Source: Xestospongia bergquistia (Eukaryota > Porifera > Demospongiae > Haplosclerida > Petrosiidae). Taken from it: a stretch of DNA of 64,000 bases. Under the pieces are notes generated by a model. That model made no database searches and was not told where the DNA came from. It worked only from the letters and a program-made list of their open reading frames with translations. The translations under genes and the position numbers were made by a program. Shown here piece after piece: positions 1 through 64,000 of the stretch. Every line of letters starts with the position of its first letter. Within the stretch, counting starts at the first letter, position 1. The stretch spans positions 1,307,001 to 1,371,000 of the forward strand of contig OZ014421.1 in NCBI GenBank assembly GCA_963965975.1, in the 5' to 3' direction.

Positions 1-1060
1 CAGTGTTGTTGTATAGAGTGCAGTTATTTAAATCAATAGTGCCATTCCCATATGAATCAATGTACAACCCTCCTCCATAATGGGCTGCAGTATTTTTGAA
101 TATTGTGCAGTTACTAAACTCAATACTACCACCTCCATGCAAGACAATATCCACTCCTCCTGCTAACAGAGCAACATTATCATATACAGTGCAGTTAATA
201 AACTCAATACTACCACCTCCTAATGAAAACATCCCCATAGCTCCTCCAAACACTAGAGCAGTATTGTTGTACAAATTACAGTTACTAAGGTCAATACTGC
301 CATTCGCATACAAGCTAATATTTATATACATTCCTCCTCCATACCAAGCAGTGTTGTTGTATAGAGTGCAGTTATTTAAATCAATAGTGCCATTCCCATA
401 TGAATCAATGTACAACCCTCCTCCATAATGGGCTGCAGTATTTTTGAATATTGTGCAGTTACTAAACTCAATACTACCATCTTCATGTAAGACAATATCC
501 ACTCCTCCTGCTAACAGAGCAACATTATCATATACAGTGCAGTTAATAAACTCAATAGTACCACTTCCTAATGAAAATATCCCCATTCCTCCTCCGAACA
601 CTTGAGCGGTATTTTTGTATAAATCACAGTTACTAAGGTCAATACTGCCATTCCCATGCAATGTAATATCCATTCCTCCTCCATACTGAGCAGCTGTATT
701 GTTGTATAGAGTGCATTTACCTAAGTCAATACTGCTATTCCCATACAAGTTAATAAACATTCCTCCTCCATACCATGCAGCAGTATTGTTGTATAGAGTG
801 CAGTTATCTAATTGAATATTGCCATTCACATACGAGCTAATATCCATTCCTCCTCCATACCAAGCAGTATTGTTGTATAGAGTGCAGTTATCTAAGTGAA
901 TACTGCTATTCTCAAACGAATCAATGTACAACGCTCCTCCATACTGAGCAGTGTTGTTGCATATAGTGCAGTTATTAAACTCAATACTACCACCTCCAAA
1001 CAAGATAATACTCACTCCTCCCCCATACTGAGCAATATTGTTTGAAAACATACTATTTTC
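1..1060 (-). repeat. Coding beta-helix repeats with a 348-bp higher-order duplication
   Basis: Units of about 84-90 bp encode the GGG/NCTxYNN repeats of gene A. Positions 1-348 and 349 onward are near-identical for most of their length, giving a period of 348 bp (116 codons, four units). The in-frame block duplication shows growth by unequal exchange of several units at once. Confidence 0.85.
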
Positions 1061-1786
1061 TATGTTTATCTCAGCTTCATTATCATTACCATATCTCAAA
1101 TGTATGCCAGATCCTAAACCCAGTGTAAAATTTGACTTGAAAATATTAACTCTGGACAGTCTGTTAATTTTGTCATTATAGATTATATATACATTGCCTA
1201 CAAAAGTCTCTAGAGCTCCATTGTTAGCAAATGAGGAATTAGCAATTAATACATCATAAGCATTAAGAAGAAAAAGTCCATCACCTGAACTATTTTGGAC
1301 TGATACATATTCTAATGTGACATTTTTGATGTTAACAAAGTATAAGCTAACACTATAATATTGATGCCAGTTAAACTCACAGTTTGCTATTGTTAATGAT
1401 TTCAATAAGATATCACTGCTACTAGTAAATAGTATACCGGTTCTGTTGCTATCACTACACCTTATTACTGTGGTAGATTGCATAACTGTCTCATGGAAGC
1501 CTTGTTCTATATGACCCAGTCCCTGTAGAGTTATATTACTTACATTGCTGATATATAATATACCTTGTAGAGTATGAGTTCCCTCTAGGAAGTAGAAAAT
1601 CGCATCATCAGTGAAGTAAGATGCATTATCAGCAGTGTAGTAGGAGAGGTTGTGACAAGGTAGGTCAGTATAAGGGCAAGATTTTCCATTGGGAGCTGCA
1701 GAGACATAATACTCAGAAGCAGTAGCATATTCACTGTAGATATACAGTATAACTGATGTTATATAATAAATATGACACCAGCTCAT
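1..1786 (-). CDS. Array gene A: beta-helix repeat membrane protein, N-terminal 595 codons (partial)
   Basis: The frame is open from the ATG at 1786 to the left edge of the window, so the C-terminal half is missing. The start matches the conserved family start (Met-Ser-Trp-Cys-His-Ile-Tyr-Tyr) and has a GCCACC stretch just upstream. Residues 1-23 look like a signal peptide, with likely cleavage after Val-Thr-Ala. Residues about 24-240 are the conserved N-terminal domain. From about residue 243 to the edge there are at least 12 units of roughly 28 residues following the pattern S-I-x-F/L-x-N-C-x-I/L-Y-x-N-T-A-x-x-GGG-M/V-x-I, as in right-handed parallel beta-helix proteins. Intact relatives have only about 4-7 such units before the Cys-rich and membrane parts, so this copy is unusually expanded. 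A membrane domain beyond the edge is expected from the family but not seen. Function is unknown; a cell-surface role is inferred. Confidence 0.85.
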   Translation of the reverse strand, partial: MSWCHIYYITSVILYIYSEYATASEYYVSAAPNGKSCPYTDLPCHNLSYYTADNASYFTDDAIFYFLEGTHTLQGILYISNVSNITLQGLGHIEQGFHETVMQSTTVIRCSDSNRTGILFTSSSDILLKSLTIANCEFNWHQYYSVSLYFVNIKNVTLEYVSVQNSSGDGLFLLNAYDVLIANSSFANNGALETFVGNVYIIYNDKINRLSRVNIFKSNFTLGLGSGIHLRYGNDNEAEINIENSMFSNNIAQYGGGVSIILFGGGSIEFNNCTICNNTAQYGGALYIDSFENSSIHLDNCTLYNNTAWYGGGMDISSYVNGNIQLDNCTLYNNTAAWYGGGMFINLYGNSSIDLGKCTLYNNTAAQYGGGMDITLHGNGSIDLSNCDLYKNTAQVFGGGMGIFSLGSGTIEFINCTVYDNVALLAGGVDIVLHEDGSIEFSNCTIFKNTAAHYGGGLYIDSYGNGTIDLNNCTLYNNTAWYGGGMYINISLYANGSIDLSNCNLYNNTALVFGGAMGMFSLGGGSIEFINCTVYDNVALLAGGVDIVLHGGGSIEFSNCTIFKNTAAHYGGGLYIDSYGNGTIDLNNCTLYNNT

Positions 1787-2000
1787 GATGGTGGCGTGTT
1801 CTACAGCAGATAAATAAATACTTTGGTACTCGTCGTTTGCGTCAAAATGTGCCTTTTAAGAGATCAATCTGATATTAGGCACGGTATCCGAAATAGATCG
1901 TTATTACGGTTGTATAAAACACACGACGTCGCTGTTATAATTTAAGCAACGATGTCTACTTTTAAGCTTGAAGAAGGACACGTGGTGGTTACATTGTCTA
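1787..2000 (-). promoter_or_regulatory. Conserved upstream block of gene A
   Basis: This 5' flank is shared with genes C and D although DNA further out is less alike. It contains a palindromic GACGTC (CRE/ATF-like) at 1925-1930, about 140 bp before the ATG, and a palindromic CACGTG E-box at 1979-1984. An AT-rich stretch that could serve as a TATA region lies between them. A promoter role is inferred from conservation and position only. Confidence 0.5.
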
Positions 2001-5000
2001 GAAATGATTTGTTTTCTCATAAAAGATAACTTAGTAATACTCTCTGAAGTAAGAGCTATATAACTATATATATTGATGGAACATTAGTACATGTCCCTAT
2101 TTGCTTTAACAAGTAGTAACTATACGAACATAGCAAGCAGTTTCCATTGTATGGTAAATACAAAGATAAGAACTTTTCTATACTTCTAGCAACATTACAC
2201 CAAGTTTCTGACATTACTACAAATAACCAATAAATAACACTGTATAATATTATATACTAATAAATCACATTAAAATAATTATGAATTTAAAATTTTCTCA
2301 TGACACTACAGCTTTAATTACTACACAGACTGTAGTATTCTTTTACTGTATCAAGAATACTTTAAACAAAAATGACAGACAATGACTTAAGATCTAATAT
2401 ATATCAGCCACTCCTGTATTTACTAATGGAGAAAACTTTACAATCACATTTTATACACCCACTACTAATCATATATGTTGTTGTACTATATTATTGACTG
2501 TGATCACATTATAAAATTGTTTTGTGTCCATTATGTCAAGCAATCATGTGGTAAAAGGTGACCTGTTCACTATTTGTATGTAACTGTAATCTGTCACAAA
2601 ATGTATCTAAAAGCAACTATTCCCTTAGATTGTGGAGAAGTCGGTCTCTTAAAAATGAGAGAGACCATCTCAGTGTGTCTTTTATTTAGTGATTATAGTA
2701 CTGACTTAGACTATATGTTAGACACTGACTTAAGGATCTCCTAGTGAAAAATATTATAACTACATTATTCATTTGTTTTGTACTAATCACAAATGTTTAT
2801 GTAGCATACTATACTATAGAGTGCCATTTGCATATGTCTTATGTCATTAGTGACTGTAATCATCTTAAAAGCTTGTTTTGTGTCATGTGTCTGTTATGAT
2901 AAGCAGTCATGTAGTCATTAGGGTAACAGGTGACCTGTATAGTATTTGTAATTATCAAGTATTCTACCACTAGACGTGTTTATTGTAGTAGAAACAATAA
3001 CTTTATAATTAATATACTTACTAGCTAACAATAACACAGTAAATGGAACATTGTATAATCTAATTGTTAAGACAATACAATTATCTTATTATTCTTACTA
3101 CACTACTATTATATATAAGATATAACAATTATATGAATGATATATAATTAGTAAATAATGTCAGAGTTAACTTTAGATTTTTGCCATATCAAGCTAAATA
3201 ATATACTTAACAATACACGCTAATATATCAGGATCACTCCCATATATATCTGTAAAGACATTTTACAAATACTTATATAAAAGAATTGAGAAGGTGTTGA
3301 TTATATTAGTAGAATGTCACTGTTTAAATTACTTTTTTAATTGATTCATGAACATTTTAGCGACAAAAATCCATACAAAATACACTGAAGTGCATATAAA
3401 ACACCATAGTAACAGTTCTGGTTCAGCATTATTTGAAATATTTCTAGTTCAAACAATATTAAACTACATGAGCAATCAATTCCAAAATACACTAGTAATC
3501 AAAACATTATGTTGTTTACTTTTGCATAAAATAAATTTGCTAAATACAACCAGTATAAACATATATTGATTAAATGAACTAATCAGTCTTTACAGTGTGA
3601 CCACAACAACATTATTACAATAGTGATATCGTGTTAATGTGAATGTCATTATTAACATTTTGTCAGTTAAGCTTCAATGTTCAGACTGTAGTATTCATTT
3701 ATTGTATCAATAATACTGTAAACAATATAATAAACACTGACTTAAGATCTAATATATACCAGCTACTCTTGTTTTTATTAGTGCAGAAACCTCTATAACT
3801 ACACTTCTAACCAAATGAAGAATTTATTAACATTAAGTCTGTGCACCCACTACAAAATAAACATTTTAAGAAAATATTATTAACAATGATCACATTAAAA
3901 GCTTGCTTTGTGTCAATATGTCTGTTATAATAAGCAGTCACGTGGTGAGTGATGTAAGAGATGGGTTGTAGGCTATTTTTAATTGTCATTAAATGTACAT
4001 AAACATTAACAGGTTGATATAATAAAAAAAACAACCATATATCATGCAAACCAACAATAACACATTAAATAGAATATTACAGCACTTAAATATAATGATT
4101 GCTATGATAATGCTATTTTCATATTATTGTTATAGCACTACAAGTGAAGCCAAACATGAAATATTATTGTCATAGTCAATATTAAATTGTGTTACTGTGT
4201 TAAACATTATATTGTAAAGTAACAATGCACAATAAAAAAATATTGTCTTAGTGAAGGAAACTTTACATGATGACATCTAGGAGTACCTGTAACTCAAGAA
4301 GATAAGATCATGATGACATCAAGTGTTATTAGTTCAATAATATGAGACAACTTTCTCATCTAGAGCTATTGAGGTACTGCATTGACACAAGACGCAAGAT
4401 ATTTGTGACATCTATGAAAATGACAATAACAATTAATAATGCACATTAAGGATGACTTTCATATTTCTTAGCAAAAGGAAAATTTATATCTACATATTAT
4501 CTAAATGCTGTTGTTTTATCTGATACATTGGCTTTTGGTTAATGAATATTTACAAAATATAAATACATTGAAAGTGTCACCAAAACATTTCACTGTGACC
4601 ACGCCCATTTTGTCATACACAAGCTTTTCATTTCCTAACACTTTAAGAAAAGTATTATTAACAGCAATCACATTAAAAGCTTGCTTTGTGTCAATATATC
4701 TGTAATAATAAGAAGTCACATGGTGAGTAATGTAAGAGATGGGTTGTAGGCTATTTTTAATGCCCATTTTGTCATATTGATATGAAAATATAACAAAAAC
4801 AGGATGTACTCTTTGTTATATGAACGTATTACCAGTGGAATTTAGAAGATACATATTTTTCTTCCTTTTTAGCATTATAGACCTGTGTGATAAGAATATA
4901 TTAGTATTACATCATCTATTAACAGGTGTACTGCCTCAACTTCTTGGATTACTAACTTACTCGTAATGAACTCCATAGTGACAGCTCAGGCACTAGTCAA

Positions 5001-5629
5001 TAGTGGATTAGTAATCAAAACATTATGATGTTTACTTATTTGTATAAAATAACTTTGCTAAATGCAACCAGTATAACCACATGTATAGAGAGAAAGAGAG
5101 TATTAGGTTATAATCATATTAAACTAATGTTCTCATCATATGTACCCTCTGTAATGATAAGCAGTATATCAGTCACATATATAATAGAATATAGTTAAAG
5201 CATATTATGTATAGTGTGTACTTTAATAGTAACCTAATTAGGAAGTCAAAAGCTTATTTTTTTCTAGTTAATAAACCACAATAGTTACAATACTGTCCAT
5301 TAGTTAGTAAACTAATTATCAAGTTAAAGTTTATTATGTAGTATGTAGTTCAATAATAAACTAATTAGGAAATCAAACTAGTTTACTATGTAGTATAATA
5401 GTTACCAGAAAATCAATTAATGAAGAAATAGTGTAGCTCAATAATAATCTAGTAATAGTACTGGTATTCATTGTACTGTATAGTGTATACTTAAATTTAT
5501 AAAGTGAATAGGCTATTGTGTAGTCCAAAATAGTCAGAAAAATATTTAACAAATTCAATTTTTATTCCTGTACATCATAATAATATTATGTTGTTAATAT
5601 TGTCTAATGATATAATTAATTAGGAAGCA
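2001..5629. other. Intergenic spacer A-B made of recurring array blocks
   Basis: I see no gene here. Two recurring modules are visible. One contains GACTTAAGATCTAATATATA followed by CAGC and TGTATTTACTAGTG-like sequence (near 2388 and 3740). The other contains AAAGCTTGTTTTGTGTCA followed by a GTCTGTTATGATAAGCAGTCA-like stretch, a GTGACCTGTA-like stretch and TAGCTAACAATAACACA (near 2869, 3898 and 4675). From about 5196 to 5600 there are degenerate direct repeats of a TAGTTCAATAATAAACTAAT-type motif. The second module also forms the 3' flank of intact genes, so these are probably remnants of earlier duplicated units. Small ORFs are not conserved between copies. Confidence 0.6.
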
Positions 5630-5827
5630 CTAAAAGTTTTTGGGATCATCAGTGATATAAGATGCATTATCAGCAGTGTAGTAGGAGATGTCATGACATG
5701 GTAGGTCAATAGAAGGACAAAATACTCCATTAGGAGCTGCAGTGACATAATACTCAGAAGCAGTAACATATCCACTGTAGATATACAATATAACTGATGT
5801 TATATAATAGATATGACACCAGCTCAT
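5630..5827 (-). pseudogene. Array gene B: 5' stub of the beta-helix membrane protein family
   Basis: The 65-codon frame begins with the family signal peptide and matches gene E for about 58 codons, through Tyr-Ile-Thr-Asp-Asp. It then switches abruptly into non-coding array sequence and stops. The sequence just past the junction (AATTAATTAGGAAGCACTAA) is the same block that lies downstream of gene E near 21390. This points to an E-like gene from which about 4 kb (body plus 3' flank) was deleted. The upstream DNA is also E-like and lacks the E-box/GACGTC block. A secreted 40-residue product is possible but unlikely. Confidence 0.8.
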
Positions 5828-6388
5828 GATAGCAGAGTTTTTACGAACGAAATATTATGGGAGATGTCTTTTGTGTCAAAATGCACCTTCTATGATGAAA
5901 AAAAATGACTTATGATCTAATATATACCAGTCAAGAAAATTTCAAAGTCAAACTAGGTTAGTATGTAGTACAATAGTTATCAGAAAATCAATTAATGAAA
6001 AAATAGTCATTATTTAATTAACATAGTGAATAGGCTATTATGTACTCCATACATGTTTCTTATAGATTATCATCACTTTGGCATATGTCATGTGTCTGTT
6101 GTGACATGCAGCCACATGGTAAATAGAATAAGAGATTACTGCACATGTATGCACTTTTGCAATTGTAAATGAACTGTCCCTACATGTTTAAACATTAATT
6201 GTTTATTATAATAGAAAAAAAAAACTTTGTTCTTAATATTTTTTTAGCTAACAATGGCACAATGAAAAGGATATTGTAGCATTTGAATAAATCTGTTAGA
6301 ACAATACAACATCTTAATATTTTCTTACAAAATAATTACATAAATGACATGACAACTATACATGCAAATGTTGTCAGAATCAATAGTG
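5828..6388. other. Spacer between stub B and gene C
   Basis: The left part is the truncated promoter-proximal sequence of B, joined near 5900 to the GACTTATGATCTAATATATA module. The right part is the 3' flank of gene C, with TAGCTAACAATGGCACA and the poly(A) signal described separately. No gene is seen. Confidence 0.55.
6202..6207 (-). terminator. Candidate poly(A) signal of gene C
   Basis: TTTATT on the plus strand reads AATAAA on the coding strand, about 180 bp past the stop. The same hexamer occurs at a comparable place after E, F, G and H, which supports a functional role. Confidence 0.4.
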
Positions 6389-9300
6389 TCAATCATCTGT
6401 ATCAAACAGTGTTGATTCTCGTTTCATTTCTATTGACACCACTGACATAGTAAATTTCCTTTCACGAGGTTGTGGTTTTATTAAAGAAAGTTCCAAATCA
6501 TTAGAACTAGACAATGGTGGAGGTTTCTTGAATATATTCTTGACTTTTGTAATTGGTTGTTGCAGAGAAGAATTTATCAGACAATCCCAGACGTGATAGG
6601 ATATCAGCCGATCCCAGACTTGATAAAATATAATGCCACAGAATACAACAAATGATATTGATACTAAAACAATACTTGATGCATGTCCTTTTGAATCATT
6701 ATTGTCATTGGAAGTTTGTGCATTCATATAAGCCATAAACATGAGATTAAGAATGAAAAATTCTTCCAGAAAACCCATTGGATAAAGACGATATATTCCT
6801 TTCAAAATGTAATACATGAAGATAATGACAATTAGAAGAGATGTTAACACATCTAAGCTTTTAGTAGCCTCAGTATCTAAAGACACAACCAGTGCTAAGA
6901 TAAGACGAACTAGGAGTAAAAATCCAGTCCAAAAACGACACTTGTCTTTATATGGACCTCCATATGCATCAAAGAAAGGCTTCATATATGTTGAAAACTT
7001 TTGGTAACAACACATGTATTTTGATAGAGGTCCTTCGAATAATGGTATAGTAAGAAGGTAGAAGGTGTATGGAACAATAAATAAAATGAGTATAGCCAGA
7101 GAGAACAGGAACAATGGTATATGACAACCTTTTGCATATTGGACATTAGCATCAATGTACCATCTCAGTAATAATACAGTATTATTCTTATCATCAGTAC
7201 ATGGAATTTTGATAGAATAAAGAACCTGGAAAACAATGCGTATCAGTTTAGTGTAAGAAAGAAGGATCATAGTGGATAAGACTGGAATTGCTTGCCTTCC
7301 AACAAGTCGAACTGCTTTGCTAGAATATCGTAATAATATTATAGTAAATATTACAATAAGCCAAACATAGGCTGGAAAAACAAACTGAAGCCACATTTTG
7401 TTGCAAGAATCCATGTTACGGAAGAAACAAGTCTTAATACCTAGATCTAGATTGATCCAGGAAATGAACTGACTAAGAAAAGCCACAGAGTGTTTAGGAA
7501 AGAAGATGTGTTCGTATATTTTGACAACATTAACATAGAATATAAGTCCATTGATTGTACCCACAGACACTGTTAAGTTTAAAACAATAACAAAAGCTAC
7601 CAGTGCTATACCAGCTAAAGCAAATGGAATGATAAGGGCTATGTGGTCATTAGTACATTGTTCACAATGATTGTATCCTAACGTGAGACTGAATCCTTTA
7701 GAACATTGTCCGCAAAGTATGCCAGATCGACTATAAAGACATTGCTTGCTAGGATAGTTAAGTGTAAAACTAATATTACTCTCATTACAATAATGAAAGG
7801 GGCAGTTAGGATAAACAATAAGACAGTGTGAATTATTTTCATAACCAATCCACATATCACCATCTCTAGTTATAATTTGAGAGTTAATGTCACAAGTTAT
7901 GGAACCTGAAGTTAATTCAGGTCTGCAAGCACATTTGCCATTTGCTAATGGATACCCATTAGGACAGGGCTCAATAGCAACTTCAATGACTTTAGCATAA
8001 GGATCATATAAAGGTTCAATGATTGAACTATTAAGTGTAGCATAGACTTGTGTTGTGTTTAATGAAGGATTTATTCTTAATGTGAAGGTCACATTAGTAC
8101 AAATTGCATTTAGTCTATTGCTATGATATTGAATAATAGATGAATTATCTGATAAGCTCAATCTTATCACACCCTGCGTTAAGCTGTCTAAAATGCCAAC
8201 TGTACTTAGTGATACATTGACATAATACCCAGGTGTTACAGATATACTGACATTTGTAATAGAGCAATTAGACCAATTTGATTGACAAAAACACACTTGA
8301 ATAGGATCTGATGACACTACTGATTGACCTGTCTGTTGAGGATAGTGAAATAGGTGATCAAAGTAAAGTGTGTTTGTACAATCATCAATTTTACCACCAT
8401 ATAGGACATCACCAGATATGTCAGCTGTATTGTTGACAAAATATAACACTGTTTTAGTATCATTAGGATCATGATAAGGAATAACTTTAAAGGAACAGTC
8501 AGTGGTATTGTCAATAACAAGAGCTAGTGATACAAAGATTCCTCCACCTGACTTCCTGGCATGATTATTGATAAATGATATGTTTGTATTCTGTTTTAGT
8601 AATAATTGTGTGGATTTGTATAAAGCAATACCTCCACCATAAACGCTTAAATTGTCTACAAACATGTTATGTCCATTAAACGCTATTAGGCTCTTGTCAT
8701 CATATGATCTAATGTACATTCCACCTCCATAAGAGTGAGCAGTATTATTGTATATAGTACAATTAATATACTTGATATTACCACTTCCTAATGATATCAT
8801 CCACACTCCTCCTCCATCCTTTAGAGCAGTATTGTTGTATATATAGCAGTTATTAAGAACAATACTGCTATACGAATAAATATCCATTCCTCCTCCGTAC
8901 TGAGCAATATTGTTGTATATAGTGCAGTTACTAAACCCTATACTACCAATTCCAATAAAGTCAATATCCACTCCTCCTCCATATCTAGCAATATTGCTTG
9001 AAAACATGCTATTTTCAATAATTATCTCAGCTTCGTTATCATGATCACACCCCAAATATATACCATATCCTAAACCCAGTGTAAAATTTGAATCTAAAAC
9101 AGTAAAGCTGAACAATCTGCTAAACTGGTCATCAAAGATTATATATGCGTTACCTACAAAAGTCTCCAGATCTCCATTGTTAGCAAATGAGGAATTAGCA
9201 ATTATCCCATCATAAGCATTCTCAAGAAAGAGTCCATCACCTGAACTATTCTGGACTGATACATATTCTAATATGACACTATTGGTGTCAATAAAGTATA

Positions 9301-9742
9301 AGCTAACACTATAATAATGATGCCAGTAAAACCCACAGTTTGTTATTGTTAATAATTTCAATTGAACATCACTGCTACTAGTAAATAAAATACCAGATTT
9401 TTTCCTATCATTACACCTTATTACTGAGGTAGATTGCATAACTGTCTCGTGAAAGCCTTGTTCTATATGACCCAGTCCATGTAGAGTTATATTATTTACA
9501 TTGCTGATATTTAACATACCTTGTAAAATGTGAGTTCCCTCTAGGAAGTAGAAAATGGCATCATCAGTGAAGTAAGGTGCATTATCAGCAGTATAGTAGA
9601 AGAGGTTATGACATGGTAGGTCAGTAGAAGGACATGATTCTCCATTTGTAGTTGCAGAGACATAATACTCAGAAGCAGTAACATATCCACTGTAGATATA
9701 CAGTATAACTGATGTTATATAATAGATATGACACCAGTTCAT
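6389..9742 (-). CDS. Array gene C: beta-helix ectodomain, nine-pass membrane protein
   Basis: Single exon, 1117 residues, intact. Residues 1-23 are a signal peptide (cleavage near Val-Thr-Ala/Ser). Residues about 25-230 form the conserved N-terminal domain. Residues about 230-440 hold GGG-M-x-I and N-C-T-I-Y-N-N units of a right-handed beta-helix. Residues about 600-695 are a Cys-rich module with a C-P-x-G-Y-x-L motif, D-M-W-I-G-Y (about 631), C-P-F-H-Y-C and G-I-L-C-G-Q-C (about 680). Hydrophobic segments lie near 700-725, 726-741, 783-807, 817-841, 873-901, 935-955, 960-983, 990-1008 and 1018-1041. A D-A-Y-G-G-P-Y-K-D-K motif (about 929) precedes the sixth. With a cleaved signal peptide, nine spans would put the tail (1045-1117) inside the cell. 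Many N-x-S/T sites fit glycosylation. A receptor or channel-like role is inferred only. Confidence 0.9.
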   Translation of the reverse strand: MNWCHIYYITSVILYIYSGYVTASEYYVSATTNGESCPSTDLPCHNLFYYTADNAPYFTDDAIFYFLEGTHILQGMLNISNVNNITLHGLGHIEQGFHETVMQSTSVIRCNDRKKSGILFTSSSDVQLKLLTITNCGFYWHHYYSVSLYFIDTNSVILEYVSVQNSSGDGLFLENAYDGIIANSSFANNGDLETFVGNAYIIFDDQFSRLFSFTVLDSNFTLGLGYGIYLGCDHDNEAEIIIENSMFSSNIARYGGGVDIDFIGIGSIGFSNCTIYNNIAQYGGGMDIYSYSSIVLNNCYIYNNTALKDGGGVWMISLGSGNIKYINCTIYNNTAHSYGGGMYIRSYDDKSLIAFNGHNMFVDNLSVYGGGIALYKSTQLLLKQNTNISFINNHARKSGGGIFVSLALVIDNTTDCSFKVIPYHDPNDTKTVLYFVNNTADISGDVLYGGKIDDCTNTLYFDHLFHYPQQTGQSVVSSDPIQVCFCQSNWSNCSITNVSISVTPGYYVNVSLSTVGILDSLTQGVIRLSLSDNSSIIQYHSNRLNAICTNVTFTLRINPSLNTTQVYATLNSSIIEPLYDPYAKVIEVAIEPCPNGYPLANGKCACRPELTSGSITCDINSQIITRDGDMWIGYENNSHCLIVYPNCPFHYCNESNISFTLNYPSKQCLYSRSGILCGQCSKGFSLTLGYNHCEQCTNDHIALIIPFALAGIALVAFVIVLNLTVSVGTINGLIFYVNVVKIYEHIFFPKHSVAFLSQFISWINLDLGIKTCFFRNMDSCNKMWLQFVFPAYVWLIVIFTIILLRYSSKAVRLVGRQAIPVLSTMILLSYTKLIRIVFQVLYSIKIPCTDDKNNTVLLLRWYIDANVQYAKGCHIPLFLFSLAILILFIVPYTFYLLTIPLFEGPLSKYMCCYQKFSTYMKPFFDAYGGPYKDKCRFWTGFLLLVRLILALVVSLDTEATKSLDVLTSLLIVIIFMYYILKGIYRLYPMGFLEEFFILNLMFMAYMNAQTSNDNNDSKGHASSIVLVSISFVVFCGIIFYQVWDRLISYHVWDCLINSSLQQPITKVKNIFKKPPPLSSSNDLELSLIKPQPRERKFTMSVVSIEMKRESTLFDTDD
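6575..6628 (-). repeat. 27-bp in-frame tandem duplication in the tail of gene C
   Basis: Two imperfect 27-bp copies (6575-6601 and 6602-6628) duplicate nine codons after the last membrane segment, giving two W-D-R/C-L-I boxes where D has one W-D-R box. The duplication is absent from the other members. Confidence 0.8.
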
Positions 9743-9985
9743 GATAGCAGCGTTTTTAATGAACGGAATAGTATGGGAGATGCCTTTTGTGTCAAAATGA
9801 ACCTTCTATGACATCAACCAGATGTCTCCGAAAGGTTGACAATTTCTGAAAAAGATCGTTTTACCGTTTGGTTAAGAGACACGACGTCGCCTTTTTTATT
9901 TAAGCAACAAACAATGTTTACTTTAAGAATGACACGTGGTGGTTACATTACGTAGAAATGATTTGTTATATCACAAAAAGATAAC
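9743..9985 (-). promoter_or_regulatory. Conserved upstream block of gene C
   Basis: Matches the upstream blocks of A and D. GACGTC lies at 9883-9888, 141 bp before the ATG, and CACGTG at 9933-9938. A promoter role is inferred from conservation. Confidence 0.5.
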
Positions 9986-10548
9986 TTTACACACAATCCT
10001 CTCAGAAGTAAGAGCCATATAGCTATGTTCATGGAACAGTTTCCACTGTATGTATGGTTCATACACAGAAAAGAACTTTCTATGAATCTAAACAAGACAC
10101 TAAGCTTCTGCTGCTACTACAAATGACCAATAAACAATAATATATAATATTATAAAATCATATTAAGGTAATTGTTAACTTGGAACTTTGTCAGTCAAAA
10201 CTTTACTACACAGATTGTAGTATTCTTCCATTTTATCAAGAATACTGCAAATAAAATAATAGACACTGACTTAAGATCTAATATATACTAGCTATACTCC
10301 TGTATTTAGTAGTGGATGAAACTTTACAACTATACATTTCTAAAACAAATGAACAATTTATTAATCATATAGTCTTTACAGCCACTACTAAATATGCATA
10401 TTTTTATACTATATTATTATTGATTATGATGACATTAAAATATTGTTTGGTGTTATCTTTTTGTTATGTAAGCAATTGTGTGACAAATAGGATAAAAGGT
10501 GACCAGTACACTATTTGTAATATTTGTATTTCTACTAATCATATATGT

Positions 10549-10592
10549 TGTTGTATCATATTATTGATTGTGATCAATAATATGATACAACA
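10549..10592. repeat. Perfect hairpin: 20-bp arms, 4-nt loop
   Basis: Positions 10549-10568 are the exact reverse complement of 10573-10592, separated by TGTG. Related blocks near 2471, 18666 and 37771 keep only the left half, so the palindrome arose in this copy. Confidence 0.9.
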
Positions 10593-13172
10593 CTTAGACT
10601 ATGTGCTAGACAATGACTTAAGGATTTCATAGTGGAAAATACTCTAACTACATAAACCATATGGTTTGTACACCCACTACTAGTCACACACGTATATATA
10701 CCACATTATACTATGGAGTGCTATTTGCATATGTCTTATATCATTATTGACTGTAATTATCTTAAAAGCTTGTTTTGCATCATGTGTCTGTTATGATAAG
10801 CAGTCATGTAGTCAGTAGGATAAGAGGTGACCTGTATAGTATTTGTAATTGTCAAATAATAATTGTACACCCACTGCTAGTCACAAATATTTATGTACCA
10901 TATCATACTATGGACTGCCATTTGCATACGTCTCACTGTAAAAATTGAATAGTTGATTTAACCAATACTTTTTTATTCAGGTTGCATATGCAAAAAGTAA
11001 ACTTAATATATACTAATTTGATTCCTAATGTATTATGAAAATAATGTAGCTACATAAGAAGTAGGAAATAGTAATTAAAACAATATTATGCTTACTTAAA
11101 AAATAAGTTTGTAATTGCAACCTGTATAACCGAATAATGGTTAAATCAACCAATCAATTGCATATGTTTTATATCAATATTGACTGTAATCATCTTAAAA
11201 GCTTCTTTTGCATCATGTGTCTGTTATGATATAAGCAGTCATGTAGTCAGTAGGGAAGGGATGACCTGTACAGTATTTATACTTGTCAATTAATCTGCCA
11301 CTAGATGTATGCAAACTGTTTATTGTAGTAGAAACAATAACTTTATAATTAATAAATTTAAAAGTTTGTTTTGTGATAAGCAGTGACCTATACAGTGAAA
11401 GAAGAAGTGACCTCTACAGTATTTGTCTGTCACTAGATGTATGTAAATATTAACTGTTTGTTATAATAGAAATGATAACTTTATAATTAATACATTCACT
11501 AGCTACAATAACACAGTAAATGGAACATTGTACAATCTAATTGTTAAGACAATACAATTATCTTATTGTTCTTACTACACTACTATTATATATAAGATAC
11601 AATGATTATATGAGTGACATGTAATCAGTAAAGGATGTTAGAGTTAACATAGACTCTTTCACTACATCAAACAGAATAATGCAATACATACTAGTATATC
11701 AGGATCATTTCCATATATCTCTGTGAAGAAACTTTACTAATACTTATCTATAACAAATGAAATGTTGTTAATATGAAGTAACTTTACAAATAATTATGTA
11801 ATAGAATTAAAAGGATGTTACTTATATTAGTGGTATATAACACTGTTTCAATTACTTTTTAAATTAATTCATCAACATTATGACTACATATATCCATACA
11901 AAATACACTGAAGTGTACATAAAACTCAATAGTAACTATTCTGGTTACTACATGAACAGTTAATTCCAAAACACATTAGTAATCAAAAAATGTTTACTTT
12001 TTAAATGAAATAAGTTTGTTAAATGCAACCAGTACAAATATATATTGATTAAATAAACCAATTAGTTTTTATAGTGTGACCACAACAACATTATATATAG
12101 TAGTTATATAATGTTAATGTGAATTATATTATAAAGATTTTGTTAGTTAAAACTTCAGTGAACAGACTGTAGTATTCTTTTATTGTATCAATAACATAAT
12201 ACAATATAATAGACACTGACTTAAGATCTAATATATACCAGCTACTCTTGTATTTACTAGTGCAGAAAACTTTATAACTACATTTTAAAGCAAAATGAAG
12301 AGTTTGTTAACATATAGTCTGTATACTATTGACAGTAATCACATGAAAAGCTTTGTTTTGTGTCAAAATGTCTGTTATGATAAGCAGTCACATGGTAAGT
12401 GAAGTATAAGGTGACCTTTATGCCATTTGTAAATGTCGAGTGATCTGTCACTAGATGTACATAAACATTAACAGTTTGTTATAATAGAAAAAGCAACTAT
12501 ATATCACACACGCAAGCAATAAGACATTAAATAGAATATTACAGCACTTAAATTAAATAATTGTTATGATAATGATATTTTCTTATTAATATCATGTCAA
12601 ACTACAAAGTGAAGCCAAATATGAATGATATGTAACAATATTGTCATACTCAATATTAAACTGTATTAATGTGTTAAACATTAATTGTAAATTAACAATG
12701 CACAATAAGAAATTGTGTCAAGAGCCACTCCCATATTTCTTAACAAAAGGAAATTTGCATCTACATATTATCTAAAAGCTGTTGTTTTATCTGAAATATA
12801 GACTTTTGGTTAATGAATCCATACAATATATAAATACATTGAGATTTTGCTGGAAAGTGTTACCTAAACAATTATTTGTCTAACTCTGGCAATTCCTATT
12901 TTGTCATATTGATATAAAAAAAAATTAAAAAAAACATAACGTAACTCTATGTTGTATGATAGTATTACCATTGGAGCTTAGCAGATATGTATCTTTCTTC
13001 CTTTTTAGCATTATAGAACTGTGTGATAAGAATATATTATTATTACATCATCTAGTAACAGGGGTACTGCCTCACCTTCATGGACTACTAACTTTCTCGT
13101 AATGAACTCCATAGTAGCAGCTCAGGCCAAAGTCAATAGTGGAGTAATAATGAAAACATTATGATGTTTAGT

Positions 13173-13176
<4 letters not shown>

Positions 13177-13212
<36 letters not shown>
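13177..13212. repeat. (TA)n microsatellite
   Basis: An uninterrupted TA tract of about 36 bp. It lies at the position equivalent to the tract at 20813-20844 in the next spacer. Confidence 0.95.
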
Positions 13213-13215
<3 letters not shown>

Positions 13216-14662
13216 TCAGGTTATAATCACATTAAACTAATGTTCTCATCATATATGTATTATATGTAATGATAAGCAGTATATCAGTCGCATATATAAT
13301 AGAGTATGGTTAAAGCATATTATGTATAGTGTGTACTTTAGTAGTAACCTAATTAGGAAGTCAAAAGCTTGTGTTTTTTCTAGTTAATAAATCACAATAG
13401 TTACAATACTGTCCATTAGTTAGTAAACTAATTAACATGTTAAAGTTTATTATGTAGTATGTAGTTCAATAATAAACTAATTAGAAAGTCAAACTAGATT
13501 AGTATGTAGTACAATAGTTATCAGAAAATCAATTAATGAAGAAATAGTCATTATTTAATTAACAAATTTTTTTTATTTATTAATTTTTTATAAATTTTAT
13601 TAGTTTATAATATATATATTATAGTGTGCGGTAGCAAAACTATATATAGGGATGCCCCGGTAAAAATGGCACCTTCATTAAACTCTATTACGCTTTACAC
13701 GACGATATCTATCAAAAATCCTGCGCGCTCGGCTTTATAACTACTTTAAAGTCACTTTCTAAGCTGACCTCAGATGACTAAAACCTCGATAATTTTTTGT
13801 TAACGTTGTCTAATGATATAGTTAATTAGGAAGCACTAAATGTCATTGTGTAGTTCACTAGTTAGAAAACCAAATAACAGGTCACATTGTGTGTAATTTA
13901 TTATAATTATAGTAATTAGTAAGCCAAATCATTTATGAAGAAAGGATGGCATGTCCTACTAAGTGGTGGTCATATACTTACTGACTATAGCAAATACACA
14001 TACTAAATTATTCTTATATTAATATATTGTATTTGTTTACTTCCTTTATTGAATTTAATATTTCATCGAATATGAAAGTTTTCTTTTCTGTTCTCTTTAT
14101 TTCAGTATTTATATTTTTGATTGAAAACACCTTCTGCTATACGTGTCATAATGTTTATTTATTTCTACTTCAATTTCAGGTCCTAAATTTTATAATTCTA
14201 TTACAGTAACTACTTCCTGTGATCCAATTAGAAAGACTAAATACTCTGATGCGATATATTGCAAAAACAACATTCCATGATTTAGGGAATGTAAAAACTG
14301 CTTTTCTTGGTCCTATATTAATTATCATGTAGTCTGGTACTCCCACAACTAATCATACATGTTTCTTTTAGACTGTTATCACATTGTCATGGTGAGTAGA
14401 ATAGAGGTGACTTGTATGTATATGTACTATTGTAATTGTAATGACCTGTCACTACATATATTCTTTAAACATTATCTGTTTGTTATAATAGAAAAAATAA
14501 GTATATTCTCAATATTTTTAGCTAACAATGACACAATATAAAGAACATTGTAGCACAAATATATAAATATGTAATACAATACAATTTTTTTTATTTTCTT
14601 ACAAATTATTATATGAAAGACATGACAACAATACATATAATCAGCAAAGGTCATCAGAACGA

Positions 14663-17600
14663 TCAGTGTTTGTCATCTGTATCAAACAGTATTGATTCTC
14701 GTTTCATTTTCACTGACACCACTGACATAGTAGATTTCCTTTCACGAATAGGAGATCTTGAAGGCATTAAAGAAACTTCCAAATCATTAGAACTAGACAA
14801 TGGTGGAGGTTTCTTGAATATATTCTTGACTTTTGTAATTGGTTGTTGCAGATAAGACTTTAAAATACGATCCCAAACATGATAAAATATAATACCACAG
14901 AATACAACAAATGATATTGATACTAAAACAATACTTGAGACTTGTCCTTTTGAATCGTAATTATGATTCGTAGTTTGTACATTCATATAAGCCATAAACA
15001 TGAGATTAAGAATCAAAAATTCTTCCAGAAAGCCCAAAGGAAAATATCGATATATTCCCATAAAAATGTAATGCATGAGGATAATGACAATTAGAAGAGA
15101 TGTTAACACATCTAAACTCTTAGTAGCCTCAGTATCTAGAGATACAACCAGTGCTAAGATAACACGGACTAGGAGTAAAAATCCAGTCCAAAAACGACAC
15201 TTGTCCTTATATGGACCTCCATATGCATCAAAGAAAGGCTTCATATATGTTGACAACTTTTGACAGCAACACATGTACTTTGATAGAGGTCCTTCAAATA
15301 ATGGTATAGTAAGAAGGTAGAAGGTGTATGGAACAATAAATAAAATGAGTATAGCCAGTGAGAACAGGAACAATGGTATATGACAACCTCTTGCATATTG
15401 AACATTAGGATCAATGTACCACCTCAGTAATAATACAGTATTATTCTTATCGTCAGTACATGGAATTTTGATAGAATAAAGAGCCTGGAAAACAATGCGT
15501 ATCAGTTTAGTGTAAGAAAGAAGGATCATAGTGGATAGGACTGGAATTGTTTGCCTTCCAACAAGTCGAACTGCTTTGCTAAAATATCGTAATAATATTA
15601 TAATAAATATTACAATAAGCCAAACATAGGCTGGAAAGACAAACTGAAGCCACATTTTGTTGCAAGAATCCATGTTACGATAGAAACAAGTCTTAATACC
15701 TAGATCTAGATTGATCCAGGAAATGAACTGATTAGGAAAAACCACAAAGTGTTTAGGAAAAAAAATTGGTTCATATAATTTGACAACATTAGCATAGAAT
15801 ATAAGTCCATTGACTGTACCCACAGACACTGTTAAGTTTAAAACAATAACAAAAGCTACCAGTGCTATACCAGCTAAAGCAAATGGAATGATAAGAGCTA
15901 TGTGGTCATTAGTACATCGTTCACATTGATTGTATCCTAACGTGAGACTGAATCCTTGAGAACATTGTCCACAAAGTATGCCAGATCGACTATGAAGACA
16001 TTGCTTGCTAGGATAGTTAAGTGTAAAACTAATATTACTGTTATTACAAAAATGGAAGGGGCAGTTAGAATAAACAATAAGACAATGCGAATCATTTTCA
16101 TAACCAATCCACATGTCACCATCTCTAGTTATAATTTGAGTGTTAATATCACAAGTTATTGAACCTGCATTTAATTCATGTCTGCAAATGCAAGTGCCAC
16201 TTACTAATTGTAAACCAATAGGACAAGGCTCAATAGTAACTTCAATAACCTTAACATAAGGGTCATATAAAGGTTCAATGATTGAAGTATTGAGTGTAGC
16301 ATACACTTGTATTTTGTCCAATGAAGTGTTTATTCTTAATGTGACAGCAACATTAGTACATATTGCATTTAGTCTATTAGTATTATATTGAACAATAGAT
16401 GAATTATCTGATAAGTTCAATTTTATCACACCTTGTGTTAAGCTGTCTAAAATGCCAACTGTAGCTAGTGATACATTGACATAATACCCAGGTGTTACAA
16501 ATAAACTGATATTTGTAATAGAGCAATTAGGTCTATTTGATTGACAAAAACACACTTGAATAGGATCTGATGACACTACTGATAGACCTGTCTGTTCAGG
16601 ATAGTAAAATAGGTGATCAAAGTAAAGTGTGCTTGTACAATCATCAATTTTACCACCATATAGGACATCACCAGATATGTCAGCTGTATTGTTGACAAAA
16701 TATAACACAGTTTTTGTATCATTAGGATAATGATAAGGAATAACTTTAAAAGAACAGTCAGTGGTATTGTCTACAACAAGAACTAGTGATACAAAGATTC
16801 CTCCACCTGACTTGCTGGCATGATTATTGACAAATGTTATGTTTGTATTTAGATTTAGTAATAATTGGGTCCATTTGTATAAAGCAATACCTCCACCATA
16901 AATGCCTGAATTGTTTACAAACATGTTATGTCCATCAAATGTAATTAGACTATTGTCACCATATGAAATAATGTACATTCCACCTCCATAAGACTGAGCA
17001 GTATTATTGTAAATAGTGCAATTAATATACTTGATATTACCACCTCCTAATGAAAACATCCACACTCCTCCTCCATCCTCTTGAGCGATATTGCTGTATA
17101 TATAGCAGTTATTAAGAACAATACTACTATACGATCTAATATACATTCCTCCTCCATGATGAGCAGTATTATTGTATATAGTGCAGTTACTAAACTCAAT
17201 ACTACCACTTCCATACAAGGCAATATCCACTCCTCCTCCAGACCAAGCATCATTGCTTGAAAAAATACTATTTTCAATGATTACATTAACTTCATTATCA
17301 TGATCACACCTCAAATGTATACCATATCCTAAACCCATTGTAAAATTTGATTTCAAAATAATAACTCTGGATAGTCTGCTAATCTGGTTATCATAGATTA
17401 TAAATGCATTGCCTAGAAGAGTCTCTCGAGCTCCATTATTAACAAATGAGGAATTAGTAATTAACACATTATAAGGATTGAGAAGAAAGAGTCCATCACC
17501 TGAACTATTCTGGACTGACACACATTCTAATGTGACATTATTGATGTTACTAATGAATAAACTAACACTATAATCTGGATGCCAATAAAACCCACAGTTT

Positions 17601-18001
17601 GTTATTGTTATTAGTTTCAATACAACATCACTGCTACTATTAACTTGTATACCACTTATTTTCCTATCACTACACCTTATTACTGAGATTGATTGCATGA
17701 CCGTCTCATGAAAGCCTTGTTCTATATGACCCAGTCCCTGTAGAGTTATATCACTTACATTGCTAATATTTAATATACCTTTTAGAGTATGAGTTCCCTT
17801 TAGGAAGTAGAAGATCGTATCGTTAGTGAAGTAAGACGGATAATTAGCAATATAGTAGGAGAGGTTATGACAAGGTGTGTTAATAAAAGGACAATCTTCT
17901 CCATTAGGAGCTGCAGAGACATAATACTCAGAAGCAGTAACATGTCTACTGTAGATATACAGTAGAACTGATGTTATATAATAGATATGACACCAGCTCA
18001 T
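14663..18001 (-). CDS. Array gene D: beta-helix ectodomain, nine-pass membrane protein
   Basis: Single exon, 1112 residues, intact and collinear with C. It has a signal peptide (1-23), beta-helix units with GGG-V/M and N-C-T-I-Y-N-N at about 240-440, a Cys-rich module with D-M-W-I-G-Y near residue 631 and G-I-L-C-G-Q-C near 680, the first membrane segment near 699-722, and the G-P-Y-K-D-K motif before the sixth. The tail keeps K-V-K-N-I-F-K-K-P-P, S-S-S-N-D-L-E, R-E-R-K-S-T and an acidic F-D-T-D-D-K-H end. It is closest to C and E; the membrane half is almost the same, and differences concentrate in the repeats. An intact frame plus a conserved promoter block make expression plausible. Function is unknown; a surface receptor is inferred. 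Confidence 0.9.
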   Translation of the reverse strand: MSWCHIYYITSVLLYIYSRHVTASEYYVSAAPNGEDCPFINTPCHNLSYYIANYPSYFTNDTIFYFLKGTHTLKGILNISNVSDITLQGLGHIEQGFHETVMQSISVIRCSDRKISGIQVNSSSDVVLKLITITNCGFYWHPDYSVSLFISNINNVTLECVSVQNSSGDGLFLLNPYNVLITNSSFVNNGARETLLGNAFIIYDNQISRLSRVIILKSNFTMGLGYGIHLRCDHDNEVNVIIENSIFSSNDAWSGGGVDIALYGSGSIEFSNCTIYNNTAHHGGGMYIRSYSSIVLNNCYIYSNIAQEDGGGVWMFSLGGGNIKYINCTIYNNTAQSYGGGMYIISYGDNSLITFDGHNMFVNNSGIYGGGIALYKWTQLLLNLNTNITFVNNHASKSGGGIFVSLVLVVDNTTDCSFKVIPYHYPNDTKTVLYFVNNTADISGDVLYGGKIDDCTSTLYFDHLFYYPEQTGLSVVSSDPIQVCFCQSNRPNCSITNISLFVTPGYYVNVSLATVGILDSLTQGVIKLNLSDNSSIVQYNTNRLNAICTNVAVTLRINTSLDKIQVYATLNTSIIEPLYDPYVKVIEVTIEPCPIGLQLVSGTCICRHELNAGSITCDINTQIITRDGDMWIGYENDSHCLIVYSNCPFHFCNNSNISFTLNYPSKQCLHSRSGILCGQCSQGFSLTLGYNQCERCTNDHIALIIPFALAGIALVAFVIVLNLTVSVGTVNGLIFYANVVKLYEPIFFPKHFVVFPNQFISWINLDLGIKTCFYRNMDSCNKMWLQFVFPAYVWLIVIFIIILLRYFSKAVRLVGRQTIPVLSTMILLSYTKLIRIVFQALYSIKIPCTDDKNNTVLLLRWYIDPNVQYARGCHIPLFLFSLAILILFIVPYTFYLLTIPLFEGPLSKYMCCCQKLSTYMKPFFDAYGGPYKDKCRFWTGFLLLVRVILALVVSLDTEATKSLDVLTSLLIVIILMHYIFMGIYRYFPLGFLEEFLILNLMFMAYMNVQTTNHNYDSKGQVSSIVLVSISFVVFCGIIFYHVWDRILKSYLQQPITKVKNIFKKPPPLSSSNDLEVSLMPSRSPIRERKSTMSVVSVKMKRESILFDTDDKH

Positions 18002-18225
18002 GACAGCAGCGTTTTTAACGAATGAAATTGTATGGGAGATGCCGTTTGCGTCAAAATTAACCTTTTACACTCAGCAAAAGTCGACTATTTCCGAAATAGA
18101 TCGTTATTAGCGTTTGCATAAAACACAAGACGTCGCCGTTTTTATTTAAGCAACAATGTCTACTTTGAAGTTTTAAGAACGACACGTGGTGGTTACATTA
18201 TCTAGAAATGATTTGCTTTATCACC
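18002..18225 (-). promoter_or_regulatory. Conserved upstream block of gene D
   Basis: Contains GACGTC at 18129-18134 (128 bp before the ATG) and CACGTG at 18183-18188, in the same order and spacing as A and C. A promoter role is inferred. Confidence 0.5.
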
Positions 18226-20810
18226 AAAAGATAACTTTAAGTACAATCTTCTCAGAAGTAAGAGCCATATAGTTATGTTGATGGAACAGTTTCTGTTGTA
18301 TGGTTCATACACAGAAAAGAACTTTCTATAAAATCTAACAACAAGAGACTGAGCCTCTGCTACTACTAATACTACAAATGACCAATAAATCATACTGTAT
18401 AATATTATATACTAATAAATCACAATGAAATAATTATGAATTTAAAATTTTCTCATGACACTACAGCTTTAATTACTACATAGACTATAGTATTTTTTTA
18501 CTGTATCAAGAATACTTTAAACAAAAATAGCAGACAATGACTTAAGATCTAATATATATCAGCCACTCCTGTATTTACTAGTGGAGAAAACTTAACAATC
18601 ACATTTTCTAAACCTAATTGACGATTTATTAAATCAAATAGTCTGTACACCCACTACTAATCATACATGTTGTTGATTATTGTGATCACATTAAAAAATT
18701 GTTTTGTGTCCGTTATGATAACCAATCATGTGGTACAAGGTGGCCTATTTATGTATTTGTAATCTGTCACAAAATGTATCTAAAAGCAACTATTCCTTTT
18801 GATTGTGGAGAAGTTGGTCTCTTAAAAATGAGAGAGAGCATCTCATCATCTTAAGTCAATGTCTCTTATTTAGTTTAACTGATTATAGTACCGAATTAGA
18901 CATATATATATTAGACACTGACTTAAGGATCTCCTAGTGAAAAATATTATAAATACATTATTCACATGGTTTGTACACCCACTACTAATCATACATGTTT
19001 ACGTACCATATTATACTATGGACTGCTATTTGCATATGTCTTATATCATTATTGACTGTAATCATCTTAAAAGCTTGTTTTGTGTCATGTGTCTGTTATG
19101 ATAAGCAGTCATGTAGAATAAATGGAACATTGTATAATCTAATTGTTAAGACAATACAATTATCTTATTATTCTTACTACCATACTATTAAATATAAGAT
19201 ACAATGATTATATGAATGACATGTAATCAGTAAATGATGTTAGAGTTAACATTAGCTGACTTTGTTGCTATATCAAAATGAATAAAGTACCTTACAATAC
19301 ATACTAATATATCAGGATCACTCTATATATCTTCTCTGTGAAGAAACTTTACTAATACTTATCTATTGAAAAGTTGCTAATGTGAATATTTACAAATATT
19401 TATCTAATAAGATTAAAAAGTGTTACTTATATTAGTATACGTAGTATCTCACTGCTTCAATTACTTTTTAAAATAATTCATGATCATTATGGCTACATAT
19501 ATCCATACAAAATACACTGAAGTGTACATAAAACTCAATAGTAACAATTCTGGTTCAGCATTATTATTTAAACAATAATAAAGTACATGAACAGTTAATT
19601 CCAAAATACATTAGTAACCAAAAAAATGTTTACTTTTTACATGAAATAAGTTTGTTAAATCCAACCAGTATAAACATATATTGATTAAATAAACCAATTA
19701 GTTTTTATAGTATGACCACAACAACATTATATATAGTAGCTATATCATGTTAATGTGAATTTTATTATTAAGATTTTTTTAGCTAAAACTTCAATGCACA
19801 GACTGTAGTGTTCTTTTATTGTATCAATAACATAATACAATATAATAGACACTGACTTAAGATCTAATATATACCAGCTACTCTTGTATTTACTAGTGCA
19901 GAAAACTTTATAACTACATTTCTAAACAAAATTTTAACTTATTTACATGTAGTCTGTATAAAGTTAAGAATAATATTATTGACAGTGATCATATGAAAAG
20001 CTTTGTTTTGTGTCAAAATGTCTGTTATAATAATCAGCCATATGGTAAATGAAGTATAAGGTGACCTTTATGCCATTTGTAATTGTCAAGTGATCTGTCA
20101 CTAGATGTACATAAACATTAACGGTTTGTTATAATAGAAAAAGCGACTATATATCACACATGCAAGCAACAAGACATTAAATAGAATATTACAGCACTTA
20201 AATTAAATAACTGCTATGATAATGAGATTTTCTTATTAATATTATGTCAAACTACAAAGTGAAGCCAAATATGAACGATATGTAACATATTGTAATAGTC
20301 AATATTAGACTTTATTAATATGTTAAACATCATATTGTAAATTAACAATGCACAATAAGGGATTGTATTATGAACCACACCCATATTTATTAACAAAAGG
20401 AAATTTACATCTACATATTATCTAAAAGCTGTTGTTTTATCTGAAATATAGACTTTTGGTTAATGAATCCCTACAATATATAAATACATTGAGGTTTTGC
20501 TGGAAAGTGTTACCTAAACAATTATTTGTTCAACTCTGGCAATTCCTATTTTGTCATATTGATATAAAAAAAACATAATGTAACTCTATGTTATATGATA
20601 GTATTACCATTGGAGCTTAGCATATATGTATCTTTCTTCCTTTTAGCATTATAGACCTGTGTGATAAGAATATATTATTATTACATCATCTAGTAACAGG
20701 GGTACTGCCTCAACTTCATGGACTACTAACTTTCTCGTAATGAACTCCATAGTAGCAGCTCAGCCCAAAGTCAAATGTGGAGTGGTAATGAAAACATTAT
20801 GATGTTTAGT

Positions 20811-20812
<2 letters not shown>

Positions 20813-20844
<32 letters not shown>
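20813..20844. repeat. (TA)n microsatellite
   Basis: A TA tract of about 32 bp, flanked by the same sequence as the tract at 13177-13212. Confidence 0.95.
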
Positions 20845-20847
<3 letters not shown>

Positions 20848-22090
20848 TCAGGTTATAATCACATTAAACTAATGTTCTCATCATATATGTATTATATATA
20901 GTGATAAGCAGTATATCAGTCACATATATAATAAAGTATAGTTAAAGCATATTATGTATAGTGTGTACTTTAATAGTAACCTAATTAGGAAGTCAAAAGC
21001 TTGTGTGTTTTTTCTAGTTAATATACCACAATAGTTACAATACAGTCCATTAGTCAGTAAACTAATTAACAAGTTAAAATTTATTATGTAGTATATAGTT
21101 CAATAGTAAATTAATTAGGAAGTCAAACTAGGTTAGTATGTAGTACAATAGTTACCAGAAAATCAATTAATGAAGAAATAGTCATTATTTAATTAACATA
21201 GTGTGAAGCTCAATAATTATCTAGTAATGGTACTGCTATTCATAGTGCATAGTATTCATAGTGTATACTTCAATTTATAAAGTGAATAGGCTATTGTATA
21301 GTCCAAAATAGTCAGAAAAATATTTAACAAATTCAAGTTATATTCTTGTATACCATAATGTGTTGTTAATGTTGTCTAATAATATAATTAATTAGGAAGC
21401 ACTAAAAGTTATTGTGCAGTTTGCTAGTTAGAAAACCAATTAAGAAGCGACATTGATCGTAATTCAGTAGTAATGAAATTAAGAGGCCAAAAGTTAATGC
21501 GTAGTTCACTAGTTAGAGAATCAACAATGGAGAAAGGATGGTATGTGTTACTAAATGGTGGTCATATACTTACTGGCTATAACAAGTATTCATACTAAAT
21601 TACATATTGTGTTTGTTTACTGGACCTTTATTGAGTTTAATATTTCATGAAATATGAAAGTTCCCTTTTCTGTTCTCTTTATTTCATTATTTATATTTTT
21701 GATTGAAAACAGCTTCTGCTATTCCTGTCATAATGTTTTATTATTCCTACTTCAACTGCAGGTCCTAAATTTCACAATTCTAAAACAGGAAGTACTTCCT
21801 GTAATCCTAATGCAAGCACTTAAATACTCTGATCCTAATACAGAAACAACATTCCATGATTTAGATAGTGTAGAAACCGCTTTTTTGGTCCTGTACTTGT
21901 TACATGTAGTCTGTATTTCCACAACTATCATACATTCATACATGTTTCTTACAGAATATCATCACTTTGGCATGTGTCATGTGTCTGTTGTAACAAGCAG
22001 CCATATGGTGAATAGGATAAGAGATGACTGCACATGTATGCACTATTGTAATTGTAAATGAGCTGTCCCTATATGTTTAAACATTAACTG

Positions 22091-22096
22091 TTTATT
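22091..22096 (-). terminator. Candidate poly(A) signal of gene E
   Basis: AATAAA on the minus strand, 188 bp past the terminal stop, at the same place as in gene C. Confidence 0.4.
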
Positions 22097-22283
22097 ATAA
22101 TAGAAAAAAATAACTTTATTCTTAATATTTTTTTAGCTAACAATGGTACAATGAAAAGGATATTGTAGCATTTGAATAAATCTGTTAGAACAATACAACA
22201 TCTTATTATTTTCTTACAAAATAATTATATAAAATACATGACACTATACATGTAATCAGCAAATATTGTCAGTGTCATTAGTG

Positions 22284-25200
22284 TTAGTCATCAAACAGTA
22301 TTGATTCTCGTTCCATATCCACTGACACCACTGACACAGTGGATTTCCTTTCACGAATTGGAGATTTTGAATGCAGTAAGGAAAGTTCCAAATCATTAGA
22401 ACTAAAAGATGGTGGAAGTTTCTTGAATATATTCTTGACTTTTGTAACTCGTTGCTTCAAACAAGACTTCAACAGACGATCCCACACTTGATAAAATATA
22501 ATACCACAGAATACAACAAATGATATTGATACTAAAACAATACTTGACACGTGTCCTTTTGAATCATTATTGTCAGTAGAGTTTTGTGCATTCATATAAG
22601 CCATAAACAAGAGATTAAGAATGAAAAATTCTTCCAGAAAACCAATTGGATAAAGCCGATATATTCCTTTCAAAATGTAATGCATGAAGATAATGACAAT
22701 TAGAAGAGATGCTAACACATCTAAGCTTTTAGTAGCCTCAGTATCTAAAGACACAACCAGTGCTAAGATAAGACGAACTAGGAGTAAAAATCCAGTCCAA
22801 AAACGACACTTGTCCTTATATGGACCTCCATATGCATCAAAGAAAGGCTTCATATATGTTGACAACTTTTGACAGCAACACATGTACTTTGATAAAGGTC
22901 CTTCAAATAATGGTATAGTAAGAAGGTAGAAGGTGTATGGAATAATAAGTAAAATGAGTACAGCCAGTGAGAACAGGAACAATGGTATATGACAACCTCT
23001 TAGATAATGGACATTAGGATCAATGTACCACCTCAGTAATGAGATGGTATTATTCTTATCATCAGTACATGGAATTTGTGTGAAACAAAGAGCCTGAAAA
23101 ACAGTGCATATCAGTTTGGTATAAGAAAGAAGGATCATAGTGGATAAGACTGGAATTACTTGCCTTCCAACAAGTCGAACTGCTTTGCTAGAATATTGTA
23201 ATAATATCATAATAATTATTACAATAAGCCAAACATAGGCTGGAAAAACAAACTGAAGCCACATTTTACCGCAAGAATCCATGTTACGATAGAAACAAGT
23301 CTTAATACCTAGATCTAGATTGATCCAGGAAATGAACTGACTATGAAAACGAACAGGGCCTTTAGGAAAGAAGATGGGTTCATATATTTTGACAACATTA
23401 GCATAGAATATAAGTCCATTGACTGTACCCACAGACACTGTTAAGTTTAAAACAATAACAAAAGCTACCAGTGCTATACCAGCTAAAGCAAATGGAATGA
23501 TAAGAGCTATGTGGTCATTAGTACATCGTTCACATTGATTGTATCCTAACGTGAGACTGAATCCTTTAGAACACTGTCCACAAAGTATGCCAGATCGACT
23601 ATGAAGACATTGTTTGCTAGGATAGTTAAGGGTAAAACTGGTATTACTGTTATTACAATAATGAAAGGGGCAGTTAGAATAAACAATAAGACAGTGTGAA
23701 TTATTGTCATAACCAATCCACATATCACCATCTCTAGTTATAGTTTGGGTGTTAATATCACAAGTTATTGAACCTGAAATTAATTCTGGTCTGCAAGCAC
23801 ATTTGCCATTTACTAATGGATACCCATTAGGACAGGGCTCAATAGCAACTTCAATGACTTTAGCATAAGGATCATATAAAGGTTCATGGGTTGAACTTTC
23901 AAGTGTAGCATAGACTTGTGTTGTGTTTAATGAAGGATTTATTCTTAATGTGAAAGTTACATTAGTACAAATTGCATTTAGTCAATTGCTATGATATTGA
24001 ATAATAGATGAATTATCTGATATGTTCAAGTTTATCACACCTTGTGTTAAGCTGTCTAAAATACCAACTGTAGCTAGTGATACATTGACATAATACCCAG
24101 GTGTTACAAATATACTGATATTTGTAATAGAGCAATTAGGCCAATTTGATTGACAAAAACACACCTGAATAGGATCTGATGACACTACTGATAGACCTGT
24201 CTGTTCAGGATAGTAAAATAGGTGATTAAAGTAAAGTGTGTTTGTACAATCATCAATTTTGCCACCATATAAGACATCACCAGATATGTCAGCTGTATTG
24301 TTGACAAAATACAACACTGTATTAGTATCATTAGGATAATGATGAGGAATAACTTTAAAAGAACAGTCAGTGGTATTGTCTACAACAAGAGCTAGTGACA
24401 CAAAGATTCCTCCACCTGACTTGCTGGCATGATTATTGATAAATGATATGTTTGTGTTCTGTTTTAGTAATAATTGGGTGGATTTGTGTAAAGCAATACC
24501 TCCACCATAAACGCTTAAATTGTCTACAAACATGTTATGTCCATTAAACATTATTAGGCTTTTGTCATCATATGATCTAATGTACATTCTACCTCCATAA
24601 GACTGGGCAGTATTATTGTATATAGTGCAGTTAATATACTTGACACTACCGCCTCCTAATGAAAATATCCACAATCCTCCTCCATCCTCTTCAGCGATAT
24701 TGTTGTATATATAGCAGTTGTTAAGAACAACACTGCTATATGATGTAATGCTTATTCCTCCTCCTTGCTGAGCAGTATTGTTGTATATAGTGCAGTTAGT
24801 AAAGTCAATACTACCACCTCCATACAAGGCAATATTCACTCCTCCATATCGAGCAATATTGCTTGAAAACATGCTATTTTCAATAATTATCTCAGCTTCA
24901 ATATGATGACCACACTTCAAATATATACCATATCCTAAACCCAGTGTAAAATTAGACTTCCAAATATTAACTCTGGACACTTTGTTAATCTGGTCATGAT
25001 AAGTTATATATGCATTGGCTACAAAAGTCTCCAGATCTCCATTATTAGTGAATGAGGAATTGGCAATTAACACATCATAAGCACTAAGAAGAAAGAATCC
25101 ATTACCTGAACTATTCTGGATTGATATATATTCTAATGTGACACTATTGATGTCAACAAAGTATAAGCTAACACTATGATAATGATCCCAGTAAAACCCA

Positions 25201-25607
25201 CAGTTTGCTATTGTTAATAATTTCAATTGAACATCATTGCACTTAGTAAATTGTATACCACATTTTTTTCTATCACTACACCTTATTACTGAGGTAGATT
25301 GCATAACTGTCTCATGAAAGCCTTGTTCTATATGGCCTAGTCCCTGTAGAGCTATATTACTTACATTGCTGATATTTAATATACCTTGTAGAATATGAGC
25401 TCCCTCTAGGAAGTAGAAAATGGCATCATCAGTGAAGTAAGATGCCTTATCAGCAGTGTAGTAGGAGAGGTCATGACATGGTAGGTCAATAGAAGGACAA
25501 GGTAATCCATTAGGAGCTGCAGTGACATAATACTCAGAAGCAGTAACATATTCACTGTAGATATACAGTATAACTGATGTTATATAATAGATATGACACC
25601 AGTTCAT
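22284..25607 (-). pseudogene. Array gene E: beta-helix membrane protein with one in-frame stop
   Basis: The frame is continuous from the ATG at 25607 to the stop at 22284 (1108 codons) except for a TGA at 23982-23984, codon 542. Intact relatives have AGA (Arg) there, in the N-R-L-N-A-I-C motif just before the Cys-rich module, so a single A-to-T change made the stop. Upstream are the signal peptide, N-terminal domain and beta-helix. Downstream the Cys-rich module, all membrane segments and the tail are preserved without frameshift, so the lesion looks young. The truncated product would be a secreted beta-helix ectodomain without membrane anchor. The E-box/GACGTC block is missing upstream. It may be a recent pseudogene, a segregating allele, a sequencing error or a secreted form. 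Confidence 0.85.
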
Positions 25608-25755
25608 GATAGCAGAGTTTTTATGAACGAAATAGTATGGGAGATGTCTTTTGTGTCAAAGTGCACCTTCTATGATGATAAAAAATGACTTACGATCTAG
25701 TATATACCAGCCTATTCTGTATTTACCAGTCGAGAAAACTTAACATAAACCATAA

Positions 25756-26083
25756 TGTGACCTGATTTACAATAATGACCACTTCTGTCAAAATGTTTAT
25801 GACCCGATTTGCAATAAGAGACCTCTTATGTGAAAACATTTGTGATCTGATTTGTGCAAAGGGACTGCTGTTAAAACACCTCAATAAACAGTTTTGTATT
25901 TATACAGTTGCCGTGAATAATTGTGTATATATGTATGTATGCAAAACTGTCTGTTAATATGTTTTCAACAGTGGTCCCCTTTCACAAATAAGGTCACATT
26001 TGTTTTGCCAAAAGTGGTCCCTTTTCACAAATCAGGTCACATTTGTTTTGCCAGAAGTTGTCCTTTTTTGCAAACCAGGTCAT
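25756..26083. mobile_element. Foldback/MITE element, copy 1
   Basis: Starts TGTGACCTGATTT and ends with its inverted form, AACCAGGTCATA. Each arm holds about three diverged direct sub-repeats of 44-45 bp with cores TGACCTGATTTGCAAAA and GGGACCACTT. The centre is unrelated AT-rich DNA. No transposase is encoded. A shorter relative lies at 61849-62086. Confidence 0.75.
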
Positions 26084-26990
26084 ATTGGTTAATTTTTCAA
26101 AAGTTAAGCAAGTGCTATTGTGGTTGATTAGCTTAAGAGGATGAGATGACAATGACATCAAACGTTATTGAGGTTGTTTAAAAAGTTGAGGTGTACATAG
26201 ATAAAGCGTATTTGAAGTCGTTTATGATGATATAAGAAAACTATTTGACAAAATTGAAGCTATGTTCCTGTACATGTGTTCTTAAATCTTGTCTAGATGA
26301 TAAAAATAATTAGAAAGCACTGATTTTTTCATGTAGTTCACTAGTCAGAAAACCAATTAAGGAAGTCAAATTGTGTGTAATTTAGTAATAAAGAAATTAA
26401 GAAGAAAAACGTTAGTGTGTAATTCATTACTTAGAAAATCAATTATTAAGAAGTGATGACATGTCCTACTAAGTAAATGGTCATATCTTACTAGCTACAG
26501 GAAGTATTTACACAAGCTATATACTCTTATACTAATATAATTAGATTGAACTTGTTTCCTGGTCCTTTATTTGATTTAATTTTTCATGGAATAAGAAGAC
26601 ATAATGAGGTCCACTGATGCAACACTACATAAGAACTCTATTCTTTAGTTCTCTTGTTTGTTCTCTTTATCTCGGTATTTATATTTATGATGGAAAATAG
26701 CTTCTACTATTCTCTATTGTTATGTTTATTTATTCATGATTAGACTGCAGATCATAAATTTTGTAATTCCAATGCAGAAAGTACTTCCAGTGATTCTCAA
26801 ATGAAACATTTATTAATCAAGTGGTTTGTACTCCCACTACCAATATTAATCATGGTTATCTTGTCTTCTGTCATGTGTCTGTTGTGATAAGCAACCACAT
26901 GGTGAGTAGGATAAGAGGTGACTCGTTTATCTATGTACTATTTGCGAGTCCCAAGTGATCTGTCATTAGAGGTTTGTAAAATATTAACTG

Positions 26991-26996
26991 TTTATT
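26991..26996 (-). terminator. Candidate poly(A) signal of gene F
   Basis: AATAAA on the minus strand, 172 bp past the stop of F, at the position seen in C and E. Confidence 0.35.
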
Positions 26997-27167
26997 ATAT
27001 TAGAAAAAACTGTATTATTAATATTAATTAGTTAACAATTACTCAATAAATTAAATATTATAACATATGAATAGGGCAATTGAATTTTCTTACAAAATTT
27101 ATATTGTATTAAATAAAGACATGACAAATATACATGTAATCAGCAAAGGTTATCAGAATCCTTAGTA

Positions 27168-30100
27168 TTAGTCATCTGTATCAAACAATATTGATTCTCG
27201 TTTCATTTCCACTGACACCACTGACATAGAGGAAGATTTGCTTACACCAATAGGGGATCCTGAATTCATTAAAGAAGTTTGCAAATCATTAGAACTAGAA
27301 GTTTGTGGAGGTTTCTTGAATATCTTCTTGACTTTTGTAATTGGTTGCTGCAAACAAGACTTCAAAAGACAATCCCAGACATGATAAAATATAATACCAC
27401 AGAGTACAACAAATGATATTGATACTAAAACAATACTTGACACTTGTCCTTTAAAATTTTCCTTGTCGTTTGAAGTTCGTACATTCATATAAGCCATAAA
27501 CAAGAGGTTAAGAATGAAAAATGCTTCGAGATAATCCAAAGGAAAATGTCGATATATTCCCTTTAAAAGGATATATATGAACATAATTACAATCAGAAAA
27601 GATGCTAACACATCCAAACTGGCAGTAGCATCAGTATCTTGAGATACAACCAGTGCTAAGATGACACGAATTAAGAGTAAGAACCCAGTCCAAAAACGAT
27701 ACTTGTCCTTATATGGACCTCCATATGCATCAAAGAAAGGCTTCATATATATTAAAATTTTTTGGTAACAACATATATACTTTGACAGAGGTCCTTCAAA
27801 TAATGGTATAGTAAGAAGGTAGAAAGTATATGGAGCAATAAGTAAAATGAGTACTGCCATTGAGAACAGGAACAATGGTATATGACAACCTCTTACATAT
27901 TTGACATTAGCATCAATATACCACCTCAATAATGTGATATTATTATTCTTACTATCAGTACATGTAATTTGTGTGGAATGAAGAACCTGGAAAACTGTGC
28001 GTATCAGTTTGGTATAAGAAAGAAGGATCATAGTAGCTAGTACTGGAATTGCTTGCCTTCCAACAAGTAGAACTGCTTTTCTAGAATATCGCAGCAATAT
28101 TATAATGAATATTAGAATAAGCCAAATATAGGCAGGAAAGACAAATTGAAGCCACATTTTACCGCAAGAATCCATACCATGAAAGAAACAAGTCTTAATA
28201 CCAAGATCTAAATTAAGCCAGGAAAGGAACTGACTATGAAAAGAAACAGTGCCTTTAGGAAAGAAGATGGGTTCGTATATTTTCACAACGTTAGCATAGA
28301 ATATAAGTCCATTGATTGTACCCACAGATACAGTTAAGTTTAAAGCAATGACAAAAGATACCAGTGCTATACCAGCTAAAGCAAATGGAATGATTAGAGC
28401 TATGTAGTTATTAGTACATTGTTTACATTTATTGGAACCTAACATGAGACTGAATCCTTCAGCACATTGTCCACAGAGCATACCAGTTCGATTATAAAGA
28501 CATTGTTTGCTAGAATAGTTAAACATAAAACTAACATTATCGGTATTACAATAATGAAAAGGACAGTTAGAATGAACAATAAGACAGTCTGAATTATTTT
28601 CATAACCGATCCACATATCGCCATTTCTTTTTATAATTTGGGTGTTAATATCACAGGTTATTGAACCTGAATTTAATTCAGGCCTGCAAACACAAATACC
28701 ATTTACTAATGGATAACCTTTAGGACAGGGCTCAATAGTAACTTCAATGACTTTAGCATAAGGGTCATATAAAGGTTCAATGATTGAACTATTAAGTGTG
28801 GCATAGACATGTGTTGTGCTCAAAGAAGAGTTTAGACTTAATGTGAAGGTTACATTAGTACAAATTGCATTTAGTCTAATGTTAATAAATTGCACAATAG
28901 ATGAGTTATCTGATGAGTTCAATTTTATCACACCTTGTGTTAAACCACCTAAAGTACCTACTGTAGCTAGTGATACATTAATATGAATTCCAGGTGCTGA
29001 AAATATACTGATGTTTGTAATAGAGCAATTTTGTCTGCCTGATTCACAAAAACACACTTGAATAGGATCTGATGACACTACTGATAGACCTGTCTGTTGA
29101 GGATAGTAAAATAGGTGATCAAAGTAAAGTGTGCTTGTACAATTATCAATTTTACCACCATATAGGACATCACCAGATATGTCAGCTTTATTGTTGACAA
29201 AATATAACACAGTTTTAGTATCATTAGGATAATGATAAGGAATAACTTTAAAAGAACATTCATTGGCAATGTCTATAGCAAGAACTTTATCATGATATAC
29301 AAAGATTCCTCCACCTGATTTACTAGCATGATTATTGATAAATGATATGTTTGCATTCTGATTTAGCACTATTTGGGAGAAATCATATAAAGCAATACCT
29401 CCACCATAAATGCCTGAATTGTTTACAAACATGTTTTTTTGCTTAAATGTTATTACACTATTGTCACCAACTAAAGCAGTTGTATTGTGATTACAAACTT
29501 TAGTTTGCTCAAAAGTAATATTAAAAATGCTAATTAATACCAGAGCAGATTGATATCCTTTTTGTGGTGCATCTGGTCTATCAAATATTTTATTGTAATG
29601 AAATGAAACATTTTTGAAATGAAAGCTACTTGTTAAAGTTGGAGTTGCTCGAAAGGAAAGAAGAAACAAACCTGATGCAAAGTATGCAGTATTGTTAGAT
29701 ATAGTGCAGTTTTTGAACACATTGCTACCACTTTCTCCATACAAACTAATGTACATTCCTCCTCCTTCAGACTGAGCAGTATTATCATATATAAAGCAGT
29801 TAATATATATAATATATCCACTTACTAAGGAGAGCATCCGCACTCCTCCTGCATTAATTTCAGCAGCATTGCTACATATATTGCAGTTACTAAATTCAAT
29901 ACTGGCATCCCCATCTAATCTAATATACAGTCCTCCCCCAAACTTAGCAGTATTGTTACATATATGACAATTACTAAATTCAATACTACCGCCTCCAAGC
30001 AATCGAATGTCTACTCCTCCTCCATAATAACCAATATTGTGTGAAAAAATACTATTTTCAATGAATACATCAGGTTTATTATCATTATCAGACCACAAGT

Positions 30101-30777
30101 ACATACCATATCCTAAGGCCAATGTAAAATTTGAATTTGAAATATTAGAGCTGAACACTCTGTTAATCTGGTCATCAAAGATCATATATGCATTGCCTAC
30201 AAAAAACTCATGACCTCCGTTGTTAGCAAATGAGGAATTAATAATTATCAGATTATTAGTATTGTGAAGAACGAGTCCATCACCCAAACTATACACTTTC
30301 CAAGACAGCACTATTGATGTTAAGAAAGTGTAAGGTAACACTATAATATTGATTCCGTTTAAATCCACAGTTTGTTATTGTTAGTGATTTCAATACAACA
30401 TCATTGCTACTAGTAAATTGTATACCATTAACACTATTGCTATCACTACACCTTATTACTGAGGTAGATTGCATAACTGTCTCATGGAAGCCTTGTTCAA
30501 TATGACCCAGTCCCTGTAAAGTTATATTACTTATATTGCTGATGCTTAATACTCCTTGTAGAGTATGAGTTCCTTCTTGGAAGTAGAAGATGGCATCATT
30601 AGTGAAGTAAGATGCACTATCAGCAGTATAATAGGAGAGGTTGTGACAAAGTAAGTCAGCAGTAGGACATGATTCTTCATTAGGAGCTGCAGAGACATAA
30701 TACTCAGAAGCAGTAACATATCCACTGTAGATATACAGTATAACTGATGTTATATAATAGATATGACACCAGCTCAT
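27168..30777 (-). pseudogene. Array gene F: beta-helix membrane protein, frameshifted
   Basis: The first frame starts at 30777 with the family signal peptide and runs 162 codons to a stop at 30289. The rest continues in another frame from about 30300 to 27168 with the beta-helix, Cys-rich module, membrane segments and tail intact. Aligned with gene C near 9265-9305, F lacks a net 11 bp around 30290-30310, which explains the shift. The deletion removes the end of the conserved V-S-V-Q-N-S-S-G-D-G segment. F belongs to the longer subfamily with G and H, having the extra C-T-I-S-N-N / ASGL segment of about 90 residues before the last beta-helix units. An internal start at 30368 would lack the signal peptide. 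It is probably a pseudogene; an assembly error is possible. Confidence 0.85.
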
Positions 30778-32154
30778 GACAACAGTGTGCTTAACAGTAG
30801 ATGAATGAAATACTTTGGTTTGGGACTTGCCGTTAAAGTTTACACCGAAATGAACTTTCTAGGAAATAAACCATGCAGATACTAAAATCCCTCAGCAATT
30901 TTTTGGCTAGGAATAAAAAATGGAAATGTAACATCTTTTTGTAAATTTTTGTACAGGTTGTTAGAAAATTGCACATAAATAAAGAGTTATTAATCTAAAG
31001 TCGATGATTTCCGAATTATATTGTTACTACCGTTGGAATAATTAAAACACACAATGGACAATTTATTAGTCATCTAGTCTGTACACCCACTATTAACCAT
31101 ACATACCTGTTGATTTTATTGTCTCTGATCACATTAAAAGCTTGTTTTGTGTCATGTGTTTGTTATGAAAGCAATCATGTGGTGAATAATATAAGAGGTG
31201 ACCTGTACACTATTTATATGTAATTTTCAAGTAATCTGTCAAAAAATATACATAAATACAACTGTTGAAATGAGAAGGAAACTTTCTGATAGTGATAAAG
31301 TGAGTGCTTTACTCAACATTTCACAATCGAATGAAATAACTGTCAATGATATAAGAATATTCCTAACTAGTTAACATTATAGCCACTTACAAAACTCAAC
31401 AGCTCTTTGGTAGAATTCACATAGTATACAGGTTGGTTTCTTATAAACAATAGTAACAATCTCATCTTAAGTAAGTTTCTATTATTTAGTTTAAGTGACT
31501 ATAGTGACCACATAGACTATATGCTAGACACAGACATAAGGATTTCCCAGTAGGAAACTTTATAATTACATTAATCACATTGCTGTACACCCACTACTAA
31601 TCATACATGTTTGTCTTCCATATTATACAATGGAGTGTCATTTGTATATATCTTATATCATCATTAACTGTAATCATCTTAAAAGCTTGTTCTGTGTCAT
31701 CAGCAGTCACCTGTACAATTAAGTAAATGACTTGTACTGAATTTATGATCGTCATGTAGCTCGTTACTAGATGTATATAAACATTAATTGTTTGCTATAG
31801 TAGAAAAAATAACTTTAGAATTAATATACTTACTAGCTACAATAACACACTAAATAGAACATTATATAAAATAATCATTGTGACAATACAATTATCTTAT
31901 TATTCTTACTACACTATACTATTATTAATATATAAGATATCTACATCATATCCACACAATAACCAAATTTAAAATTGTTACTTTAAAACAATATTCCTTA
32001 TTAAATAGAGGTTTAATGAAAATAAATTGATAGCAGATATACCAACTGTTACTTTTGACTCAGAATATCCTGTGATTTGCATGGTATCAAGTACATTACT
32101 ACATCATGGGTAAGAATCAATATTAGTCTTATTTGGCTGGGTATACATACAAAA

Positions 32155-33060
32155 GTAGACTAAATCAGGACAGTATTACTTTATTATATTAATCATAGAT
32201 ATAACTACATGAATTTTAAAGTACTGAAGTTAACTGAACTATTTTTTTAACTGATGGACTGCTTTTTAAGGAGTCAAAATTTTCCACTTTTTTATGTCGT
32301 TATACAAAGTTCTTGCTATCTGCTACCTGTTTATATTTTTTCAGATTTTGTACTTTCTTACTTTAGCTGGAAAGTGGTAATACTTTTTTCTTATTAAAAG
32401 TGATATTACAAAGAACTTGATGGCGCTTTAATTAAGTCACGAAGATGACACTTATGATGATCAAAATGATCAAAATACGGAGGTTCACGAAAGGAAACAG
32501 GCATTTCTCTCTTTTTTGATCGAATATTATCACATATTTTTTTTTAAAAATGGCGGATTAGTAAAGCTGAGGTAGTTTTTAGAAATAACTTCACTTTATG
32601 AATAATTCGCAAGTACGAAACTATAGATGTGTACAATAGCATGATTTCTTAAAAATTACGCATGCTTTTTAAGAGAAATACGTAACGATTAAAATAGACT
32701 AATCAATTTATAAAAGTTCAATAAATAAATGCCACTACTATCAGTTATCCAGTGGTGAGTAGATCAAGATATCACGTTACAATACATTATATATCAAGAA
32801 CAGTGTTATGACTGTTTATATTTCAGGTCAATGGATAGTACCAGAAATCACTGGACATATCTTTGTAATAAATTCACTCTTACATCATTACCAAATAATA
32901 AAGCTATGTTATTTGGTTTTAAAACTCCTAATGTTAAATTTCTGATAACACTATGTACATGGCTCAATGTACAAATACATCAGTGGTGAGTATAATATGT
33001 AATGAATTAAACTATTTAGTTATTATATAATATTGTGGAGTAATCAAGTTTAGATTTGTG
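32155..33060 (+). pseudogene. Decayed 5' fragment of a kelch-kinase gene
   Basis: Positions 32155-32275 resemble the DNA upstream of the kelch-kinase gene at 48420-48545. Positions 32732-33060 closely match 49238-49560: the 3' end of the second kelch exon, the small intron with its TTTCAG acceptor, the third exon and the next donor. The exon has lost about 12 bp in the C-P-P-P-C segment and gained bases further on, and most of exon 2 is missing. It therefore cannot encode a kelch domain. Its plus orientation upstream of minus-strand gene F mirrors the H / kelch-kinase arrangement at 44372-48674. Confidence 0.75.
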
Positions 33061-33677
33061 TACAGTACAGCATCTTTACATTACTTCAGGAATGGTTTTA
33101 TTAATTAATCCTACTAAAGAACTGTTTCTAATGCAGAAACATTATTTCATGATATCAATATTATAGAAACTACTTTCCTATTGATGATTAAGCAAGTTTA
33201 TCTTTATAAATAAAATTGTTCTTAATTATATATTATTATTTTAATTTTAATAGTAGATGATGAATCTGTGTGTGATAAAAGAGAGATGATCTCATTTATG
33301 TGGTGGTTCTTGTAAACAAAGACATTTTCATTTTATCTACCTTCCAAATAACACCTAGTAAATGAGTATTAAATTTATCAGTGACTCCTATATTTACTAA
33401 TGGAGAAAACTTCACAACTACATTTCTAAGTCAAATAAAACATTTTTAATCATTTAGTCTGTACACCCACTATTAATCACACATGTTGCAAATTGATTGT
33501 TATCATTGCTATTATTGACTATTATCATCATATTATTGTTATTATTAATTATTGTCTTCTGTCATGTGTTTGTTGTGATAAACAACTACATGGTCAGTAG
33601 GATGATAGGTGACCTGTCCATGTATGCATTATTGTAATTGTTAAGTTATGTTGTCACTAGTATGTAAACAATAACTG

Positions 33678-33683
33678 TTTATT
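33678..33683 (-). terminator. Candidate poly(A) signal of gene G
   Basis: AATAAA on the minus strand, about 152 bp past the stop of G. Confidence 0.4.
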
Positions 33684-33834
33684 ATTGAAAAAATAATACT
33701 AAAATTGATTAGCTAACAATAGCACAGAAAAAGAATATTAAAGCATGTGAATAAATCTGATAAGACTATACCATTTTTGTTGGTTTTCTTACAAAATTGT
33801 TGTTGTATAAAAGACACATAATCAGTAAAGATTA

Positions 33835-36800
33835 TCAGTTTTTGTCATCTATATCAAACAATATTGATTCTCGTTTCATTTCCACTGACACCACTGACGT
33901 AGAAGTAGATTTACTTACACCAACAGTGGATCCTGAATGCATTAAAAGAAGTTCTAAATTATTAGAACTAGAAGTTTGTAGAGGTTTCTTGAATATCTTT
34001 TTGACATTTGGAATTGATTGATGCAAACGAGACTTTAACAGACGATCCCGGACATGATAAAATATAATGCCACAGAATACACCAAATGATATTAATACTA
34101 AAACAATACTTGATACTTGACCTTTTGAATGGTCATTGTCATTTGAAGCTTGCACGTTCAAATAAGCCATAAACATGAGGTTAAGAATGAAAAATTCTTC
34201 CAGATAATCCATAGGATAATATCGATATATTCCCTTAGAAATGAGATAATTTAATATAATGACAATTAGAAGAGATGTTAACACATCCAGACTGGCATTG
34301 GTTTCAGTATCAAGAGACACAACCAGAGCTAATATAACACGAATTAGGAGCAAGAATCCAGTCCAAAAACGACGTCTGTCCTTATATGGACCTCCATATG
34401 CATCAAAGAAAGGCTTCATATATATTAAAAACTTTTGGTAGGAACACATATACTTTGATAAAGCTCCTTCAAATAATGGTATAGTAAGAAGGTAGAAAGT
34501 GTATGGAATAATTAGTAAAATGAGTACAGCCAGTGAGAACAGGAACAATGGTATACGACAACCTCTTAGATATTCGACATTAGCATCAATGTACCACCTC
34601 AGTAATAAGACAGTACTATTCTTACTATCAGTACATGAAATTTGTTTGGAATGAAGAACCTGGAAAACAGTGCGTATCAGTTTGGTATAAGAAAGAAGGA
34701 TCATAGTGGCTAGTACTGGTATTGCTTGCCTTCCAACAAGTCGAACTGCTTTGCTAGAATATCGTAATAATATTATAATAAATGTTACAATAAGCCAAAC
34801 ATAGGCAGGGAAGACAAACTGAAGCCACATTTTACCGCAAGAATCCATTTTATTATAGAAACAAGTCTTAATTCCTAGATCTAAATTGATCCAGGAAATG
34901 AACTGACTAAGAAATGGTATAGGACCATTAGGAAAGAAGATGGGTTCATATATTTTGACAACATTAGCATAGAATATAAGTCCATTAATTGTACCCACAG
35001 ACACCGTTAAGTTTAAAGTAATGACAAATGCTACCAGTGCTATACCAGCTAAAGCAAATGGAATGATAAGAGCTATGTAGTCATTAGTACATTGTCCACA
35101 TTGATTGGAACCTAACATGAGACTAAATCCTTTATAACATTGTCCACAGAGTACACCAGATCGATTGTAAAGACATTGTTTGCTAGGATAGTTAAGTGTG
35201 AAATTAACATTGCTGTCAGTGCAATAATGGAAGGGGCAATGAGGATGATGAACAATAAGACCATGTGAGTCATTTTCATAACCAATCCACATATCACCAT
35301 TTCTAGTTATAATTTGAGTGTTAATATCACAAGTTATTGAACCTGAATTTAATTCAGGCCTGCAAACACAAAAGCCATTTACTAATAGATAACCATTAGG
35401 ACAGGGCTCAATAGTAACATCAATGACTTTAACACAAGAGTCATATAAAGGTTCACTGATCGAAGTTTCAAGTGTAGTATAGACTTGTGTTGTGTCCAAT
35501 GAAGGTTTTGTTCTTAATGTGAAGGTTACATTAGTACAAATTGCATTTAGTCTATTATTATTATATTGAACAATAGATGAATTATCTGATGCGTTCAATT
35601 TTATAACACCCTCTGTTAAGCCATTTGAAATACCAACTGTAGCTAGTGATACATTAATATCATTTCCAGGTGTTGTAAATACACTGATGCTTGTAATAGA
35701 GCAATTTTGTTTGTTTGATTCACAAAAACATACTTGAATAGGATCTGATGACACTACTGATAGACCTGTCTGTTGAGGATAGTAAAATAGGTGATCAAAA
35801 TAAAGTGTGCTTGTACAATTATCAATTTTACCACCATATAGAACATCACCAGATATGTCAGCTGTATTGTTGACAAAATATAACACTGTTTTAGTATCAT
35901 TAGCATCATGATAAGGAATAACTTTAAAGGAACACTCTGTGGCTATGTTTACATCAAGAACCTGATTATGATATACAAAGATTCCTCCACCTGACTCACT
36001 GGCATGATTATTGATAAATGTAATGTTTGCATTTTGATTTATTAATATTTGGGAGGAATCATATAAAGCAATACCTCCACCATAAATGCCTGAATTGTTT
36101 ACAAACATGTTATTTCTGTCAAATGTTATTAGACTATTGTCCCCAAGTAAACCAGTTGTGATATGATTGCTAATTTCAATTTGTTTAAATGTAACATTAT
36201 TAACATTTATTATTAACACAGCAGAGTGATATCCTTTTTGTTGTCTATTTGGCCAATTGATTACTTTATTGAAATGAAATGACACGTTTGTGAAATGAAA
36301 GCTACTTTTTAAAGTTGAAGTTGTTCGAATTGAATGGAGAGCCAAACCTGATGCAATGTAAGCAGAGTTGTTGGATATAGTGCAGTTACTGAACACATTG
36401 CTACCACTTTCTCCATATAAACTAATGTACATTCCACCTCCTTCAGACTGAGCAGTATTATTATATATAGTGCAGTTGATGAACTCAATATTACCACTTC
36501 CTAATGTAACCATTCTTACTCCTCCTCCATCCACTTCAGCAGTATTGTTGTGTATACTGCAGTTGCTAAATTCAACATTCTCATTCACTGATCTAATATA
36601 CACTCCTCCTCCATACCAAGCAGTATTGTTGTATACAGTGCAGTTACTAATCTCAATACTACCACCTCCATGCAATATAATACTTACTCCTCCTCCATAC
36701 CATGCAATATTGTTTGAAAACATACTTTTTTCAATCATTACATCAACTTCATTATCATTATCACACCACAAATACATGCCATATCCTGAAGCCAATGTAA

Positions 36801-37458
36801 AATTTGATTTCAAAATAAATAATCTGAACAGTCTGTTAATCTGGTCATCATACATTATATATGCATTGGCTACAAAGGCTCTATAAGCTCCATTATTAGC
36901 AAATGAGGAATTAACAATTACCAGATCATTAGCATTGACAACGAAAAGTCCATAATCTGAACTATTCTGGACTGATACATATTCTAATGTTACACTACTG
37001 ATGTCAAGAAAGTATAAGCTAGCATTATGATGAAAATGCCAGTTAAACCCACAGTTTGCTATTGTTAATGATTCCAATACAACATCACTGCTACTGATAA
37101 ATTGTATACCAGTTCTGTTACTATTACTACACATTATTACTGAGGTGGATTGCATAACTGTCTCATGAAAGCCTTGTTCTATATGACCCAGTCCCTGTAG
37201 AGTTATATTACTTACATTGCTGATGCTTAATACACCTTGTAGAGTATGAGTTCCTTTTTGGAAGTAGAAGATGGCATCATTAGTGAAATAAGATGCATTA
37301 TCAGCAATATAGTAGGAGAGGTTATGACATGGTAAGTCAGTAGAAGGACATGATTCTCCATTAGGAGCTGCAGAGACATAATACTCAGAAGCAGTAACAT
37401 ATCCACTGTAGATATACAGTATAACTGATGTTATATAATAGATATGACACCAGCTCAT
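33835..37458 (-). CDS. Array gene G: long-form beta-helix, nine-pass membrane protein
   Basis: Single exon, intact, 1207 residues from the ATG at 37458. An in-frame ATG at 37539 would add 27 residues, but these would bury the signal peptide and every other member starts at the Met-Ser/Asn-Trp-Cys-His site, so the inner start is preferred. Order: signal peptide (1-23), N-terminal domain, beta-helix units (about 240-400), a C-T-I-S-N-N / ASGL segment of about 90 residues without GGG that C, D and E lack, a last beta-helix stretch, Cys-rich module with W-I-G-Y near 725 and C-G-Q-C near 770, membrane segments from about 792, and G-P-Y-K-D-R near 1025. The tail ends in M-K-R-E-S-I-L-F-D-I-D-D. Its closest relative is H. 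Confidence 0.9.
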   Translation of the reverse strand: MSWCHIYYITSVILYIYSGYVTASEYYVSAAPNGESCPSTDLPCHNLSYYIADNASYFTNDAIFYFQKGTHTLQGVLSISNVSNITLQGLGHIEQGFHETVMQSTSVIMCSNSNRTGIQFISSSDVVLESLTIANCGFNWHFHHNASLYFLDISSVTLEYVSVQNSSDYGLFVVNANDLVIVNSSFANNGAYRAFVANAYIMYDDQINRLFRLFILKSNFTLASGYGMYLWCDNDNEVDVMIEKSMFSNNIAWYGGGVSIILHGGGSIEISNCTVYNNTAWYGGGVYIRSVNENVEFSNCSIHNNTAEVDGGGVRMVTLGSGNIEFINCTIYNNTAQSEGGGMYISLYGESGSNVFSNCTISNNSAYIASGLALHSIRTTSTLKSSFHFTNVSFHFNKVINWPNRQQKGYHSAVLIINVNNVTFKQIEISNHITTGLLGDNSLITFDRNNMFVNNSGIYGGGIALYDSSQILINQNANITFINNHASESGGGIFVYHNQVLDVNIATECSFKVIPYHDANDTKTVLYFVNNTADISGDVLYGGKIDNCTSTLYFDHLFYYPQQTGLSVVSSDPIQVCFCESNKQNCSITSISVFTTPGNDINVSLATVGISNGLTEGVIKLNASDNSSIVQYNNNRLNAICTNVTFTLRTKPSLDTTQVYTTLETSISEPLYDSCVKVIDVTIEPCPNGYLLVNGFCVCRPELNSGSITCDINTQIITRNGDMWIGYENDSHGLIVHHPHCPFHYCTDSNVNFTLNYPSKQCLYNRSGVLCGQCYKGFSLMLGSNQCGQCTNDYIALIIPFALAGIALVAFVITLNLTVSVGTINGLIFYANVVKIYEPIFFPNGPIPFLSQFISWINLDLGIKTCFYNKMDSCGKMWLQFVFPAYVWLIVTFIIILLRYSSKAVRLVGRQAIPVLATMILLSYTKLIRTVFQVLHSKQISCTDSKNSTVLLLRWYIDANVEYLRGCRIPLFLFSLAVLILLIIPYTFYLLTIPLFEGALSKYMCSYQKFLIYMKPFFDAYGGPYKDRRRFWTGFLLLIRVILALVVSLDTETNASLDVLTSLLIVIILNYLISKGIYRYYPMDYLEEFFILNLMFMAYLNVQASNDNDHSKGQVSSIVLVLISFGVFCGIIFYHVRDRLLKSRLHQSIPNVKKIFKKPLQTSSSNNLELLLMHSGSTVGVSKSTSTSVVSVEMKRESILFDIDDKN

Positions 37459-37720
37459 GACGGCGGTGTGTTTAACAGTAGACGAATGAGATACTATGGG
37501 ACTTGCCGTTTGCGTCAAATGCGCCTTCAAGGAAATCAACCATATGTTAAGATCCTCAACAATATCTTTGACTGGGAATAAAGAGAGTTGTAACGGTCTT
37601 TTTATACTATTTGTCAGGAACAGGACGCGTTCCTAATCAAAAGTCGACGATTTCCCAAAGAGATGCCGTTTGAATAATTAAAGCAGACGACGTCCGTGTT
37701 TATTTGAGCGCGCAACATGA
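37459..37720 (-). promoter_or_regulatory. Conserved upstream block of gene G
   Basis: Very similar to the block before H. It keeps the GTCGACGATTTCC stretch and GACGTC at 37689-37694, but sits further out (about 230 bp) than in A, C and D because of extra sequence. CACGTG is absent. A promoter role is inferred. Confidence 0.45.
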
Positions 37721-39784
37721 AATAATGAAGAATTTATTAATCATATAATCTGTAACACCCACTATTATTATACATGTTGTTGTACCATATTATTGACTGT
37801 GATAACATTAAAAGCTTGTTTTATGTCATGTGTCTGTTATGATAAGAACTCGTGTGGTAAGAGGTTACCTGTAAACTATTCAAATGTAATTGCCAAGTAT
37901 AGTCTCTTACTAGATGTACATAAAGACAACTGTGCTTTTAGACTGTGGAAATAAGAACAAAACTCTCTAAATTAAGTCACTAACATGTGAGGTCACAAAT
38001 AATTGAAATTTTGTCTTTAAAAGGATGAAATTAGTGTTTTATTCAACATTTCACAATAGAATGAGATAGCTATCATTTGATATGAGAAAGAGTCCTAACT
38101 GATTATTGTAGCCATTTACAGCAGTTGTCTAATAGAATTCCCCAGAGTATACAGATTAGTCTCATAGAAATTGTAGAGACAGTCTCATCTTAAGTCAATG
38201 TTTACTATTTAGTTTAAGTGAGTATAGTACCCATTTAGACTATATACTTAAGATTGACTTAAAAAATTCCTAGTACAAAACTTTATAACTGTATTAATCA
38301 CATGGTAATTTATATTAGTAGTATATTGTTTCTTAAATTAAAATTTAAAAAATGATTCGTAAACATTTTGATTACACAAATCCATACAAAGTACACTGAA
38401 GTGTATGTATATACTCAATAAAAACATTGAAGAGTAAGTAAAACATCTACAATAACAGTCCTAATATTGTTTCTAAAACAATATCATTTCCTTACGACAT
38501 AAGTAATGAAAACATTATGTTGTTTATTTTATACATCTAGTACTTTTATTGTATCAATAATAATTATAATACAATATAATAGACACTGACTTAAGATCTA
38601 ATATATACCAGGCATGCACTCTTGTATTTACTAGTGCAGAAACCTCTATAACTACACTTCTAACCGAATGAAGAATTTATTAACATTAAGTCTGTGCACA
38701 AACTACAAAATAAACATTTTAAGAAAAGTATTATAAACAGTGATCATATGGAAAGCTTGCTTTGTGTCAATATGTCTGTTATAATAAGCAGTCACATAGT
38801 GAGTGATGTAAGAGATGGGTTGTACGCTGTTTTTAATTGTCATTAAATGCATATAAACATTAACAGTTTGTTATAATAGAAAAAGTGACTATATATCAAA
38901 CAAGCCAACAACAACACATTAAATAGAATATTGCAGCAAATGATTGTTATGATGATCATATTTTCTTATTATTGTTGGAAAGTGAAGCCAAATATGAACA
39001 ATATATAATATATTGTCATAGTCAATATTAGACTGTGTTACTGTGTTAAACATTATATTGTAAATTAACAATACCTAATAAGGAATTATATTGTCTTAGT
39101 GAAGGAAACTTTACAGGATGACATCTAGTGTCATGGAATACCTGTAACTCAAGAAGATAAGATGTTGATGACATCAAGTGTTATTAGGTCAATAAGAGGA
39201 GACGTCTATCTCATCTAGTGCTATTGAGGTACCCCAATGACAGAAGACACAAGATATTTGTGACATCTACAAAAATAACATAAACCAATTAATAATGCAC
39301 ATTGAGGACCACTCCCATATTTCTTAGCAAAAGGAAATTTATATCTACATATTATCTAAAAGCTGTTGTTTTATTTGATATATTGACTTTTGGTTAATGA
39401 ATATATAAATACATTGAAATTTGCTGGAAAGCGTTACCTAAACAATTATCTGTTAAACTCTGGCCACGCCCATTTTCTCATATTGACTTAACTCTATGTT
39501 ATATGACCACTGGAATATAGCAGGTAATATCTTTCTTCTTTTTTAGCATTATAGACCTGTGTGATAAGAATATATTAGTATTACATCATCCATTAACAGT
39601 GTTAGTACTGCCTTAACGTTTTAGACTACTAACTTACTCATAATTAACTCGTAGTAACAGCTCAGGCCCAAGTCAATAGTGGATTAGTAACCAAAACATT
39701 ATAAAGTTTACTTATTTGTATGAAATAACTTTGCTAAATGCAACCAGTATAACCAGATATATCTATATGAATGAATATGTAAAG

Positions 39785-39845
39785 AAGAGGGAGAGAGGAG
39801 AGAGATAGAAAGAAAGAGAGAGACTAAGAGAGAGAAAGAGAGAGT
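39785..39845. repeat. GA-rich purine tract
   Basis: About 60 bp of almost pure A/G on the plus strand (GAGAGAGG, AGAAAGAGAGAG), with a few breaks. Confidence 0.85.
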
Positions 39846-40389
39846 CTTTATACCCACTACTAATCTTACTTGGTTTATATATCAGGTTATAATTACATTA
39901 AACTGATGTTCTCATCATATGTATTGTCTGTAGTGACAGGCAGTATATCAGTCACATATACAATAGAGTATAGTTAAAGTATATTTTATATAGTGTGTAC
40001 TTTAATAGTAGCCTAATTAGAAAGTCTAAAACTTGTGTGTTATTTTTCTAGTCAATAAACCACAATAATTACAATACAGTTCATTAGTTAGTAAATGAGT
40101 ACTAACTTTATCAGTGACTCCTATATTTACTAGTGGAGAAAACTTTACAACTACATTTCTAAGTCAAAGAAAAAATTTTTGATCATTAGTCTGTACACCC
40201 ACTACTAATCACACATGTTGCAAATTGATTGTTATCATTGTTATTATTGACTATTATCATCATTATTATTGTTATTATTAATTATTGTCTTCTGTCATGT
40301 GTTTGTTGTGATAAACAATTACATGGTGTATATGTATGCACTATTGTAATTGTTAAGTTATGTTGTCACTAGTATGTAAACAATAACTG

Positions 40390-40395
40390 TTTATT
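40390..40395 (-). terminator. Candidate poly(A) signal of gene H
   Basis: AATAAA on the minus strand, about 186 bp past the stop of H. Confidence 0.4.
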
Positions 40396-40580
40396 ATCGA
40401 AAAAATAAAGTCGATATTAAAACTCATTAGCTAACAATAGCACAGGAAAAGAATATTAAAGCATTTGACAAAATCTGATAAGTCTATACCATTTTTAATG
40501 GGTTTCTTACAAAATTATTGCTGTATAAAAGACATGACAATTATACATGTAATCAGCAAAAATCATCAGAATCATCAGTT

Positions 40581-43500
40581 TTAGTCATCTATATGAAACA
40601 ATATTGATTCTCGTTTCATTTCCACTGACACCACTGACGTAGAAGTAGATTTACTTACACCAACAGTGGATCCTGAATGCATTAAAAGAAGTTCTAAATT
40701 ATTAGAACTAGAAGTTTGTGGAGGTTTCTTGAATATCTTTTTGACATTTGTAATTGATTGATGCAAACGAGACTTTAACAGACGATCCCGGACATGATAA
40801 AATATAATACCACAGAATACAACAAATGATATTGATACTAAAATAATACTTGACACTTGTCCTTTACATTTTTCCTTGTCGTTTGAAGTTTGTACATTCA
40901 TATAAGCCATAAACATGAGGTTAAGAATGAAAAATTCTTCCAGATAATCCAAAGGATAATATCGATATATTCCCTTAGAAATGCGATAATTGAATATAAT
41001 GACAATTAGAAGAGATGTTAACACATCCAGACTGGCATTAGCTTCAATATCTAGAGACACAACCAGAGCTAATATAACACGAATTAGGAGCAAGAATCCA
41101 GTCCAAAAACGACGTCTGTCCTTATATGGACCTCCATATGCATCAAAGAAAGGCTTCATATATATTAAAAACTTTTGGCAGGAACACATATACTTTGATA
41201 AAGCTCCTTCAAATAATGGTATAGTAAGAAGGTAGAAAGTGTATGGAACAATAAGTAAAATGAGTACAGCCAGTGAGAACAGGAACAATGGTATATGACA
41301 ACCTCTTAGATATTCGACATTAGCATCAATGTACCACCTCAGTAATAAGACAGTATTATTCTTACTATCAGTACATGGAATTTGTTTGGAATGAAGAACC
41401 TGGAAAACAGTGCGTATCAGTTTGGTATAAGAAAGAAGGATCATAGTGGCTAGTACTGGTATTGCTTGCCTTCCAACAAGTCGAACTGCTTTACTAGAAT
41501 ATCGTAATAATATTATGATAAATATTAGAATAAACAAAACATAGGCTGGAAAGACAAACTGAAGCCACATTTTACCGCAAGAGTCCATTTTATTATAGAA
41601 ACAAGTCTTAATTCCTAGATCTAAATTGATCCAGGAAATGAAATGACTAAGAAAACGAACAGGGCCTTCATTAAAGAAGATAGGTTCATATATTTTGACA
41701 ACATTAGCATAGAATATAAGTCCATTGATTGTACCCACAGACACAGTTAAGTTTAAAGCAATGACAAAAGCTACCAGTGCTATACCAGCTAAAGCAAATG
41801 GAATGATAAGAGCTATGTTGTCATTAGTACATTGTTCACAATTATTGGAACCTAAGATGAGACTGAAACCTTCAGAACATTGTCCACAGAGTACTCCTGA
41901 TCGATTGTAAAGACATTGTTTGCTAGGATTGCTAAGTGTGAAATTAACATTACTGTCAGTACAATAATGGAAGGGGCAGTTAGAATTAACGATAAGACAG
42001 TGTGAATCATCTTCATAACCAATCCACATCTCACCATCTCTTGTTATAATTTGAGTGTTAATATCACAAGTTATTGAACCTAAATTTAATTCAGGCCTGC
42101 AAACACAAATGCCATTTACTAATGGATACCCATTAGGACAGGGCTCAATAGTAACTTCAATGACTTTAGTATATGGGTCATTCAAAGGTTCACTGATCGA
42201 AGTTTCAAGTGTAGTATTGACTTGTGTTGTGTCCAATGAAGGTTTTATTCTTAATATGAAGGTTATATTAGTACAAATTGCATTTAGTCTATTGTTATTA
42301 TATTGAACAATAAAAGAATTATCTGATGAGTTCAATCTTATCACACCCTGTGTTAAACCATCTAAAGTACCTACTGTAGCTAGTGATACATTGATATCAA
42401 TTCCAGGTGTTGAAAATATACTGATGTTTGTAATAGAGCAATTTTGTCTGTTTGTTTCACAAAAACATACTTGAATAGGATCTGATGACACTGTTGATAG
42501 ACCTGTCTGTTGAGGATAGTGAAATAGATGATCAAAGTAAAGTGTGTTTGTGCAATCATCAATTTTACCACCATATAGGACATCACCAGATATGTCAGCT
42601 GTATTGTTGACAAAATATAACACTGTTTTAGTATCATTAGGATCATGATGAGGAACAACTTTAAAGGAACAGTCAGTGGTAATGTCTTCATCAAGAACCT
42701 GATTATGATATACAAAGATTCCTCCTCCTGACTCACTGGCATGATTATTGATAAACGTAATCTTTGTATTTTGATTTATTAACAATTGTGAGTAATGATA
42801 TAAAGCAATACCTCCACCATAAATGCCTGAATTGTTTACAAACATGTTATGTCTATCAAATGTTATTAGACTATTGTCCCCAAGTAAACCAGTTGTGTTA
42901 TGATTACTAACTACAATTTGATTAAATGTAACATTATTAACATTCATTATTAACACAGCTGATTGAACTCTTTTTTGTTGTCTATTTGGCCCATTGATTA
43001 CTTTATTGAAATAAAATGACACGTTTGTGAAATAAATACTACTTGTTAAAGTTGAAGTTGTTCGAATTGAATGGACAACCAAACCTGATGCAAAGTATGC
43101 AGTATTGTTTGATATAGTGCAGTTACTGAACACATTGCTACCAATTTCTCCATACAAACCAATGTACACTCCACCTCCTTCAGACTGAGCAGTATTATCA
43201 TATATAGTGCAGTTGATGAACTCAATATCACCACTTCCTAATGTAACCATTGTTACTCCTCCTCCATTCACTTCAGCAATATTGTTGTATATATTGCAAT
43301 TGCTAAATTCAACATTGTCATTCATTGATCTAATATACACTCCTCCTCCATACCAAGCAGTATTGTTATATACAGTGCAGTTACTAATCTCAATACTAGC
43401 AACTCCATGCAATATAATACTTACTCCTCCTCCATTCACTTCAGCAATATTATTGTATATATAGCAATTGCTAACTTCAATATTGACATTCCAATATGAT

Positions 43501-44372
43501 CTAATATACACTCCTCCTCCGTACCAAGCAGTATTGTTGTATACAGTGCAGTTACTAATCTCAATACTACCACCTCCATGCAATATAATACGTACTCCTC
43601 CTCCATACAATGCAATATTGTTTGAAAACATACTATTTTCAATAATTACATCAATTTCATTATCTTTGTCACACCACAAATACATGCCATATCCTAAAGC
43701 CAGTGTAAAATTTGATTTCAAAATAAATAATCTGAACAGTCTGTTAGTCTGGTCAGCATAGATAATATATGCATTAGTTACAAAGGCCCTATAAGCTCCA
43801 TTATTAGCAAATGAGGAATTAACAATTACCAGATCATTAGCATTGATAAGAACAAGTCCATAATCTGAACTATTCTGGACTGATATATATTCTAATGTTA
43901 CATTATTGATGTCAAGAAAGCATAAGCTAACATTATGATGTAGATGCCAGTTAAACCCACAGTTTGCTACTGTTAATGATTCCAATACAACATCACTGCT
44001 ACTGATAAATTGTATACCAGTGAACTTTCTGTTGCTATCCCTACACATTATTACTGAGGTAGACTGCATAACTGTCTCATGGAAGCCTTGTTCTATATGA
44101 CCCAGACCTTGTAGAGTTATATTACTTACATTACTGATACTTAATATACCTTGTAGAGTATGAGTTCCTTCTTGGAAGTAGAAGATGGCATCATTAGTGA
44201 AGTAAGATGCATTATCAGCAATATAGTAGGAGAGGTTGTGACATGGTAGGTCAGTAGAAGGACAAGATTCTCCATTAGGAGCTGCAGAGACATAGTACTC
44301 AGAAGCAGCAACATATCCACTGTAGATATACAGTATCACTGATGTTATATAATAGATGTGACACCAGCTCAT
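40581..44372 (-). CDS. Array gene H: long-form beta-helix, nine-pass membrane protein
   Basis: Single exon, intact, 1263 residues from the family ATG at 44372. An in-frame ATG at 44432 adds 20 residues ahead of the signal peptide and is not favoured. Layout is as in G, but the beta-helix has two more units from a 171-bp tandem duplication. The Cys-rich module has W-I-G-Y near 785. Membrane segments start near 853, and the G-P-Y-K-D-R motif precedes the sixth segment. The tail ends M-K-R-E-S-I-L-F-H-I-D-D, with His replacing the Asp found in G. H is the last member of the array, facing away from the kelch-kinase gene at 48674. Function is unknown; a surface recognition role is inferred. Confidence 0.9.
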   Translation of the reverse strand: MSWCHIYYITSVILYIYSGYVAASEYYVSAAPNGESCPSTDLPCHNLSYYIADNASYFTNDAIFYFQEGTHTLQGILSISNVSNITLQGLGHIEQGFHETVMQSTSVIMCRDSNRKFTGIQFISSSDVVLESLTVANCGFNWHLHHNVSLCFLDINNVTLEYISVQNSSDYGLVLINANDLVIVNSSFANNGAYRAFVTNAYIIYADQTNRLFRLFILKSNFTLALGYGMYLWCDKDNEIDVIIENSMFSNNIALYGGGVRIILHGGGSIEISNCTVYNNTAWYGGGVYIRSYWNVNIEVSNCYIYNNIAEVNGGGVSIILHGVASIEISNCTVYNNTAWYGGGVYIRSMNDNVEFSNCNIYNNIAEVNGGGVTMVTLGSGDIEFINCTIYDNTAQSEGGGVYIGLYGEIGSNVFSNCTISNNTAYFASGLVVHSIRTTSTLTSSIYFTNVSFYFNKVINGPNRQQKRVQSAVLIMNVNNVTFNQIVVSNHNTTGLLGDNSLITFDRHNMFVNNSGIYGGGIALYHYSQLLINQNTKITFINNHASESGGGIFVYHNQVLDEDITTDCSFKVVPHHDPNDTKTVLYFVNNTADISGDVLYGGKIDDCTNTLYFDHLFHYPQQTGLSTVSSDPIQVCFCETNRQNCSITNISIFSTPGIDINVSLATVGTLDGLTQGVIRLNSSDNSFIVQYNNNRLNAICTNITFILRIKPSLDTTQVNTTLETSISEPLNDPYTKVIEVTIEPCPNGYPLVNGICVCRPELNLGSITCDINTQIITRDGEMWIGYEDDSHCLIVNSNCPFHYCTDSNVNFTLSNPSKQCLYNRSGVLCGQCSEGFSLILGSNNCEQCTNDNIALIIPFALAGIALVAFVIALNLTVSVGTINGLIFYANVVKIYEPIFFNEGPVRFLSHFISWINLDLGIKTCFYNKMDSCGKMWLQFVFPAYVLFILIFIIILLRYSSKAVRLVGRQAIPVLATMILLSYTKLIRTVFQVLHSKQIPCTDSKNNTVLLLRWYIDANVEYLRGCHIPLFLFSLAVLILLIVPYTFYLLTIPLFEGALSKYMCSCQKFLIYMKPFFDAYGGPYKDRRRFWTGFLLLIRVILALVVSLDIEANASLDVLTSLLIVIIFNYRISKGIYRYYPLDYLEEFFILNLMFMAYMNVQTSNDKEKCKGQVSSIILVSISFVVFCGIIFYHVRDRLLKSRLHQSITNVKKIFKKPPQTSSSNNLELLLMHSGSTVGVSKSTSTSVVSVEMKRESILFHIDD
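43321..43662 (-). repeat. 171-bp coding tandem duplication in gene H
   Basis: TACCAAGCAGTATTGTT and its surroundings occur near 43351 and again near 43522, a period of 171 bp or 57 codons. This equals two beta-helix units and accounts for the length difference between H and G. Confidence 0.8.
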
Positions 44373-44660
44373 GACGGCGGCGTGTTTAACAGTAGATGAA
44401 TGAGATACTATGGGACTTGCCGTTTGCGTCAAATGCGCCTTCTAGGAAATCAACCATATGTTAAGAACCTCAACAATATCTTTGACTGGGAGTTGTAACG
44501 GTATTTTTATAAATCTTGTCAGGAACAGGACATAAAGGACGCGTTCCTAATCAAAAGTCGACGACTTCCGAAAGAGATGCGGTTTATATAATTAAAGACA
44601 GACAATGTCCGTGTTTTAATTTGAGCGCGCAACATTGTCTACTTTGAAATAATGAAGAAT
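44373..44660 (-). promoter_or_regulatory. Conserved upstream block of gene H
   Basis: Closely matches the block upstream of G, including the GTCGACGACTTCC stretch. The GACGTC core has been altered to GACAATGTC at 44591-44599. A promoter role is inferred from conservation. Confidence 0.4.
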
Positions 44661-47600
44661 TTATTAATCATATAATCTGTAACACCCACTATTATTATAT
44701 ACATGTTGTTGTACCATATTATTGACTGTGATAACATTAAAAACTTGTTTTATGTCATATGTCTGTTATGATAAGCACTCGTGTGGTAAGAGGTGACCTG
44801 TACACTATTTGAATGTAATTGCCAAGTAGTCTCTTACTAGATGTACATAAAGACAACTGTGCTTTTAGACTGTGGAAATAAGAACAAAACTCTCAAAATT
44901 AAGTCACTAACATGTGAGGTCACAAATAATTGAATTTATCTCTTTATATTGATGGAATGAGTGTTTTATTCAACATTTCACAATAGAATGAGATAGCTAT
45001 CATTTGATATGAGAAGACTCATAAATAGTTTTATATTGTAGACATTTATAAAAGTCAGCAGTTGTCTAATAGAATTCCCCAGAGTATATATACAGATTGG
45101 TCTCATAGAAATGGTAGAGACAGTCTCATCTTAAGACAGTGTTTACTATTTAGTTTAAGTGAGTATAGTACACTGAATTTAGGATCTAGTACAAAACTTT
45201 ATAACTGTATTAATCACAAGGTTATTTATATTAGTATTGTATCATTTTTTAAATTAAAATTTTTAAAATGATTCATAAACATTTTGATACACAAATCCAT
45301 ACAAAGTACACTGAAGTGTATGCACATACTCAATAAAAACATTGAAGATTATATAAAACATTTACAATAACAGCCCTAATACAGTATTTTTCTAAAACAA
45401 TATTAGTTCAAACAATAATGAGCAACATCAACAGTCATTTCATTAACACGTAAGTAATGAAAAGATTATGTTATTTATTTTATATATACATCTAGTACTT
45501 TTACTAAATACAACCAGTATTACAATATATTATATTGATTAAATCAGTCGGTCACATTTTAGAGTGTGACCATTAAAAAAACTATGTATAGAAGCAATAT
45601 CACATTGATGCAAATTTTGATGTTAAAATATTGCCTGCTAAAACTGTAATATTCTTTAACTGTATCAAGTATACTGTAAACGAAATAATAGGAAATGACT
45701 TAAGATCTAATATCTACTAGCCACTCCTGTATTTACTAGTGGAGAAACTTAGCAATAATATTTTTATGAGCCGTGCAACCATTACTAAACATACATAAAC
45801 CATATTGACTGTGATCACACTATCACTTCTCTGTATCATATATGTCTGTTGTAATAAACAGTTATATGGTGAGTAGAGTTAAAGGTGACCTGTACAGTAT
45901 TTGATTGTCATGTGATCTGTCACTAGATGTACATAAACATTAGCAGTTTGTTATAATAGAAAAAGTGACTATGTATCACATAAGCCAACAATAACACATT
46001 AAATAGAATACTGTATAGCACTTGAATTAAATAGTTGCTGAGACAAAACATTTTGGTATTATTCTTGTTACAAGAAATTACAAATATAAATGATATCTAA
46101 TAAGTAATATATTGTCATAATAAATACTTGACTGTGTCAAGCAGAAAATTGTAAATTAACAATACACAATAAGGAGTTGTATTATCGTAGTGAAGGATAC
46201 TTTATATCACAGCATTTAGTGCTTTGGAGGTATTTGTAGCTCAAAAAGATTAGAAGATGATGACATTAAGTGTTATTGAGGTTGATAAGAAACTAAGGAT
46301 GATGACATCATGTGTTATTAGCTTAAGAAGAGCAGCCATTATCACATTTAGTACTATTGAGTACCTCAATGACACAAGATAAACATGACATCTATAGAAA
46401 TCAGGAACATCATAGATATATGTAGTGTATAATAACATAAACTAATTAAGAATGCACATTAAGGAGTACTCCCATATAAATTAATAAAAGGAAACTTTAC
46501 CACTATATATTATCTAAAAGCTATTAAAATAAATAAGCTGTTTTATCTGATATATGAACCTATAAGTTGAATGAATCCCTACAAAATATAAATACATCAA
46601 AACATTTGTTTGAATGTATTAATCAACCAATTATCTGTTTTACTCTAGCTGGCCTTGCCCATTTCATGATATCAACAAAAATATGATGTAACTCTATTTA
46701 TAAGAATATATTTCTCCTGAAAATTAGTAGATATGTATCTTTCTTCCATCTTAGAATTGTGACCTGTGTGATAAGAATATATCAGCATTATCACCTTAAA
46801 TACATTATCAATTAATAAAATTACTGCTTTAATTGTAACTTCATGCACTGCTAATTTTCTTGTAATGAACTCTTTATGATTATATTAATTAATAATTAAT
46901 CTAATCATAAGGTGATTAAGTGAGTGAAATTGGAAATAATATTAATTTATATTCACATTTCACATCTTTTTCATCTAGTTTTGGCGTCTAGCTTGGTGAT
47001 GGAAAATTGGAGATAATGCTACAAATTTTATTGTATAGTGCAGGGATTTCAGAGAGCCAATCAGATTGCCAGTGTCACATGACATAGACCTGAAGACTAT
47101 TAATTAAAATCACTTAGAGAATATATAAGGTATAGCAATAAGTATTTTAATAAAAGTCATAAACCACAGTCCATTTAACAGAAGTAAAAATCCATAACAA
47201 CAACAAAATAAACTATGAAAAGCCAAAGGTTCTATGTAGTCCAATAATCAGAATACCAATTAACAAGTCAATGTGTACTGTGTTACAAAAGCAACATCAT
47301 TATATAATCAGGAAGCCAAAACTAGTGTGATCCTTCTGTAGTCAGAAAAGACACAAGTTACTGTGTAGTCACATTGAAAAGTAAGAAAATTTGCAAGCAA
47401 AAGCATGTTCTATAGTGTGTAGTTCAGTAGTAATCCAATTAGGAATCCAACTACTAGTGTGACAATTCTCTAGTCAGAAAACCACAAAAGTTACTGTATA
47501 ATATATTGGTTAGAAACTGAAGCAACAAGTAACAGTGAGCTGTGTATAATGCATAGTTCAATGGTAAAGTAATTAGGAAGTTAACATTATGTTGTGTAAT

Positions 47601-48673
47601 GTAGTTAGAGCTATTATAACAAGTTGAAGGTATATATATTACTATGTACCATGTAGTTTAGCAGTAGATAATGAATGATATAAACCAAATAGAAGTCAAA
47701 GTTATTGTATAGTTCACTAAAACCAAATAAGAAGCCACATTCATTATAAGAGAGTGGGTATGCATACAATAGTAACTATTTGTCCTGTAAATGATCTAGT
47801 CTCCTTCATTCTACAGTAAGTGTGATGTCACTATGATGTCACTATGTCCTTGTTTAGTGAGTAATGTAGTCACTGACAAGAATATGTTAGTTAGAATGTA
47901 TAAACTAGGTACAGCATACAAACTATCACACCTTTTTTTGCACTAGGTAACCTTAAAATATTCTATTCTGTTACCTGTAAACTTAGTTGCTTTTGCGATA
48001 TTTTGCAGTAACAAGAGTATCATATTCAAGCAAGCAATTGTAGTCTATTGTGATCTTTTTTATAACTAGTTTCATTCATTGGTTAATATTTTAATTTTTA
48101 TATATTAATTATCTCTATTATATTAGGGGCATAGTATTAAATTATGAAGAGATAGAGAATGTATTAAGATATCATAGAAGCAAGACAAAGTTCTCAGTAA
48201 CAACAATAAATAATAAAACTTGTTAACTCTAATCTTATTATAAAAGTATATAATGACCAATGTGGCATGCATTTTAAATATTTTTTAGAGTAGACAGTAC
48301 TATCATTTCTTATTATAAGCATAACTTAATGTGTTGAATACAGTGTAGACTATATAGTATGATATGGTCAACTCTTTTATAGAGAGGAACATTCTACTCC
48401 ATATGGAAGAGGTCCTACCATACTAGACTAAATCCTGACAGTACCACTTTATTATATTTATAATATATGTAACTACATCAGTCTACATGTATTATAATGT
48501 ACTGAAATTAACTGAACTATTTTTTGCAACTGATAGACTGCTTGAAATGGATAAACAGCAGACTTAATTAATGTATGGATTATTAGTTAATTAGTCTGAA
48601 AAAAGGGCGTAACTCATTATTAATAGGGGCGTGTCTTTTTTATGAAAAATTATGAATGAGTAAAGGCTGAGAC
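44661..48673. other. Spacer between the array and the first kelch-kinase gene
   Basis: Up to about 46450 this is array spacer DNA (GACTTAAGATCTAATATCTA near 45700, AACAATAACACATTAAATAG near 45990). About 47215-47740 is a run of degenerate direct repeats around TAGTTCAGTAGTAATCCAAT. An imperfect hairpin lies near 46870-46912. From about 48410 the DNA is the 5' flank of the kelch-kinase gene. No gene is seen. Confidence 0.55.
47215..47740. repeat. Degenerate direct repeats of the TAGTTCAATAGTAA motif
   Basis: About six diverged copies of TAGTYCARTARTAAtCcAAT followed by TAGGAAG and CCAAAA-type sequence. The same motif is clustered near 5200-5600, 13310-13560, 20990-21560 and 39960-40060. Confidence 0.5.
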
Positions 48674-51600
48674 ATGGGTATGATAATAATAGTTATCTAT
48701 TGTTATATGTGTTTGTCATATTCTACAGATTATTATGTACCTATAAAGAGGTCAGGTCACTCCACACATATAGTGGGTGACTACCTCTACATGTGGGGTG
48801 GTGCTATAGATGGTCTCCCTATGATACATAATAATGAACACAAACAGAGAATGACCTCTGTTATTGAGTTATTTCACTTACCTACTGGTAGATGGGAACA
48901 ACGACCTACCAATGGAAAACCTCCACTGGGTGTCACCCGCTATGCCTCTACAGTTATTGGTAACAGGATCTATTACTTCGGAGGCTATTGTAATCATGAT
49001 GAGTGTCGATACAATACTCTCAACTCATTAACAACAGACTCACTTACATGGAATGTACTGCTCCCTATTAATCCAAGTATGGGTCCAATGATGAAGTCAT
49101 CCTGTGGGATGATATCTCTTTCGTTTAATAATATGGATTATCTTCTGGTGTTTGGTGGATATGGTCCATATCCCACATCTAGACAACCTGGTGCTCAGTA
49201 TAGTGAGAACAGACATGCTCCTGGTAATGTTCGTACTAACGAACACCACTACTATCAGGTATCCAGTGGTAAGTAGATCGATATATCATGTTAACAATAC
49301 ATTATATATCAAGTATAGTCTTATAACTGTATATATTTCAGGTCAATGGATAGTACCAGAAATCATTGGAGAATGCCCACCTCCTTGTAATAAATTCACT
49401 CTTACATCATTACCAAATAACAAAGCTATGTTATTTGGTTTTATAACTTCTAATATTTCTGATAACACTATGTACATAGCTCAATGTACAAATACATCAG
49501 TGGTGAGTATAATATGTAATGAATTAAACTATTTAGTTACTGTATAATATTGTGGAATAATCAATTTTAAATTTGTATAAAACCATTTCTGAACACTTTA
49601 AGAGATGTGTTAATATATTTTGTTTCCTTGTTGTACCTTTTTAGTGTATAATGTTAACACCATGTTGACTATCTAATAGTAGAAAGTGATATATCTGATA
49701 GTTAATGTTGTCAAATCTATGCTGAATAAACAATACATTACAAGACATGGTTACAGTAATACTCACACATCAAAGCATCAAACGTTACATATCATAGTTT
49801 AGATAACTCCTTACTGCATTCATATTATGTATCAAAGGAACACTGAAATATTGTTAGGTAACTTCTACTGTAACAGTCAAGGTCATCTACGTTTATAGAC
49901 AGAGTATCATCACCATAACTATAAAAGGGAAAATAAATAGAGACTTCTTTAAGTGTACAGTGTCTTTATTATTATTTTAGGAAGTTTTATTAATAAACAA
50001 ATGATCTGCTGTTTGTTAATATTTCTTTAGTCAATTTAGAGTTTATAGTAATAAATAAAACATTCCTTTAGTCAACAATAAGTGATGTCATATTTTCTTG
50101 ACTAAATGCCACCCTCAAATAGTAGCCACTCTCAACTAGTGGCTTTGTCTTTCCTATATGTCTTTGAAATTGATTCTTCCTTTCAATTAATGTTGCAATG
50201 GCTGTTCAAGAAATCACTCTATTGCTATATTATTCTGTCTAAAAGCTTTCAGCACCAAAAACTTTTATCAGTTAGAAAATAGCTACAGTTTGAACTTTCT
50301 TAAACAATTGAGTTCACAAGGAGGTATAATATTTCCTTAATATTTGTGACAAATCTTGAGCCATTATTTGCTAGCTAATATTAAAAGTTATAAGCTATTT
50401 TTTGTCAGAAAGGCTCAGAAGAATTTTAAATCCTGAAGCTTTAATGATTCAGAGTTATAATTAAATGTTGATGTTAATTGGTGACACATTGAAATGGTAA
50501 TATTCATTGTTGTAGATCAAATTAAAGTCCCGATAAAACTATAAAATAAGAAATATTTTAAAAATATTCCCTGTATTATAGTATTAATTATTGCTATGTT
50601 AATTGTATAATACATCAACTTGAGTATTATCTACTCAGCACTGGGAAAAGTTAAGGGAACCACTTCCCAAATCATTGAATTGGCCTCAGAAGAGATCAGA
50701 TCATGCTGCTGCTCTTATCAGTGACCTACATGTGATGGTGGTGGGTGGAGTCAGTACTCCTGATAGCTGGTTATTTAACGTTTATACAAGGACATGGACA
50801 AAGGTTAGTTGTTAGTTATCATTGACCTAACACTAAGTGAGTTAATCTACAATATGAGAGGATGCAGTAAAGAGTGACCATTTGAACTTTGCCCTCTAAA
50901 ATAGTCCTCATAACAAATTTAGTATTAATAGTAATTTTTAAGACCCTGGTTTTTTACTGTAAACCTGACATTATAGCATGTTAATATTTATATCATTTGT
51001 TATATCTTATTTATTTATAGTTGTATTTTTTGTTCATGTTTTAATGTCTTGTAACATGTCTACTCTACCAGTTCATTCAAGTTATAGTCTGTTACTAGAG
51101 TATATGTATCCACTGATGTTACATGTATAATGACTAGTTTATATGTAGTAATATCATAATATTATTATTATAATTTTTATATAGTATACTATATTCCATC
51201 TTATAGCTTACTCTACCTGAGTCAGTGACTAAGAGAGATATTCAGTCCCTCTCAGTATGGAATGTGTCGCCTAGCACTCTATGGGTGATAGGGTTTGGGG
51301 GATATTATCATGGTAAACTAAATAATACTTCATTAATAGAACTTAGTAAGTAATGTCTATTGATCATAACATTTTCATATAGTACACACACACACATTAT
51401 CAGTATTATCACAGTATGAAATACAAGTGTTGACACACTAACTGTTTGTATTATTAACTAGTTTCATAACTCAATACTACTGTAACATACTATATCATTC
51501 ACTGTAGTATATAATGATGACCAGTGGACTGTAGGAGATATATTAAGTGACCTAAAGTCAACTGAAGAGTATCAGCTTAAACTACGACAGAAGAGACAAG

Positions 51601-52802
51601 AGACATCTCTAGAAGTGAAAGATAGAGAAATCCAACACTTAGCTCGACAACTCGAGGCTACCAACATAGAGTTACAAGATACCAAGCAACAGCTTGCAAG
51701 AGTTCTTCAAGAAGACCTTCAGACAAAGGAAATACAACTACAGCAACTACGTCAACAACTTCAAGAAAAACAACAATTGGTTACAGAGTCACAACAAGCT
51801 CAAGCTGCACTCCAATATCAGCATGACAATAGAGAAAGATTACTTCAACAACAGCTACAAGAACAAGAAGAGAGGGAACGACAACATTTACAGGAGAGCC
51901 AAGAAAGAGAAAGAGTACTACGTCAAGAATGTGACAATTTTCGTCAACAATTTCAAGAATCAATAGCTACTCTTCAACAAAGACAACATACTATAGCCAC
52001 TCTTCAACAACAAGTTCAACAGTTACAAGAACAGTCTCACTGGGTAGTAAGGAGGGAAGAGATTGAGGTAACTAATGAGACTCTTGGGAGAGGTGGTTGG
52101 GGAGAAGTCAAAGTGGCTAAGTTTCGTGGTCTTAGAGTAGCTGCCAAATGTCTTCATGAAGTTATCCTGTCACCATATAACATATCAGTTTTCACAAGAG
52201 AAATGGAGATTGCTGCTCGAGTACGTCATCCCAATTTACTCCAATTCATTGGAGCCACTCGAGTAGGTACTCCTATCATCCTTTCAGAACTAATGCCTAC
52301 TAGCCTTCGTAAAGAACTAGAAGATGGTCCTCTACCCTATCATGCTGTTCTGACTATCAGTCAAGATATAGCCTGTGGTCTCAACTATCTCCACCTCTTT
52401 AAACCAGACCCTATACTACATAGAGATGTTAGCACTGCTAATGTCCTTCTTCAGCCAATTAGTGGTGGGTGGAGAGCCAAGGTATCAGACTATGGTTCAG
52501 CTAATCTTCAACCAATGATTGGTCGTACAGTCAATCCAGGTAATCCAGTTTATTCTGCTCCAGAAGCTGGTGTGCCACAAGAGCATTCTCCTGCAATGGA
52601 TGTCTACAGTTATGGTGTTGTCTTGATTGAGATGATGATCTGTCGTATTCCTGTGGTAGCAGAGAGACAACGTCACATTAATGCTATTCAACAACCAATG
52701 TTTAAAGCTCTTATTGAACGTTGTTTGAAGGAGAATCGCAGAGAACGTCCAACAATGTCAGAGATCATAGCAGACCTCAATGGACTATTTAGTATACAAT
52801 AA
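48674..52802 (+). CDS. Kelch / coiled-coil / TKL protein kinase, copy 1
   Basis: Multi-exon model with GT-AG junctions: 48674-48677, 48729-49268, 49342-49502, 50639-50803, 51207-51345, 51508-52802 (767 residues). Kelch motifs are Y-L-Y-M-W-G-G, I-Y-Y-F-G-G, L-L-V-F-G-G, A-M-L-F-G-F, V-M-V-V-G-G and V-I-G-F-G-G, enough for a six-bladed propeller (about residues 5-335). A Gln/Glu-rich coiled coil follows (about 365-515). The kinase domain (about 521-764) has G-R-G-G-W-G-E-V, the V-A-A-K lysine, an alpha-C Glu in F-T-R-E-M-E, H-R-D-V-S-T-A-N, D-Y-G in place of D-F-G, and A-P-E. All catalytic residues are present, so it should be active, probably in the cytoplasm. The first intron is 51 bp and in frame; if retained it gives a hydrophobic N-terminus. 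AATAAA at 53089-53094 may be the poly(A) signal. Confidence 0.85.
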
Positions 52803-53719
52803 TATAATGTGTATTACAATTTTTTATGGTAACCTTATTGTAATAGTTTAGTCATTGTACTATTATGCATTGCCATTTTAATAATATTACCATAGTTTGT
52901 CCTTTTGACTGTATTAGTAACGAATTCTATAGTTTATTCCATTATTGTCAAGAAATAATTTTGTCTTTAGTACTGTTAATTCTTCTGAATCACCTTCATT
53001 GTAGAATAATGTTAAAGGCTAAAAACCTCTTTTGTCATTTTACTTACAGCAATCCTTATTTTAACACAATTAAGAAACTTGGCTAGTTAATAAATAGTCT
53101 ACAACTAGAAGATAGTATTGTCTTATGCACAGCAATTGAAAAAAATATATTAAAATTAATTATTTTCACGAGTCATTCGATAGAGGAATATTTGAAACTA
53201 AATTCTTTGATATAAACATAAAGTGTATCATGTTAACATTAAGTATTTAGTTGTTTACAGTTGCAGAATATATGACTTGTTGATAGTATTCATGGACGGT
53301 CTAAAGAGGACTAGTGACTCCTATGTGACTAGACATTTAAGAAAATGATAAAGAGGTGATAAAGATGTTTAATGAAAGTCATGTAATGCATGCAGTCCTA
53401 GATAAGCATCTTGACTGACTATGAATAATGTTTTCCTTTTGCTGCCATATAAAATTCCTGTTTATTGGATGTCAAATTTCACAGTATTATGACATAGAAT
53501 GACTGAAATTTTAGTATATATATTTAATAGTTATGTAGCATTCCAACCTCTCTAGAACTTAGAATGTTTGAATGGTCAGATGCAACCAAATGTTCACAGC
53601 ATATTAGGTAAATAATATTCATGAATGTCAATAGTTACTTTATGCTTGTTATTTCATTTGTAGCTCTTGATATTTGGAATACTAAAATTGTAAAATCTAG
53701 GACTTTTTGTCGCACACAT
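52803..53719. other. 3' flank of kelch-kinase copy 1
   Basis: No gene is seen. The first 70 bp resemble the 3' flank of the second kinase gene (TTTTTATGGTAACCTTATTG against TTTTTAGTAGTGACCTTTTT). The small ORF at 52865-53086 has no support. Confidence 0.5.
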
Positions 53720-53960
53720 ACATGAGTTTGCATATGTGAGGTGGAGGGATCTGTCATGCCAGCTGGGGACCTAGGAAAATGTCTGGGTTACTGGTGGAGG
53801 GGAGACCTATCCGCATCTATATCTATTGACGAGAACATCAGGAAAGCCCGTCATGCTTTTTCCACTTTGGTAGTGTTGGTGTGTTTCAAAGTGATGTTAG
53901 TCCACTGTCTTCAAGAGCTGTGCTGGAGTCATGTATTATACTGGTCTTGTTGTTTGGATG
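53720..53960 (+). mobile_element. LINE (non-LTR retrotransposon) remnant, left part
   Basis: A frame here encodes K-C-L-G-Y-W-W-R-G-D-L-S-A-S-I-S-I, then E-N-I-R-K-A-R-H-A-F. This is typical of the region following the reverse-transcriptase core in metazoan LINEs. A frameshift follows near 53870. The piece stops at 53960 in an L-L-F-G-C motif, which resumes at 57712. Confidence 0.6.
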
Positions 53961-54494
53961 CACTGTAAAAATTAATATGTCATTTCAACAACTAATTTGT
54001 ACCTTACACTACAAAAAATTTGTTAAAACAACCATTATTTTTGGTTAAATCCATTGAAACTGAGATGACCTTTTTGAAAGTTAATTTGACTACATTAAAT
54101 GTTAGGTAATTTAAATACAAAATAATTGTTTGCTTTGACCCAATTTATGAGGTAAAAACAACATTTTCTTTTACTTGATATAACTATTTTAATGAATATA
54201 AAATTACCTATTTTAAACTGTTTAATTTAGTTTAGGATATTGGTTAATACAACATACTAGTTAGTTAAATTAACCATTATAGTTGGGCTAATTGTAAACT
54301 CTACTTAAGTTAAAATTGGTAATACATTAATAGTAATAATCTATTTAAAAAAATAGATACAATTGGGACCAAATATAGAAATTATTTAGCACATAATAAC
54401 TATACTTGAATTAACAATATAATTATATTTTGTCCTATCAGTAATTGTAAAACAACAAAAGACTAATCATAACAATAATATTATATTTCCTATT

Positions 54495-54983
54495 CAGGGT
54501 TTCATTTAGAAAAATGGACAGGGGGGGATAATACTTTAAGAAAATTTAGGGAAACGAAAGGACTGTGCATGACAGCATGTCCTTTAGGGTGGTCTGGAGG
54601 CATGCCCCCAGAAGATTTCTGAATTTTAGACCCTCTGAGATCTCTTCTGGCACATTTTCAGACAATTTGTGGTTTTCAAATGACATGATGAGATGATCAT
54701 ATTTCTGGTGCTGATAAGATACTTAACACCTATAGACCAAGTTATACTGGTGCTGATAAGAGTAATTTCAACACCCATAGACTATTGGTGTTTAGGTTAA
54801 AAACTGTACATTCTCCTTATGTTTAGCCTATGGTTATCTTATGCTGTATATTCCTTGTGTTGAGTTTCAGTTCTGTATACTTTACATCCAATTACCCCTT
54901 GAAAAAAATGGCTAACCTAATTTCCAAGGCAAGGCGAGACTCTGGCAAGGGGGAGAAAATGCCCCCCCTAGAATGAAACCCTG
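54495..54983. mobile_element. Non-autonomous DNA transposon with CAGGGTTTCATT ends
   Basis: Begins CAGGGTTTCATTTAG and ends CTAGAATGAAACCCTG. It is flanked by a 5-bp direct repeat, CTATT (54490-54494 and 54984-54988). About 489 bp, G-rich just inside the left end and C-rich just inside the right end, with no coding capacity. CAGGG ends recall hAT elements, but the 5-bp duplication does not fit the usual 8 bp. Confidence 0.7.
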
Positions 54984-55053
54984 CTATTAACAATTTAAAA
55001 AAACAAACACAAAAACATTATTATTATAATTATTTAAGATTGATTTTTTCAAG

Positions 55054-57183
55054 TTAAATGACAAACTTTTGTATGTCTGTAGTTACCATAAGGTATGTAG
55101 CATTTTTCTGTTTCTCTTCTTCAGCAGAAGCTGGTAGATTCAAAATAAATTCTTGAAAGAATAAGGTCACTTCTTGAACTTGTTTTTCATAGCATAAGTT
55201 GAATATGTAGTGAGATATAAAACACAAATTCAGCCCTTTAGCAAAACCATCAGTCTGTGTTAAAACAAGGTCATCCACAAAAACAAAATAATGAATACTG
55301 AATCTTCATTTTCAAAACTGGCAAAGCGTAGGGCTGTTCTCTTTGGACTCCTTTTAGCAATGTCTGAAGGATCATCAGTCATCTGCGAAGAGCAAACATA
55401 TAATGAGTATTAATTAATTGCATTAATTGTTCCAGTGAATGTCAAGAATAACTAATAGCTGCATTAAATTTGCTTTTATACCATTCAATCTCATGAAAGG
55501 TAGCACATGCATACATTTTCATAAAATTACATCTAAAAACTTACCATATATTTTTCATATATATAATTAGTACATCTTCACTTCCTTTTTTTGGCAAAAG
55601 TTTACATAAGGCAGATAGAGCAACTTTCTGTTTCTGGTTATCATCACCTACAATTTAAAACACTAGATATTATTTTACCACTTCACTTCATAATATTAAT
55701 TTAAAAATCACCTTTATATTTCATTTGCTCCATTAAAAGCGTTTCAGCTTGTTTTTCAGATAAACTAGTGTTACTACAATATTCTATAATAGCTGGGACC
55801 CACTTATTTGTCCAACAATCAATAGTAGCTTTAAAAAGCCCTGTCCTTTCAAGAATGAGATCAACCTCTTGCTCAAGCTGTTAGTAAAAGAAAGAATATA
55901 CAAATGAAATAGTAAGAAGATAATCAGTATTATTTCACTAGCACTTAAATATTTTTCTATAAACTTAACATGTTTCATAACATATTAGGATCAGCTAGGA
56001 ATAATGTATACTTAGTTTTACCACATAGCTTTTCTGTAGTTCACTATAAGTTTTAATAGACTAGTTACACTAATTTCATCAGAGTCAAGTAAAACATGTT
56101 CACGTCTCTTTGTGAATGTCTGTCAAGACAAAGACAACACAATCTCTTTGCGTGGATTTTCTTTTTCCAATTCCTTCTGTAACAATAACGTATTTCGAGA
56201 CACAGTAATACTATCATCAGCAGTGTCTCTGAGTGGAGGATTAAAGTCTTTTTTTGGACCACATTTTCATTTTGGGGTTTGATTTCCTTCATTGTGACTA
56301 TTCTGTGGCTTTTTTTTTGGAGTACCTCTCACATTATGGACTCGTTCAATAATTTTTTTTCCCAAGAGCCCTGCAATCAAGTTAAATCTTATGATTCACA
56401 AATTAAGAAACATAATTATATAAGCAATAAACAAAACCACATAGAAACCATAGAAAACACCTTTTAACCACTAATTACTAGACAGTTTATACAACATAAC
56501 CTCAGTGAATATATTTATGTTGTAGGCTCTTTTATGTTAATTATATTTTAGGCAACTCACATATCCAGAAACTTTGTGTCCAATATCTTTCATAAAATCA
56601 TATTTCTTGACAAGCATTTTTGCAACTTCAGTACAAAATTCTTTATTTGGTCTTGGATTAAATGAGTACATTTGAACCACAAGGTCACGAACTATTTCAC
56701 AACGAACTTCTCTCACCAGGGATAGCTTTTGTTCTTGGTTTGTTAATGCATTCCATAATAGATGGTCTCCATGTATCGGGTATTTTAAATTTACGCATCA
56801 TTGCAGAAGCAGAAGAAGCAACAGAAACATTATCAGATTCACTATAACTTGGAGACGACATAAGTGGAGAATACGGTATAGATTGAGGACTGTTTGCTAA
56901 ATATGGAGATTGTTCTGACATTTGAGGGTGTTGTGAAGTCTGCATTGGAACATTTTCTGCTGATGTAGCTACATGTACCTATACGTAAACATTACAATAT
57001 CTCTTGCATCCATAAACATACAATTGAAGTATATTTATTCATTGGTTATCATAAGTAAACTGCATAGACAACTAACAGCCTACCTTAGCCTGTAATCTTA
57101 GTATTTTTTACCACACCAAGCTTGGACACGAGAGATTTCATCCTCTGTCAATTCTAAGAATGCTTTGCCATCAATATCATTAC
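55054..57183 (-). pseudogene. SAM-domain (SAMD3-like) gene, decayed, multi-exon
   Basis: Exon-like blocks with splice borders on the minus strand: 57084-57183, 56561-56978, 56022-56370, 55712-55877, 55545-55647 and 55054-55382. The first encodes N-D-I-D-G-K-A-F-L-E-L-T-E-D-E-I, the second half of a SAM domain. The second has a Ser/Pro linker, then V-R-D-L-V-V-Q-M and F-C-T-E-V-A-K-M-L-V-K-K-Y-D-F. The third has R-D-T-A-D-D-S, Q-T-F-T-K-R-R-E and S-L-L-K-T-Y-S-E-L. The last has F-V-D-D-L-V-L and I-F-N-L-C-Y. This order recalls the SAMD3-like family known from fish, recognised from memory and unchecked. Frames break in several exons, often at poly-A runs, and no start or first half of the SAM domain is seen. 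It is either a pseudogene or real coding DNA with indel errors. Confidence 0.5.
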
Positions 57184-57469
57184 CTGTAACATCAATTCAG
57201 TATTCATATGTCAGTGTTTCTCGGTACTTATTGGTTGTTTTATCCTTCATGGTATTGAAATAACACTATTAAGTGATTATTATCACTATTTTTATTAAGG
57301 AAGATAAAACTTGACATATGTGTTGTTGTTTTTCTTCTGATTATTTAAAATTTAATTTTCTTATACTTATTATAACCTAGAATGTTTATTTTAGAAATAA
57401 CAAAGTTAGAAATAACATTTGATTGACATTTACATATTAAGACTGGTTATTATAGCTGAGGAAAATGTA

Positions 57470-57711
57470 ATTAAAAAAACACAAAGTTAATTTAACATTT
57501 ATTTTTTGCAATGTAAATAGATAGATTACTATAGAATGTAGAATTCTTGTGTATATTGCTCACTGCATAACTTGTTGGAATGTTGTACTTTTACATACTA
57601 ACAAAGTATACAATGAGTAATTCATGTAAATTCTACATTCCATAGTAATCCACCAATGTAAAGTGCAAAATAATTGTTAAAGTGACATATTATTTTTAAA
57701 TTTTAATAGTG
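57470..57711. repeat. Palindromic MITE-like end of the 3.75-kb element
   Basis: Contains long inverted arms: a GTAAATAGATAGATTACTAT stretch near 57517 against its complement near 57615-57665, around a core with TGTACTTTTACATAC. The arms and core match 62095-62265 in reverse orientation, so a short deletion derivative of the same family exists there. Confidence 0.7.
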
Positions 57712-58163
57712 TGTGACAATTGGATCTTGATGGAAAAATTATGGCAGAAACTGGAGAGCTAGTGAAGAGAATACTAAAGTGGCCGAGGTATCATTCTAAT
57801 ACTGCAGCTGTTATGGCTTTGGAGGTTCCAACGAGGAGGTACAGAATTTTGGTAAGGAAATTAGGCTTTCTCCATCATGTCATTGTTAGTAATCCTGTCA
57901 GCCTGACTGGACGTGTGATGCCTGGCACTCTGTGATGATGCTGATTCATTATGTCTGGTGAAGGAGTGCAAGGCGCTGGAGGAGTGGTGTGGATCGACTT
58001 TCACAGATACATCCTCAGTGGGAGTTTGTGTTCAGTCAGGGAGACGAAGAAAGAAATTCTTGAGCTCGATAAAGAGAAGCGTGGAGACAGATGCTTTGAG
58101 AAGGCCCCTATGATTGCAGAGGTGTCGAGATGGATTGGTGCCAAATTGTGCCCACTCGAATGA
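57712..58163 (+). mobile_element. LINE (non-LTR retrotransposon) remnant, right part
   Basis: Continues the LINE from 53960: C-D-N-W-I-L, then after a frameshift G-E-L-V-K-R-I-L-K-W-P-R-Y-H-S-N-T, A-L-E-V-P-T-R-R and R-K-L-G-F-L. A second broken frame follows with I-L-S-G-S-L-C-S-V-R-E-T-K-K-E and K-A-P-M-I-A-E-V. It ends about 70 bp before the second kelch-kinase gene. Several frameshifts show it is dead. Confidence 0.6.
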
Positions 58164-58235
58164 AACTTTGAACTTTGCATTAATAGCTATTATTGTTGCT
58201 TCCGGCTAAATCGTTAAGATTGACGAAGGTCTGAG

Positions 58236-61200
58236 ATGGATGCATCAGGTATGGTAATAGTTAGTATTTATCTATTGTTATGTGTGTAATCATTTCCACA
58301 GATTATTATGTACCAACAAAGAGGTCAGGTCACTCCACACATATAGTGGGTGACTACCTCTACATGTGGGGTGGTGTTATAGATGGTCTCCCTAAGGTGC
58401 ATGATAATGAAATCAAACAGAGGATGACCTCTGTTATTGAGGTATTTCACTTACCATCTGGTATGTGGGAACAACAACCTACCAATGGCAAACCTCCACT
58501 GGGTGTTGATGGCTATGCATCTACAGTTATTAGTAACAGGATCTATTACTTTGGAGGCTATTGTAATCATGACGAGTGTCGACACAATACTCTCAACTCA
58601 TTAACAACAGATTCATTTACATGGAATGAACAATTTCCAACTAATCCAAGTATGAGTCCAATGATGAAGTCAGGCTGTAGGATGATATCTCTTACATTCA
58701 ATAAAGAGGATTATCTTCTGGTGTTTGGTGGATGGGGTCCACGACCTCCCTCTGAACAACCTGGTGCTCAATACATGAAAGCATATGGTGATAATGTTCG
58801 AACTAATGAACACCACTACTATCAGATATCCAGTGGTAAGATGACTACTATATCATGTTACAATACATTATCTAATTTTACAACTGTTTGTATTCCAGGT
58901 CATTGGAGAGTACCTGATGTCATTGGAAACCCCCCACCTCCATGTAATCACTTCACTCTTACATCACTTCCTAATAACAGAGCTCTGTTATTTGGTGGCT
59001 ATACTCCTGATATTTCTGATGAATCTGTGTACATTGTTCAGTGTACAAAGACTGCAGTGGTGAGCATAATATGTGCTAAGTTAAAGTATTTAGTTATTGC
59101 ATAATATTGTGGAGTAATCAAATTAAAGCTTGAAAGTTGTTCACTGTAAAAATGTATTGGCTTATTTCATATATGGTTATACAGAATGTATGTTGGAGAC
59201 TCTTTACAAAAATGTTAGAACTAATAGTGATTTTTTACAAGAAATGACAGTATTTTCATTTGATAAAATCAAATTATCAAATCAAATCAAATCAAATCAA
59301 ATCAAATCAAATCAGTATTATGTTTATTTTTGCTTTGCTACATACGACCATAAATATACCAATCATTTTTTACAGAATTCTGTTTGAAAACAATTTTAAA
59401 ACCAATTTTATTACAAAATACCTTTTATCAGTCAGAAAGTAGCTACAGTTTTAATAATTTCTTAAACAATTGAGTTCAGGAGATATAATATTTGTTTATA
59501 CTCCTGTCTAAGCTCGATCCATCATTTACTAACTAGTATACAAACTTTGAAGCTTTTGTTTGACATGAATGTTGAGAAACATATATGATTAATTGTATTT
59601 GATTTGTGTCTTATCTGTCCAGCACTGGGAGAAGTTAAACGAACCACTTCCTGAATTAGTGAATTGGCCTCAAAGTAGATGGGATCATGCTGCCACTATT
59701 ATTGGTTATCTACATGTGTTGATTTTGGGTGGATATTCCTCATCTGACTGTTGGTTATTTAACATTAGTACAAAGACATGGACAATGGTTAGCTATCCTG
59801 TGACCTAACTCTATCACAAAGTTAATTTTTTATCTATGATCCATAATATGATGGGATGTAATAGAGAGTGACTATTTGAACATTACCCTCTGAAAGTAAC
59901 CCTCATTTATAGAAAATTTATAATTATAAAAGTTATTATTTTTATGACCCTGATTTTATAGTATAATACTGTAGACCTGTAGTCTTTTGATATATCTGAT
60001 AAAATGTTATAGTCAGTTACTAGAGTACATATATCCACTGATGTTATATGTATAATGACTATTTTTGTAGTAATATCATAACATCATTATTATAATGTCA
60101 TATAGTACACTATATTCCATCTTATAGCTCACTCTACCAGAGTCAGTGACTAAGAGATGGTACCACTCTCTTTCAGTATGGAGTATGTCATCTAACGTCG
60201 TAAGGGTAGTTCAATTTGGGGGATATAGACACCCACACAAACTAAATGATACTACATTGATTGATCTCAGTAAGTACTATGTAGTGATCATTGTATTTTA
60301 TATATAATATACACACTTTATCACTATTAGTACAAATTACTCTAATACTATGGTGTGATGTATTACAAACTAGTCTCATAGCTCAGTACTATTGTAACAT
60401 ACAAATATATCTCACTGTAGTATGTGATAATGATCAGTGGTCTGTGAGAGATATAATAGCTAACCTGAAGTCAACTGAAGAATATCAACTTAAGTTACAA
60501 CAGAAGAGACAAGAAATGTCTGTACAAACTCCACTTATTGTCCAACTACCCACAAGTCGTCCTCTTTCTTTTTCACCATATGAAGTATCACATGAGAAAG
60601 ATAAAGAAATCCAACGTTTAACACAACTACTCAAGGCTACCAGCATAGAGCTAGAAGATACCAAACAACAGCTTATAGATGTGTCAAGGGCTCTTCAAGA
60701 GGACCTCCAGACAAAAGAAGTCCAATTACACCAACTACATCAACAACTTCAAAAGAAAGAAGAGCTGATTTCAGAGTTACAACAAAATCAAGCTGAACTC
60801 CAAATTGAGCATGAAAATAGAGAAAGGTTACTTACACAACAGCTACAAGATCAAGAAGAGCGGGAACGTCAGCAATTACAGGTGATTCAAGAGAGAGAAA
60901 GACTACTAAGTCAGCAACATGGCAATGTTAAACAAGATGTTTGTCAACAAATCCAAGAGTCAACCAATTTTCAACACTCTCACTGGGTAGTGATGAAGGA
61001 CGAGATAGAGATAACTGATGAGATCCTTGGAAAAGGTGGTTGGGGAGAAGTCAAGGTGGCTAAGTTTAGAGGCCTTAGAGTAGCTGCGAAATGTCTTCAT
61101 GAAGTTATCCTGTCATCATATAACATATCAGTTTTTACAAGAGAAATGGAGATTGCTGCTCGAGTACGTCATCCCAATCTCCTCCAGTTCATAGGAGCCA

Positions 61201-61745
61201 CTCAAGTGGGTACTCCTATCATCCTCTCAGAATTAATGCCTTCTAGCCTTCGTAAAGAGCTAGAAGCTGGTCCTCTACCCTATCATGCTGTTCTCACTAT
61301 CAGTAAAGATATAGCCTGTGGAATCAACTATCTCCACCTTTTTAAACCACACCCAATACTACATAGAGATGTCAGTACTGCTAATATTCTTCTTACTCAT
61401 GGACAGTTTGGGTGGAGAGCCAAGGTATCAGACTATGGCTCAGCTAATCTTCAACCAATGATTGGTCACACAATCCATCCAGGTAATCCAATTTATTCAG
61501 CACCAGAAGCTGGTGTACCAAGAGAGCATTCTCCTGCAATGGATGTTTACAGTTATGGTGTTGTCTTGATTGAGATGATAATCCGTCGTATTCCTGATAT
61601 AGCAGAAAGACATCTTCATATTAACGCTATTAAGCCACCAATGTTTAAAGCTCTTATTGAACGATGTTTGAAGGAGAATCGTAGAGAACGTCCAACAATG
61701 TCAGAGATCATAACAGACCTCAATGGACCATTTACTATACAATAA
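58236..61745 (+). CDS. Kelch / coiled-coil / TKL protein kinase, copy 2
   Basis: Multi-exon model with GT-AG junctions: 58236-58248, 58302-58835, 58899-59059, 59623-59787, 60128-60269, 60421-61745 (779 residues). Exons 3 and 4 have the same lengths (161 and 165 bp) and phases as in copy 1. The first exon encodes only Met-Asp-Ala-Ser plus one base. Kelch motifs include Y-L-Y-M-W-G-G, I-Y-Y-F-G-G, L-L-V-F-G-G, A-L-L-F-G-G and L-I-L-G-G. A Gln/Glu-rich coiled coil covers about residues 390-525. The kinase domain (about 531-779) has G-K-G-G-W-G-E-V, V-A-A-K, H-R-D-V-S-T-A-N, D-Y-G and A-P-E. It should be an active cytoplasmic Ser/Thr or dual-specificity kinase. Copies 1 and 2 are most alike in the kinase half and most different in the coiled coil. 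Confidence 0.85.
59278..59314. repeat. (ATCAA)n microsatellite in intron 3 of kelch-kinase copy 2
   Basis: Seven or so perfect copies of a five-base unit inside the intron 59060-59622. It is absent from the matching intron of copy 1. Confidence 0.95.
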
Positions 61746-61831
61746 TATAGTGTATACTATAATTTTTTAGTAGTGACCTTTTTGTAATAGTTTAATCATT
61801 GTACTGTTATGCTTTGCCATTTTAATAATAT

Positions 61832-62275
61832 CACTGTTAAAATTAATATGTGACCTGATTTGCAAAAAGGGACCACTTCTGTCATAACATTTGTGATCTT
61901 ATCTGTGAAAAAAACATTGTTAATAGATACCAAAAAACAATATTGTATACATATAGAATAGTTATGCATATATAACAACTGTATGTATACAAAACTGTTT
62001 TTTAAGATGTTTTAAAAGTTGATTTTTCACAAATGAGGTCACAATTGTTTTGAGTGAAGTGGTCCCATTTTGTAAATCAGGTCACATATGTTATTTTAAC
62101 AACTAATTTGTGCTTCACATGAGTGAACTGCTATGGAATATAGAAGTTATGTGAATTACTCGTACGTGAAAGTACAACATGCCAACCAATTGCACAGTGA
62201 ATAATTTACATGATTTCTATATTCCATAGTAATCTATCTATGTAAATTACAAATTAGTTTTAAAAATGACATATG
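61832..62275. mobile_element. Second CACTG-family MITE, interrupted by a foldback element
   Basis: The left end, CACTGTTAAAATTAATATG, matches the end at 53961. After the nested foldback (61849-62086) it resumes with TTATTTTAACAACTAATTTG and long inverted arms around CTATGGAATATAGAA / TTCTATATTCCATAG. The right end is cut off near 62275, where an array-gene fragment begins. Confidence 0.65.
61849..62086. mobile_element. Foldback/MITE element, copy 2, nested
   Basis: Starts TGTGACCTGATTTGCAAAA and ends with the inverted AAATCAGGTCACA, with TA on both sides (61847-61848 and 62087-62088) as a likely target duplication. It is shorter than copy 1 (238 against about 328 bp) because each arm has fewer 44-bp sub-repeats. 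No coding capacity. Confidence 0.75.
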
Positions 62276-62282
62276 TTATATA

Positions 62283-62456
62283 AGTCCTTTAGCATATTGT
62301 CCACAGAGTATGCCAGATCGATTGAGATGACACTGTGGATCAGGAGAGGTGATTTTAAAATGAACTGTTCCATCATTGCAGTAATCAAAGGGGCAATGAG
62401 GATAAACAATAAAACAGTCTGAGTCATTTTTATAACCAATCCACATATCACCATTG
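62283..62456 (-). pseudogene. Orphan fragment of the array membrane-protein family (Cys-rich module)
   Basis: About 57 codons, open on the minus strand, match the Cys-rich module: G-D-M-W-I-G-Y, C-P-F-D-Y-C and N-R-S-G-I-L-C-G-Q. The next conserved Cys is replaced by Tyr. The middle (V-H-F-K-I-T-S-P-D-P-Q) differs clearly from the local array, so it derives from a more distant member. It is bounded by MITE sequence on one side and retrotransposon DNA on the other. Confidence 0.75.
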
Positions 62457-62597
62457 TAGTAATTCTATACATGCATTGTTTATTTAGTGATGTAATGTAT
62501 TTTGTAATGATGTAATGTGTTTTGATAGTTTCTCTATTTATGTAAGTCGAGTCATTGTTTTGTTCAGAATAATAAAGTTATAACCGAAGTTATCACA
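62455..62597 (+). repeat. Probable 5' LTR of a Ty3/gypsy element
   Basis: The segment starts at a TG, ends TATCACA just before the primer-binding site and contains AATAAA at 62571-62576. The left border is uncertain because the second LTR is outside the window. Confidence 0.4.
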
Positions 62598-62599
62598 GT

Positions 62600-62610
62600 T
62601 GGCGACGAGG
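62600..62610 (+). other. Primer-binding site complementary to the tRNA-Ser(GCT) 3' end
   Basis: TGGCGACGAGG lies 2 bp after the LTR end. It is the complement of the CCTCGTCGCCA terminus of animal tRNA-Ser(GCT), which I recall from known tRNA sequences. Confidence 0.65.
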
Positions 62611-62626
62611 TTAAAAATTACTCAAA

Positions 62627-62890
62627 ATGGCTCTTCGTGGTTCTGTATCTCAATTCGATGCAAGTACAGAGACTTGGTCACTGTGTGTCGAACGGCTCAA
62701 CCAGTATTTCATCGCAAATGACGTGGTAGATGCCAACAAGAAGCGTGCTATATTTCTCTCTGCTTGTGGTCCGAAAACGTACAAACTTGTACGCAGCTTA
62801 GTAGACGATGCTCCTGATTCCAAATCGTACGATGAACTGGTGAAACTAGTCAAAGAGTTTCATGATCCAAAACCATCTGTTATCGTATAA
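62627..62890 (+). pseudogene. Retrotransposon Gag, N-terminal part
   Basis: An 87-codon frame starting 16 bp after the primer site, with F-D-A-S-T-E-T-W and the Y-F-I-A-N-D stretch typical of gypsy Gag capsid starts. It ends at a TAA that overlaps the next frame (from 62862), so a small indel near 62885 has split Gag. Confidence 0.7.
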
Positions 62891-63794
62891 GTTCAATTCT
62901 CGAGTCAGGGCAATGGACGAATCGATCGTGACATACATTGCAGCGTTACGTCAATTAGCCGAGCACTGTGACTACAAAGACACTCTTCAAGAGATGTTAA
63001 GAGATAGGTTAGTCTGTAGTGTAAATCATGCAGGAATTCAAAAGAGATTACTCGCAGAAAAAGATCTCACATTCACAAAGGCTCTAGACATAGCTCAAGC
63101 CCTAGAAGCTGCTGAAAAGGGGACCAAAGATCTTACTATACAAGATACTACTCAAAATCGAGGTCAAGGACTTAATTACACTTCTCAGGAACGTAACCAA
63201 CGATCCAAATTTACTCCACCTCATACTAGTAAACCATGTCACAGATGTGGAGGTAAACACTCACCCACAATCTGTCGCTTTACAGACTTCGACTGTCATA
63301 ATTGTAAAAGAAGGGGACATATTTCTAGGATGTGTCGAGTGAAGAGCAAACAAGACACCAAACACAAGAACTCTCAGCGAAATCACTTCGTATTAAGTAT
63401 TGCAGAGGAAAAAGTTACTCAAGAGTCCTCAGAGGATGAGTCATATGCTATGTTTACAGCAAGAAGTAGCTCATCAAACCCACTAATTATACATGTGAAA
63501 CTGAACAATGTTTTAGTACCAATGGAATTGGACACAGGTGCCTCTCTAACTGTTATCAACAAATCCACTTACAAGAAAATTTGTGCTGAAAGTGTTAATC
63601 CTATTAAAGAGTCAAAGGTCAAGTTAAAGACTTACACTGGTGAGTGTATTCCCATACTATGTACTATTAATGTACATGTACAGTATGATACACAAGAGGA
63701 AGGTCTGTCACTCCTTGTGGTTGATGGAGGTGGCCCAAATCTTATGGGCAGGGACTGGGTGGGTAAACTCAAAGTGAACCTAGCCATAGTCTAG
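62862..63794 (+). pseudogene. Retrotransposon Gag C-terminal part and retropepsin
   Basis: A 310-codon frame. The first part is the rest of the capsid-like region. Two zinc knuckles follow (C-x2-C-x3-H-x4-C and C-x2-C-x4-H-x4-C, about residues 126-158). Then comes an aspartic protease with the L-D-T-G-A-S active site (about 227) and the L-M-G-R-D-W motif near the end (about 296). The ATG is internal to Gag and not a natural start. The frame closes before reverse transcriptase. Confidence 0.8.
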
Positions 63795-64000
63795 CACCTC
63801 AGACAACATTGAATGAAGTCCTAGATAGACACTCCCCTGTATTCTCTGAAGGCTTAGGTCGCCTAAAAGGGTCAAAGTTCAACTCAGAGTTGATGACAAA
63901 GCTGTTCCTAGATTTTTCAAGCCTAGACCTGTTCCATTTTTATTAAGAAAGAAAGTAGAGACTGAACTAGAAAGATTAGTAACCATGGGTATAATATCAC
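63795..64000 (+). pseudogene. Start of reverse transcriptase, frame-broken and cut by the window edge
   Basis: One frame reads L-N-E-V-L-D-R-H-S-P-V-F-S-E-G-L-G. After a shift near 63870 another reads R-F-F-K-P-R-P-V-P-F and V-T-M-G-I-I. Both are motifs of the N-terminal connection and fingers region of gypsy reverse transcriptase. The remainder lies outside the window. Confidence 0.75.

Follow-up and report, generated by a model that had tools for sequence, protein, structure and literature searches.

A tandem array of sponge proteins that join a rung-variable beta-helix ectodomain to a multi-pass, possibly TRP-like membrane half

The stretch of DNA analysed here (the window; 64,000 nucleotides of the Xestospongia bergquistia contig OZ014421.1) carries a tandem array of genes from a large, real and apparently unnamed protein family, most likely of sponges. 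The proteins carry a Cys-rich module between a right-handed beta-helix ectodomain and a membrane half of several helices. The best reading of the family, held tentatively, is that of an amplified, rung-variable sponge surface receptor or channel.

The array consists of seven long copies and one 5' fragment, all head-to-tail on the minus strand between positions 2 and 44372, as found by tblastn with two full members against the window, with the extent of the fragment given by blastn (Table 1). This agrees with the eight members counted in an earlier note made from the sequence alone, the end coordinate of which, 44372, is the last of the seven start codons (1786, 9742, 18001, 25607, 30777, 37458 and 44372). 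Four of the seven long copies (m2, m3, m6 and m7) are intact. The architecture that the note ascribed to each full member holds, but these four are the only complete and unbroken copies in the window. Their coding sequences, 3,336 to 3,789 bases long, are single open frames, and because this is true of every intact copy no intron appears to be required. The duplicated units take in intergenic DNA: positions 13789-18067 and 21355-25672 are 85.8% identical over 4,356 columns (blastn). Together with the broken copies m4 and m5, such units bear out the proposed gain and loss of copies within the array. The in-frame TGA of m4 may mark a pseudogene, a variant or a sequencing error. The continuation of m1 beyond the window is the protein P0003 (1920 aa; longest contig 1,476,315 bases).

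Table 1. Positions in the window of the array members, of the parts of m2 and of associated repeats and fragments
Feature	Position	Strand	Basis
m1: beta-helix and signal-type N-terminus with start codon; truncated at the window edge	2..1786	-	tblastn
m1, rung-coding tandem repeats: 87 bp x 12.1; 348 bp x 2.3, 88% matches	1..1042	-	
5' fragment of a further copy; protein start only	5641..5895	-	blastn extent
m2: intact CDS, one frame, 1117 aa; structure modelled	6389..9742	-	
m2, right-handed beta-helix, residues ~60-400	8543..9565	-	Pfam, AlphaFold2, fold match
m2, post-helix beta domain, residues ~480-590	7973..8305	-	AlphaFold2
m2, Cys-rich module, residues 593-697 (DMWIGY, CPFHYC, GILCGQC)	7652..7966	-	
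m2, membrane half, residues 698-1040, nine predicted helices	6623..7651	-	
m2, DAYGGPYKDK, residues 925-934, predicted cytosolic, precedes the sixth helix	6941..6970	-	
m2, tail, predicted cytosolic	6392..6622	-	
m3: intact CDS	14663..18001	-	
m4: full length, single in-frame TGA at 23982-23984	22284..25607	-	
m5: frames overlap at 30289-30374; frameshift near 30290	27168..30777	-	
m6: intact CDS	33835..37458	-	
m7: intact CDS, 1263 aa	40581..44372	-	
m7, two-rung tandem repeat, 171 bp, 93% matches	43253..43606	-	
Lone Cys-module fragment beyond the array, upstream of a gag-like ORF	62282..62455	-	

Of 7,992 scored candidates, at least 3,666 proteins match the membrane half of m7 at E <= 0.001, and the array family is therefore not a product of chance. 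A second search, restricted by the query length to shorter proteins, gave at least 1,000 matches among 7,999. Only three of the 239 distinct matches listed bear an organism name, in each case that of the demosponge Amphimedon queenslandica (40, 42 and 52% identity). As each list gives the best 120 of a capped set of candidates, the family may have members outside sponges as well. For 21 of the best 120 relatives the longest contig is 618,158 bases, presumably one and the same contig. No confirmed relative was found in the viral contigs, prokaryote genome contigs and plasmids searched. The suggestion that this multi-copy family might be undescribed is in line with the literature searched, mostly outside subscription journals, in which no account of it was found. 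The available text of the Ephydatia genome paper describes tandem expansions, for example of metabotropic GABA receptors, as well as a diversification of TRPA and TRPML, and the word 'helix' is absent from its main text as available (PMC7385117). In the available text of an Amphimedon graft transcriptome paper the words helix, transmembrane and receptor are all absent (PMC5450542).

AlphaFold2, run on m2 with 66 sequences (mean pLDDT 82.8, pTM 0.56), gives in this order an N-terminal helix, a pectin-lyase-like right-handed beta-helix, a beta domain, the Cys module and the membrane helices. The beta-helix, already recognized in the earlier note, is assigned by both a Pfam cut-off and a fold match: in each of the four members scanned PF13229 (Beta_helix) exceeds its cut-off of 25.9 bits, with scores of 39.1 to 68.2, and fold comparison of the ectodomain gives carbohydrate-active beta-helix enzymes as its best matches. 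A signal peptide is suggested by the hydrophobic N-terminus, which passes the hydropathy cut-off in m7 but not in m2. The Cys-rich module is found in every copy that reaches that far, and eleven of its Cys residues are invariant or nearly so in 66 sequences, the most distant of which is 34% identical. The DAYGGPYKD[KR] motif is likewise found in the copies that reach it, and ends in R, not K, in m6 and m7. No other block varies as little as the 20-residue one that holds it (921-940), whose mean entropy is 0.07 bits, as computed per block on 25 close members of the 66. In two sets of relatives, 106 of 120 and 71 of 119 have a tail that closes with RE-x-hydrophobic-hydrophobic, an ending that we take to resemble an endocytic dileucine-type signal.

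The proposed number of about nine membrane spans agrees with the AlphaFold2 model, which has nine helices (698-721, 729-747, 779-806, 808-841, 874-897, 938-955, 959-979, 987-1012 and 1016-1040 in m2 numbering), the second of them short. The membrane half of m7 modelled alone gave a pLDDT of 88.5 and a pTM of 0.84. Plain hydropathy at one cut-off, however, resolves the membrane half into seven peaks, in m2 as in m7, and misses the second and eighth helices of the model. If the N-terminus is outside, the tail would be inside with either seven or nine spans. In m2 the two long inner segments (898-937 and 1041-1117) have 17 K or R in 117 residues, and the two long outer loops (748-778 and 842-873) have 7 in 63. 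This charge pattern weakly supports the predicted N-out, C-in orientation. The predicted outer loop 842-873 contains two Cys residues and one sequon; further sequons, however, lie in segments predicted to be inside, namely loop 722-728 and the tail.

The membrane half has no Pfam family above its cut-off and no solved relative found by sequence. Its only outstanding structural match is a giant-virus protein model named transient receptor potential ion channel (TM 0.38/0.45, E 3.6e-3). The plan of the protein recalls the fungal TRP-like Flc/Pkd2 proteins (PF06011). The available text of a paper on fission-yeast Pkd2 describes this protein as composed of an extracellular domain that putatively binds lipid, a membrane domain of nine helices and a cytosolic tail linked to its internalisation, and as letting Ca2+ pass on membrane stretch (PMC11277609). 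An extracellular domain, a membrane half with nine predicted helices and a predicted cytosolic tail liken the array family to Flc/Pkd2, and two Amphimedon homologs bear the Flc/Pkd2 database name. The array family differs in its tandem amplification, in the lack of a Pfam or profile match and in its ectodomain, which is a beta-helix with a Cys module and not the ML-like domain PF14558, absent from the Pfam scans. PF06011 matched none of 50 members at E <= 0.1, and gave no match in the proteins P0160 and P0180 even at E <= 10; a control Flc2 sequence, typed in, scored 539.6 bits. In hhalign, the membrane half scored a non-significant 19.2 against an Flc2-type profile (60-shuffle null: median 16.9, 95th percentile 20.3), and the reversed profile scored the same 19.2. 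The best local alignment, which pairs PYKDRRRFW with QFKADKFWW of Flc2, is colinear, with a score within the null. A profile built from 20 yeast Flc2-type proteins has no match in the PDB, and the silence of the PDB on the membrane half is therefore uninformative. We conclude with moderate confidence that the membrane half is built like that of Flc/Pkd2, yet do not file it as a member, given an hhalign score inside the null range and no higher than that of the reversed profile. The earlier statement that no named class has this order of parts stands for the whole architecture, to which none of the searches made matched a characterised family, but is to be qualified by this likeness in plan.

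The ectodomain varies in length far more than the rest of the protein. With one boundary, LCGxC, used for all 79 full-length relatives, the part before it ranges from 675 to 1,683 residues and the remainder from 419 to 467, in line with the variable ectodomain and constant membrane half proposed earlier. The rungs are 28-30 residues long and have a consensus common to 66 rung segments. In the two pairs studied closely, length is gained or lost in units of a whole rung or of several rungs in a row; two relatives that are identical after LCGxC are separated by three single-rung indels.

Constraint along the protein is uneven as well, and neither of the results that the earlier note named as refuting its reading was seen. 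Omega was calculated per domain by the Nei-Gojobori method with a codon bootstrap. For the pooled pairs m2-m3 and m6-m7 it is 0.63 (0.49-0.80) in the ectodomain (26-590), 0.48 (0.29-0.94) in the Cys module, 0.38 (0.27-0.51) in the membrane helices and 2.04 (0.93-7.38) in the tail, the intervals of ectodomain and membrane helices overlapping slightly. The corresponding values for m4-m5, treated separately, are 0.75 (0.57-1.00), 0.50 (0.30-1.04), 0.41 (0.30-0.61) and 1.20 (0.56-3.47). The ectodomain omega is above that of the membrane half, but in no domain is omega significantly above 1 by this method. The 40-codon windows 1-40, 121-160 (pooled omega 1.50), 201-240 (1.05) and 1081-1117 exceed 1; these values are descriptive, since the pairs share sequences, are not independent and were not bootstrapped. 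There are two near-allelic comparisons, one of which has more than two differences. In that one, P0015 differs from m2 at 49 positions overall, 37 of them in the 590 residues of the ectodomain and 5 in the 353 of the membrane helices (Fisher p = 2.6e-4). P0001 is 99.84% identical to m7, and both of its differences are in the ectodomain. The longest contig is 213,437 bases for P0001 and for P0015, and may belong to the other haplotype or to another animal.

In the best reading, new copies arise by duplication of gene-sized units, and the ectodomain gains or loses length as whole rungs are exchanged within the coding repeat. The beta-helix would be a changeable extracellular stack, probably binding glycans or surfaces. 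Contact with it, or a pull on it, would be relayed by the Cys module to the membrane domain, which, if TRP-like (Flc/Pkd2-type), may pass ions or signal otherwise. The cytosolic tail with its RE-x-L-L-like end might govern turnover at the cell surface. With an outer part that changes in size on a nearly unchanged membrane part, the family looks suited to encounters with many kinds of external molecule, and a role as recognition receptors is plausible.

Somewhat unlikely, though to be weighed seriously, is an adhesion- or matrix-coupled mechanosensor, in which the beta-helix would serve as a long, stiff spacer that binds shared matrix glycans and the number of rungs would set its reach and not its specificity. 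The change of length by whole rungs beside a near-constant membrane half suits a spacer, and the shared rung consensus and an ectodomain omega below 1 point the same way, as does the response of Pkd2 to stretch described in the available text of PMC11277609. However, substitutions are also dense in N-terminal parts beyond the GGG-type rungs (121-160 and 201-240), and the number of copies seems larger than a spacer would require.

It is unlikely that sponges have a germline repertoire of single-exon surface channels, numbering hundreds or more, whose beta-helices, tailored by gain and loss of whole rungs, would sense foreign or allogeneic glycans and gate an Flc/Pkd2-like TRP domain. If it were so, this would be an animal recognition system without Ig, LRR or SRCR modules, its specificity encoded by how many rungs the beta-helix has and in what order.

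A largely neutral birth-and-death process in the tandem family, with relaxed constraint on the ectodomain and no repertoire function, is improbable. Two of the seven long copies are broken, the ectodomain omega of 0.63-0.75 shows no significant excess over 1, and the repeats are presumably prone to slippage. Against this, the omega of the membrane half has an upper limit of 0.51 (pooled pairs), and the Cys residues and membrane motifs are kept in relatives down to about 35% identity. An enzyme anchored in the membrane and active on polysaccharides, such as a lyase, epimerase or glycosidase for sponge or microbial glycans, is highly unlikely. In its favour are the best fold matches of the ectodomain named above, and the residues H71, E94 and H98, kept in 79, 76 and 76 of 79 relatives. 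Against it, this conservation is seen among close relatives only, the number of rungs varies widely, and no Pfam enzyme family scores above its cut-off in the four members scanned (Peptidase_C3 reaches 16 bits against 22 in one).

The molecular basis of self/non-self and of symbiont/food discrimination in sponges is a long-standing question, for which the family, read as surface receptors or channels, offers a concrete and testable set of candidates. It also offers an instance of a solenoid ectodomain that varies in its number of repeats and is carried on a multi-pass, possibly TRP-like membrane domain. Its size warrants a name in sponge genome annotation even if its role is in adhesion or mechanosensing.

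Several known systems share single features with the array proteins. In contrast to AlgE4, the PL6 lyases and phage tailspikes, their beta-helix is joined to a multi-pass membrane half and differs in rung number between paralogs. The Chlam_PMP and POMP_repeat models match their rungs. The chlamydial Pmp proteins are bacterial autotransporters with a C-terminal beta-barrel translocator; this assignment was rejected, as only the repeat models match and the membrane half is helical in the AlphaFold2 model. A beta-helix ectodomain occurs in fibrocystin (PKHD1) and a TRP membrane domain in polycystin-2, that is, apart, whereas the array protein unites a beta-helix with a possibly TRP-like half. Fibrocystin has IPT/TIG, G8 or PA14 domains and one membrane pass; it was rejected too, with none of these domains in the Pfam scan of four members and with several membrane helices. 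The SRCR, NLR, Ig and aggregation-factor families are marked by an SRCR, NACHT, Ig or Calx-beta domain, and a scan of four members at E <= 1 gave none of these Pfam domains. The sponge aggregation factor, SRCR and other invertebrate recognition families resemble the array family, as far as the available parts of the sources describe them, in being expanded or polymorphic surface or secreted proteins. Ig-type beta-sandwich chains appear among the Foldseek rows of the whole model, at E 0.015 and above.

The array genes, seven long head-to-tail copies encoding beta-helix/membrane proteins, have a nearly constant start. The first 100 bp of the coding sequence (9643-9742 in m2, one of the intact copies) are 93-98% identical across all seven copies, whereas identity directly upstream is 65-72%; in the 300 bp that follow it is 73-94%. 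Within the first 25 codons, dS is zero in six of the ten pairs among m2, m3, m4, m6 and m7. In this near-constant start the array genes resemble families whose leader is fixed while the mature part varies. H71 (m2 numbering), which lies where the beta-helix begins, is kept in all 79 relatives, and its neighbours in that region, E94 and H98, in 76 of the 79 each. Judged from this conservation, the three residues are a possible functional site.

The main coding parts of the two kelch-kinase units are 77-83% alike. In each unit the downstream ORF encodes a Q/E-rich, coiled-coil-like stretch followed by the protein-kinase domain, and it may form one gene with the kelch-repeat ORF. Pieces have apparently been exchanged in both directions between the array and the kelch-kinase side, because a segment within the array is 89% identical to part of a kelch unit and an array-derived Cys-module fragment lies among the kelch-kinase units' surroundings.

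Features outside the array genes and exchanged pieces
Feature	Position	Strand	Remarks
Kelch-kinase unit	48671-52802	+	kelch-repeat ORF, then kinase-domain ORF; tandem
Kelch-kinase unit	58265-61745	+	as above
Kelch-like piece	32732-33062		within array
Its kelch-unit counterpart	49246-49579		
Cys-module fragment	62282-62455	-	
Imperfect palindrome	61835-62101		~270 bp, TGTGACCTGATTTGC-type ends
Related repeat	25756-26090		between array copies
Gag-like ORF	62850-63794	+	retroviral-type aspartyl protease match

The palindrome and its related repeat (72%) look like a small inverted-repeat mobile element. The gag-like ORF, whose protease match scores 22 bits versus 20.7 and whose zinc knuckle match is sub-threshold, adjoins the lone Cys-module fragment.
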